NCBI RefSeq assembly: GCF_964355755.1
Contig: NC_092670.1
Coordinates: forward strand, 16,553,201 to 16,617,200
From: Antedon mediterranea
Lineage: Eukaryota > Echinodermata > Crinoidea > Comatulida > Antedonidae
DNA length: 64,000 nt
Direction: 5' to 3'
The notes under the pieces were generated by a model. That model was not told the DNA's origin and did not search any database. It saw only the letters and a list, made by a program, of their open reading frames with translations. Below, in pieces: positions 1 through 64,000 of the stretch. The position numbers were made by a program, and so were the translations under genes. Positions within the stretch are counted from its first letter, which is position 1, and the number at the start of each line of letters is the position of its first letter.

Positions 1-612
1 TATAATACATCATGATGCATGTCAAATAAATAAAAATGGTGTAGAATGAAAATACAAGGTTACATTTAAGTTATATAAACAATACACAGAGGGGTTCTCT
101 GTATTCAACATATGAAATTTAATTTGAAAGTTTATCAATTAAATTAATAACGCATACATTATACATGTATTAAACAATTTAATAAACTTGATTAAAATAA
201 ACCAATTGTCTAAGTGAAATCTTATTCATACTTTTTTTTGTGAAAAGTAACATTAAATTATATTGATATGATATAATCAGTATCGTCTAACTATGGAGGT
301 ATGAAATATACTGTATATATTATTTTTATATCTCCATGATCTAACATATTTATAAAAAACTAAAACAGGTTCGTTCTGTATGCCATTTTTGCAACCGGGT
401 ATCAATAAGCAATACTTCAACAATAATAATATACAATATTGAATAAAAATGCTGAAAATAACATATAAAACATTGCATCCACATAATTACCGGTGACAGT
501 AAATAATGTTCTAATTTCTAATAGTACTTTAAGCAACAATCAAGCATGCTAAGGAATTACAAACATTTAAAAATAGAGCAGCTCAGTTTACTCTGGTTCC
601 ATTTAAAGTTAG
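1..612. other. 3' flank of the H1 gene, no gene seen
   Basis: AT-rich DNA downstream of the minus-strand H1 gene. I see no convincing coding exon. I found no histone 3' stem-loop near the H1 stop codon on the minus strand. A weak ATTAAA-type poly(A) signal lies near 177-182 (minus). This fits a polyadenylated, replication-independent H1 transcript, but the evidence is weak. Confidence 0.4.
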
Positions 613-1272
613 TTATTTAGCTTTTTTAGGTTTAGGGCTAGCTTTAACCTTTAACGTAGCTTTGTTACTTGGTCTTGTCTTTTTTCTCTTCTTAGAACCA
701 CTCTTCCTTGATTTTTTGCTTTTCCCCTTTTTGTCATTCTTTTTTGTACTGTTACTTCCCTTCTTTTTTGGGCTTAATCGTTTCTGCCGCGAGGTTGGTT
801 TATATGAAGTTGTCGACGCATCTGGTTTTTTCCCAACTTTAAAGCGACCATGAGCTCCACCCGATTCATCACCTTTAGGTCTTACAAACACTCCAGTTTG
901 GAGACCTTTAGTAAGCGCTGTTCGTACCATATAATTCACCATGTCTGGCCTAACAGTTTCGTATGTGGATAAAATGTACTTTTTTATAGCCATTCCTGAA
1001 CTGCCTTTACTTTCCTTTAAAGATTCAATTGCCTCTACACACATTAAAGTTGAGTTTGGATGAGTAGGCTTCCATTTTGCTTTCTTTTTCTTCTTTATTT
1101 CTGTAGTTTTAGTACTACGAGGTCTAGGCCTAGTATTCCTACCAGTTACTGCGCCTGCTTCCCCTTCTTCTCCAGGGTCCTCTTTTTGTGTCTCTTCGGC
1201 TGCAGCAGCATCGTCGACTGCCTCCACATTATCTTGCTTTATATTGTCCTCTTTCTGATCCCCGTCTGACAT
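613..1272 (-). CDS. Linker histone H1 variant (germline/embryonic-type winged helix)
   Basis: Intronless 219-aa linker histone, a nuclear protein that binds nucleosome dyad and linker DNA. The start chosen is the ATG at 1272 (MSDGDQKED); the frame stays open a little upstream, but that stretch does not look like histone. Residues 1-40 are acidic and alanine-rich. Residues 45-70 are basic. Residues about 70-147 form the H15 winged-helix domain (AIESLKESKGSSGMAIKKYI, then KGLQTGVFVRPKG and GGAHGRFKVGKK). Residues 150-219 are a lysine/serine-rich tail rich in SPKK-like and KKK clusters. The pattern AIKKYIL with GVFVRPK and GRFKVG looks closer to B4/H1M/H1oo and invertebrate protamine-like PL-I proteins than to replication-dependent H1; that is from memory. 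The gene is divergent from the SOCS gene. No histone stem-loop was seen. Confidence 0.9.
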   Translation of the reverse strand: MSDGDQKEDNIKQDNVEAVDDAAAAEETQKEDPGEEGEAGAVTGRNTRPRPRSTKTTEIKKKKKAKWKPTHPNSTLMCVEAIESLKESKGSSGMAIKKYILSTYETVRPDMVNYMVRTALTKGLQTGVFVRPKGDESGGAHGRFKVGKKPDASTTSYKPTSRQKRLSPKKKGSNSTKKNDKKGKSKKSRKSGSKKRKKTRPSNKATLKVKASPKPKKAK

Positions 1273-1910
1273 TTTTAAATGATTATTAAATAATTTAAAA
1301 CGTGTACAAACCACAGGGAACGATATTTTTCTTAAATAAATATAAAATATCTCAAATTAAATTGTTTAATGCACAGCTTATTTCGACGTACCTCTACAGA
1401 AAAACTAAACAAAGACAGGTATAGGCCTAGTCGTTTGAGGGCGCACTGATCGATGCTACATTTTTTTTTCGTTTGGCGCCACCTAAAGTTTACTTTCGCT
1501 GAGTATCAAGATAGTGAACTGAGTACAATATTTGGTAATCTAGAACAAGTATACCCGTTTTTAAGGCCCATTTATACTAGGACGATAGACGATCGACGAT
1601 GAATAAAATAATAAACATATATTTTTCATCCTAGAACTATTATGATAAAATTATGCTGTATTTTTAACAAATAAAAATATTGTCCAGCGGTAGATTGTGC
1701 ACTAAAACAATCAGATATTTATCCAATCCAATAATTATCCAATCCGATATTTGTCTAGTTATGTTTTTAAAGAAAATGTTCAAATGGTTTTTCAAAGGAA
1801 CGTAACCATCAAATTCCCTTTATTACTAGTCAGGTTAAACCCATATAAAAATTCAAATGCAAGTTACTAAAAAAAATACAATTCTGTCAGTGACTAAAGG
1901 GATTTCAATG

Positions 1911-1998
1911 GAGATACAAAATAAGCAAAAAGCTAAAGTAAAACGATAAAGTAAAACCAGGGAGTTGAACAATTCCCTGGTAAAACAGCCAGAAAAAA
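1911..1998 (+). repeat. Dispersed repeat, inverted copy near 17.3 kb
   Basis: The stretch with AATGGAGATACAAAA, AAAGCTAAAGTAAAACGATAA and CAGCCAGAA recurs as its reverse complement at about 17283-17345 inside a CLEC16A intron. Family unknown. Confidence 0.6.
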
Positions 1999-2366
1999 TT
2001 GCAGAGCTTTCGAGCACCACTAGCCTTTCATAAGTACATTTATATTATAATATTAATAAAATATATATTATATTAATAGTGTAATAATATTTAACCTGGA
2101 TCGTGACAAACAAATACACGACAATTTTAAACGGATATATATTATACCGGTATTTAAAAGCTGTTGATTAAAGATCTATCTTGAGTAGTTTGGAAGCTTA
2201 CTTAAAATATATATAGACTTTTAGAAGCAATGCGTTTTGGCTATTCGTGATATAAACAGCTGGTTTTAGCTTTCTATACGGGTCTTTTTTATACCTCCAT
2301 GGTTACAGCCGCATTCAATACTGTATTCATTTCCTAAGCGATTACATCTATTACTATTATTAGTAT

Positions 2367-2391
2367 TTCCACGAAAAACCGCTTCAAAGAA
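2367..2391. promoter_or_regulatory. Two adjacent STAT-like sites upstream of SOCS
   Basis: TTCCACGAA (2367-2375) and TTCAAAGAA (2383-2391) both match the STAT consensus TTCN3GAA and are 7 bp apart. They lie about 450 bp upstream of the SOCS start codon. Vertebrate CISH and SOCS promoters use clustered STAT sites for negative feedback; the same role here is inference. Confidence 0.45.
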
Positions 2392-2718
2392 AATCAATCA
2401 TTAGGGGGCGGTCCTAAGCAGTCATTCACTAATAACGAATCGTGATTGGTCAATGGGGTAATTGCTTATGCGGATGGTAATCTCAGTTCAAAACCGCAGG
2501 GATTTTTTTTCATTACAGTTTGTAAGGGAATCTATAGGAAGTGCTTTAGATTATGTATACAAGAGTTTTCCCTGAACTCATGTCTACTATGTTTAAATAA
2601 TTTGACGAGTTCAGTCGTAATATCATTACTGACAGATCATTAGGGAGCTGAGATCGACGATCGTCTCATGCGCAGAGACTTCATCAGCAGGTTCATATGA
2701 TCACCGTTGTTGTTTCTA

Positions 2719-2727
2719 TTCTAAGAA
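2719..2727. promoter_or_regulatory. Third STAT-like site upstream of SOCS
   Basis: TTCTAAGAA matches TTCN3GAA. It lies 112 bp upstream of the SOCS ATG, just before the splice acceptor at about 2766, so it would be in an intron or proximal promoter depending on where transcription starts. Confidence 0.4.
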
Positions 2728-2838
2728 TCAGCCAACATACTATTATAAACTCATTTGTTTTCTACAGCTTCATATCATTTGGGATTTAGCAGCAGTCGGT
2801 TTCAACCTTCGTATTTTTATTTTTGAAAAGTGAACCAA

Positions 2839-3480
2839 ATGAAACAGAACTGCGGACTATTAACTACTTCTTCAACTCCTACAGACATCATTTTGAAAAT
2901 GACGTCTTGTAACAGAAATACTCAACTAGATGTTGACAGTATAACCAGGACTAATCAGATACTAGAGGAATCGAGTTGGTACCACGGAAGCATTACTTAC
3001 AAACAAGCAAGACAGAAGCTAAAAGATGCAAAAAATGGAACGTTTTTGGTACGAGATAGTTTGGACCCGAATTATTTATACAGTGTAAGCGTGAAGACCC
3101 CTCGAGGTGCTACCAGTGTGCGAATAATATACCACAGGGGCAAATTTGCTTTGGATTGTGAAGACGCATTAAAGCCATATGCACCTAAATTCGAATGTGT
3201 TATAAAGTTATTATGTCACTACATTAGTGCATCGACTGGGAAGAGTAAATTACACAAGGACTTGAAAACATCTAATAATGGACAATTGGTGTGGCTAGAA
3301 CCTTCGGGACGCAAGGACACTGAAGCAAAGTTAATGAGACCTCTATTAACTAATGTACATAGTTTGCAACATTTATGTCGATTGGCTATCAATAAGAGCT
3401 GTGATAGATGGGATATCATGGACTTAGACCTCCCCTTATCACTGAGGTATTACGTTGATCGCTATCCGTACAAACTCTGA
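2839..3480 (+). CDS. SOCS2: Suppressor of cytokine signalling, SOCS2/CISH-type
   Basis: Protein of 213 aa that should act in the cytoplasm as the substrate receptor of an Elongin B/C-Cullin 5 ubiquitin ligase, damping JAK-STAT receptor signalling. The SH2 domain spans about residues 47-153. It begins WYHGSITYKQA and contains FLVRDS, where Arg72 is the phosphotyrosine-binding arginine, and SVKTPRGATSVRIIYHRGKF. The SOCS box spans about residues 173-213, with BC-box SLQHLCRLAINK and Cul5-box LPLSLRYYVDRYPYKL. Both boxes resemble SOCS2/CISH more than SOCS1/SOCS3, and I see no clear kinase-inhibitory region. The ATG at 2839 is chosen because an in-frame TGA lies just upstream. The coding region is one exon; an acceptor near 2766 suggests a spliced 5' UTR. 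It may be the single pro-orthologue of vertebrate SOCS1/2/3/CISH, so the symbol is approximate. Confidence 0.93.
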   Translation: MKQNCGLLTTSSTPTDIILKMTSCNRNTQLDVDSITRTNQILEESSWYHGSITYKQARQKLKDAKNGTFLVRDSLDPNYLYSVSVKTPRGATSVRIIYHRGKFALDCEDALKPYAPKFECVIKLLCHYISASTGKSKLHKDLKTSNNGQLVWLEPSGRKDTEAKLMRPLLTNVHSLQHLCRLAINKSCDRWDIMDLDLPLSLRYYVDRYPYKL

Positions 3481-4694
3481 TATATCTAACCACCAATTAC
3501 TGGTTTATCAACTCAAATGTAAATAATGTATATAGTGTTTTCTTGTATTTATTGCTTGTACATATTATATTGTTAATATATTTCGTATTGCCCTATTGTT
3601 ATAACTGCTATTGTAGTACAAGCATTTAATTTAAGAACATGATTGATCTACAGAGATATTCTAGATCATTAACTCAGTCAACGTCTCGCGATTTCAGCAA
3701 TCTTTCCTCCATTATGCCAATATTGACAAGACAATCATTTGACCTGAAACCTAAATGAACGGTTGTTGAATAATTGAATAATCATAATATTTGCCGCCGG
3801 AGAATTGCGATTCTTGTCACAACACGTGAGCAAAGCAAAGAACCATTCATGATTGTTAAATAATATTTTCGAGAAATTACAGTGCAACGACAGTAAAAAA
3901 ATGACAGTTAAAAATTTGTGTTCGAACAACGAGACATAGAATAGAATTCATACAAGATGAAAGCCATTTAGCTTTAGAACAACGTGACGTTGTTTCAAGT
4001 CTTCGAGTGGGTATTATCATTTCACAACTCAACACAGCAGGAAAATTCATACAAATATGCGTATAGAAAGCCGAACGAATAAGAACATATTTTCACAGCC
4101 TGCTGCCGACGTCCGCCATTCTTAAATCTTAAGTCCAATTATAAAGTCTTAATTCGTTGTGTGCGTTTGCTTGCTGGAATCCATTGAAACCAATGAAAAT
4201 GCAGTTTGTTTGTCCTCGTTTTTTCTTTCCAGGAACTCTCGCTTTACGAGGTCAAATCGTGGGTTTACTGGTTCCCGGACTTATTTTCAATTCATGATTA
4301 TAATTTATTTATGATTTAAGCTGTCGATTCATTTTTTAACTGAAATATCGTTTATGCTTGGAAGTACTTATTATTATTTCTCTGTGACTTTAATACCATA
4401 AGTGATAGTTAATACATAATTTATCCATGTTTAATAATAATAATAATAAATTAATATGGTAATTTTGATAATGAATCAAATCATTTTTAAACAAAATAAT
4501 TTTCTATTAGCTTTAAATACGCACATCATGTGTTAAACTTATAATTATTGAAATAAAATAAACACATTGTTAGTCTCTGAACCGGCAAGAAAGAAGCACA
4601 ATATTATGTACAATGTTGCCAATGTCACTGTGGTTAAAAGAAAAGAAAACTGCTCTAGACTAGAGCAGCAATGTTTACTTTATTAAATAATGGT

Positions 4695-4930
4695 ACCGTC
4701 AACAATCTGCATTCTTGCTTAGCAGGCCTAACATAATTTGTACTGTTACAGTGTAAACTACATATTGTTACAGTATAATTAATGAATAGTTACCGTCAAC
4801 AATGTGTTTTTACACAATCTGCATTCTTGCTTAGTAGCCTAACATAATTTCTACTGTTACAATGTAAACTATTGTTACAGTATAATTAATGAATAGTTAC
4901 AGTATAATTACCGTATTGTTACAGTATAAT
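4695..4930. repeat. Tandem duplication of about 100 bp
   Basis: Two diverged copies start with ACCGTCAACAAT (about 4695 and 4791). Both contain CTGCATTCTTGCTTAG, then CCTAACATAATTT, then ACTGTTACA and GTTACAGTATAATTA. Extra partial copies of the last motif follow to about 4930. Confidence 0.7.
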
Positions 4931-5907
4931 TACTATCAATTGACTAAAAACGTTTGAGGTTTAGTCAATATTATTTGGTGCAATGTATTTTTATACTACT
5001 TCAGGCAGTAAACATGATAACATGAATGTGGTTGGTTTTAACGTGTTTTTATTTGTAGACTATGTTTCAATACATTTTCCATATCAAAACGTTCTAATAT
5101 TACTATAGGCTGATAAAAGTACTAAAATACTATGAACTCGTGAAGAATATTGGGAGATTATAAGTCTGAACATTTCTTAATTAAATGTGAAAGAAAAAGG
5201 AGAGCTGGATGGTAGTAGGGGGTCGTCATTCAGTTTCATGTCCAGGATTTGAAAATTGTTTTTAATGAGGGGCTTTTTGAAATTATACGAAATTTAATGT
5301 TTTGACATGTTGATTATAAGTACAGAAAAATCAATCATTTCATTTATTTATTTGACCCAAAAAAAAGGTCAGAAAAAATTAAATAATGATCAATTTTGAT
5401 GGTAAATTGCATGATTAGGCCTATGTTCTACAACAGAATATGAATATACAAGCAAATAGTACAGGAAAAAGTTATACGCGCATCCAAAATTCATTTCAGC
5501 ATACCGATGAACTTAGGTAGGCCTACACTGGGATGATCTGATCTAAAACAACTATCCAACTAGCCTATAACTTCATCTAATAGGCCAGCATTAATACAAT
5601 GATATTTATTCTTGTGACACCAAGTCTGCACTATCAATATTTCAAAAAGAGGTATACAAATTATCAACAGTAAAACAAATTACGCGACATATGGTATAAT
5701 AGAGAATTCATGGAAAATGCCATCCAGAATTAAACTACAGTCACGTTAAACACACATGCGTAGGAACGTGATGGAATTGCATAATTCACAGTTCAGAAAA
5801 CGAATAGTACACATGGTCTTAATGAGGCAATCAATTTATTATGTGAAAGAAAAATCGAAAATGCGGGACCTAATAACAATGTGATAACGATATATAAACT
5901 ACAATTT

Positions 5908-5918
5908 GGGGATTCCCC
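5908..5918. promoter_or_regulatory. NF-kB-like palindromic site
   Basis: GGGGATTCCCC matches GGGRNNYYCC and sits in a 15-bp near-perfect palindrome. It is 2.4 kb downstream of the SOCS stop codon. A single match could be chance. Confidence 0.2.
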
Positions 5919-7101
5919 AATGTTTTTGTCTCAGTATATTGACAAAAACGATACAAAATACAACAAAAGATGCATTATACCTATAGTTCATTATAAATAT
6001 ACTATAGACGGTATAACTTGAATTTTCATTTCATTTATTCCCTTTAAAGTGAAACTACATACTTTTATTTAAAATAGACTCGGCGTTAAAACGCTGAGAA
6101 AATGGTATGGTTTTTAATTACGCGCACGCGTGGCGGTCACTTTGTGCGTACTTGCGGTGCCATCATGTACATGGAGAGGGGAAGGGGAGATATTGAACTT
6201 TTGTATAACAACAACCATAGAGATATTATAGTGTTCACTATTAATATATCTATGCAATAATCAACTATCATATCAATATATTAAACAATACGATAAATTA
6301 TGCTTACGTCATACCGGAAATTACCGGAAACAATATGATGATCACATCATGATTAACCTACGGTGGCATACCCAATTATTTCCTACCATACCCCAAAACT
6401 AACCCTTAGTACCGGAATGTCACATTTCATAATTCCTACAGGTGAGACATAGTCATTTAAAAATCATTTTACAATGATTTCTTAAATATTTCTATGCGCA
6501 ATAATTTCTATCCATTTTACCATATGGCCGGCATATTATTACATAATGTACTTATAAAATGTTAAGAATGTACACTAGAATCGTGGTTAGGGGGTATAGG
6601 TAAGGACATCCATGGTTTAACTTGTTATCTACTCTCTTGCTATGGCTTTATTTAACATCATTTTACTTTAACCTCAATAACCTTGAGTTTAACCGGATTC
6701 CGTGAATTTCTCTGAAATTGAATGAAATGATGCGGAGAAAACAGCAAAATAGGTAACCACAGTAACTGTTACCAAAAACGTAATTGTTTTAGTCACCTGC
6801 AACCATCTTTGGAAAGTTATCGTGAATCATGTATCCGCGTTTCATGTCATTTCAATATTACGTATTAGTTGGTACCTGACGCATAGCACATACATTAAAT
6901 AATTATCATTACGCCTATTTAGAAAGTATATGAAAAAATCAGCCTAAAATATCTAATCCGCCCACTATTAATATCCGCCCATGTTAACATTTCGTAACAG
7001 AAACCGATATAGATATAAAGTTGACACACCGCACGTACAAAAGCCGTATCATTCATTATCCGCGTTTGAACGCGCGCGCGCCGCAATGTCTGGCCCTCTT
7101 G

Positions 7102-7109
7102 TGACGTCA
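7102..7109. promoter_or_regulatory. CRE-like site in a CpG-rich patch
   Basis: A perfect TGACGTCA follows a run of CG dinucleotides (about 7070-7082) in a patch unusually CpG-dense for this window. No gene start is visible beside it, so function is unknown. Confidence 0.25.
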
Positions 7110-8774
7110 ATGTCGATATTCATCAACAATAATAATTTTTACTTTTCGCGATTCAAACTATTTCATCGTAAAATAGTAAATTAATATCGGTTAACATACA
7201 TTTTTTTTTTAAATTGGAAAATTATTGCGATTCCGAAAGAAATAATATAAATTTGATACAATTTCCTTCATTGTATAATTTTGTTAACACTTTATAGAGT
7301 TTAACGGACCGTAACACCAACAAAAAGAATAAATAGAGTATCGATACATTTTTTCTATACTCAAACAAATGAAAAGGTACACATCCGCCTTATAGTGAGA
7401 TTTTATGATTAATTTTTCAAAGAATAAGGCCAATAAAATACTAAAAACTAATCTATTACAATTGAAAAACAACGATAAGACAATGTTCTATCGATCGTAT
7501 AAATGTTCGTCATCATGTCATGACTGGGCGTGGTTTCAGGAATAAAAAAAAATTATCTTTTTGTGTACAAAGTTCATGATATCATATGAATGAATTCGCA
7601 TATCACGATGAAGTAGGCTTGGTTTTTTGTACAAGTATCCGTGTGGTATCCGCGTGGTTTTTAATGTGTATCCACGTAGTTATCATACAAAGTAATTAAC
7701 CCTATTCTCATCTTACAAGTAGAAATACACCGATGTTTGTTACCGCAACAAACGGACATTGACCGTCTAAACTGGTTTTTAGACCTAAAACAACACATTT
7801 ATTATCGTAGGGATAATATCAATTTACGTATTTTCTACGAAGAATTGAAAACATTTTTCTCGAAGATTTCTTGATAAATGCAGTTTAATAAGAACGAAAC
7901 GTATCAATGCTATAGGCTTAATAAGGCAAGACCATCAAAAATTCAATTCAATTCAAATTTATTTATCTTCTTTCTTATAAAAATATAGGCCTAACAATAA
8001 TGATACGGTGAATGACATTATCATAGGAAGGAGCTAGAAAAAAGTTTAATATAAACTTATCGAGTCTATAGCCCATATATATATATAGATTACAGTATTG
8101 TAATAATACGGGCAAATAAATGCGTTCCTAGAGGAAAATCACATTAGGAACAAATTTCTCAGAAGAAAACAAAGTTGATTTCTTAGCGTTATTGCTGAAT
8201 CTGGGGTTTGTTGTACATAATTTAAACTGAATTGGATTGGGGAGACACCTTTCGAAAGTATCACGGCACGCGATCCCTGGGAAGTTCCTGCTTTATTCTT
8301 TCCAAAAAAAAAGTTCCGGGAAGGAGAGGGGAGACGTCAGAAACCGAGTGGACAATACATTTTTTGTTAGTGAGTTAATTTAGATAAGATAGAGTTTGTT
8401 CTACTTCTGCCTAAATAATCAGAATTACACTGAGTGGTACTGCTATACTACGTGTATTACTTTTGTAGCCTAAATTGGACTGAAGGTTAACATTTTTTTG
8501 TTTAATAAAATTCATAAATTATATAAGTTGTTAAAACAGGGAGGTGTTTCAAACAAGTCAATCAATCAATCAAATCCTTATGTGTGCGTGATCCACAAGT
8601 GTCTATCATTATCGACCTATCTTTCTTTGTATCGGCAAGGTTTTTTTAGAGGCTTTCCCAGAAAGGTTCGTGAAAACCATTAGTGTTAAACCTAAATAAA
8701 CGTATGAAAAACTGCAGAGGTTCGCAAAAATTATGGCAGGTATTAAAAAGTCGACATGCTGAAATTAGTAGCCC

Positions 8775-8898
8775 TTAAGGCTTGGTTCCTACTAGGACCT
8801 ACTATTTACAAAATATAATGGCCTATATGAACCGTCACTGGTCAACTCGCTTGCATTGCGCTTACGTTCTTGTGTTGTGTCTATGAACCAAGCTTTTA
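8775..8898. mobile_element. Foldback MITE, GCTTGGTTCC family
   Basis: Terminal inverted repeats GGCTTGGTTCCTACTAGGAC and GAACCAAGC are flanked by TTAA and TTTAA. A better-preserved copy lies at 42938-43085. Non-autonomous, no coding capacity. Confidence 0.6.
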
Positions 8899-9376
8899 AC
8901 ACATCAACTTTTAGTTTAGGTAGAAAGTAGGTAAGGGAGGAAAATATACGTATTTATTTAAACTTTACAAATGAACAATTAAGGGCCTACTGATATTTAA
9001 TTTGAAACGTCTCACTGCCTCGTCATAAATGAAGCAATACTGGGTGTGACAGCAGAGTAAACAAAGAAACGCACAGTCATACGGTATACGACGTCAACGC
9101 CATTTACCAAAAAGCCTAAATAATACAATGAGACACCCCTGAGACATCTTCGAAACCCAATAGGCCTGAGTAAACCCAATACAGTTTCCCCTGAATAGGG
9201 TTGGTCGTATGTTAAATTCCTCACGTTATTTCACGAGAAACGGTCCCGTTTACAGGTGTGTCCCTTCCATAGAGTTTTACTGTTACTATATCATAGGTCT
9301 AATTTTATACCTCCATGGTTAGAGAATTCTGCAAATAGATCAATTGAAATGAGATAATAGGGTCGTAGGCACGACT

Positions 9377-9600
9377 CAAACACACGCCCTAAACCATGAC
9401 CACAATGCTATAGGCCCACTTCTGCAAGCAAGGCCTGTGTACACGCCCTATTCATTACACCACTTGTGTTATATATAGGCCTATCTGCTAGATAGGCCTA
9501 CGCCCCAAACCATTATAACATTAATGCTATAGACTTCTGCCAGATAGGTCTATACATACGCCCAACCATTATAACAGTAATGTTGCTAACTTCAGCTCTT
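9377..9600. repeat. Diverged tandem repeat, unit about 85-100 bp
   Basis: The motifs CACGCCC, then AACCAT, then AATGCTATAG, then ACTTCTGC, then AGGCCT or AGGTCT, recur about three times with variation. Confidence 0.5.
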
Positions 9601-10440
9601 TAAACGAGCGGGCAGATTGTATCCGCCACACATTCGCAAAATGTGAACAGAATTCACGAAACATAACCACTGCAGGCCTAATGTGCCACATAATAATACA
9701 CAACTATGTAATTAAAATATCCGGGTTTGTACCGTAAACGCCTATTGAACGATATGGTATTTTTTTTATTTAAAAAAAAATCGTTTTTTTTTAAAATGTT
9801 GATCAAAAATCCTTAAAATCTAACCAAATAATAAAAATCGCGAGTAAATCTATAAATATATATTTTTTATGGAATATTAAAACATTTTTTTAATCGGAAT
9901 TTATAATCAAATTTGCGACGGAGTACCAGGGCGTATCTTCTTTCAGTAATTGCAATTCTACGATGAACACCATCAGATGTCTAGACAATTTCCTTGCGCT
10001 ATGCATATGTTAAATTTTCTTCCAAGAAATGCCATTTGCTAAAAATAAGTTACTCAGACACGCGTATATAATGTAGGCCTACGGATGTTTGACATGTTGA
10101 GTTTCCATAGAAATGAGCGATTTTTAAAGCCGAGAAACGTGGCAAACCTTGAGTAAATACAAAAGGATATATTCATATCGATCGCAGACATTTATACCCC
10201 TTTTTTGCAGATCGCATATTAAACCTGGGGCACAGTTGTGAAAACGTGTAAAGATAAATTTGTCCTCAATAAGCATTAGCACAAGCAGTATTCTAAGAAA
10301 AACAATTTGATTTAGTGCATAAAACTGTTATATTCGCTGCATATTCTATATGTGTCTCATTTGATAAAAGTATATGAAGCAAATTTTAAAGCGCGTTAAA
10401 TTATATTTTTTTCTATTTATTTATATATTTATTTATTTCA

Positions 10441-10476
10441 ACAAACAAACAAACAAACAAACAAACAAACAAACAA
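10441..10476. repeat. (CAAA)n microsatellite
   Basis: About nine uninterrupted ACAA/CAAA units directly after an AT-rich TTTATTTA stretch. Confidence 0.9.
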
Positions 10477-11209
10477 CATGAAAAATGCAGCCGATTCTCG
10501 GTACTGTATCTATGCCTATTTAAGAAGAAGTATCAGTTCAGTTTTATTCGGTTCACTCAAAATACAAAGACAAATATAACATAGAAAAAGCACAAGATAA
10601 CAATATCATAGAAATATTTGGTAAAACAAAATCACGGTGTTCACATATATCTAAGTATTATGTAACCTTACATGATACAGGGTGCGATATACATGAGCTG
10701 TATTGATTGATATAGATGGTATGTCATGGAGATACAGCACTGGGAATCGGGTGAAAAATGTAAACTTCAATCAGAATTTTATAGCGTTTCATTACAATAG
10801 CAGAGTTATCATGTATAATGCAGTCTGGTTTTGAACCGAGACAACAATTAAACATTTCTAAAAATGAATTGTTTGAATTATGTTCTGTGTAGTTCCGCGA
10901 ATAAATGAGGTTAAAATTGCCTGTAGGCTAGAAGGTATGGCTAAACCACAAACAAATACAGACAAACATGCATCAGTATATAGGCTACCTTTACAATGCT
11001 TAAGCGACCTATATATTTAGAAAACTCATTTTGCATACTTTTTTTATTTAAATCAGAACGCAATAAAGGGAAAACCCCCAGACCATGACAAACTTTTTGT
11101 GCATAGGCCTAGTCTACATAAAATGTATTGATTATTTGCATATATGTAGGGCCTACGTTAAATGATAACAATACAAAATGCGACGTGTGTGTTTAAATTT
11201 GATACTCAA

Positions 11210-11600
11210 TTATACAGATACAAAATGCGATGGGCGTCTTTAAAAAATGATTAATTATTTCCGACACAAAATGTCGTGTGCGTGTCCATACCGTGATAGA
11301 CTATTACCGACACAAAAAGTGTACGAGTGTTCAATCACTAATGATATATTACCGACACAAAATGCTGTGCGCGCGTTAAAACCTTCAAATTATCAGCTAC
11401 ACAAAATGTGGTACGCGCGTTCAATCACTGATGATAAAGGCATACCGACACAAAATGCTGTGCGCGCGTTAAAACCTTGAAATTATCAGCGAAACAAAAT
11501 GTGGTGCGCGCTTTCAATCACTGATGATAAAGGCATACCAACACAAATATGGCGCGAGCGTTACACTTGATTTAGCGACACAATGCGATATGCGCGTTCA
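11210..11600. repeat. CpG-rich tandem repeat, nested units of about 48 and 96 bp
   Basis: Successive blocks carry ACACAAAATG followed by GTGCGCGCGTT-type sequence and CAATCACTGATGATAAAGG. The best pair of about 96-bp units runs from about 11353 to 11540. CGCG content stands out against the AT-rich surroundings. Open frames across it are by-products of the repeat. Confidence 0.7.
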
Positions 11601-12164
11601 AACACTGATGAGAATGGAACATCGGCCTTTGTACGCGCATTCTACATGACTGCTGCAATGCTGTTTGATTTAATACCGTAATTCCCACGAGAGGACCATT
11701 TCCATGAAACTGTCAAATCAATCTGAGTGAATATGCAAATATTATATTGACAGAAAGTCACTTGTCTAGAATGGAAAAAACCAATGCTTAGTTTATTTGA
11801 TCAAAACTGTATCGGTCCACTTTTAATACACTCGTATAGGCCTATAGCAAATATTACATAGCATTTGCACACATGTTGGCATCTCAATGTAATAGTAATA
11901 ACATAATAACAGAGATATTTTGGTGTTTTTTTATTTATAATATTTCAGCCTTTAATGTCGGCTTAATGAATGTCTCTCCTGAGAACTATAAATTCACATT
12001 TTACTCACAAGTCGGATCACATCTCAAAGGTGTTGATTTTAATTTTCTTAGTTAATTTATTATTACAGTATTAACAGCAGAAAAATGCAATCAATGATTT
12101 ATCATGTTGTAAAAGATGTTGTTCGTTTGTAGGCCTAAGTGTTTTACTGCAACATTTTACTTAA

Positions 12165-12525
12165 ATACCGTATTTATTCGAATAAACGCCCCAGGGCGTC
12201 TATTGTTCAGGAGGGTTTTTAGTGGGCGTTTAATCGAAGGAGGGCGTTTATTCGGGGGACTGGCGTTTTTTGGGTGTATACACAAATAAATATTCCCTAT
12301 AGATGTGAAAAAATACAACACAATTAATATCTAGAAGTATCAATATGCTTGGTTAATTGTAGACTATGTCATTCAATGAATTCTACTACAAATAGAACAT
12401 TGACGTTTATTCAAGGAAATAAATAAAAGCCTCCCGCATCATTTATTCAAAATGATGGGGGAAAGGGCGTTTATTAGAGGGGGAGTTTATTTAAAGCGGG
12501 GAATTTATTCGAATAAACACGGTAT
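12165..12525. mobile_element. TIR element with ATACCGTATTTATTCG ends
   Basis: About 361 bp with inverted ends: ATACCGTATTTATTCGAATA on the left and the complement of a closely similar sequence on the right. The inside has short GGGGCGTTTATT-type repeats. No coding capacity. A related copy lies at 39942-40195. Confidence 0.75.
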
Positions 12526-13110
12526 ATACTTAAAATAAATACTGTTTGAAATAAATATATATGTTTAGTAATTTAATTAAATGTTAAAGTGAATAAAAGA
12601 AAAACATAATGTTTTCCCTGCCATTCATGTGACACATCTAACAATATCCCACATACTACAGTATATTAATAGATACTACGTAGTACAGGCCTCTCTCTCT
12701 AAAGACCACAAACGTCCTAAAAGTTGTCCATGTTTTGTACATCATTGTATCATTTGATGACATGGCCTACGAGAACTTAGGGAAGATCGATGTTACAACA
12801 TTATTGATATATAAATATACAATCTTATATTATTGAAATACACATTATGTCATCTGTACAGGTTTCTTATATTAATTTATCTACATACCATTATTGTACG
12901 GATATGGTATATTAATAATACAAAATAAGAATTTGATAAAACAAAATAATACCTTTTACTACATATAAAAATATTTGTGAGTAATTTTTAAATTGCAGTT
13001 TTAACTATATTACAACTTTATTATAGTAAGCTTATGCTACATCATATTCAACAGCACACTAATCAACCGATGAGGTATGGATAAAATAGTTTTATCAAAT
13101 CAACTGGACT

Positions 13111-13300
13111 TAAGGGTCTTTCACACCTGTTCCGGCACGGTTTCGGTCCGGTGAATCGAACGTCAATGTTTCGTTTTCAAGACGCTCCACGCGGCTATGC
13201 GCCAATCGATATGCGCGTAGCCACGTGAAAACGAAACATTGACGTCCAATTGTATATGCCGGCGCCGGACCAGAACCGTGCCGGAACAGGTGTGACTTAT
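13111..13300. mobile_element. GC-rich full-length foldback element
   Basis: About 190 bp that is one imperfect palindrome. Outer arms carry CACACCTGTTCCGGCACGG and its complement. Inner arms carry GTCAATGTTTCGTTTTC and its complement. The loop is near 13203. Much more GC-rich than its surroundings; non-coding. Confidence 0.8.
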
Positions 13301-13745
13301 TGGCAGTTCCATCTCTTCAACACAGAAACAAAACAATTGGCCTTTTCCTTTCCTCATTACCATTCTCTATTCGTTAAATTCACCAAATCTACTTTCCTTT
13401 AAAATCAACTTAAAAACACATCTTTTTCAGAGTTTTTATTGACTTTGCTTTATTCTCACCACGGAGTAATATTATTACTCCATGTTCTCACACAGCGCCT
13501 TTGATAAATGTATGAATTGGTGTTATTTACATCATAAATTTCTGTTATTATTACTACTTAAAATGTTAGTGGTTTCATAACCAATCCACTAACTGTTAAG
13601 TAAGTCTATTTTATTCGATTCAACTATATTACCTATACATCTATCTGGATGAATGACAACTCATAATGTGGTAGACAAGAAAACAAAATGTCTGCACTTT
13701 TGCCAAAAATCCAATCACTATAAAAAATGCTTCCATGACTATCCC

Positions 13746-14116
13746 AAAGGCGGATCCAGGATTTCTGGTCTTTTCTCTCCATCTTGTGGTAGTAGGTTTT
13801 GATAAGGAACACCAGCTGAAAATTATTATTATTTGAGAGAACATCATCCACATGTAAGTTAGTGAATGATCATAAAAAAAGGATGTGATAACCAGAGGAA
13901 GAATAAACACCCATATCATTAATGTACAGTATACAGTTCTTCTACTATTACTACATTTATCACAAAATTATGTAATAGTTTTATTTTAAATAAATTAATA
14001 CAAAAAGTCAATAATTGTGATTGTCAAAATGGTGAGGGGTGTGGGGGAAGGGGATTGTAGTGGGGAGGAGCATGCACACATAGTTTTGCCCAGTTACATC
14101 CTAGGATCCGCCCTTT
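13746..14116. mobile_element. TIR element with AAAGGCGGATCCAGGAT ends
   Basis: About 370 bp bounded by AAAGGCGGATCCAGGAT and an inverted match ending GATCCGCCCTTT, immediately 3' of CLEC16A. Similar GGATCCA ends appear alone near 17946, 57297 and 59335. Probably a hAT-like non-autonomous element; the family is inference. Confidence 0.6.
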
Positions 14117-14342
14117 ACCAATTATGAATGAAGTCTGGATAGTCATGGAAGATTGGTACATAGCCATGCAAAAATAAGCTATACTGGTTCATAGTAGTTC
14201 AAATAAGTGCACCTCAAATTCTACTAATTTTCATGAGCGCAACATTGTTTAACTAAAAAGACTTTAAAAATGTGTGTGAGACCTACGACTTGTCTGAACA
14301 ACAATTCCTTGTTACATGAATACATGTAAACTGAAATAGCAA

Positions 14343-17300
14343 TCAAATGTAGGCTTCTTCACGCAAACCAGCTGCACACTCTGTTGTGGAATCAGGTTGT
14401 TGTCCAGATTGTTGTTCTTTATGTAATGAAACATGAAGTTGTTGCTGATCAATAGATTCTTGATCTTGTTGTGAAGATGGAGGAAGATCAGTTCCTTCAA
14501 TATCTTCATTATTGTCCTCAAGTTCAATAGGCTTGTTATTTGATCCAATGTTTGTTTGTTCTTGTTCTGCTGATTCAAAATCATCTTTTTGGTCATTATT
14601 GTCAGAGTTTTTATTTGGAACTTGAGTTCCCAAATGTTCACTTTCCAAATGTTCAGTGTCAACATCCATTGAACCTGAACCAGTAGATTCAAATGGATCT
14701 TCTTCATACTCCTCTTGCAATGCTATCGGTACAGTCTCAGTAGACAGGGTGGTCATTTCAATAAAATGTGCTTCATCTGGTGTAGTGAGATCTTGAGCCA
14801 TCTGTGTGAGTCTTGACAGAGATGCTGTGGCACTTCCAAGAGCTTGATCTTCACCAGGAACTACCTCTGCAGATGTAAGGTTTAAGTGAATTCCTGGGGG
14901 AGATTTGCCAAGTGGAATAGGAGAAGAATCACTATGCATCTCTCCACCAGGATGGCTTAAGCTTCTGACTCGAGCAGTCGAAGCTGGAGGGAGGATCCTT
15001 GGTGAACCGCTCTGTGATTCAACAGCAGCGTCAGTTATCAAAGAAAGAGGTGGTGCTTGTGCTGGTGTCAGAGATGGTGGAGTGATATCTGTGTTTTGAT
15101 GAATATGTAATTTTCTTGATGTTTCCACATGATTGTCTTCAACAAATGATGTGGTGGTGTAAGCAGATGGTGACATGGCATCTTGAGCTTCTTCAACCTC
15201 TGGAGAGCTATTTACTTTTGCTTTGGTTGATTTGACATGAGCTGGTGCCCCTGTCATTGCTACAGGCGGTGTTTTTCTATGAACGCCTAACAAACGGTGC
15301 ATAAAATTAACATGTTAGCAATGTGGGTGTTGTGCAACATAAATAAACTAAACTCATGAAAAGAACATGTGCTATAAATGTTGTTTTAGTAAAATAGGTG
15401 TGAATGGGTGATGTCATTAAAATGTCTTAATGATAAATGTTGATCAATGGATTGACAGTCTTATGACTTACTTGTGACATTATGATGGGAACCAGTTGAT
15501 ATCATTTCTTTTCCATCAGACCTACAAAGACAAGACATGATGTTAGCATGATAGTCGTTTGACTGCTGTAAATTAACTGGAAGTTTCCTATGTTTTTTGG
15601 GTTCATTTAATTTTTCATTTCATTTATTTATTAATTTATGGTCAAACACAGTAAAATATGTACATGGTTTAAAATTCTTTTTTGTTTGTTTAAAGTTAAA
15701 AATTCACATAAAAATATGAAAATGAGTTAAAAAGGTTAAAATTTTGTAAAATACAAATAAAACACATCATTTAAAATACAGATAACATGCATAGTTTAAA
15801 ATACAAAATACAAGCAAGATTTGTGTGTGTAAGGGAATAGCATAAAATGAACTGGTTGTGCAGTTGATGAAAAGACTATAATATAAGTTGGACAATTGAC
15901 TTCACTTAATACCAGGAATGGATTCAGGAATGTTTAAATTGGGAGTGTACTAACATAAAATATTAATAGTCTGTCAAAAATAGATTAAAATGTAGTTCCG
16001 TGACAATAAGCAATCAATATAGGTTGCATGTGCAGACATTATGCTGGAGGCTGCTTATTTTCCCTGTTGACTCAACCATTAATATGTTACATAACCTTAG
16101 GTATAATATGAAGCCCTGTGTGAAATTATTATAAATATGATATTTCCTTCTATAAATTGATAAATTGAATCATTTTTATCCTAAAAGCACTATTAAGTAG
16201 AACAGAAAAGACCAAATCTAGGAATAAAACAATTTTTACATTTTGTTACCACAATAAATATATTAAATTAACACGTATAATAGCATAAATTTCTATGATA
16301 AACTCATCAGTTGTGCTTTACATACTGTTATTATATTATAAACCAATCTAAAAAATACAGCAATAATTTTGGATCTGAATTTGACTATAAAATATTATCG
16401 GATTGCAATAAACACATCGACCAATCAGGGAACTGCATTTCATATCAGATACAACATCAAGGCTTTTCCAAGAAATTTAACAATGCAACACATACCTATA
16501 ATTATGCATAATAAAAATATACTTGTATGGAAATACATGTAGTTTGTTCAGACCCACATTTTAACACATAAATCATGTTTCGACAGATAAAGTATTATAC
16601 AACAATTTTATGCTGGGCTGGGTGTGACTGGCGGAAAAATATAGACACGCATCACATAAAACACTAATATTAAATGAGTCTAAACAGATGTCATATCAGA
16701 ATTGTTGTGTGTGTCTGGACATTTTATATATATTTATTATTAAACAATATTCCACAACCACGATGTCTGTTTACACAGGCATTTCAATACTGAACATGTC
16801 TGAACAGTGGCATATATAACACCATGTGTAGATATCATCAATGTCTGATACACACATTGAAAACATTAAACACATTTTTTACAAACATATATTATTAAAT
16901 ATTCTGCATAGTGTATTAAACAGTTAAATAAAATGAATATTTAAAATATTAAATCCTTCATTTCTAGAATGTTCTACAACATTAGATAAGTGAGTGAGCT
17001 TTATCATAATGTACAAATAATAATATCAGTTTCATTGAAAATGATATCGTTATCAGAATAGTGGCTAAATAAAGTTTGCGATCGATAGAAGGTCTTTACA
17101 ACAACGGCTCAACACTGAATATTGATTGAGGGGAAAACCCAGGGTATTTCCAAACAAATTGTAATAATAAAACTACAAATAGCCATATTTAACAAAACCA
17201 TACTGATAGAATAACAGTGAAAAATCAAAATATTAATTCTTTAAATACCTTTTGTATAATAATTAATATACATATAATGTTCTGGCTGTTTTACTTTATC

Positions 17301-20300
17301 GTTTTGATTTAGCTTTTCGCTTTTTTTTTTGTATCTCCATTGAGATCCAGCCACTGATACCCACAGCATTGTCATTTTTTCAGTAATTTGCCTTTGGATT
17401 TATAATATAATCTACGGTATATATTTATTTCCACAAAAAAAAAAAATATATAAATGAATAAAAACTACATACAGAAGGAGGCCAGAGACAAACCGAGGAT
17501 CCTTTTTTGTGAAACTATTTTGATAGTGTAGAAAGAAGTTTGTTGGAAGGATCATGATAGTTCGTGGCAAAACAAATACCCAAGATACCTATTATGAGGC
17601 TTTGGTATTGAGATGCTGTTTTATGCTATCATAGAAAGCAGATCCAAAATTGTCAATGAATTATTCCATAGGTTAATTAAAATTAACCTATTAAAATTAA
17701 TGAAAAACACAGGACAAACTGGACGAACTTCGTTTACAATTCTAAGGGCCAACAATTTATACAGACGAGCGGTAACGGTAATGAAAATATAGATCTATGT
17801 TAATTCTTTATAACCATTTACACAAAGCGCAGGGCGGACAGGTGGTTTTCCGCTGAGGATAGATACAGGTTCTACCTGGGACAAGTTACACAGTTTTCCG
17901 CTTACTGTTACCGCTTGATTGTATAAATTGGTCTTTAGGCCATCTATTTAAAAATCCTGGATCCGCTACTAGCTCTATAAAACAATTTATATCCTTCTCT
18001 ATCTATTGGTGTTTATCCCTATTTCAAAAACCAATAGACATTGGATAATGTGTTAATGGTTATTAATAACTTGATATGATACCATTGTTAATAATCACAT
18101 GCTAGTATCTTATATTGCCCCGTGTTTACTAATCTATACAAAGGTGTTTGCATGTTTGTTTCTCTCTCTCATGTTTGTTACATTTGTTTCTTTTAGACTT
18201 TACAATAGATTTCAAAATGGTACTCTTAATAGATAATGTTGTCCAATTGTTTTATTGTTTAATGTCCTTTTAACATATTATTTCAATCATTAAATGTATG
18301 TCTTCCTTTGCAAGTCTGCAACAACCCCCACAAACAATTTCCAGATTGGGATGATACTAAAGCTTTTGGAATTGAATTTCACTTGAATTCATACATTTTC
18401 TTAAATCCGATTAAACATCAAATTACAAGATTTTGTTATAGGTTATCAGTACAAAAGAAGTTTAGAATTACAGCAGCTGAGCCAATATTAAATAAAGCAA
18501 TGTCAGGCTGTGTTCACACTAGGCTAAAGAGTGCATACAGTAGAAAGAATGGAGTTAAACTAATCTGAATCAATCAATTTCCCAGTTTAATTTAATTAAT
18601 GTAGCTAGTTAGCCCAAATTGCTAGTCCAAATTAAAAATATAAAGCTGTATGTTAAGAAATCATTGCCTTTTATGATGTTAAATGAACCAGTATGCAGTT
18701 ACACAAACGAGCGTTTACAATTAAACATTTCTGTGACTTTTTAAAATTAAACCTCATGCCAACTGAACAGTTCCACATGAATGAGTGCAAATTTGGAAAC
18801 TTACAATGTATTATTTATAGAACCTATATAACTTGTTTTGGATAATAAAATACATGTATTTATTATGAAGTGTTTAAGTTAACAAACATTGTATCACAAC
18901 AACAATGGAATACTATTATCATAAATAGAGACGTTGATTGGTAATGGTTGAGTGCAGGCTGCAATGCGGAGTGTTACTTTCTCAGAAGTAGCTAATCACA
19001 CTGAATAGCTGTAGGTCAATATGATTAACCAATTTAATATACAAGGTATTGAGCACTACAATCCTGATTATTAAACACACAATAGCTTCCTACATCCTAT
19101 ATTACTTCTATTCATAACTACAGAGTAATGAACAAAATACACAAGAAAACAAACATTTTCATTTCTACAGAACTACAAAAGCGTTGCCAACCAACCAATC
19201 ACATTCCGAGTATTAGGAGTTTCCCGAATTCTACCAAGAGATTGTTTCTCTGCAACTGAAAAATTCCCAAACAAGCAATCGCATTTCTGTGTATCTATAA
19301 ATTTCCAAAATCCAAACCGTTTCTCAGCAACTAAAAATGAACAAACTTAATATAATCATTTTATGCACTTTAAAATAACCGCAGAACTACAAAATTGCAA
19401 ATCGTTTCTCAGCAACTAAAAATGAACAAACTTTTTTAATATACAGTACCGATAATCATTTTATGCACCACAAAATAACCACAAAATTACAAAAAAAGAA
19501 TTGTACAAAAACTAGTTTTGCAGCTAGGTAATCTAGTTTATTATAAACAATTTTGTCATACAACATTTTAAAATGTTATAGGCCTACAAATGATGAAGTT
19601 GATCAAATTGTAATAAAAAAAAACATTAGAAAATAACAAAATAACTGCAGAATTACAATAAAAAAACAAAATTGTACAAGAACTAGTCTTGCAGCTAGGT
19701 AATCTGGTTTACTATAACAAATTTTATCATACAAAATTAAAAAAATGTTATAGGCCAAACTGATGAAGTCAATCAAATTGTAATAATAAAAAACATCAAC
19801 AAAAATAATACACATACATGACTATGATGATATTAATGTGAATAAAAGTGGTGCTTACGCCAGAAAAGAGAAAAAAAAATTTGTATTTAAAAAATGTAGG
19901 CCTCAAACATCGCAGTCATTCAATATAAATAAAACAATTACCATAATATATACAGAAATATAGCAATACTTTAATCAACTTTGTCACTAGATAATAATCA
20001 ATTTATTTCATCACAAAATACATGGAAAATCTAGGGTCAATGAGGATTTTATTCAAAATAGTTTCTTGATTATGGCTTCTCTTATTATTTCTAATGCATC
20101 TGGCTCTTGTACAATATATCATGCCTCATTGATTTTTCTCTGTAAGAATAATTTCTAATTCATTTTTCGCAGAAATTCAGATTACTGTAATGCCAATCCA
20201 TCGTGTACGTGGGCCGTAAAATTTAATAATTTTCGTTTCACTCGATAATTTTATGCAATATGTAATGTTATATAACAAGTATAATCTGGCATTCATATTA

Positions 20301-22003
20301 AAAATAAAATGTATAAAATGAATACATGAAGGAATGAATAAAAAAAGCATTAGCATCAACAGCTGTATATTGTATTATATTTAATATGAATAAATAAATA
20401 AATTATTAATTACATAATGAATGAAATAACAAAGTACAACTGAGCCGAAACTGTAGATTTAGTTTGCCAATATGCGATCAAATTTAAAAATTATTCTACT
20501 TCAATTACTGCAGTAACTACAATATGAAGTTTACAGTTCCTTTATTAAAATGTACTATATTATGTCTGTTATGTCATTAGCTACTGTTTTTGTTCTCCAC
20601 TTTTACCAAAAATTGGATTAAAAAAAAATGTTTTTACCTGGAAAAACTGTAATTTAAAGCAAAAAAATGGTCAAATTGGCTGCCAGCCAGTGGGTTTTTG
20701 GTTGAATTTAACCATTTATCTTGATATTTTATAAGTGAAAACATTATTATTTTGTTTTTCTATTGAAGTGATTAACTTTATTAAAACTAGAAAATAACCT
20801 ATTCAAAGTCAGATTTATTAATCTTCATTTTTCATGTTTTTGGGGGACAATACATCTTTACAGCTGAATTGCCATAGTACCTGAGATATTGCTTACTAAA
20901 TATCTTACGACTATTACGTTACGTATATTTCTTTTTAAACTGTTAATCTCACTATAAATGGGTTTACATATGCGAGGTGTTTTAACTTGAACATCAATCA
21001 GGTTCTAAGAAAACCTACCCTGACACATAAGAGCAACAAAGGGGAACTAATTTGTGTTTAGTGTTTATTATACATAGTTGACGTCACGGTACCACGTAAC
21101 ATGCCTTTTTTTGCTACAGTATGCAATCCAGATTGCGGTCAAAGGCCTCGCAAGATTTGTGCTGGTTTCGGTACTGTAATCTTTCAAAACTTATAATAAT
21201 TTTTAGATTGATTTGCGAATATATATATGAACTGAAGATTAAATATACTTCAGAGAAAAAGGGATGAATACGTAGGAGAATGAATGATGCATGTAATATT
21301 CAGTGCATGTGGTTATTTTTTATTTCTAGTGTGCAATTGAAACATTTTTACTCCATAGATTAAACCAAATCAGTATGAGCTGTAAAATATCAGCATCTGC
21401 TAGCACGCAAAATCTGCTGACGTCAGCAAATATCCAACAGACACACAAGTTCCAAGAAACTGCTCCTACTATCTGGCAAGTTGCCATGCCTGGATAACAT
21501 CTATAAAAGGTCAGATTGTACTCAATTTATAAGAATCATTGATGTTGACTTTAACCAGTGATAGATTAAGATAAAAGTGATGAGCATAATATAAATATCA
21601 TTTACATGCTAGACTTAATGTAGCCTGGATTAATGTGACTAATTCTTATGTATTAAATACCCCTGGATGTCTAAGTATTGCACTCATCATGTTTTTACTG
21701 CATGACTGTATATTGAAGGAGTTAATTATGTGACTAGCCACCCACTTTCTTGCATGGAATAGAGTGTTATTTCCAGCTGTCTAGCCTCCAGCATTGCGGG
21801 GTGAAAAAGCTCTCTTGAAAATCTCAAAATCAAATGACCCCTTGACCTCAGACCCACGAATGTGGTATGCAGTACGAAGTCTTAATTTTATTGGTCGGGG
21901 GGTGGGGGGGGGGGGGGGGGGGATGGTGGTGCAGGGGGGTAGGGTTTAGTGGTTTATCTTTCATTTTTCCAGTGCATAAAAAACAAATTTCATCTTTACT
22001 ATG

Positions 22004-22035
<32 letters not shown>

Positions 22036-25000
22036 CAAAAACAAGCGGTATTTTTTATATAAAGCCTTTAGTTTGGTTTGTTTTATTTGTTTATATTAAC
22101 TCTATAGAACTATATTATTCATTAAACTTACACTACAGGTTCTAGTTTCAAGAAAACTATCGGAGCGTGCAAATTGGGCTTGACTGAACGTTTCACAGTT
22201 TATAATAGACTTTGTGGAAAAGGCAATTTTAAATAGTATACAACAAAGACGATCGCCATTTTGGTGAACGAGTGGGTGGATTCAATCAATTTGTTCAAAT
22301 GGAAATATACAAAACTGTTATGTCGATCAATTTTCATCATTTTAGCGTGGACTTACATTGTACACATATCAACAAAAAGGCTTCCCACTTAAGTAGTTTT
22401 AATAGTAGGCCTAAATAAATATAAGCCATTGTAATCTGTTTCTCTTTAGTTTGTATTATCTATATGTTTTACTACTACTACCCAGGGACTTGTTTTAACC
22501 AGAACAACACCAATCAGGTTGGTTGTCTTTATCTTTAATGCCCATACCAGGGTAATTAATACACAAAGTTATATAAAAATGATAAGTTCCAAGAAAGTGA
22601 AAAACTACCCTGGAGTAAGAAATGAGACACTTGAGTATCCATGCATTAGATCTGATAGGAACGGGTTATAGGGCAACAAATGGTGAATAAAGACTGATTT
22701 GGGCTTACTGTTAGATCTGATAGGAACAGGTTATAGGGCAACAAATGCTTTGGCCTTACTGTTGGAAAGAGTTAGCTTTACTTCCAACAAGTTTCATTAT
22801 CTGGAACATACTTTTAAATTATCTAAATAAGGCAATTGATTATTTAAATAATGTTTGGCTTTCAGGGCAGTGGCATAATGCAGAGGTGAGAGGATCTGGT
22901 TTGTTAACCAGTCAGTGTCACAAAATTCTAATGCTTTTGTTCTTATTTATTCTTAAAGCTCCAGTTCCACTATCATTTCTTTTCTTCTATCTTCCAAAGG
23001 GACTTGTATTATAGACTTATTATTCATCTAAAAAAAGAGGGTTCATAAAAAGTGTGTCTTTATAAAAAAATATGTAGCATTAAGTTCACCTAAGTAGGCC
23101 ATCATACTAAGCATTATTTATTTATTGCTTTAATGCTTAATTTTTGTTGAAATGAACAAAAGAAATCAATTTTAGAAATAAATCTTCTCTGCTCTGAGCA
23201 AGTGAATTATGCAAATGTTGTCCTTTATTTTACAGTTTTAAAACAAGAAATATTTTATTTCAGTCCAATAGACCTTAATTTAGAAAAAATGTCAATTGTT
23301 TATACTTTTATTAATCTAAAAATCATTGTTGTGAAAAATCATATTGTGCGGAAAATATTACCAATTATTTTGCGTATTTATGGAGCAGGTTTCTAATAAT
23401 TGTTATATTTCCCCTATAATTTATAATGGAATATTCCATTGCCTTGAAAATGTCAAATTTACTAATAAATTGGTTGTTTCTTGGAATAGTTATAACAGAA
23501 ATACATATATTTTAAATGATCATGACAATACCTGAATACCTACTGCTATCTATCTAGTTATAATTGGCATTAGTGCACAATCTTTTGAGCCTTTTGACTG
23601 TTCACATGCTGGGTTACTTAACCCGATTGCCGAAATAATAAAATAAATAAAATAAATACAGTCAACTCTTTCAATACCAGACGAACTCTCTGAAAACCGG
23701 AAGCTCTCCAAATACAGACATTTCTTGAGAGTCCAAAAGGTCCCAAATTTCTATTTACTATTAAAAACATAGAGTGAATACCAAAAAAACATAACATATT
23801 GACCAGCCCAAAAGGGTCCGGTATTGGGAGTGTTGACTGTATTTTCATTCATGTGACTTATCACCTTCATCTATTGCCCCAATAACAATTGGGCCGACCC
23901 TGGATCGGCAACTAATAAGTGTACTGTATACAATATAATGCTTTTAATTATGTATCAACAGTAAAATACATGTTGTACTGGGATGTACGCATTCAATGTT
24001 CGCTATCATCTTGGTGTAAAAACAGTAAGAACAGTCGCGATCCACATCGCCGCTCCCGTATACAAATGTAACCTTATCTTTTATCACTGCTAGTGCTACA
24101 CTCGGTTTCATTACTCATTACTCATTTTCTTTTAACCAATCACGATCCATAAAAAAAAAGTCAATTTAAAAATGCATACAATTTAAAAGTTGAACCTTGA
24201 ATCTCTCTAATCTATCTAATAGCTTGTTCTGAGAACTAATCGCGATAACAGCAATCAACCACTTCAGAAATCGAGCAATCACCGATAATCGTGTAAAAGT
24301 ACGATTCTTTCGTCACAAAAACGTTAATAGTTGTTTAAAACCATTAACCTTTTTTTTAGAATTATATTTAAAATACCAAATATGGTAAAATATTGACGCA
24401 ATTTCTGAGCAATTGTTAATTTCTTTATATTGAGTTCTAAGTATGCTGCTTGACAAATAAAACGATCACATTGTCTTATTCTATAGAATTCTTGAGAAAG
24501 AGCAATATTATACGAACAATTTGAATTATTTCTGAGAAGTGATTAAATAACTGAACATGGACATAATCTTAAAGTACAGTGACGCAAGATAATAAGGGTC
24601 ATTAATAATAATTTTCCAAGTAATATTTTTCATGAAATATGACATTAATTTAATTTCTTGGTATTCATGGTAGAAACTGCCAAACCACCAAACTGAATTT
24701 GCCTCAAATTAATTAAAACCCAATGTTTACTTGATGATGCAAAATTCTTTTTCCGGAAAAACCTACCAAACGAATGCTAACAGTTTTGTACAAGGCTTAA
24801 GCTCTGTCTACACTAAAAAAAGTGTGATGTGCCCTAATATGGTAGTGATATGACATCATCATATATGGGCACATGACATTTTTTTTTGTCACATAAAGTT
24901 GAACTGATGGATTTTAACTCAAGACCCTTGATTTTTTTTTCAATGTAAGCAAAGAAATCCTCAAACTATCATGAAATTAAATACATGCAATATTTTTTAT

Positions 25001-28000
25001 AAACATATCTTAGTTTTTCTTACTTTTAAGATTTTATTCAGATAATTTCTTATTTTATTTGGAATTTCAATGCGATTAAGTCATTGTTATCCAGTCTTGT
25101 AGGAATACATATTGAAAATCTGTAATAACATGTCATATTGGCACTGGTTCAAGTAAGCCGTCTAGGTAATTCCTCTGCACTGTTTTTAATACTAAGCGGA
25201 AATTATGTGCGTTGGCATGATCAAGTGTACAATGTCTGACAACAACTTCTGCAAACTTTTAAATTGATTTGTATTACTTGACACTAGCACAATGGCCAGG
25301 ACAATGATAAAGATAAATTGATTAAACTTTTTAGGAACGATGCCTCTTATGAAACCAATTTCCTGTCTAATTTCTAGAACACCTTGATCGGTGGTGGAAG
25401 AGGCGTGGCATAAACAAAAGAGGGCACTAATCGCACATGGAGAAGAAAACTAAACAAAGAAACAACTTGGGGATTGAATTGCTCACGGCGGTTTATGTAA
25501 CTGACTGACAAACAATTGGTGGCAGCAAACAAATATAAACCAAACTAGAATAATTTAAGAACTGTAGAATAGGATCATCAACTTACATTGCTGTGGAGGT
25601 AGCAAATGGATCTAATTTACGAGATGCACCAGCAGGAACTGCCATCCCAGGTCGTGATGAAAAGGCAGCAGAGAATGACCCACCAACTGGGGAGGCTGGA
25701 GGTGGAATTTCCAACAGCAACGCCAAACGCTCCATCTTCATCTGCCGTACTTTCTGACGACCTGGAAGAAGGATGCTCTTTTAATAATGCTGTTTAGATC
25801 TCTAAAATGCTGGTCACCAGTTTTCTCCCACTCAAGTCCAACAAATTAAGCAAAGTACTAAATTATTGATATACTATAAGATGTAATTAATCTTCTAAAT
25901 ACAAAAAAGTCAAATAAAATGGTATTTTGACAAAATATAGCCTTTGATTGCTCTATGTTTTTAATGGTGAGGCCTAACCTACCACTACTACACAAGTGTT
26001 TATTTTATGTGTTATTTTCTTATACCAGTTGGAGCCAATTTATTCCAGCAAATCTTGCTGGTGAAACCTGCTTTAGGAGAACACTGGGTCACTGAACATC
26101 ATTTTCAGCATGCATAGAAACACCAATGATGACAAACTTTACTACATTCTAATCCTTTTTATGTCATTATACCATTTTTTCCAAAAATGATGGTAAAAGT
26201 TTGATTAACTGTACCTTTTAAAAGTCTTTGCTTAGCTGCCATACACCTTATATGGTCATCAAAAATAAACCGTGCAGCCAATAACGGGAAAGGTTTGGCG
26301 TGGCTACTTATCAATCGTTTGTGAATCGTAACATGCAGTGATCGACTATCATCCTTGTCGCCTTGAACTTCGACATCCTAAAATAATTTAATTATACTTT
26401 AATTTATAATTTGATTATAATGTTGGGTATTATGATGACAGATGACAATTATTGAACAGTCATGAAAAGGTAATAATAAAGATAACGTAACACTTTACCG
26501 TCTACTTCCAATGCGAAGCTCCCAAATATAAATGATCCAATACAAATTTGGGGTATATCCCAAAATCTCAACACTATTCAAGTTCAACTTTAACATCATC
26601 AATAAGTACTAACCTGAAGTGGTCCCACAAACTTGACCACACCCCATCCAAGTCTTTTAACATCAGGTTCAACTAAAATCACTTGGTAACTATCCATAAC
26701 AAGGAAACGCCGCTGCCTCTGACTAAAATCAAAATAAAACAAAAAATTACAGGTATGTCTTTGAATACAAATAAAGGTGTGTAAATGTTCTTTTGGAATT
26801 ATCATTACTGATGTTTTGATAGTTGGTTGATCCTCTGCAACCTCTAGGATAAATATTCTTAGGAATCTTTAATAGGATTGTGGTGCTTAGTCATTTTTAT
26901 GTACAATAGCAACTTTAAGATGATATGTCTGTGGTAGCATGAAGATGTCTGTGGTAGCATGAAGATGTCCTCGGTAGCATGAAGATGTCTGTGGTAGCAT
27001 GAAGATGTCTGTTGTAGGGGTGATGTTATCTGCTGTAGGGGTGATGTGGTCTGTTGTAGGGATGATGATGTCTGTTGTAGGGATGATGATGTCTGTTGTA
27101 GGGATGATGATGTCTGTGGTAGCATGAAGATGTCTGTGGTAGGGGTGATGATGTCTGTTGTAGGGGTGATGATGTCTGTTGTAGGGGTGATGATGTCTGT
27201 TGTAGGGGTGATGTTGTCTGTTGTAGGGGTGATGTTGTCTGTTGTAGGGGTGATGTTGTCTGTGGTAGCATGAAGTTGTCTGTGGTAGGGTGATGTTGTC
27301 TGTTGTAGGGGTGATGTTGTCTGTTGCAGGGGTGATGATGTATGTTGTAGGGGTGATGATGTATGTTGTAGGGGTGCGTGTGGCGCAGGGTGTTGGACGT
27401 TGGACTACTGATCGTGAGACCGAGGTTCGAATCCAACTCTCGCCGCATTGCTTGTATCCTTAGGCAAGATACTTTACTTACGTTTGCCTCTCTCCACCCA
27501 GGTGGTGTATAAATGGGTACCCGGTTAGATCAAGACACAACTTTGCGCTGATTACTAGCTGCAATATGGGAGTATGTTTCCATACGTGTTTGATCCAAAA
27601 AATGACTGGGGTAATAATGTTCAGCGCTTAGAGAAGCTTGCTTGTAGAGCGCTATATAAGAATGAACTATTATTATTAGTATTATGATGTATCTTGTAGG
27701 GGTGATGACGGTAGAGATGGTATATGTCGTAATAGTAATAATGATGAAAGGTAAATATGGTAGCCATGGTGGTGATATTTCTTTATGTGCTGGTAACAAT
27801 AAACTATATTATGGTGGTTATAATGATGATGGTTGGTGACAGTGTTGTACTGGAATGTTTATTGCACGCCCTGTAGCATTATAACTTACCCTTTGTCTTT
27901 AGGTAATACAGAGCAAGCTATTAGATCACTATTATCTGCAAATGAAAAAAATAAATGTTTCAGGGAATCGGTGCATAAGACATAAGGGAAGTCAACTTAG

Positions 28001-31000
28001 GTCATATCAAGTAATGCCATCCCCTCACCCCGACAATCCCCTCTATTTCTGTACACTGTACGTGTCTACTGGTGGAGTCACTGCAGTAACTATAATTGGT
28101 TTAATCTTTAAACTCATTTATGCCTTTTTGGTGGGGAGAGGAAGGGGGTGGTGGTGGATAATCATACACACTGTTTATTGCGGACTTGCAAAACTATATT
28201 CAAACACAATAAAATCATATCAAACGCAATGGTAGAATACATGTTCCAATAACTAAAACAAACAGATTGAGATATGCCTTTGTTGCAAATGCTATTCATA
28301 TAATTAATTCACGTCACCATCGATAAAATGTTATGTAATACAAGACTATGTAAACAATGAAACTTTTAAAACGTAAATTTTTTCAATTTATAAATGTTTT
28401 TATATTTTTAATATTTGTAAACGTTTTTAACATTTTTAGCCTATTTGAAATTTTAGCAATTTATAAATTGTAAAGGTTTTAGGAACATTCTAATGGTTTG
28501 AATCCTTTTAAAGCTGTTTTAAACTATTTTAATCTCCTGAATCCTATTCAATTTTAATACCCAGTCATTTTTACACCGTGTTTCATAACTTATATTTTTT
28601 GTGCAATTATGTGTGTGTACATAATATATTATATTGTATATCTATTCATTATTTTACTAATAATTGTCAATCTTCAAGAAGAATTTCTGTTGTTATTTTA
28701 TGATGATGATGGACAAATAAAGCATTTCAGTATTCAGTAGTTATTGCATTAAAAAAAAATGTTACTGCAGTAACTGCAGTAGAATAATTTTGACATGATC
28801 CCTTATTGTAAATCTTTACAACACTGTCTCTTTAAACATTCATGCATTTTCATTCCTAATACAGTACAGCATTAGATTGAATAATAAAACATGTTTTCTT
28901 TTATTGCATAATTAAAATTTATAAATTCGAAGAATTGTAAACTATTAATAATTTATGGTTTACAGCCTCATGACAAAAAATGATAATTATAATATATTTA
29001 TAATAGATTGTAATTTCTTGGAAAATTATAGTTTGTAAATGTAAATGATAAATATAGCTAGTTTCTATTGGGATTGAAACAATCAGTTTTATTGCTTTTA
29101 CAAATGAAAATTGATTATTAAATATTTAACATTTTCTACGAAATTATTCAATTATTTAAATTTCAAGAAGATATCATATTTTTAGCAATAATATTCAGAA
29201 ATCATTTTTTTACAAAAATGTCAGATTTCAATGAAAAGGAATATAATAGTGTATAGTACAATAACATTTTTTCAAATTAAATCATAGTATTACTAGTTTC
29301 ATAATACTGAAGTTAAAGAATCAAAATACAGTAGAAATTAAAGGGACACCTTCTGTCACTTGAATAGGGTTGGCCATGTTACATATTTTCACATGTCAAA
29401 GTGTCTCTTAATAGGGTTGGCCATGTTACATATTTTCACATGTCAAAGTGTCTCTTAATAGGGGTGGTCAACTGAGTAGGGGTTGATCATGGTGTTAAAA
29501 CCTATATTGTTCCTTGTTCAAAAAATGTCCCCTCACTAGTACTGTAGTATCTATGATGAAATATAACATTGAATTTTAACATTGAATTCTATTTAAGCAC
29601 AAGTTATGCATATTGTGCTTGCCTTCCAATCCCAAGGTCCGGGGTTCAATTCTGACCTAGTACCAAGGTTGTAATTGTACTCCTTAACCCTCAAAATGAG
29701 ACTTAGTTTATAAGCAATTATTAAATAGTTTATCCATTCTGTAATTTGTGAGTTGCGCACTGTTGGATGCATATAAAACAAATAAAATAAATTGCCTTTG
29801 TGTAATCAGTAAATGACATAGTTAGATTTAAGGGCCGACGCCCCTATCTCAAACATACAACAATTATGTTTCCTTTGTCATGTTTATCTACTGTGTTATC
29901 TCTGAATTCAATTAATGGTATAATAAATAGTTACAATCCTCTGTGTAAACAAGTCATCCATTAATGGTTGAACAATCAAATTACAATAATTAAAATGATA
30001 AGTATTACTAATTTTGAGATTGTGAGATCAAATTCTACAAGAGAACAACTATTTCATCAAAATAATTAGTTTTTCTTAGAAATTGATATAAATTCTAAGA
30101 GAATTCTTTTAGAACTTGCAGAAAAAAGAATACTGTCCAGCCACTGACAAACATTTGTTTTGTTTAATGTTAAATCTTGTTAATTTTCACTGACCATATT
30201 ACATATTTTCACTGACCATATACATGTAACAATTTTCACTGACCATATAACAATATTCACTGACCATATACATATTTTCACTGACCATAACAATTTTCAC
30301 TGACCATATTACATATTTTCACTGACCATAACAATTTTCACTGACCATATAATATTTATCATGTTTAGATTAAACCTGTAAATGTCACTGTTGGTTTGAA
30401 ATGGAAAAAATAAAGTTTAAAATAATATAATTCAATTTTAACCCTTTTTTTATTTTACCCTTTTTATTATTTGAATAAGGACACAACTGTTTTAACTTTC
30501 AATTTAATACATTTTCAGGAAATCCTATTTGCCGACAGTTCCAATTATATTTCTCCTTTAATCAAGCTCTATTAAATTAAATATATCATTTTGACACTCA
30601 ATGACAATGAGATATTTTTAGCTACTGCAATCAAGGTTATTTTTCAGAGAATTTATTAGATTTTTATCTACCACAATAGTGTCTCAACTCAATTCCACGA
30701 AATCCAGATTTGGACAATGAATATTTTATGAACAATAGCTGATTCTATCCTGTTTTGATTCGTAAAGGAAACCATTTCACACAAGGTCCTCCAGAAGTCT
30801 TTCCTGACCGCCGCAGGCCAGCTAAAATACACCAATATGTAAACAGAAAGAAAGAACATTAACCCTTTCACTGCAGAGCATTATTCACACCTCTGTGCGT
30901 AATATATATTTAAGAAAAACATGATATTTTAATAAATTGCAAAAAAATACTAATTGAGATAATTGTGTAATTATTTTTGTGGGGTGTGATGGGCAAAGGG

Positions 31001-34000
31001 TTAGTCTACAGTTAGGTATAAAAAAAAAGTAATTTGCATATTGATGACGTCATGTGACGTCATTACAGGTATTTTGGATTTTGTGTGTTTTATCGAATCA
31101 ACAAAAAAATTATATTTTCTGTAAGAAATTCTTATGGAATACGTTTTTCCAACTGGATATTGATAAAGATACGTATACCAAATAAAAATATTTAAAAAAA
31201 TTGAATTATTTTTATTGTTTTATAAAAATTATGCACAAATCAAAGTTTTGGGGCAAAATTATGCTTCTCAAAACAACTTTTCAAGGTAGAAATACTATTA
31301 TGCTATACTATATATAATTAATTAACTATAGAGGGCGCATTATTTTCAAGACAATAATACAACTATAGAGGGCCATTTTTTTTGCTGGAAAAAAATTTTA
31401 ATGACTTGCATAAATATTCAAGTTCGTCGAAAAAATATAGAGGGTGCTATATATTATAGGCAAATACGATTAAATGATTGTTTTGCCCATACCCGGTATT
31501 ACCGTGTATACATATTTCAACGACGTCTGTTTATACCCGGTAGTACCGGGTATACGCAGTGAAGGGGTTAAAAAGACTGATACAGTTCACATGGCAATTT
31601 AGTATTTAGCTCTTTATTAATGTAATTTTTGTAATGTAAAAAGCTGGGTTCATATTTATGTGCAATTTAATTATACAGGTTTGTGTTTATGTGAACAGGG
31701 TATTGTGAACATGTAATTCTTTTTAAACCATTTAGATTTTGAATTAGTGTTGAAATATTAAAATATACTGGCCGACCTCTTCAGTCAAAGACTGGTCTCC
31801 CAGAGGACCCAGTTATGAGTGGCTGTGATGTACTAGTACACTGGGGTAACTCCCTACTCGTCTCGAAAGATCTACTAGGTTCTTTAACGTGCACATGAGC
31901 TGGATGTGTAACATTGGAACTACGGTTTATATAGTAGTTCTTATCCGAGAAGATAAAGTATAGTTACAGTTAAAATAAAGTATAATACAGTTAAAATAAA
32001 GTATAGTTACAGTTTTACAACAAAAAAATTCTTACAAAAAACACCGCTCGACATTTCAAAATTAATCATTGTTCTTTTGATTAATTTATGATTAATTATA
32101 AAAAGACGTCCTTTAATCGCAAAGATACATAAAAATCAGAGATAGTTCTTTAATTATGAATCACATGCCCATTTTTTCACTAGTTAATTGTATACACAGC
32201 ATTTGAAGGAAGACATGTGTACCTTTCCAACAATGTATTATTTGCCAACAAATATTAATCTACTAATTAAAAATGGCATTTAAAAATGGTAAATTTTGAA
32301 CTTTAATGTGCTGTAGCCTGTTTGTCTGTGACCTCAACCTGAACTGTAGGCATGCAACTGAATACCCTCTAGAGACTTACAAGTGAAAATTCTTCCACAA
32401 TCTGTTGATTCGCGTCAACCAATCAAATGGCAAGAATCCAAAATCGTTTAACCGTGAGCCCTCATAAACTCTTTTCCCAGACGTTTTTTGGGTCCAGCAG
32501 CTGGGACCTATAAATTATAGTCGAGTTTCCATTTTAGCAAAACTGTCGGCCTTAGATACTAAAGCTACCGCTATGAAACAGCTTATTAATGAATATGTCC
32601 TCCTGGGACATACCTGGCTAGAGCAGCGGCGCGAAAAATAAATAAAATATATACAGCAATAAACATTACAATGCATCAAGCAAGAATTGTGAGCTCTTGA
32701 TTGACTCCCTTTAAATATTTTGTTTGTAATTACCAAGAACATATTACTAGCTTAAAAGTTACACAATGAACAGGTAATGACACACAGCTAATGAAGCTGT
32801 CATTTAGAAATGATTAATAATTGACTCACTGCATGTTTCAATGAAACTATATAATTGAAAATAATAACAGCTCATAATAAATGGACATTTGTCATGTCAT
32901 TCCATTATTAAATTAACATTGACAATGATTTATAATATATCTAGAATATAAAATTAGAAAAGAGAAATTCAATGTAATTTAATCGTTTTTCAGAATTTAA
33001 AGGATGTTGATTTAAAACTACCCTTGATATATTCCCCTTTCCACCCTTGATATATTCCCCCTCCCTACCCTTGATATATTTCCCCTCCCCACCCTTGATA
33101 TATTGCCCCTCCCTACCCGTGATATATTTCCCCTCCCCACCCTTGATATATTCCCCTTTCCACTCTTGATAAATTCCCCTTTCCACCCTTGATATATGTC
33201 CCTTCCCCACCCTTGATATATTCCCTTTCCACCCTTCATATATGTCCCTTCCCCACCCTTGATATATTCCCCTTTCACCCTTGATATATTCTCCTTTCCA
33301 AATTCCACCCTTCATATATGTCCCTTCCCCACCCTTGATATATTCCCCTTTCCACCCTTGATATATGTCCCTTCCCCCACCCTTGATATATTCCCCTTTC
33401 CACCCTTGATATATTCTTCTCTCCACCCTTCATATATGTCCCTTCCCCACCCTTCATATATTCCCTTTCCACCCTTCATATACTCTCCTCCCACCCTTGA
33501 TATTTCCCCCTCCCCATCCCTGATTTTATACCTCCATCCATAAAATAGCCCACAATTGATACAAGCCCTTACCCATGATAGTAACTTAACATTAGTACTG
33601 ATAAGCTCACCCACACCTCACCCCTCGCAAAATATAGAGAAATGATCATCATGCCTCATGCTGACCCGTAACTTCACTTCTTAAAACCAAGAGAATCAAC
33701 TTTATAACCAAAGTAACTTGAGATAATTCTCTACTCATAACGACTTCTCCAAGATTATTTGAGAAGTTTTTTGTGTTATGGAAAGATTGGATGACAAGCG
33801 TGTACTTGGATTTGAGCACGTTTGCGGATTAACCGTAACTCTACTTAAGATTTACTCAACATCTTCCTGGAAGTGCCTAATCAATATTGCAACCTAAATC
33901 TGACAATGACCAACTAATGAGCATTCAATATGCCTATAAATATCAGCGGAAACAGTTTAAAATACATAAAACACATTACAAAACATGATGAATCAAGTTT

Positions 34001-37000
34001 TTTGTTATTCTATGAAACATTTATTATTAAGGGAACACTTTCCTATGAAACAGACGATGGCCTATATTTTATTTTTTTTATACAGTATTTCATATGCATA
34101 CAACAGCGAGCACAAACTCGCCAATTACAGGATGGATAAACTATATTTTATAATATTATATTTATCGTGCTTATAAACTAAGGCTTAGGGAGTGGAGTCG
34201 TGAGTTACAACCCTGGCACTAGGTCAGGATTGAATATCGGCACAAGGTCAGAAGTGAACCCCAGACCCCACCAAGCTACAACTCCACTACGTTTTAACAC
34301 TATCCAACTCCTATAGGAGACACTCCTTCGGAAACTTTGTTCGGTTCCAAAAGCATCTCTTTTTATAGGGATTTTATAGTGTATTTGAAACATTAATAAG
34401 TCATGTAGTGCATGGTTACCATTCCAAAACATAAAGTTTAAAAATTGTTTGATGCAACATGGACTGGAAAAGACACTTGGAAAAACTCCATTGTAAAGTA
34501 CTATATTAGAGGTTAAAGAATTTCTATAATCTAAATCATGAATATATTCATAAGTAAAGATAAACAGTAATATTGATTACTTCTTCAACATACACAATTT
34601 TAAAGTCACCGGTTTACAGGGTATTATCAATAGCTTTAGTGATTTATTCTCAGAATTTCTTTTGATACTTTCGTTTTTTTATTAAAAGAATCAATTATTG
34701 ATGGTAAAACAAATGCATATTACAAGAATTGAAACCACAATGTTGATTAAAGACTTATACAGTCAATGATTTTTGTATGATTAAGAACTAATCAATATTT
34801 ATATTATCTTATGAATAATTCATAAGGTATTGATTTGGTAATTCCAAGCAGAGTTTTAATTTAGTATTTTAATTGTAATGTAATCTTAAAACGCATTCAA
34901 TTTTAATTGCATCCGGTTCTGATCAATATCATTATCATCTGGAAATATACAGTACAGTAACTGATGAAACACATGGCAATATTATTCTGTAAAGCTCTGT
35001 CTACACTATGAAACTAGCTTGAAAAAAAAAGTGTGATGTGCCCAAATATGGTAGTGATAGGATGTCATCGTTTTTCCAATATCACATGTTTTTGTGACAT
35101 ATAAAGTTTGATAATGTACTGTAGACATGACAATATTATTCATAATCTGTAAAACTATGTCTACACTATGAAACTTATTAGCTTGACAAAAAAAGTGTGA
35201 TGTGCCCAAATATGGTAGTGATAGGATGTCATCGCTTCCATATATCACATGTTTTTGTCACATAAATTTTGATAATGTAGAGATGGCAATATTATTCAAA
35301 TTCTGTAAAGCTCTGTCTACACTATCAAACTAGCTTGACAAAAAAAGTGTCCAAATATGGTAGTGATATGTTATTGTGTCCATATCTGGGCACATTACAT
35401 TTGTGACTGGTGGTAATGGTTTTGTCACCATTACTAGTAAGGCATGATTTTAAACAGCGGACAAGGTTTGACAATGACCATACTCTGCTGCTTATATTTT
35501 GTTACTAATACAATACACTAGGAAACATGTGGTAATGTTTTGAATTATATTAGTAATAATAAACATTTTCACCTAGAACAATGACCTATTCATCTTTCTA
35601 TTTCTACTACTATTCCAACCGATCATTGAATGTTTTAATTATTATATATTTTTTATGTAATTATTTGAAATATATAATCATTTTTTGAAAATATCAATTT
35701 GTTATTCATTTATATAATGCCATATTTATATAGCGCCATTTTCATGAAAGAACATGTTCAAAGGCGCTTTACATAATAATACAATCAGGGAATATAAAAC
35801 ATAGTAGATCAATTTCTCATACAATATCATAATAGTTTATTGTAAAATAGGAAAGAGACCCAGCTAATTTTGAAATATAGTTTAAAATCTCCCTATGATC
35901 ATTCCAGTTATTTTGATACGCATATGTATGGATTCATGCGGACAAACATACAACGCCTCCCATGGTTCTCCCAATATAGAAATAAAGTACGGCAAATTAA
36001 GCGGAGTACCAAATTATATAAAGATGTAACTAGTAGTACTACAAAGAAATAAATTAATATTGTAATCTGTCTATCAACTGTCTGACGACATACAGCCTTT
36101 GATTGCCGTTGGTCTATGTTTTTTATGGCTAGGCTAACCTACTGTACCACTAGTAAATGTTATGTATAATTTCCTACACCATTTTTAATACCGGTTGGAG
36201 TAAATTTAAACTGGAAAATCCTGCTGGCAAAACCAGAGAACACTGACTCCCTTATTAAGATTACAAGCTTTTAGCCACAATCTTATACTTTATAAATTTC
36301 TGGATGCAAGTTTGAACAGAGTTAAAACAGTGAAAACTTAACAGCTCCTTAATATGAAAAAGCTAGCTGGTCTCGTTAATAAATTAAAATTATCTAATTG
36401 TTTGATCATCAATTAGTTTGATTACCGGTATTTGTTTACATGTATGTATATTTAACAGATCTTATCATTAATATTTATAATTGAATGACGAAAAATAGTG
36501 CAGTGACCACTTGATGATTAATAGCTGTGGTGGCAATATACTGATAATGGTTTCAATGAAGGGCCTTGATGGAAATTTTGGATATTAAATTTCAAAATAA
36601 ACCAAAACTAAAAATAGATTGATTGTGAGAAATACTGTCAATCAGGCCTTCTGGAAAACCTACATAACTTCCTTCACAAAACCTACTTACTTGTACTGTA
36701 TTGCAAAATATCGGCACATTGTATTCTCAGTGCCATTGTGAAACAGTATGAGGATACGGTTGACTACACTTAACAATATTCAATTCAGGGTTTAAAATGT
36801 AATTATGAAAAAGTTGGATTTTCCACTACCATATTTAAATATCACACCACTTTGAATAGACAGCCCACCCTCTTCCCTCAATGAAGAAAACGGAAAAGAA
36901 AGTAAAAAGACACCAGGCAGACCAAAAGAAAACTGGATGAACCAAATAAAAAAATATTTAAAATGAAAAAAATGTAGTCTTTAGCACAATTACAAACCAT

Positions 37001-40000
37001 CCTGCCCAAAAAAGAAAAATATGAAAACAAATCGTGGAAAGCTTAATGTCGGAATGATGGAAAATGTTTCAAGAGAGGATGGAACATCGTTTGAAGTAAA
37101 TGCCCTCTCGAATAAATCTATATTCTTGCTTGGATAAATGCCACATTCACACTGTACACACAATAAAATACATTTCTATTGGTAGTAGAAATTACTGACT
37201 GCAGACGATATACAATTGCAATAATCTTGATATTGTGTTATTTTTCATATTGAGGGGAGATTTATTGAGTATATGTTCCCATTTTAACACCCAAAAATAA
37301 ACTTGCCCTAGATTTAACACCTCTCTTGAATAAATGTTCTACTAAAAACCATCCTGAACAACAATTTAAACTTTTTATAAATTCTAATCTATTGTTAATT
37401 TGTGGTAATGTACGAATTTCTTACAATAGCACCAGTCAGTCTATCGTTACTTAATTTCATCACAATTGCAAGTTTTATAATTAGTTTCATTGTAGTAAAC
37501 ACAATTGATCTAAATTCTCAGTACAATTAATACAGAGAAATTGTTTCTTTCTTTTCCTTATTTGTGTACTTCGTGGGATCAGAATGGTAATAAAAGAAAG
37601 TTCTAAGAATAAAACATATAATCGTTTTATTTTGAGCTAAAAATAATGTTTTGGAATGAAGGATGTTATTAAGCCCTAGAATAAAAAAGATATTTATCCT
37701 GTTCACTCCAAAAATGACAATGGTTTTTATGTGTTTATGCCGCAAATTGCAACAAGTGAACAAGCAGCCATTGTCTACAGGGTCATAAGAACACCAAGCA
37801 GATAATTACTCCAGTAAATGTAATCAACCACAACAGTAAATACAACAATGCCCTCATTATTTACTGCAGTAATAAAATATAAAGTCATTCTAGGCACATC
37901 CGTTTAAAATTAACTATAAAAAATAAATAGAAATGTTTAAAAAAATGTATTGCTAACAGTAACAATAAACTTACTCAGATCCAGCTTATCTCCTATCAAT
38001 ATTAATTCCTGTTTTTTAGTCAAAGGTAACTGCGTCTCTTGTAGTTTTCTTAATTTTAAGGAATGGTTCCTGAGTAGAAAAAACACACGTATAGCCTGCA
38101 AAAAAAGTGTGTACGTGCGAGATATTAAAAAATGTGCCGATTACTGTATATTCTTGCATAAGCTAAAGGATTATTTAAAATTTGATAATGCAATAGTTTG
38201 GGACATCCTCTACTACTTATTATACAAGGGAGGCTAAAGCTCTGTTCACACTATCAAACTAGTTTGATATGGTAGTGATATGCTTAAATGTGGTAGTGAT
38301 ATGACATCATCATGTCCATATATGGGCACATCACATTTTTTAGTCACATTAATTTGTGCTAGTGTAGACAGAGCTTAAGCCATTCAAAAAGCCAGCCCTT
38401 GGATTCTGGCTGGGAGTAGAACAATATACAGTGGACACTACAAACAAGTCTAGTTTTCAAACATGCACTAACAGTCACACCTTGCAAGGCACAAAATGTT
38501 TACAAAAAGCTGAATGTGCAATAGAACCATTAAATAGAACCATTAAATATTATTTTTACCATTTAGCAGAACTAATACCAAATGACATGTGGTATGAAAT
38601 TAACCAATCAAATGGCAAAGATACACTCAATAAAGAATAACTAGACCCTAATACCTCCAAGCGAAACCTCATTTGGGTTAATTGGATTGTTTTGAATCTA
38701 AGCCTTGCAACATCAAATTTCCTCTCTATCAATTATGTGTATTTTGTATTTTGTATAGATTTCATATAAAATCTGAGAATGAATATTCTTCACTCACCCT
38801 TCTTGATCTTTCTAGCTCTCCAGAGGGCAGTCTTTTGATAAAATCAATACCTGTCATTGGTGTTGCAGTTGGTGGCAGTAACAATGATGAATCCATCATT
38901 AAGTATTCCACATTCAACGGACGAGACTGAAATCAAAATAAACATGACATATACAAAGTGGCTTGTAGGCTATTAAATATTAGCATATGGGCTAGTAAAA
39001 GTCAGATAAAGTAGCAAAATTCATTCATCAGTGGAAAATTACTTCCATTTACTGTCATTTGCATATAAAATATACATAGAAATTATGTTTGCTCCGAGAC
39101 AACAGATAAATGAAAAACAATTATAAAGTGTCACATCATTCTCGTACGGTATACTGACAAGCATTCAGTGCCCGAATAGCAGCTGGATAAAAGCTGTTAC
39201 AAAACCTATTTGTACGAGAGATGATGGACCGGTAACAAATTATGGGCTAGTAAATTGGCTTGAAGGAGTAAATTCTACAGCTATGCTAAGACTAACAATA
39301 TGTTTATGTAGACATATCAGAAATTACATCAATATTGGGCATTGCAAAAAATGTGTGGGAAGAGTAGTCTCAGAGCTGGTGACCTAGAGATCAGCTCAGA
39401 GCAGAAGATAAATTGAAAGACCAGACAGACTACACAGCTCAAGCACCACTGCATGGACACACCTGCAGGTTAGAAAGGAATGGAGTTTCATCATTGGTGT
39501 ACATCAGATGATGGTTGAGTGATCGAGCGAGGTATTCCATTGGTATAAGAGACACAAACCAAGTATACAAATGAACTCACACCATTTTGTTATACTACTC
39601 ATTATGTTAATAAGTGTATACTTACTTTCATGCTCTGGTATTCATCCTCAAACATATCCAAAAACAATTCATCTCCTTTGTAAAAATTTCTCAACATGAG
39701 ATTACTTTCTTCCTTCGCACCCTGCAGATAAAACAAAACCTTATTTAGTTGTGTAGATGATCCCATAGGTAGCTTTTGATTTGCCAACTGTGAAACAAAT
39801 AAGGTTATGTTAAGTCATTGTGCACATGCACGGAACTTGGAACGAACTCCCTCACTCTACTTCTAGTTTTAATGGTTTCTATAGTAGGTCTAGATGACAC
39901 AACACAACAATACCTAGGTCTCGAAAGCTCCCAATTAAAAGTACCATATTTATTTGAATAAACACCCCACTTTGAATAACCGCCCCCAGCCTCTTCGAAT

Positions 40001-43000
40001 GAACGCCCTGCCACACCCATATACAATTTTTACTGTATATTATCACATTTTTTTTAATATCTAGGGGTATACATGTTACCATATTACACAAAAAAAAAAC
40101 GCCTCCCCGAATAGATGCATCCCCCGAATAAACAGCTCCCTCAAATAGCCGCCCCCTAAAGATCCTCCTGATCAAAAAACGCCCCAAATACGGTAATTTC
40201 AACATGGTATACTAACCTCTATACAGGCTAGATGCATATCTTGTAGATAGCAGTGAACATCAGAGCACACTAGTTGTTCTAGTAGTAATGTCGACATCTC
40301 TAAGGTCACAGGTCGGATCTTAGTATTGCTGTACTGACATGCTTGGCTCATCACTGTTATTAACTTTTCAATTAGCATCATGTTATAATACTGTTTATTC
40401 TATAAGGAAAGAAAGTATATAAATCACGTTAAAGACATTTTAAATTACTCTATATGACTAAATGTACAGTAGTTATGGAATTTGGTGAAACTAGGATGTG
40501 ATATTAATATTATATTAGGTTTATATTAACAAACAAAGTCTTGTGTAAGTATATAGCCTAAATTAGGGGGTGGTAAAATACCCTTTTCACATCTGCAAAA
40601 TGTAACATTATTGTATCCAGGTTAGTGCGAAGCCAAATTTGTTGAAAAAAAAACACACTGATGAAAGGCCTGTTTTTGTTCCAAGTTCTTACTGTACAAG
40701 TGTGTATTGCCCTGGTATTAAACTGACCAACTATGCTTTCCTTACAAGATTTCTCACGGTTCGCCTATGCGTGTATGAAAATGTGTAATAAATCAGGAGA
40801 TCAAACCTGGTTACAAGTTGTACACATTTATGCAGATGTGAAAAGGGTATTATACTCAGATTACATTAATAACTCAAGTCTTGAGAAACCATTTAGCCTA
40901 AATAAGCGGGTGGGATTATACTCAAGCATGGGCTGGCCTAAACTGTCTGGTTCTCCGGAAAGTCTGGTATTCGGAATGTGTTTCTTATGATAAAAATGAA
41001 AAATGGATCTTTAAGAAAAGTCTGGTTTTGGGAGAGGTTCCGGTTTTCAGAAAGTCCGCTATTGGGAGACTTGACTGTACACAACTGTATGCAAGTTCCT
41101 TGGGCTTTTTCTACACTTTATCAACATGTTTATTATAAAATTATTAACTTATATTTAAAACGATGAAAACAAAACTATACATACTTCAGATTGATTTGTC
41201 AAGCAGACACTCTCTAAGAGTGATCGTTTAATGCCTTGATTCGAACCAATAGCGTAAAGTAGACAAAGTGAGAACAACGCCGAGTAATCACTATCTGCAC
41301 ACTTTAATGCTGTAAATATTGAGGCTAGGTACGGTCTAAGGAAAAAGATAAGCAAAATAAACATAAAGCTCTATCAAATTAAGTGAATATGCCCAAATAT
41401 GGTAGTGATATACCCAAATATGGTACTGATATCATCATGTCCATATGGGCACATCACATTATTTTGTCACATAAAGTTTGATAGTGTAGACAGAGCTTTA
41501 TACACATAATTAACAATGAATTGAAATAAAACATCTACAAAAGTGTAATTCAAATAATAAATTTATAGGTAACTTTTTTTTGTATGTTGATCAAATAAAA
41601 AAAAAAAATTAAACACAGCGCCCTAAAAAACACAGCAGTGACGTCAGACCGTTTGCATGAAGAATACGTAATAACTGAATGATTGCAGTACACCACACAA
41701 GTAGCTAAATTAAAAGATAAGTGTTAGATTATAAGTTATATGGTATAACCATTGAGAGCTCCAGACACAATAAAGCTTTGTTTGTAGAACATTCTGTAAA
41801 CCAGCCATAGACAAACTTAATCATGCATTAAATTAAAAAGTTCTTAAAATGAGATACCGTAATCAAACGATTAACAAAATTTAAAAAAATTATTTTTAAA
41901 AAACAACGAAGAATGGTTTTCAACAAAGCTGTGGACCTCATATGCAACACCAGAGATTACAAGAACATGCTAATACAAATCATTTTGAATCATTTAATAT
42001 AATCTGTTTGTGTGTGTGTTTGTGTGAAAAATATATGATAATAATTTATTTTTTTGAATAAATCAAAATCATATATTTTTGGAAAAAAAAGAAACTTGAT
42101 GAATATTTAATAAGAAATTTGAATGAAAATTAATATTTTAAGATTTTGAACCAAAATCTGATGGATTATAAAAAACTTAAGACATGTTGATAGTCTGTGG
42201 ATAGTAACCTAGATAAACCAACTCAAAATGTATCCCAATAAAACGTGTGTTATATATTACAGTAGAATCCATACATAACACCAATTTTGAAACCAAACAA
42301 ATTCTCCCCTTAATAGGGATGTCCCATTAAATAGGATTTGGCCATAATGTTGAAACATATTGCCCTTTATTCATTTCATATTAAATGATGTGTCCTGTCA
42401 AATACAACTAGAAACTCTGTTAGGGGCACAAGACCTAATAAAGTGTCTTATTAAGCCGTAGTATTGACCCTTGTTCTTTTTACAGAAGTATCAACTTAAT
42501 AGGGGTGTCACCTTAATGAGATATCTAAAAAGACGTTGTTTTTCTGAAGTTGGTTTATCAAGACTTCACCACTAGACAACATGTTTGGTAAGAAATCTAA
42601 CCAGACTGGCAAATAAACAATGATGAAGTATTTAAGCAGCGATTTAAACAATATCTAATTTCAATTCCACCTACCTCCGAATTTTTCTTTTGGATGGAGG
42701 ATGGAAAGTAATAAAGTTATCATTCAATTTTCAAGAAATATGTTCAGATTAGTGTTCTGTAATGTTCATGCTCATTCTATTAGTAACACTATTGCATTCT
42801 ACTAAACAGTTTAGTAACCAGTGGCTGTATTCAACAGGTATACTGAGGCAAAACACTCTTAAAAACTCTTTTAACAAACTGAACACCACTTAAGGGAAAT
42901 CCTCAAACACTTAATATTCAAGGGAAATATCTCACTTAAGCTTGGTTCCCACTAGGACGTAAATGCAACGTAAGCAAGTTGACCAATGGCAACCGACAGT

Positions 43001-46000
43001 TTGAATAATCCATCACTTTTGATTGGTCAAATCACTTACGTTGCGTTACGTCCTTGTTTTGCGTCTCTAGTGGGAACCAAGCATTAATTGTGATTGGTGA
43101 ATACACCCACTATTCCGCAACCCAGGTCTAGGTGCCTATTTGTGATCTCTTAATCACAATGTAAAAAAAAAATAATTTCATTTTTGTAGGCAATGACACG
43201 AAAATATATATTTGGAAAAGTAAAGCAAATCTAGGCTACGGAACAGATAAGTCTGTTTCACACCTTCATTACAACCAAACAAAATTATAAAATAATAACC
43301 CTTCTCTCACATTTGATTCAGTATATATTTGGTTTACTAAGGTGCATAATACATTGTAACATATATAGAAATTATTATAAAGATCTGTCTACACTATCAA
43401 ACTAGTTTGACAAAAAAAGTGTGATGTGCCCAAATATGGTATTGTTATGACATCATCGTGTACATTATATGAGCACATCACATTTTTTGTCACGTAAAGT
43501 TTGACAGTGTAAACAGAGCTCAAGTAATCTACAAAAAACTAATAACATTATTAATAGCAGTAAGTGATGTAAAATATGAACCCACTGACCTGTTAGCTAG
43601 TGTCATTTCAGTCTTACTTGTTACAGCTGCCAATGACTTCTCCTCATCTGTACAATTATTAACAACTAACGATACAGGCTGATTTGAATCTGTAGTATCA
43701 CCTGCAAAATATAAGCACATCTATTGTATAACTGACACCCTAGGCTGCTTAAAAAACAAGCCATTACGATTGAAACTAGTATTTGACATAAAAGGGGTAG
43801 CTGACTATTATTAATAGCATTATTCCCATCTATACTAGGAAACACTTTATTTTTAAAACTTTTCTAGAAAAGTTTTCTAAAGTTTGCTAGTGTTGACGCT
43901 GATAAACTTGGGCAAACTGCAGAAAAATAGTTTGCAAAAGATAAGCAGTCCACCTTCTTAACCACCCAGTTTATTGATGCTTGTAAACTAAGCGAATCAA
44001 AGTCTACAGATTCCTGCAGATGGACACAATGACCGTTTTTGGTAACTAGCAAATATATTGTATTTTTTTTTGTATGTATTTTTCTCGTGTTTTTGAACCT
44101 TGGAATACAACTTACATTGAATTACAATTACCATGTATTTAACAATAAATTTAAACTTGTACACGTACCATAAAATTCCCTAAAAAGTAGCAAACCCTGA
44201 GCTTACAACAACAACAAATTTCCATATTGTAGTAGTGTAAACAGGGCTTTAACATACAACTTTCCATTAATGGTAATTGTTAATAATAATTGCTTATTGT
44301 TTTTAAATATGCAAGAATGCAAACTAAAAAAAAATGTATTTATTGAAGACTTAAATTTACTTTTTTCGTCTGTATCTTTAGAGTCAGAGTGACTGCTACT
44401 ACCCATTGGTTCTGGAATGGAATATTCTATTTTTTCAGTGGGTGAATCAACATCTCTGTAATTTGGTCTTCTTCGTGATTGGATTGGAGTACCGGCACTT
44501 TCTCTCACTTTCTCCATTGATTGCTCAAGAGAGATTTCTGGAGCAACAAATGCCCTCAATTTTCCATTTAAAATCTAAAATGATACAATATAATTGTAGT
44601 GTGGATTTCAGTTTTATCAAACAGGCTTAACAATTATATTGCTTAAGTCAGTTTTGATATTGCTTAAGTCAGTTTAAAAAATAACCTAGACAAATATTTT
44701 TGTGTAATTGTTTTATAAATTAATTCTATAATATAAAAAAACTGGTTTTATTAATGAAGCCTACATTTTCCATATACACTTCTTAACTATCTTCACTTAG
44801 GCAAAACTGGGTATTTTAAATTCTTGTTTGATACCACCAGGTGTACTGCAAAGTCTGAGAACTTCAAATCTTCTTTGTTAACCAGCTCAGCATCAGTCAC
44901 ACACACTGTTCACAGGTTTTAATTAATTTGTAATACACCAAATAAACACCTATAGGACAACCAATCAACTCACTTGCAAGGGTCAATATGATTATAATGC
45001 ATAAACTTACTTCACATTCAATACCACTAATATCAGTAGGTTGTTGGGCTACTGTATCTTCATTACCATTGAATATAATATCAGCAAGTGTTGACACAAT
45101 TGGTTCATGTTTAAGGATTAGGAACACCTAAGTAAAAGAATGGTTAATGAAATCAAATAAAAAACGTGATGTGTCTAAATATGGTAGTGATATGCACAAA
45201 TATGGTAGTGATATGACACATCATATTTTTTTATCACATGTCACAAGTTTGATAGTGTAGACAGAGCTTAAGACGCTGGAATAAGCTTATTATCAGAAAT
45301 ACCATGTGATCCTGTATCATACGTATATAAAGCTCTGTCTATACTATCAAACTAGTTTGACAAAAAAAGTGTGATGTGGCTAAATATGGTAGTGATATGC
45401 CTAAATATGGTAGTGATATGACATCATCATGTCTATTTAAGGACACGTCACATTTGATACATAAAGTTTGATAGTGTAGACAGAGCCTAATGTGTGTCTA
45501 CAAAAATTATTGAATAAAAGTTTAGAGCTTGACAGCGGCGCATACTGGCCCAGCATCAAAAGAAGGTATCAGTCACAAATTGTTTACTACAGTAGTTTTA
45601 AAACATTAGGCTTACTTGTGATAAAAGGAACAGTGAGACAACAGAGCTGATGTGAGTGTGATTATCCTGCTGTTTACTATCCTGTAATTTAAAAAGAGTA
45701 AAACAATTAATTTACAAGAAATATAAATAGAAGAAATAATATAACTATTGGAGTATATTTTGTATGAAATACCATGTAAGCTGTTTGAGAGAGTTTTTCC
45801 AATCTAAAATAATTAATAAGTTGATAATGTATTTAATGAGTCACCGACTATCAGAATATCTTCTATAGTTAGTGTATTTAACTAAAAGGTCAAATAATCC
45901 AGATCGAGCAATTCAGATTACGAAAACATGTGGAAATAAAAATATACAATTTACACAGTTCTATTTTAAAAATTTCCAATCATAGTTCTGGACCTTTCCT

Positions 46001-49000
46001 GAAAAAATCGGCTTGTTACAAGAAATGTCCTGGTCTGCCTATACTTATGAACTAATGCTACTGACTGTTGTTACTTACCCATCAATCTTTTTACTTACAT
46101 TGACACTAAAGTAATACAAACAAGTAATGTACATACTTACCAAACTACCAACACCGTTGTTTCTAGTCAGTGAGTCAACATAAAGTGGAATGAATAATCT
46201 ATTAAGCAGGTGGTCAGTCAGAACATCATTAAGTCTTACAATCCCAAGCGATAAGATATCATTTACATAATGCAGGTGGTCCAAGTGTTCCGCCACCAAT
46301 GTTGACAAGCGGTCTTTGCTTTGATGACTAAAAAGAAAAATATTCGAGCACTCTTGGCTTAAGAAAAGTGAAGAAAGAAACTGAGATTTAACACACATTC
46401 CTGAAATGATCTCATCGGATGAAACTGCAGTTTAAATATGCATAATATTAAAGGCTAAGCTCTGTCTACACTATCAAACTTTATGTAACACAAAATATGT
46501 GATATGCTTATATATGATTATGTCATATAACTAACATATTTGGGTATATCACTACCAAATTTGGGCACAATTTTTTGTTTGTCAAACTAGTTAATACTTA
46601 ATTTGAGTAGATATTCTAAAGATCTATCTACACTATCAATCTACTTTGACAAAAAAGTGAGTTGTGCCCAAATATGGTAGTGATATGTCCAAATATGGTA
46701 GTGATATGTCCAAATATGGTAGTGCTATGTCCAAATATGGTAGTGCTATGATATCCAGGTACATCACATTTTTGTTAGTGTAGACAGAGACTTTATATGA
46801 ACTTACTCAACATCATTCCTGACACAGTTGTCCAGATTAAGAACATGGTTACCAATAAACCAGACCAGATTTGAGAAGTAAGGAACAGCAGTCTTGTTAC
46901 GTATGTACGTTTGCATTGCTTCATCATCAACTAAAATAAAAAATAAAAACAACTTGTGAATAAAAAAACTAAAATTGTTTTTTTTTTTTTAACCATATTT
47001 AATGAGGGTGATCCATCCAGCTATTGCTGATCATTAGGGACCCTCAGAGGTTCACAAGACAAACATATACACAAGATGCTCTACATAAACAAAGTCTTAT
47101 TACAAGTCTTTGGGAGTGGAGTAATTTGGTCCTTAGAAAAAATCCTGACATGTGACGGGACTTGAACCCAGGACCCTTAGAGTGGTAGCCAAGCATCATA
47201 ACCACCAAGCCACAACTCCACTCCTGTTGGCCCAAGTACACTTACAACACAATAAACACACAGATACCAAAACAAAGATACCAAAACAAAGATACCAACC
47301 AAACCAAACCTATATATTGACAGTATTCCATGACATGAAATTGTCAGGTCTTCTATCATTGCTTTTCTGGTCGATAGTATTAGTCTAGGTTGTAGACAGG
47401 AATGAAGCTTTGAATTGAATTTTTTAAGTGTGGTCATGAATTTTGTTCTGGAGAACGGAGCGTTGTAAATGGTTCATCTGTTTCTTCTTCATTTTTTGGT
47501 TATCTTAGGACATTTAATGGATCGCTTTTATGTGTACTTTGTGGCCTTGTCTTCACGATCATATATCGACATGATGACATATTTGGGCACATCAAAATTG
47601 TTCTAGTTTGATAGTGAAGACAGAGGTTTAGGCACTATATAAGACTACCATATCATTATTATTAGTAAAAAGTGATATTAAGGTGTTACCTTTGTAAACA
47701 TTGAGTGTGAGTGTCCTGACAGCAATGCGTACCATACTTTCAGAATGGTTGAAGAATTTGATGGCTTCTGTATATAATGCAAAATCATTTGTATGCTGGG
47801 CGAAATAAGAAAAAATTAATGAATGAATTAATAAAACAATTTTTGTTAACAATCGTCAGAGGCCTAAAGGTCTGGCTGAGTCAAACTGTTGTATGGTTGC
47901 TAGCTAGCATAAAACCATATTAACATAATAATATGTGTTTGTAATTGTCAATGTCGGTCTTCCTATTATTTTGAGTAACTTAAATTGCTTGTTGGAAATA
48001 AGCCGTTTCAGAATTATGGGTCATCCTGGTATGTTTTCTCAATGTTTATTGAAAATAGCAAATAAAACAAAGAATAAAATTTAACTAAACCATGGGCTAA
48101 AAACATTGTACAAAATCCACTCAACTCATCCAGCTACTATAGTACTAGACAAGATTCATAATATCTAGCACTAGTTGGCTCTACTTACCTCATTGTAGAA
48201 AAAGTGAATGGTGTGTGAATTCAACTTCAATGAAAGTGTCTTGAGAAATGATATGTAATAAGCCAAAACCTTAGAACAAGAACAACATGTTAGGATACAA
48301 TAAAAAAACCACTCAATCATTCATCAGTTTATTAATCATTTCTTCCATCTGCAATGATGCATTTTAATGTACTGGTACAGTAAACTGTACCAGTATTTTC
48401 CCATTTGTGATATACAGTATTGTGATTCATTTGGTCTTCTGTTTGTGGTGTTTATATTGTATTTAATATTATGACAGGCAAGGACAATTTGTATGTGTTT
48501 GTTCAAATCAACTGAAAGCAAATTAGGATGGCAAAAATTAATTTACCTCTTCATCTGAGAAATCAAACTTGTGAACAATGATTGAATTAACATGATTGTT
48601 GGATAGAAGATAATCTGAAGAAAAAACAAATTGTATTTTTATCTAAATTGTTTAAAGTTATGGTCAGACACTACAAGAGTATTATATTCTAAATTACATA
48701 ATACAGTAGTACTGTAATCTCTTTATTGTCAACAAAAACAATTGACCAATGGTGACAAGGTACAGTATAGCCACCAGAGGTCACAGACAGAGGTACAAAT
48801 ATGTACATGTACATATGTTTTTTCCACCATCTCTCTTTGGAACAAACTACCAGAAGAGGCTGTGGAGTCAACATCACTAGAGGGATTCCAAAATGGTTAA
48901 AAAAAAACAAAAATGTAATACTATGAAACGTGTGGAACACAAAATTTAAGGAAAATTAGGAAGGCCGGCTGCAAAAAATGTGACCAACCCATGTGCGTCT

Positions 49001-51294
49001 ATACTCAAATGAGGTTTTGCATAGTATAGGAAGAAGATGATGATACCTATTAAGATAAAACAAGCCTATCACCAACTAAATTTATGTACTTAACATAATT
49101 TACCTCCGCCAAGGAGGTATATGTAATCGGTAGCGTGTGTTTGTTTGTCTGTCTGTTAGCAGGATTACTCAAAAAGTAATTACAAGATCTTTACCAAAAT
49201 GAATGTACAGATAGATATGTGGTCAAGGACCATTCCATTACATTTTGGAACCATGGTCCCAATTCTGGACCACTTTTTAGTATATTTTTCAGACCTGCTA
49301 GTGTTAAAAAATAGGACAGAATTTTTCAAAAGCCGGCGAGCAGTCTTAAAGTAACAAGTAAACTGAAATTGCATTTTCTCGAGAACTACTTGTCCAAAAA
49401 ACTTCATTTTTGTACAAGAGACAAGAGTTATAATTTGTGATTTGTAATTTTAAAACATAATTTGATTTAATGTGCACTTTTTTTGATTCGAGTAGTTTAA
49501 AAAAACCTATTTCTTTTCAAATTCACTTGTTTGATATTCGCGTTGCTGTTCTATTGTTAGTCAATTGAAGCTAATTGTTAAAAGGCTGGTTACATAACCA
49601 TTAAACCAAACTCGCATACACATGCTTGTAGTGAAATTAGCCTAAATCACAAACAGCATTAAGACACACACAAATATATATTTTATTTTTACCGGAGAAA
49701 TCTTATGTAGGAGAATTTTAAAGTAGGCGGAGGTATGCACTCTCGAAGTGGCTTTCTAGTTTGTTGAATTAAAAAATTACAAGTACTAGAGAAAAATAGT
49801 AAGCAGGATTATATGACAAACTAAACTCTCAACAAGTTGGGTTTCAAATGTTTATACACTCCATTAAAAAATATATCCACTAAAAAAACACATTTGGGAG
49901 CAATAGCTTACAAAGAAATATAAAACTTACACAGTGAAGTTTCATTTCTTATATTCTCAAACAGAATATTAAGTGTTTGCAGTAGTTGTACACATATATA
50001 TCGACTTGTTTTCTGCCTTAAGATCTTAAGGAAATATACCAACATGTTCTTTTCCAAAAAGAAACTGAAAATAAATATGGTATGTTAAAACATATCTTAT
50101 AAAAATATGTTTAAATACAACACACTATGTGGGAAATAGAATGTGCAACTATAGAAGCATGACATTATAAAAGTTTTTTTTTATTAAATTGTACATTATA
50201 GTGTTTAATCATTAAATCTACAACTTTGAGATCTATAGAACCCATTCTATTAAGGGGAAACTTTCATGAGAAACAAACGAGGGGAAATATATATTTAAAA
50301 ACTACTGTATAGCCGACCCCTATTCAGGGGACACTTTTTTGGACCCCTGAATATGTTCCCTTAGTAAGGGTTCTATGCTATACTTAATATTTGAAGGGGC
50401 CCACTTTGTTCGTTAGAAGCTTTAACATACTCAAATACAGAACTATCATTCTGATCTCCCCAGATAAGAATTTCAGAGATTGCTCTTAGTGTCTCTACTA
50501 ATAAACTTCTATTGGAGTCGGTCACTACTGCATTCTTCATTAACACATGGTGTAGGTATCTGTAAATATAAAGAAATATCCAGAAAAAATTAACAATTTT
50601 GCATATTGAAATGGTTATCTAAAAACATGTGTACAAATTGTCTCACATGACTGATTCAATGTATTATCAAAGATTAGAAAAAAAACATTAAATTATAAAT
50701 TAATTACACATAAAAAAATCAATTATAATATTTGCAATTACATAGGTTTTAAAACATTGGATACATTACTCTATAGTTTTAAAGCCTACTTTAATTATGA
50801 ATTTACAAAGATTTTACTATATTCTAGATATAGGTATATACACTATTAAGCAAGCCTGCTTAATAAAATCATTGTAGGCCTACAGTAGCATACTAAAAAG
50901 GATACAGTGTAGCCTAACTTTCATAATGATTTTTATTTTTGTTTCCTGTTTGTTGACCAACTATTATTTTAAATTAAAAAAACACATGAACCTATTCTAG
51001 AATATAATACATGTATGTGATATGTAAAAAAACAATTAATGATAACCCAAGGCCATATACGCCAATGTTGCAAGCCAACTGGGGAAGCCGAGCAGCTCAG
51101 TCCATTAGAGATGCCTTTTTGGTGGAACCTAGAGGCCAGGCCTGGCCTGGCCCTAGCCTAGTAGGCCTACCAGCAGACAAAACATTTACCAATTTATTCC
51201 TGAAATGATGAACATACCTAAGATTTTCAAGTGAATGAACATTTTTAGGTTTAGAGTAACTAGATCCAAACCAATTTTTCTGTTTACCGAACAT
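14343..51294 (-). CDS. CLEC16A: CLEC16A (Ema/GOP-1 family endosomal and autophagy protein), 23 coding exons
   Basis: Peripheral endolysosomal membrane protein acting in endosome maturation, autophagy and, in mammals, NRDP1-linked mitophagy. Coding exons in transcript order: 51294-51218, 50559-50431, 50064-49931, 48614-48547, 48269-48189, 47795-47690, 46930-46807, 46327-46141, 45681-45616, 45127-45011, 44574-44361, 43701-43590, 41335-41185, 40399-40217, 39721-39626, 38926-38798, 38095-37975, 27935-27890, 26722-26614, 26377-26215, 25761-25587, 15521-15472, 15286-14343. All junctions are GT-AG and phases agree (3582 nt, 1193 aa). It starts [12 protein letters not shown]. The FPL domain is at about residues 50-200 ([30 protein letters not shown]). 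Later conserved blocks include [31 protein letters not shown] and [15 protein letters not shown]. Residues from about 880 are a disordered acidic, Gln/Ser-rich tail of uncertain homology. The 'C-type lectin' name is historical; no lectin fold is visible. Confidence 0.97.
17283..17345 (-). repeat. Inverted copy of the 1.9-kb dispersed repeat
   Basis: Reverse complement of the repeat at 1911-1998: CTGGCTGTTTTACTTTATCG, then AGCTTTTCGC, a T run, then GTATCTCCATTGA. Confidence 0.6.
17744..17938. mobile_element. Foldback MITE with AGGGCCAACAATTTATAC ends
   Basis: The left arm AATTTATACAGACGAGCGGTA matches the inverted right arm TACCGCTTGATTGTATAAATT. Both ends abut TA. About 195 bp, non-coding. 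Confidence 0.7.
18308..18568 (+). other. Unidentified open frame, possible exon
   Basis: An 80-odd-residue frame with a non-repetitive, protein-like composition, for example [17 protein letters not shown], then [19 protein letters not shown], ending [13 protein letters not shown] and a stop. A pyrimidine-rich AG acceptor (TGTCTTCCTTTGCAAG) lies at its left edge. It is antisense inside CLEC16A intron 21. I do not recognise the family. It could be a terminal exon of a nested gene, a transposon fragment or chance. Confidence 0.3.
21904..22036. repeat. Poly-G run and (CT)n microsatellite
   Basis: A run of 19 G at 21904-21922 is followed about 85 bp later by a perfect CT tract at about 22009-22036. 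Confidence 0.9.
22648..22747. repeat. Short direct duplication
   Basis: TAGATCTGATAGGAAC, GGTTATAGGGCAACAAATG occurs twice (about 22648-22683 and 22712-22747) with one difference in the first part. Confidence 0.8.
23659..23839. mobile_element. pogo/Tigger-like MITE with TA target duplication
   Basis: Inverted ends CAGTCAACTCTTTCAATACC and GGTATTGGGAGTGTTGACTG lie exactly between TA dinucleotides (23657-23658 and 23840-23841). About 181 bp and non-coding. CAGT...ACTG ends and a TA duplication are typical of pogo-derived MITEs. A second diverged copy lies at about 40945-41077. Confidence 0.75.
24799..24903. mobile_element. AAGCTCTGTC MITE, copy 1 (3' truncated)
   Basis: Starts AGCTCTGTCTACACT, continues AAAAAGTGTGATGTGCCC and GGTAGTGATATGACATCATC, and stops near TTGTCACATAAAGTT without the final inverted end. 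Leftmost member of a family with about 16 copies, none of which lie left of 24.7 kb. Confidence 0.75.
25939..26098 (+). repeat. Dispersed repeat, direct copy at 36.1 kb
   Basis: The CCTTTGATTG, TTTTTAATGG, CTAACCTAC, CCAGTTGGAG, CTGGTGAAACC, GAGAACACTG series recurs in order with divergence at 36092-36250. In CLEC16A intron 20. Confidence 0.6.
26930..27372. repeat. 21-24-bp minisatellite (GATGATGTCTGTTGTAGGGGT type)
   Basis: About 20 tandem units built from TGTCTGTTGTAGGGGTGATG and a variant with GTGGTAGCATGAAGA, in CLEC16A intron 18. The units resume after the SINE at about 27687. Because units are largely multiples of 3, several frames stay open on both strands; these are not genes. Confidence 0.9.
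27374..27686 (+). mobile_element. tRNA-derived SINE inserted in the minisatellite
   Basis: The head resembles a tRNA gene, with A-box-like TGGCGCAGGGTGTTGG and B-box GGTTCGAATCC. The 3' part ends AGAGCGCTATATAAG and then an ATTATTATT tail. Minisatellite units flank both sides (GATGTATGTTGTAGGGGTG on the left, GATGTATCTTGTAGGGGTGA on the right), so the SINE landed inside the array. Confidence 0.8.
29340..29480. repeat. AATAGGGTTGGCCATGTTACA repeat, tandem pair
   Basis: A block with AATAGGGTTGGCC, ATTTTCACATGTCAAAG, TGTCTCTT occurs twice (about 29366-29410 and 29411-29459), followed by a partial AATAGGGGTGGTC. It resembles the 'rows of AATAGGGG' repeats at 42265, 50225 and 63600. Confidence 0.65.
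29605..29690 (+). mobile_element. tRNA-derived SINE fragment
   Basis: B-box-like GGTTCAATTCTGACC is preceded by TTGTGCTTGCCTTCCAATCC, as in a degraded tRNA head. Related in its GACCTAGTACC part to the minus-strand SINE at 34172-34300. Confidence 0.5.
30187..30352. repeat. Tandem TTTTCACTGACCATAT repeat
   Basis: About nine units of TTTTCACTGACCATA with variable ACA or TTACATA linkers, in CLEC16A intron 17. Confidence 0.9.
30863..31567. mobile_element. piggyBac-like non-autonomous element
   Basis: Inverted ends CCCTTTCACTGC and GCAGTGAAGGGG (one mismatch in 12) lie exactly between TTAA tetranucleotides (30859-30862 and 31568-31571). TTAA duplication and CCC...GGG ends are hallmarks of piggyBac elements. 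The 705-bp interior has no transposase-like frame, so it must be mobilised in trans. It carries an octamer and two CREs (see 31032-31062). Confidence 0.75.
31032..31062. promoter_or_regulatory. Octamer plus tandem CRE sites inside a transposon
   Basis: ATTTGCAT (31032-31039), TGACGTCA (31045-31052) and TGACGTCA (31055-31062) fall within 31 bp. These are perfect consensus matches for POU/Oct and CREB/ATF factors. Function is inference. Confidence 0.4.
31778..31945. repeat. Dispersed repeat with TTCTTTAACGTGCACAT
   Basis: Contains CTAGGTTCTTTAACGTGCAC and CGGTTTATATAGT...TCCGAGAAGATAA, a motif set I recall from interspersed repeats of several marine invertebrates. No coding capacity; family not assigned. 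Confidence 0.45.
33016..33530. repeat. 23-25-bp minisatellite (CACCCTTGATATATTCCCC type)
   Basis: About 20 units of CACCCTTGATATATTCCCCT with TTTCC, TCCC or GTCCCTTCCC variants, in CLEC16A intron 17. It is strand-asymmetric (C/T on plus). Several overlapping frames are open on the minus strand; they encode only the repeat and are not genes. Confidence 0.92.
34172..34300 (-). mobile_element. tRNA-derived SINE fragment
   Basis: On the minus strand: GTGGAGTTGTAGCTTGGTGG, then B-box-like GGGGTTCACTTCTGACC, then GACCTAGTGCC. Shares the GTGGAGTTGT and CTTGGTGG head with the SINE at 47100-47226. Confidence 0.55.
34973..35410. mobile_element. Three AAGCTCTGTC MITEs in tandem (copies 2-4)
   Basis: Copies begin at about 34992, 35151 and 35308. 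Each is preceded by the same flank (ATGGCAATATTATTC...TCTGTAAA or a close variant), so the flank was duplicated with the element, giving a unit of about 155 bp. The right inverted ends are decayed in all three. Confidence 0.75.
35713..35800. repeat. SINE-tail-like repeat
   Basis: TTTATATAGCGCCATTTTC and AAAGGCGCTTTACATAATAA, a 3'-end type common to tRNA-derived SINEs of marine deuterostomes. Confidence 0.45.
36092..36250 (+). repeat. Second copy of the 25.9-kb dispersed repeat
   Basis: Ordered matches to 25939-26098: CCTTTGATTG, GCTAACCTAC, CCGGTTGGAG, CTGCTGG and GAGAACACTG. Confidence 0.6.
36870..37085 (+). pseudogene. Degraded LINE-type reverse transcriptase C-terminus
   Basis: One frame reads [20 protein letters not shown] before a stop. 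GRPK.NW..QI is characteristic of the C-terminal end of LINE reverse transcriptases. A broken continuation resembling KYENKSWKA follows after a frame change. No other RT motif is recognisable. Confidence 0.45.
38237..38375. mobile_element. AAGCTCTGTC MITE, copy 5
   Basis: Both inverted ends are present (AAGCTCTGTTCACACTATC and AGTGTAGACAGAGCT), flanked by TA on each side. In CLEC16A intron 16, between exons at 37975 and 38798. Confidence 0.8.
39942..40195. mobile_element. TIR element with TACCATATTTATTTGAATAA ends
   Basis: About 254 bp related to 12165-12525. It begins TACCATATTTATTTGAATAA, ends CCCCAAATACGGTA, and has internal GAATAAC/CCGCCCC repeats. In CLEC16A intron 14. Confidence 0.65.
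40945..41077. mobile_element. pogo-like MITE, diverged copy
   Basis: The right end GCTATTGGGAGACTTGACTG followed by TA matches the element at 23659-23839. The left part GGTTCTCCGGAAAGTCTGG is diverged. In CLEC16A intron 13. Confidence 0.55.
41366..41498. mobile_element. AAGCTCTGTC MITE, copy 6
   Basis: Flanked by TA on both sides. The left end has lost the GTCTACAC part (AAGCTCTATCAAATT), while the right end is intact (GATAGTGTAGACAGAGCTT). In CLEC16A intron 12. Confidence 0.8.
42265..42540. repeat. Dispersed CTTAATAGGGGTGTC repeat
   Basis: Two inner copies of CCTTAATAGGGATGTCC- or CTTAATAGGGGTGTCACC-type sequence in CLEC16A intron 12. Related blocks occur at 29340, 50225 and 63600. Confidence 0.5.
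42938..43085. mobile_element. Foldback MITE, GCTTGGTTCCCACTAGGACG family
   Basis: Nearly perfect inverted arms: GCTTGGTTCCCACTAGGACG at the left, and CTAGTGGGAACCAAGC at the right. The inner arms GCAACGTAAGCAAGTTGACCAA and TTGGTCAAATCACTTACGTTGC also pair. TTAA lies on both outer sides. Related to 8775-8898, with a fragment at about 55232. Confidence 0.8.
43380..43521. mobile_element. AAGCTCTGTC MITE, copy 7
   Basis: Left end AAGATCTGTCTACACTATCA after TA, right end GACAGTGTAAACAGAGCT. In CLEC16A intron 12, ending only about 70 bp from exon 12. Confidence 0.75.
45153..45269. mobile_element. AAGCTCTGTC MITE, copy 8 (5' truncated)
   Basis: Begins near AAAAAACGTGATGTGTC and has two GGTAGTGATATG repeats and the intact right end AGTGTAGACAGAGCTTA. 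It starts about 25 bp from the CLEC16A exon 10 acceptor at 45127. Confidence 0.75.
45330..45487. mobile_element. AAGCTCTGTC MITE, copy 9
   Basis: Both ends are present, with TA flanks. It carries two adjacent AAATATGGTAGTGATATG units. In CLEC16A intron 9. Confidence 0.8.
46458..46594. mobile_element. AAGCTCTGTC MITE, copy 10
   Basis: The left end AGCTCTGTCTACACTATCAA follows TA. The right half is present, but the terminal inverted sequence is missing after GTCAAACTAGTTAATA. In CLEC16A intron 7. Confidence 0.7.
46619..46793. mobile_element. AAGCTCTGTC MITE, copy 11, with internal tandem expansion
   Basis: TA on both sides, with ends AAGATCTATCTACAC and GTGTAGACAGAGACTT. The internal AAATATGGTAGTGATATGTCC unit is repeated four times, and the last two share a G-to-C change. 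The element ends about 13 bp from the donor side of CLEC16A exon 7 (46807). Confidence 0.8.
47100..47226 (-). mobile_element. tRNA-derived SINE
   Basis: On the minus strand: GAGTTGTGGCTTGGTGGTTA (A-box region), then CCTGGGTTCAAGTCCCG (B box), then CACATGTCAGGATTTTTTC. A good tRNA-like head; tail unclear. In CLEC16A intron 6. Confidence 0.7.
47559..47629. mobile_element. AAGCTCTGTC MITE, copy 12 (right half)
   Basis: CATGATGACATATTTGGGCA then AGTTTGATAGTGAAGACAGAG. The left half is missing. About 60 bp from the donor end of CLEC16A exon 6. Confidence 0.65.
48830..49035 (+). pseudogene. LINE 3' remnant (CR1/L2-like reverse transcriptase end)
   Basis: One frame reads [20 protein letters not shown], the conserved 'WN.LP..VV.A.S...F...L' end of CR1/L2/Jockey-type reverse transcriptases. 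It is followed by a stop, a short 3' UTR-like stretch and a GATGATGAT tail. Only the last part of the element remains, in CLEC16A intron 3. Confidence 0.6.
49102..49760. mobile_element. Widespread repeat with ACCTCCGCCAAGGAGGT end
   Basis: The left end ACCTCCGCCAAGGAGGTATA contains a small internal palindrome. The right end GGCGGAGGTATGCACTCTCG has the inverted ACCTCCGCC. The inside has GTTTGTCTGTCTGTTAGCAGGATTACTC. I recall very similar sequences in many metazoan genomes. About 660 bp, non-coding, in CLEC16A intron 3. Confidence 0.6.
50225..50390. repeat. Dispersed repeat with inverted ends, AGGGGACACTTTT family
   Basis: ATAGAACCCATTCTATTAAG near the left and TTAGTAAGGGTTCTATG at the right are inverted matches. 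The inside has CCCCTATTCAGGGGACACTT. In CLEC16A intron 2, just 3' of exon 2 (50431). Confidence 0.6.
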
Positions 51295-52040
51295 ATTTAC
51301 GTCGATTTTTGAGATATTTTAATCAACTTCGTCTGATCGGTTCGACGACATCTTTGATTTTACAAAGCGAAAAAAAAGTAAATACGTATACTACGGACGT
51401 AACGTAACACACAAAAACAAATCGATTAGATAGCTAGCTAGAGAGAGGACAGGTCATAATATAAAATAGAGGGCGACATTGTTAATTTTGAGATTATCAC
51501 AACACTTTTGTTTCCCATTATGTTTTGCATAAATAATAGGAAAAAAAACAGAACATAAACAATTAATCATTGTGATTTATAATAGACCGATTCACAAAAA
51601 CGAATAATCCTAGGTCTAGACCTAGGCCTAGGGGCCTGATTTTAATCTACAGATAAACTTTTATTGAAATATAATATAAATATAAATCTTCAGAATTTTT
51701 TTGGCGTTATCATCCTCAGTATCATTTTGGCGTTATCATAATCGATCATCAGTATCATTTTTCAATGAAGTTTTTAAATTAACTTAGTAAATGAGCACTT
51801 TTGAAATATAATAAAAATAATAAATATATAATAAGCGCAGATCAGTGATTGGCTTTCCTTTCATTAAAGATAAGCACATGTCAAAGTTCAATACATTTTG
51901 CTTTTCCTAACACGCTTGATTGATTTCCACATTTTCATTTGTTTTGTTGGCGTGAGTGGGAGAGGTGGTGATCAATACATTGCAGCATTTATTTTATATT
52001 TCACTCATTTTTATACATTTAATTTATTTAGAATATTATT
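51295..52040. promoter_or_regulatory. Head-to-head promoter interval, CLEC16A (-) and threonine aldolase (+)
   Basis: Only 746 bp separate the CLEC16A ATG (51294) from the upstream aldolase ATG (52041), so this should hold both core promoters and 5' UTRs. It is locally CpG-richer near 51300-51415. A perfect 18-bp palindrome lies at 51609-51626. No TATA box was identified with confidence. Confidence 0.55.
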
Positions 52041-52076
52041 ATGGATTCAACGAAAAAGTACAGTTTAGGAACCGAG
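52041..52076 (+). CDS. THA1: Possible alternative first exon of threonine aldolase (cytosolic form)
   Basis: The ATG at 52041 has A at -3 and G at +4 and opens 12 codons (MDSTKKYSLGTE) that end exactly at a GTAAGA donor in phase 0. Aldolase exon 2 (56414) starts in phase 0, so joining them gives MDSTKKYSLGTE then [14 protein letters not shown] with no frame problem. This leader is short and lacks mitochondrial-targeting character. No transcript evidence is available. Confidence 0.5.
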
Positions 52077-53901
52077 GTAAGAATTATATTTATGCTAGTA
52101 TTTTAAAGTCTGTTGAACCTTTTTTGGGGAGATGGTGCATGGTGGGGAGGATGAAATATCCACCCATGAGGTACCACACACATTATCATGATGGGTTGTG
52201 TTAATGGAAGTGTGGCATTATCCCTTCTTGCTCATCAGTCTGAAATTAGATATTTAGACGGGTGTTTCTCTGTTAAACTCAGAATTATTATTTTCACTGT
52301 ATAGCTTTTTGTGTATTAGTAAAGTATGACATGTGGCAGTAAATAATAATGACATTTTGCATTTGAGTGTTAAATAAATTTGACACCTGACTGTCAGTCT
52401 AGACCCAACATTAAAATAATTATCATTGTTGTATATTATTATAATTTCTAATTATATCAAATCATGGAGTAATGATCAAATCATTAAAAATAGAACTGCA
52501 AAGTAAATTTGATTACATCCTTGTCAATTTAACACCTTTGTTGTTACACAAGTATTTTCAAGTAGACAGTTTAATCCTTTAATTTAGTACTAAATATTTA
52601 ATATTACACAAACTCAATCCCTGAGCAACAAAAATGAACTTGTTTAAAACAAATGAGATTTGTTATTCACTATTTTTCAATATATATTATACATTTCGGA
52701 AAACGTGCCGAAGGTTTTTTTTTCCAATTTTTTAAGTAGTTATAATATTAGCTGCTTCTTTTACAGATTTTTTCAGAGCTTTTCCAACTTACGAAAGTTG
52801 AAAAAAATTCGTAAAAGCAGCAGCTGATATTAATTAATAAATATATACCATATAGCCTATATATATATTCATTTTTTGTACAAAAATTATCATTAAGTGT
52901 TTCTATAAAGGTAGCTCAACAATTTAATAGCCAAAAATACTATGAATCAGAAAATCTCCTTTTATGAGTTTACTGTTATTATAACATATTATTATAATAA
53001 ATAAGTAGACCACATTTTGATTAAGGCAGGCTTATTAGTTTACACTGGAAATATTTATAATAACAAAATAGGTGACCTAATCTGCTTTCTCTGTGATTTA
53101 CCACAAGTCATTACCATGGTGATTTATTTGAATAAAATAAAATTCACTTTAATTTATTATTTTCAGTGAATTTTAAAAATTAGTAATTCCATTATTAACA
53201 TAAAATTAGTATTTCATTTTTAACATTAAACTATTCGTATTTCCATGTAATTATTAGTTTTTTTCCAATGTTAACAGAAATTAATATTAGTATTTCCATT
53301 TTCAACATAAATTATGACATTTTTAACATAAATTATTTACCATTAGTATGTCTGTTTAACATATTATTAGTATTTAGATGTTTTAGATTAAATATGCATG
53401 GCACAATACACAATGATACAGACACTAAATAATTTAGCACTGTTTTTATTGTGATCTAATATTATTATTTTCAACCACATTATCATTTATGTAAATTTGT
53501 ACTTAAATGAGGATAATAAGTCAATGCTTGTGACCTCTGTTAAATCCTGCACATTGTTGACCTATATTTCAAATTTCCTTATATAATTTGCAGGTAGTTT
53601 TAAATATATTTTCAATTCTGTTGCTTTTGTGATCGTTTTGTGATTAATAATACTAATAATATCATACCATATCTTACTCCATTATCATACAGTATACAAT
53701 CATGGCTAGAAATTCACTACTACTAAGCATTTGCAAGGTTTAAAAAAAAAAACAGAATATTGACCAATCAACCAAGCAATTTTGGGAGATGAAAGTGAAT
53801 TTCAAGCCCTGATAAAACCTATAAAAACTTGTTTTTGCTTTTCACATTGCAGTAATTATGTGTGCCAAAATTATTACTGTAGTTAATAGAAGCTTTTGAA
53901 G

Positions 53902-56900
53902 ATGCCAAGATTCTTCATAGCCAATCAGCTTAAACGTTTGTTTCGTTTGCATGGCACCCCACTCCGCCCTCAAGCGGACCTCTCACATATTTATGCACCA
54001 TCCTGTTCAGCTCACAATCTGCCACTGTCTGGTGTTTGTTGTTACCATAATGTTCCTGCTGCGCTGGTGAGTTTTAAGCAAGTTGCATGATTTTTTAGAG
54101 CTACAATTTGCATGAAAGATTCAGAGTCCAGGGTAGAAAAATATAAGATCCAGAGTAGAGAAATATAAGATCCAAGGAGTAGGGAAATGTAAGATCAAGG
54201 GTAAAGGAATATAAGATCCTGGGTAGGGAAATATAAGATCTAGGGTAGAGAAATATAAGATCCAGGGTAGAGAAATATAAGATCCAAGGGGTAGGGAAAT
54301 GTAAGATCCAAGGGGTAGGGAAATATAAGATCCAGGGTAGGGAAATATAAGATCTAGGGTAGAGAAATATAAGATCCAGGGTAGAGAAATATAAGATCCA
54401 AGGGGTAGGGAAATGTAAGATCCAGGGTAGGGAAATATAAGATCCAGGGTAGGGAAAATGCAAATTTTGGGGTAGTGAAAGTCCCCCCTTGTTATATGCT
54501 CTACTCTGTCTGGTACATGCTATACATGTAATACAAATCTTTGCATGTTGTTGTTACCAATTAATTTCAATGGAGAATCTGTGGCAAAATTCTGGATGTA
54601 GCAACAATTACCCAGATTCAGAAATGTGGTGATTTATTATATTATAGCATGATCATTTATAATGTCTTGTGTATTAATGTGATTTATGTAGTAACATACA
54701 TTCTAGAAATTAGTAAGTATTAAATGCATGCATTCTAAATCATTCCTTATTATTAAAACATGAACAATTTTGTATAAATTTACTAAGAAATTTCTTTTTA
54801 TATTTTAGTATGTAGTAGTATACATTTATATATTAATTTCCACATAATTCATTTTTTCATGGTCATTATTGGATACAGAATCATTTTTAAAGCTTATAGT
54901 TTTATCAATAATACTTTAAGTACGGTAAGGAATGTTTCTAAGTATGGTATGCAGAATTACTTATGATAATGCTTACCATTTGGAGTCAGTTTAGGATTTA
55001 ACTTACATAGCCTTGGGATAAATGAAGCAGATGTTATTGCTAAAGTACAAATTACAGTTTATTTAAAGCTTGGAGGAAATATTTCCTCTTAAAGCAGTTT
55101 TTTTTTTTAAATTCAAGTTTATGAATTAAATAAAAACTGCTATAGTTAACTCTACCAAGCCGCACACACTTGGGGTAGCCCATGATGTTTCATTTCAGAA
55201 ATATGTCTGAGATTGGGGGCGGGGGTGATTAAAGCTTAGTTCTCACTAGCATGCAACGCAAATAATTTGACCAAAGACAGTGGATAAATTCAAAGAAGCC
55301 ACTTCTTGTTTGCTTGCATGTCTGTCCTTTTCTTGTGTCCTATGTTTGGCAGTGGCGTAACACAAAGACCCGAGCCCCCGATGTTTGGCTTAAATTCATT
55401 TAACCTCAAGAAAGTCCAATGCATAAATTCAGAAAAGCCACTGCTAGTCAGTACTCTACTTGCGTCTGTTTCCCTTCCTCATGTCCTATGTTTAGCTGAA
55501 AGTTCTAGTCTGGTTGTGAGGTTGGTGAGGACACACGAAACCCAACACTTTATTTTGTTATTTCCTTAGATTCTAAAAAATAATCAAACAGCTGTAGCAC
55601 TTTGGACTTTATAAGACATAATATTATCAGTGATGTTTAAAAAAAGTGATACATTAAAAATGAAAGAAATATTGTACTTTTTTAGGTTTAGAAGGATCAA
55701 AGTTGATTTCATACAAGATTGTTCCTTTTACTCAATTATTTTGTTTTCACCTTACATCCTGTTCCCTGTAGTAATATGAAGCGAAGGTCTAGTTAGGATT
55801 GACCTAGTTTATGAGTTATAAAGTGGGCCAGAGACCCATAGAGGTCAAATGTCAACCTTTGGAATATCTTGCATTATTATTTACATATGTTGGTTGCTCG
55901 CTTGTTTACATTGCTTGACTTGACAAGAATGGTTTGTGGAAAAAAATAATCTTGATTTATATTATGAATGAATTATTGCTTTCCTTGATCTTTAATCCAC
56001 ACGGAAATGACAATTTAACCTCAGTGTCATAAATATTTATCCCAATTATTGGATTATATAACTGCAGCGCATACTGTACTGTACTATAGTACATTTTAAG
56101 CTCCCTAGAGAGATGTTGGTTCTTTGCTCCCTATGGAGAACTTATTAGTGATCTTGTTATAGAGTGCTAATCTCAAGGGTATACTGTACATTATTCTCCA
56201 TGGAAAGAAAGCAGTACAAAGTGCATTACCTAGAATTTATTATATAAACCCACATGCAAAATGGTCAGTGAATTTTTGCCCTACGCTCTTGCTTATTATA
56301 AAACAGTAAAACTAATACTTTTTTATACTAAAAATAATGAACATATTTTTAGAGGAATTAACACAAAAGTTAATACCACCTCAATTAAATTCTTGTTTAC
56401 CATACCACTGTAGAATTCTGGTCATGTGATTGATTTGAGGAGCGATACAGTGACCAAACCGGATGCTGAAATGCGTAAAGCAATGGCGGAAGCAGAGGTT
56501 GGAGATGACGTTTACGGTGAAGATCCTACTGTCAACAGTAAATACAAATTGTTGCATTAAATAATTAAGATATCTCTCTTTTATAAGAGAGGGTGTTTGT
56601 GCGTTTGTTATGATCGTAATGGTCCTGGGAAAGGTTTTAAACTACACTTTAAAATCACCCTGAGTACTGTATATCTTTCGTAGTGATAAATAAAACGATG
56701 ATGATGTGGCGATGATACAGGCATCTGGGGTGGTGGTAAAGGTAGCTCATCTGTTTATTTCATTTGTTTTAAATATTTTGATTTCAGAGTTGCAAGAAAG
56801 ATGTGCCTCGTTACTTGGTAAAGAGGCAGCTTTGTTTGTACCTTCAGGGACAATGGCTAACCTTATTTCAGGTTTGTTACTACAAAATTGTACTCCATAT

Positions 56901-59900
56901 AAACAATTGTCTTTTTATGGGTGTTTTGCAGGAAATGGCAATTCCTAAAAACAACAGGATGCTATCTCGGTCGGTTTTCCTTTATGTGCTTTGGAAGCCT
57001 ATTAGACTTGCCCTGAGTCTGTATTTATTGTCTTTTTTATGTTAGTCCACCAGTCGACGTTTATGTAACGCCATATGTGCCAAAATATTTATCTTTTTAC
57101 TAATATTAAGTCAAAACTCCATCTGGAACCCAGACTTAGCCTACTTATATGCGCTATAAGAATTAATGATGTAGCTATATAAATTGTCATACAGAGGCTA
57201 AGTTTGTGTGCTGTGATGTCATATTACATGACACATACATGATTCGAACCAAAACCCCTGCAGTCTGAAATCCACAAAAATATTCTAATCAGCGGTGGAT
57301 CCAGGATCTTGAATGACAGAAGCCCAGGGCCTAAAAATTGTAAAATGAAGTTCTGTTGTTATCCCACCTTCGATTAGCCTATACTAATGTTGACTGATTT
57401 TTATCTTTCTCTTGTCAGTAATGTCACACTGTCCTGGACGAGGGGAAGAGGTCATACTAGGCGATCAAAGTCATATATTTATCTGGGAACAAGGTGGAAT
57501 ATCACAGGTATTATTATGGTTAATTATAACAAAATACTGCAGCACCTTTTTTTGTACACCTATAATGTGACATCAATGCATGAATGCTTTAGTGCAGTTC
57601 AATGTGTAGTCTCAGTATATGTGTATATAAGTATGTGTAGATGTGTTACCTTCATTTAGCTTGCAGGAGTCCACCCGCGAACTGTCAAAAACAAAGATGA
57701 TGGGACGTTCGATATCAAAGAAGCCGAGTCCAAGATCCGAAGTGATGATGTACACCTAACAGTCACGCGGCTAATATGCGTAGAAAACACATTTGGGGGT
57801 AAACCACTCCCTCTACAGTTTCTGAAAGATGTAAGTAATGTTATTTATTTAAATTGTATGGCACAATATTCTATACACCTACAGTAAACTGGAGAAGGAT
57901 AAAGAAAATGTTTCCTTAAAAACTATTTTGAAATATAATAATCTCAAAATGTCTAAAGTTCTGTCTGCACTATCAAACTTTATATCAAAAATATTTGCCC
58001 ATATATGGACATGATGATGTCATATCACTACCATATTTAAGCACATCACTACCATATTTGGGCACACACTTTTTTGTCAAACTAGTTTGATAGTGTAGAC
58101 AGTGCTTTACAATCAATAAGTTTCAAATGTTTAATGGCAAAACATTAGCACAACAACAATGTTTTTTAATGTCTTTTATTAGGTACGTAAAGTTGCGGAC
58201 AAACATAATCTATCAGTTCACATGGATGGTGCTAGGTTGATGAATGCTGCTGTTGCAATGGATACAGCACCTCAAAATATCTGCCAATATGCAGATTCAA
58301 TATCTATGTGCTTCTCAAAGGTTTGTTTATTTTTTATATATTTATGGAGGAGGTTTTGGAAAAATGACAAAACAAAATCTAACAAAACGTTAATTACCAA
58401 TAACAGAATAAAACCAAAGTTCATTCTTGATAAGTACACTATTAAGTAGGTCAGTGGTCTAGGTATTAAAGCTGGGCAGGTCCTATCTGAGAATTAATTT
58501 AGTATTAGTATTCAGTAGAACAATGTCAGATTAGGGCTAAACATCTGACCCACATGCTGTCATGAGGCTTATGCAGTGGCATTTGTTTAGCTACGAAGAT
58601 GTCTTGATTCAAGATTTGCACCCAGGATTGTGGGATGTAGGATGTTAGCAACCATGTTATGTGCCAAAATGGTTTATCTATTCTTAAACACTGTTGTTGA
58701 TAATAATCGAAGCCATACCATAATTAAGTTAGTCTATGTTCTAGTAAACTATTTCAACAGTATATCCTCTGGGACCGTGCCCTAATACTGAAAGTATGGT
58801 GAGACTGCACCACAATACAATCAAGTTACAGATAAGATAACAACATTAGTTTGTGGGTTCAACCACCTTGTTAAAGTTACTCCTGTTTACCATCCAGGTA
58901 ATTGTACTTGAAACATTTGGGTTTATGTGTTTGTGTAGCTTAGTTGGAGCTATCATAGCTACATTATTTATGGCAGTTTCAATGATTTATAAGAGGGTTA
59001 AGCTTCACACTGTGTATAGATTTATAGCAGACCACGACCTATGTAGAGGCCTAATGTTATGTATCCTTGTTGGCCGTGAGCATAGCTACGTTGATTTATT
59101 GCATGTTTCCCTGAAGTATAACTGGGTTATGCACCACATTTAAATGTCAACTTTTATTTACATGATGTGACTACAAATTATGACTATAAATATGTCTTTT
59201 ATACTGTACAGCAGTCATACACTACATATGTAGATCCAGAAATTGTGGGGGAAGCGATTTCAATGCTAAAGATAGGACATAGCACTCCATTTGTTGATTT
59301 CTAGGCCCCCAACCCCCTCTATTTCAAAACACTGGATCCACCACCGCACTAATCTGTATGTTGTATAACTACAGTAGATAAAGTTTACTTATTTTTACTT
59401 CTTTGGTAACAGGGTTTGGGAGCGCCTGTCGGTTCAATCATTGCTGGTAGCAAAGCATTTATAGACAGGTTAGTTCAATTTTTATCATGAATATAAATCT
59501 ACTCTTCAGACTACTAAAAATTGAATGATTATAAAACAGCTCTTCAATAATTAAATTCTCGACATATTTTAATGATCTTCGAAAAATGTTTTCATCTGTT
59601 TTTTTATTAACCATCTGTATATCATTATTTACGTTAAACCATTCATGAATATGTATGTGTGCAACGTTTTGACTTGTTTCCAAGTCTTTATCTGGCAATG
59701 ACTAGATGTTAGTGGTTGCCAGGAGTACTGTAGCTTTGCTAGTTGTAGAGCAGCGCCCCTATTAGTAACCTTGGTCTGCGATTTGCCGAAGTTCTTCAGC
59801 TTTTGAGGTAAAATGAGTTGTTTGCACACTTACATTTTCATGAATGGTTTAATGTTAAGAATTATATGCAGATATTTGAATGATCTCTGGAAAAACGTCA

Positions 59901-61157
59901 TGAAAGATCTAACACAAAAATATGACAGATCTATAAACTTTAAAATCTAATGAAATGAATCTTACAATTACTTTTGATAGATCTTTAAGGCATCGTAAAG
60001 TACTTGGAGGTGGCATGAGACAGGCAGGAATCTTAGCAGCAGCTGCATTGCTTGGCCTAGACAGAGCAACAGAAAAGATCAAAATGGATCATGATAATGC
60101 TAAAAGACTTGCACAAGGTAAGGATATACTTACAGGGATTTAATTTAAAAAAACTTTAATTAGTGAAGAGCTAACAACTCACTTATATTATAGTAATTAT
60201 ATTATAGATTAGTATTATGAAATAAAAAAAAAGATGATGAAAGTAATGCAGTGTAATATCAATAAAAGATACTGTATTCATATTATTCAACTGTATTAGA
60301 TTAGCATTAACTAATGTACATCTATAACCACCGTCTCGCAGCCTAACTGAGCGTACAATTAGTATTTGTGTCGTACAGCTCCACTCATTTGTGTGTCCAC
60401 GACAACAGGGCTGCGATAGACCAGTACAACAAAGTATATACTATACTTTATCAAAAGATGGCACACTGGGTTCATTAAAGTGCATACAAGTTAGATATGT
60501 ACACTGGACCTCCAGTTTTAAATCCTCATCCAAGAACACTACGGTCAAGGAGAGACTTGAATGTGTGATGATTTTATGATTTGCGGCACCTCAGTCTTAG
60601 CCAATCTACTACTCGACTTAGTCAAATCTTAAATTTGTGTACTAGATGTATAACTTAGGCTCTGTCTACACTATCAAACTAGTTTGACAAAAAAAGTGTG
60701 ATGGCCTAAATATGGTAGTAATATGCCTAAGTATGGTATTAATATGAATCATGTCCATATATGGGCATGATGATATACATGTGTAGGCAGGTTGGTTTAC
60801 TAACTTAAATAAAAGTTGCTTACAAAATCTCTGTTTACTGTTACAGGAATTCTTGACATTAAAAACGACCACTTGAGTGTTTGCTTAGAAGATGTCCTTA
60901 GCAACATGGTCATGATTAAGGTTAATAAAGGTATCAACCCGATGTCAATCTGCCAGGCAATGGCCAGGGTCACCGAGGAAGAGGAAAGCAAGCTTGGTTG
61001 CATCGTCAACTTGAAGATGTTTCCTGGCTCCAAGACTACGATCCGCGCTGTTGTACATCAAAATATAAGCAAAAGTGATATCGAATTAGCAATAAAGAAG
61101 ATACAAATAGTCCTTGATAGTTTTGATGATGGAAAAGGATATAGTGTTGAAGAATAA
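53902..61157 (+). CDS. THA1: L-threonine aldolase, 9 coding exons
   Basis: PLP-dependent lyase that splits L-threonine or allo-threonine into glycine and acetaldehyde. Coding exons: 53902-54066, 56414-56537, 56788-56871, 57419-57507, 57660-57830, 58183-58320, 59413-59468, 59981-60117, 60847-61157. All junctions are GT-AG with consistent phases (1275 nt, 424 aa). Exon 1 (residues 1-55) has Arg/Lys but no acidic residue until Asp27, as in a mitochondrial leader. The core starts [14 protein letters not shown] at about residue 59. His143 ([12 protein letters not shown]) probably stacks on PLP. Asp226 and Arg229 lie in [10 protein letters not shown]. Lys257 ([14 protein letters not shown]) is the PLP Schiff-base lysine, at an exon boundary. 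[10 protein letters not shown] follows. The catalytic set looks intact, unlike the human pseudogene THA1P. Exon 1 has an in-frame upstream stop at 53887. Confidence 0.93.
54116..54470. repeat. 22-24-bp minisatellite (AAGATCCAGGGTAGGGAAATAT type)
   Basis: About 15 tandem units in aldolase intron 1, starting 50 bp after the exon 1 donor. Two unit types, CCAGGGTAG and CCAAGGGGTAG, alternate in partly repeated order. A long minus-strand frame across it encodes only the repeat. Confidence 0.92.
57956..58107. mobile_element. AAGCTCTGTC MITE, copy 13
   Basis: Left end AAGTTCTGTCTGCACTATCA after TA, right end AGTGTAGACAGTGCTT before TA. Two ACTACCATATTT units lie inside. In aldolase intron 5, about 75 bp from the exon 6 acceptor. 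Confidence 0.8.
60658..60790. mobile_element. AAGCTCTGTC MITE, copy 14 (3' truncated)
   Basis: GGCTCTGTCTACACTATCAA after TTA, then GTGTGATGGCC and two GGTA(G/T)TAATATG units. It decays near CATGATGATATACATG. In aldolase intron 8, about 60 bp from the exon 9 acceptor. Confidence 0.7.
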
Positions 61158-61445
61158 TGAGTTCTTATTATGGTTTAGGGATCATATCAAAATTATTCTA
61201 CTGCTTTTTCTGCAATAACATGATATTTAGTTAGTTTTAATGTACCAGGTTATGAGTTAAACATGCCATAGTCTCTAGTTATTGTCTGTTGTGTATTCCT
61301 GTACGTGTACCACCAGTCGACTTTTTGATTTGATTCTGTAAATTTTATTTTATTATGTATGAAATGCCATGTGTGCCAACAAAAAAAAAGCTTGCTATAT
61401 AAGCAGCTTGTTACTGCAGTAACAATCATTTTGACATGGTCTCTA

Positions 61446-62146
61446 AAGCTCTGTCTACACTATCAACCTTTATGTGACAAAAAATGTGATGTGCCCATAT
61501 ATGGACATGATGATGTCGTATCACTAGCATATTTAAAGATGTATTGTCCCTTAAACACAAAAAATGAAGGTCAAAATATTCTAAATTTAAATTGGCCATA
61601 TCAAAGTAATATTAAAGTTATTCACTTTAAGTCGAAAATTCGAGCCAAAAACAACAAGTTTACGTAATTAACAGGTAAATTAATTTAATTACATTTCGTC
61701 TGGAAAATCGTCGCAGGCGAAAGTAAACAAAGATTTCAAACCCTGTGTATGCATTATACATATGATAATTAGGATTGTTTACAACTTGTCACGGTTGAGA
61801 AGGTGTTTTCACACAGATCGCGAAGAAGTTTTATGATTATGCATACAGAGTAGCCAAACAAGCGCGTTGCATTATGAGATATGTTTTGATCGAAAACTTG
61901 AAGTCTAAGTTATTTTTTTTACAAAAAAACGTCTGTATTTCAGTTAAATGATTTGTTTTTTCGACTAATTTTTGGTGAACGTTAATAACTATTATGATAC
62001 TTCAAAACGACCCACTTTTTTTTTTAAATATTAAAAAAAAAAAAAAATTTTGGAATTAGTCAAAGGGACAATGTATCTTTAAGCATATCACTACCATATC
62101 TGGCCAAATTTTTTGTCAAACTAATTTGATAGTGTAGACAGAGCTT
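61446..62146. mobile_element. AAGCTCTGTC MITE, copy 15, split by another element
   Basis: The left end AAGCTCTGTCTACACTATCA follows TA (61444-61445). The right end TAGTGTAGACAGAGCTT precedes TA (62147-62148). The middle is interrupted at a TA by the 544-bp element at 61536-62079; without it the two halves form an ordinary copy. Confidence 0.85.
61536..62079. mobile_element. Nested TIR element with AAGATGTATTGTCCC ends
   Basis: Inverted ends AAGATGTATTGTCCCTT and AAGGGACAATGTATCTT (one mismatch) sit exactly between TA dinucleotides (61534-61535 and 62080-62081), which match the TA of the host MITE. It is 544 bp and AT-rich with no coding frame. It must be younger than the MITE it split. A Tc1/mariner-type origin is inferred from the TA duplication. 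Confidence 0.85.
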
Positions 62147-63440
62147 TAAAGTATAGAATAAAAATGATATGTGCATTCTAACTCAATCAAATTTGCAGGA
62201 GATTCAAGAGAGAATGCTGTTACAGTTTGGTTGTAAACCATTCTACCCAACACTCTATACTTTGCCATATGCGAACACAAAACCTTGTCAAAATAATTTA
62301 TTCTCTACATTTTTATATCCGTTTTAAAGTAATTAAGGCAGTGTGGCAGATCTAGGATTGTCAAAATAGATTTTAAAAAGTAGTTAATAATTATCATTTT
62401 AGCCACCCTGGTACTCCTAAATCTAAGTGTTAATATTTTGATGGTGAAAGGTAGTCGATAATAATTTCTGTGCAATTTATCTATCAACACAAGATCATTG
62501 AACAATAAATTAACATACACACACTTATTTCCGCTGTCTGTAAAAATGAAACCATATTTTGAATTATTTCTATATACAGTAATTTATTAAATTCAAACTA
62601 AACATATATTAGTTGTAAAAAACTATACCACTATCTAAATAAAGACCACTTTGGGACCAGAGGCTTCGTAGATCTTTAAGTAGAATAATTTTTAATAAAA
62701 CACAGTATAGGACCTACATTTTACTTATACTGTAGTACTTCAAGGCAGGGATCAAAGGTTGACCTGCCTTAAATATACCTCCAACATGATCTTATAACCA
62801 AGGCTACAATAATGCTAGGCCTAGAAAACATGAATACTGAATGGAAAATACACAAAAAACAACACAATTACATATTAACACAAACAGTTTCATAAAAACG
62901 TAAAATCAGAGTACGTAAAATGTAGATCCTACTGAAACGGTGCTTAATATTTTAACAATGTGATTGCTCTTTAATTAGATGATTAGTGTTGGTAATTTAA
63001 AATATACAACTATATTGCTACCATTAAATTTTATTTTTAAATCATTTTTTTCTGATATAGTATACTAAGTGGAAATACTTTAATAAAATAGAACTTGGCA
63101 CCATGTTTATTTATTTATTTTTAAAAAAGCTCACCACTCACCAAATTTAATCGTTACACAGTACTGTACTACATTCTGTATATTACCTGCTGTGTACTTT
63201 TTTTAATTTTTTTTTTTTATTATTAAAAAAAAATGTATTCTAAAATATGTACAGTTATCCCTGAGCATGTTGCATAGAATCATTTTACAGTTACTGCAGT
63301 AATTTCAGCAATAGCAACCATAATGTAGTTGCTGATGGATTGTAGAATAAAATTTAATTAAAAAAATTGAAAATACAATTCGTAACACTAGGTAGGCTGA
63401 ATTGCTGTACTGTTCTAAAACATCTTGACACAGAATTGAA

Positions 63441-63536
63441 CACTACATTATCAAACATTAAGTGACAACAAAAATGTGATGTGCCCATATATGAACATAT
63501 ATTTGTCAAACTAGTTTGATAGTGTAGGCAGAGCTT
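63441..63536. mobile_element. AAGCTCTGTC MITE, copy 16 (internal deletion)
   Basis: CACTACATTATCAAAC, then AAAATGTGATGTGCCC, then CAAACTAGTTTGATAGTG and AGGCAGAGCTT. The central GGTAGTGATATG units are missing. Confidence 0.7.
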
Positions 63537-63599
63537 AATTCTTGTGAATGTAGGGCATGCAACCAAGCTACTGAGAGCCACTGCTGGTGTAGAACCAAT

Positions 63600-63715
63600 C
63601 CTTTGGGACACCCCCATTAAAGGGACACTTTCCCCATGAAAGGGAAAATATGTTTTGACACTATTATTCAACCCTATATTCAGTGGAGATACCCCTATTA
63701 AGGGGACACTTAGGG
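63600..63715. repeat. Dispersed ATTAAAGGGACACTT repeat
   Basis: Two units: GACACCCCCATTAAAGGGAC and ATACCCCTATTAAGGGGACA, with TTTGACACTATTATTCAACC between. Same family type as 29340, 42265 and 50225. Confidence 0.5.
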
Positions 63716-63743
63716 TTTAAAGGTGTTCTGCATCTCATACAAC

Positions 63744-63944
63744 TTAGTGCTCTATTAAATTTCCTTGACTATCCATATCATCATTCCTTTGTGCGAATAG
63801 CTTCCTCCCATTTACTTTTGCTTTCTTTTCATTCTCATCGCCTACAGGTGTACATATGTTTTCTTTGTTATGTTCGGACAGTGGCAAATTAAAACAATCT
63901 CGACACACGGCCATGTATTTATCGGCGCCACCAATGACTTCAAC
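63744..63944 (-). CDS. TK1: Thymidine kinase 1, cytosolic, last coding exon (partial gene)
   Basis: The exon encodes the last 66 residues of TK1, which phosphorylates thymidine to dTMP in the cytosolic salvage pathway during S phase. It starts after a TAAACAG acceptor with VEVIGGADKY, which carries substrate-binding residues, then VCRDC (the second half of the structural zinc site), then HNKENICTPVG, then GRKLFAQ, ending IEH and a stop. The KEN triplet lies where vertebrate TK1 has its APC/C-Cdh1 degradation signal. Upstream exons with the P-loop and lid lie beyond position 64000, so the gene is cut by the window edge and not truncated biologically. Tail-to-tail with the aldolase gene. Confidence 0.9.
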   Translation of the reverse strand, partial: VEVIGGADKYMAVCRDCFNLPLSEHNKENICTPVGDENEKKAKVNGRKLFAQRNDDMDSQGNLIEH

Positions 63945-64000
63945 CTGTTTAGAAAAACGCATGTTTTAGTTGATTTGAAATAGCAGAGGCTGAGGGCCTA

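Follow-up and report, generated by a model that had tools for sequence, protein, structure and literature searches.

Introduction

In the available portion of PMC3296744, vertebrate SOCS1 is neighbored by NUBP1, CIITA, DEXI, and CLEC16A, and SOCS3b by BIRC5 and THA1P. A CIITA-DEXI-CLEC16A-SOCS1 gene complex is described at human 16p13 (PMC3634488, in the text accessible), and the mouse TA gene has been placed between Birc5 and Socs3, with SYNGR2, BIRC5, and TK1 near the TA gene in both mouse and human (PMC555945, likewise in part). On a larger scale, a paralogon comprising parts of human chromosomes 7, 16, 17, 19, and 22 has been equated with chordate linkage group 15 (excerpts of PMC3560075).

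Published models differ on whether one or two type II SOCS genes existed before the vertebrate genome duplications, with Liongue et al. 2012 (PMC3296744) proposing a single precursor and Wang et al. 2018 (PMC6368001) proposing two. In the sections available, these papers describe invertebrates with one type II gene plus SOCS4/5, SOCS6, and SOCS7, a set like the one found here, and the former documents the vertebrate SOCS1-CLEC16A and SOCS3-THA1P synteny; the same sections neither join both neighborhoods in an un-duplicated genome nor name an ancestral address.

Gene content and order of the window

The window, a stretch of 64,000 nucleotides from the crinoid Antedon mediterranea, holds a linker histone H1 gene (-), a SOCS gene (+), CLEC16A (-), a threonine aldolase gene (+), and the last coding exon of TK1 (-). 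The first-pass annotation had listed SOCS, CLEC16A, threonine aldolase, and TK1 in this order and orientation, and profile, tblastn, and ORF evidence confirmed both. Its placing of all four genes inside the window holds for the first three, TK1 being represented by its last coding exon, with the other matched exons beyond; and position 613, which it had taken as the SOCS end of the block, is instead the 3' end of the H1 gene (613-1272, -).

The type II SOCS gene (2839-3480, +) has its coding sequence within a single ORF (213 aa, counted from the initial Met), in which an SH2 domain (PF00017) and a SOCS box (PF07525) both score above the Pfam cut-offs. These span residues 51-105 and 176-210 of 217 aa, respectively, and the N-terminus is short, as in type II proteins. 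Upstream of the SH2 domain, a SOCS1-like SITRTNQIL stretch was recognized by eye, which also aligned to SOCS1 in the PDB match, without a clear F-x-x-F (kinase inhibitory region). A candidate 3' splice acceptor of a putative 5'-UTR intron, one of five candidates and identified by pattern, lies at 2746-2767 (+); a non-coding exon 1 followed by a 5'-UTR intron is the layout given for vertebrate SOCS1 and SOCS3-6 in the available part of PMC6368001. Because its domains imply such a role, the protein would most likely damp JAK-STAT receptors by serving as SH2 adaptor to a Cullin-RING E3 ligase.

CLEC16A (14,343-51,294, -) is tail-to-tail with SOCS and comprises 16 exon matches and a probable last exon. 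The 16 tblastn matches, obtained with a human CLEC16A query, extend between 51,294 and 26,207 with identities of 36-91%, and three FPL-domain (PF09758) exons lie at ∼47.7-50.1 kb; the probable last exon (14,343-15,314) has a weak, below-cut-off match to CLEC16A_C (E 0.0075). The longest gaps between matches, ∼11 kb each (37,973-26,712 and 26,207-15,314), fall in the SOCS-proximal part. The L-threonine aldolase gene (56,414-61,157, +) was built from exon ORFs, with five PF01212 matches at ∼56.4-61.2 kb; six exon pieces, joined by eye, match an L-threonine aldolase in the PDB (E 2.5e-63), and the last ORF (60,813-61,157), lacking a Pfam match, was assigned by eye. The last coding exon of TK1 (63,747-63,965, -) was identified by tblastn and by a match to positions 157-176 of PF00265 (21.6 bits, cut-off 20.6), and has, by eye, a KEN-box-like C-terminus; the other matched exons lie at C1:16,617,239-16,620,313, starting 39 bp beyond the window end.

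The H1 gene, encoded in one ORF (219 aa; PF00538, E 2.4e-19), has an H1.8/B4-like globular domain and a Lys-rich tail (34% K), and is divergent from SOCS, with start codons ∼1.6 kb apart. Its best PDB match is Xenopus protein B4 (E 3.8e-14), followed by histone H1 (5.4e-6), HP1BP3 (5.7e-6), and H1.0 (5.4e-4), and a tree of 80 columns grouped it with B4 and H1.8 (support 97/99). Since a second H1 gene (L015, on C8) falls inside the same B4/H1.8 clade, we rejected the H1 beside SOCS as a clean tie of the block to human H1-8 (3q22). The protamine cluster is taken here to adjoin human SOCS1, and a role for this H1 as forerunner of that cluster was also rejected: the two lie on the same side of SOCS but in opposite orientation, and place is the sole evidence. 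Among the paper matches listed, nothing concerned this idea.

A probable pre-duplication block

Profile searches of the 354-Mb assembly located the domains of CLEC16A, threonine aldolase, and TK1 at one genomic place each; the same holds for TMCC, and one type II SOCS gene was seen, as expected of a block that predates duplication. Human CLEC16A and SOCS1 are, we assume, also tail-to-tail. The human neighborhoods invoked in the first-pass annotation (CLEC16A by SOCS1, THA1P by SOCS3, and TK1 near) are borne out by the available parts of PMC3296744, PMC555945, and PMC3634488. As in the 16p13 complex described in the last of these, CLEC16A adjoins SOCS in the window; unlike in that complex, threonine aldolase and TK1 directly follow CLEC16A, so that the window order contains both vertebrate orders, which in humans are found on separate chromosomes. 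By eye, neither CIITA nor DEXI was recognized here, and none of BIRC5, SYNGR2, and DEXI in the 294 kb read. The open-licence paper matches listed contained no statement of the SOCS-CLEC16A-THA-TK1 order, which we do not claim to be unpublished.

The flanks hold (i) RAB40, with Ras and SOCS-box domains and 41-89% identity to RAB40C, (ii) SMURF, and (iii) a globin exon matching human cytoglobin best in the PDB, all of which, by their human positions, are likely further members of the same paralogon. The SOCS chromosome (C1) also carries a NUBP1/2-like gene and NUBP1, the latter, however, ∼6.7 Mb away. Because of the single places, the vertebrate neighborhoods, the presence of both orders in the window, and the flanking paralogon members, we read the window as part of an un-duplicated chordate linkage group, from which vertebrate whole-genome duplication produced segments of human 16p13, 17q24-25, 22q, and 7p (probability roughly 0.87). 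This supports the merged block proposed in the first-pass annotation. We infer descent from one ancestral order and branching of this genome before the duplications, after which CLEC16A would have stayed beside SOCS1 on one copy, and THA1 and TK1 near SOCS3 on another.

Clustering of unrelated genes, by chance or specific to this lineage, would accommodate LSM11, H1, and the upstream EGF/CUB genes, which by position misfit the human regions; LSM11 and H1.8, two of the nine anchor families, presumably lie at human 5q33 and 3q22, outside the paralogon. Such clustering is nevertheless highly improbable, given that the window order matches both vertebrate orders and that six of the nine anchors fit human 16p13/17q24-25 (p = 6e-5 at 10% per family and 6e-4 at 15%, a rough estimate with 6/9 human positions assumed and the 10-15% rate guessed). 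The SSTR2/3/5 paralogon, equated with CLG15 in PMC3560075, involves the same human chromosomes and one inferred pre-2R linkage group. It is defined at the scale of chromosomes, not of gene order, and the lists in the part of that paper available include SSTR, CYTH, SOX, TNRC6, and others and, unlike the window, lack SOCS, CLEC16A, THA, TK1, and RAB40.

Classification of the SOCS gene

The best PDB match of the window SOCS is SOCS2 (E 1.5e-28), followed by SOCS1 (3.6e-20), and in sequence it scores highest against SOCS2 and CISH. A type II tree had been proposed as a check in the first-pass annotation; in two such trees of 11 rows (the SOCS2 core letters of the human rows agreeing with the PDB match; SOCS4 left out), the gene fell in the CISH/SOCS1-3 clade, apart from SOCS5-7 (100/98 and 99/98), which establishes type II membership. 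It joined SOCS1 and SOCS3 at 54/62 in one tree and formed a trichotomy in the other, and the alternative placement with SOCS2/CISH gave a p-AU of 0.254. Since the trees do not place the gene within type II, the "SOCS2/CISH-like" SOCS box noted earlier is no contradiction.

In SH2 and SOCS-box searches of the assembly, the window SOCS was the sole type II gene seen: none of the 17 further SOCS boxes had an SH2 core motif in the 360 bp upstream, and SOCS boxes on separate exons with SH2 further upstream were covered by the SH2 search only, hits and boxes being paired by eye. The resulting set of four SOCS genes is the same as that proposed for the protostome-deuterostome ancestor. As the sole type II gene seen, the window SOCS is therefore, judging from sequence, a candidate pro-orthologue by descent of SOCS1, SOCS2, SOCS3, and CISH, with no placement among these four. 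By address, through linkage to CLEC16A and THA1/TK1, it matches SOCS1/SOCS3. Its earlier designation as pro-orthologue of SOCS1 and SOCS3 thus stands by address and is widened by descent.

A narrower orthology would follow if separate SOCS1/3 and SOCS2/CISH genes had existed in the bilaterian ancestor and the second had been lost here, making the window gene an orthologue of SOCS1/SOCS3 only. The best tree of one run, joining it to SOCS1 and SOCS3, fits this scenario at only 54/62, as does a coding region in one ORF like that of SOCS1/SOCS3; the top scores with SOCS2 and CISH, and the report of a single type II gene in sea squirt and, with the data not shown, in sea anemone (PMC3296744, in the available part), make it improbable.

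Origin of the four vertebrate type II SOCS genes

In chicken, MRPL42, SOCS2, CRADD, and PLXNC1 lie in that order within 265 kb. Mirroring this run, MRPL42 and a plexin are 29 kb apart on C9 in the present genome; a profile search found no SH2 or SOCS-box match in those 29 kb, no SOCS was seen by eye in the ORFs, and the SOCS box at a distance of 0.5 Mb is part of an ankyrin gene. Because this pair is not on the SOCS chromosome and no SOCS was observed between its members, departure of SOCS2/CISH before the duplications is favored. A copy of the type II gene would have dispersed to the MRPL42-plexin locus and given rise to SOCS2/CISH before 1R, SOCS1/SOCS3 having stayed put, a history to which we give an even chance. 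This corresponds to the two-precursor model of Wang et al. 2018, which argues for two pre-1R precursors in the part available (PMC6368001), with the direction added here. Positions no more than 30 kb from a plexin cluster make up only 0.32% of the genome, but with MRPL42 given on C9, the chance of such proximity is 4.4%. Also against dispersal, TMCC, near SOCS2 in chicken, has its single place on C1, albeit 11 Mb from the SOCS gene, which counts against a clean split of the SOCS1/3 and SOCS2 addresses. Plexin and TMCC were rejected as joint markers of one SOCS2 address (plexins on C9, TMCC on C1). HemK was rejected as a CISH-side marker: HEMK1 flanks CISH, and the three HemK-family matches are weak, below cut-off, and scattered (C4, C11, and C9), a further point against dispersal.

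The single-precursor model of Liongue et al. 2012 (PMC3296744, in the part available) would instead derive all four type II genes from a single locus solely through 1R and 2R, with the SOCS2 and CISH copies translocated later. The one type II gene seen here and TMCC on C1 agree with it, and the four human genes as a single clade were not rejected (p-AU 0.254); yet the chicken neighbors of SOCS2, MRPL42 and plexins, are on C9 rather than C1, and PMC6368001, in the accessible text, holds the extra SOCS1b, SOCS2b, and SOCS3b of 2R vertebrates against it. We consider it unlikely.

Regulatory and evolutionary implications

CLEC16A may have stayed attached to SOCS through SOCS regulatory elements in its introns, a faint suggestion drawn from human data. 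In the available part of PMC3634488, CLEC16A intron SNPs show a correlation with the expression of SOCS1 and DEXI in certain human tissues; whole blood shows no such correlation, and contact of intron 19 with SOCS1 was not found. Taken jointly, the genome may show an occupied SOCS1/SOCS3 address (CLEC16A-THA-TK1, C1) and an empty SOCS2 address (MRPL42-plexin, C9), with a pre-1R jump of a copy giving rise to SOCS2/CISH and with CLEC16A-SOCS a pre-vertebrate regulatory block kept by intronic SOCS enhancers; this full combination is tentative and, as a whole, doubtful.

A SOCS gene at the SOCS1/SOCS3 address, with none seen at that of SOCS2, constitutes a positional test between the published models that is repeatable in any chromosome-level outgroup. 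The window suggests a pre-duplication home for the ancestor of SOCS1 and SOCS3, which are brakes of human immunity, and the CLEC16A-SOCS1 neighborhood, which carries human autoimmune risk variants, would be of great age.

Gene content and order of the crinoid locus

The window (C1:16,553,201-16,617,200 of an assembly of 354,431,138 bases in 18 contigs) carries, from left to right, a linker histone H1 gene (613-1272, minus strand), a SOCS gene (2839-3480, plus), CLEC16A (about 14.3-51.3 kb, minus), L-threonine aldolase (THA; 56.4-61.2 kb, plus), and the final coding exon of TK1 (63,747-63,965, minus), with the remaining matched TK1 exons outside, the first of them 39 bp past the window end. The first-pass annotation had listed SOCS, CLEC16A, THA, and TK1 on these strands and in this order, and all four were confirmed; the start coordinate that it gave for the four-gene stretch (613) belongs to the H1 gene, not to SOCS. 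This H1 gene, head-to-head with SOCS, is one of two H1.8/B4-type linker histones among the 8 of 22 H1 matches taken into our H1 tree, the other being a locus at C8:9,190,300-9,191,200 (L015). In human, the TNP2/PRM cluster presumably occupies the corresponding side of SOCS1, in the opposite orientation. Tandem repeats occur at 26921-27376, 33020-33514, and 54127-54457, as well as upstream (C1:16,552.0-16,553.2 kb), and a dispersed element whose peptide motifs include LCLHYQT, YGHDD, and TSHFF gave 115 motif hits in all six frames across 294 kb.

The window as part of a probable single ancestral block

CLEC16A adjoins SOCS1 in the vertebrates treated in the relevant sections of PMC3296744 and PMC3634488, while a section of PMC555945 places the mouse aldolase gene between Birc5 and Socs3, with TK1 as a near neighbor of the aldolase/SOCS3 region in both mouse and human. 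The window order, TK1-THA-CLEC16A-SOCS, contains both sub-orders, TK1-THA-SOCS3 and CLEC16A-SOCS1. Moreover, CLEC16A is tail-to-tail with SOCS, as we take human CLEC16A and SOCS1 to be, and vertebrate TK1 presumably lies on the far side of THA from SOCS3. In exon-by-exon searches of the assembly, in which matches are best candidates, the domains of CLEC16A (PF09758; three matches), THA (PF01212; five), and TK (PF00265; three) were each found at this locus only, among the matches listed at E 0.001 or better. NUBP1, another SOCS1 neighbor, is on C1 too, at 23.3 Mb, and two of the four NUBP-like loci are on this chromosome. The NUBP/ParA-like loci lie at C1:23.33 and 24.12 Mb, C4:35.35 Mb, and C9:5.60 Mb, the last being a single 314-aa frame, perhaps a retrocopy or outside sequence.

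The flanks were read over 174 kb around the window and then over a further 120 kb (294 kb in all). Within the 174 kb, an LSM11-like gene and a SMURF-like C2-WW-HECT gene (exon matches 40-88% identical to a SMURF2 comparison sequence) lie upstream, and RAB40 (41-89% to a RAB40C comparison sequence) and an FH2 domain lie downstream. On the same strand, 19 kb beyond the FH2 domain, a further ORF carries two PDZ stretches; joined to the FH2 domain by eye, it suggests a delphilin-like gene. No further paralogon gene was recognized by eye among the 143 ORFs listed in the added 120 kb, where large EGF/CUB genes occupy the upstream side. We take the human counterparts to be SMURF2 at 17q24, RAB40B/C at 17q25.3 and 16p13.3, GRID2IP at 7p22, LSM11 at 5q33, and H1-8 at 3q22. 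Six of nine anchors besides SOCS (SMURF, LSM11, H1, CLEC16A, THA, TK1, RAB40, globin, and PDZ-FH2) have a human member on 16p13/17q24-25 (binomial 6e-5 at 10% chance each, 6e-4 at 15%), values that are a guide only, since the anchors were picked after the region had been read. As described in part of PMC3560075, segments of human chromosomes 7, 16, 17, 19, and 22 derive from chordate linkage group 15. Together, the published vertebrate neighborhoods, the window order, the same-chromosome NUBP1, and the anchor statistics support the earlier proposal of a single ancestral block, split by the vertebrate genome duplications.

The one type II SOCS gene seen and its identity

The window SOCS protein has SOCS2 as its nearest PDB match (E 1.5e-28; SOCS1, 3.6e-20), a ranking tilted towards SOCS2 by matches to SOCS1 and SOCS3 that end at the SH2 part. 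Two trees of 11 rows each, with human comparison sequences, placed it inside type II SOCS (CISH and SOCS1-3; 100/98 and 99/98); one showed a trichotomy of window SOCS, SOCS1+SOCS3, and SOCS2+CISH, and the other joined window SOCS with SOCS1/SOCS3 at 54/62. In the AU test, a clade of window SOCS with SOCS2/CISH and a clade made up of just the four human genes both survived (p 0.254). Because this placement makes no choice between subgroups, window SOCS is, on sequence grounds, a candidate ancestor-type gene of all four type II genes by descent, and matches SOCS1/SOCS3 by address, that is, by gene neighborhood. Its suggested standing as pro-orthologue of SOCS1 and SOCS3 therefore holds for address, but descent need not be limited to these two. 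A single ORF holds the coding region of window SOCS, the arrangement that the pertinent section of PMC6368001 gives for vertebrate SOCS1 and SOCS3-6, with CISH and SOCS2 differing.

Across the assembly, 4 of the 23 SOCS boxes over cut-off are preceded at short distance by an SH2 match on their own strand (paired by eye against 53 SH2 matches), namely the window gene and genes on C2, C8, and C10. The C2 and C10 genes join SOCS7 and SOCS5, respectively (100/99 each), and the C8 gene, called SOCS6-like by eye, falls inside the SOCS6/SOCS7 group (88/88). Among the other 19 boxes, one is RAB40, one is in an ankyrin gene, and the remaining 17 show no SH2 core motif in the 360 bp before them (0/17); a Pfam scan of six of these gave four ankyrin, one SPRY, and one WD40. 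From the pairing and the lack of SH2 cores, a single type II SOCS gene is seen, the window gene, in a search that a split or diverged gene could escape.

A proposed SOCS2 address on C9

The relevant rows of a table in PMC6339939 give the order MRPL42, SOCS2, CRADD, PLXNC1 on chicken chromosome 1 (44.87-45.13 Mb), followed by CEP83 and TMCC3. The crinoid MRPL42 is at C9:3.470 Mb, 29 kb away from a plexin, and profile searches found no SH2 or SOCS-box match in this 29-kb interval, nor was one seen by eye in its ORFs. All plexin matches listed (57/57) are on C9, where positions no farther than 30 kb from a plexin cluster make up 4.4% of the chromosome (0.32% of the genome). A large local expansion of plexin cytoplasmic exons occupies C9:12.20-14.05 Mb; C9 has 17 clusters, of which 12 fall at 12.2-14.1 Mb, and many have few exons matched. 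The type II SOCS gene is on C1, and MRPL42 and the plexins are on C9, which, with the empty MRPL42-plexin interval, favors a move of the SOCS2/CISH line before 1R, as in the two-precursor model set out in part of PMC6368001, over a single precursor of the type II genes before 1R (PMC3296744, in part), which is less favored. Against such a move, TMCC was found at one place, on C1 (5.29 Mb) and not on C9, and HemK-family matches were weak, under cut-off, and spread over C4, C11, and C9. The C1/C9 split is therefore not clean, given this TMCC position and the uninformative HemK matches, and both C1 and C9 could have arisen by fusion of older linkage groups. TMCC comprises three genes in human.

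Possible function and the neighboring globin

Judging from its domains, the SOCS protein would capture phosphotyrosine on receptors or kinases through SH2 and recruit Elongin B/C and Cullin through the SOCS box. As to the CLEC16A-SOCS linkage, in some human tissues the expression of SOCS1 and DEXI correlates with SNPs lying within introns of CLEC16A, according to a section of PMC3634488; the same section reports that whole blood shows no correlation of this kind and that intron 19 does not contact SOCS1. In the window, CLEC16A has its two longest stretches without an exon match, each of about 11 kb, in the SOCS-proximal part; these gaps also hold tandem repeats and could hide unmatched exons, so gap length alone is no proof.

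About 43 kb beyond TK1, a globin exon (C1:16,663,296-16,663,589; 6096-6389 of locus L005) has human cytoglobin as its best PDB match (E 2.1e-10), followed by a nerve hemoglobin (1.2e-8). Human CYGB is, we assume, at 17q25. Amphioxus globins could not be linked to globin-flanking genes, in the part of PMC2975663 concerned. The cytoglobin-like globin near TK1 may bear on the origin of the vertebrate globin loci.
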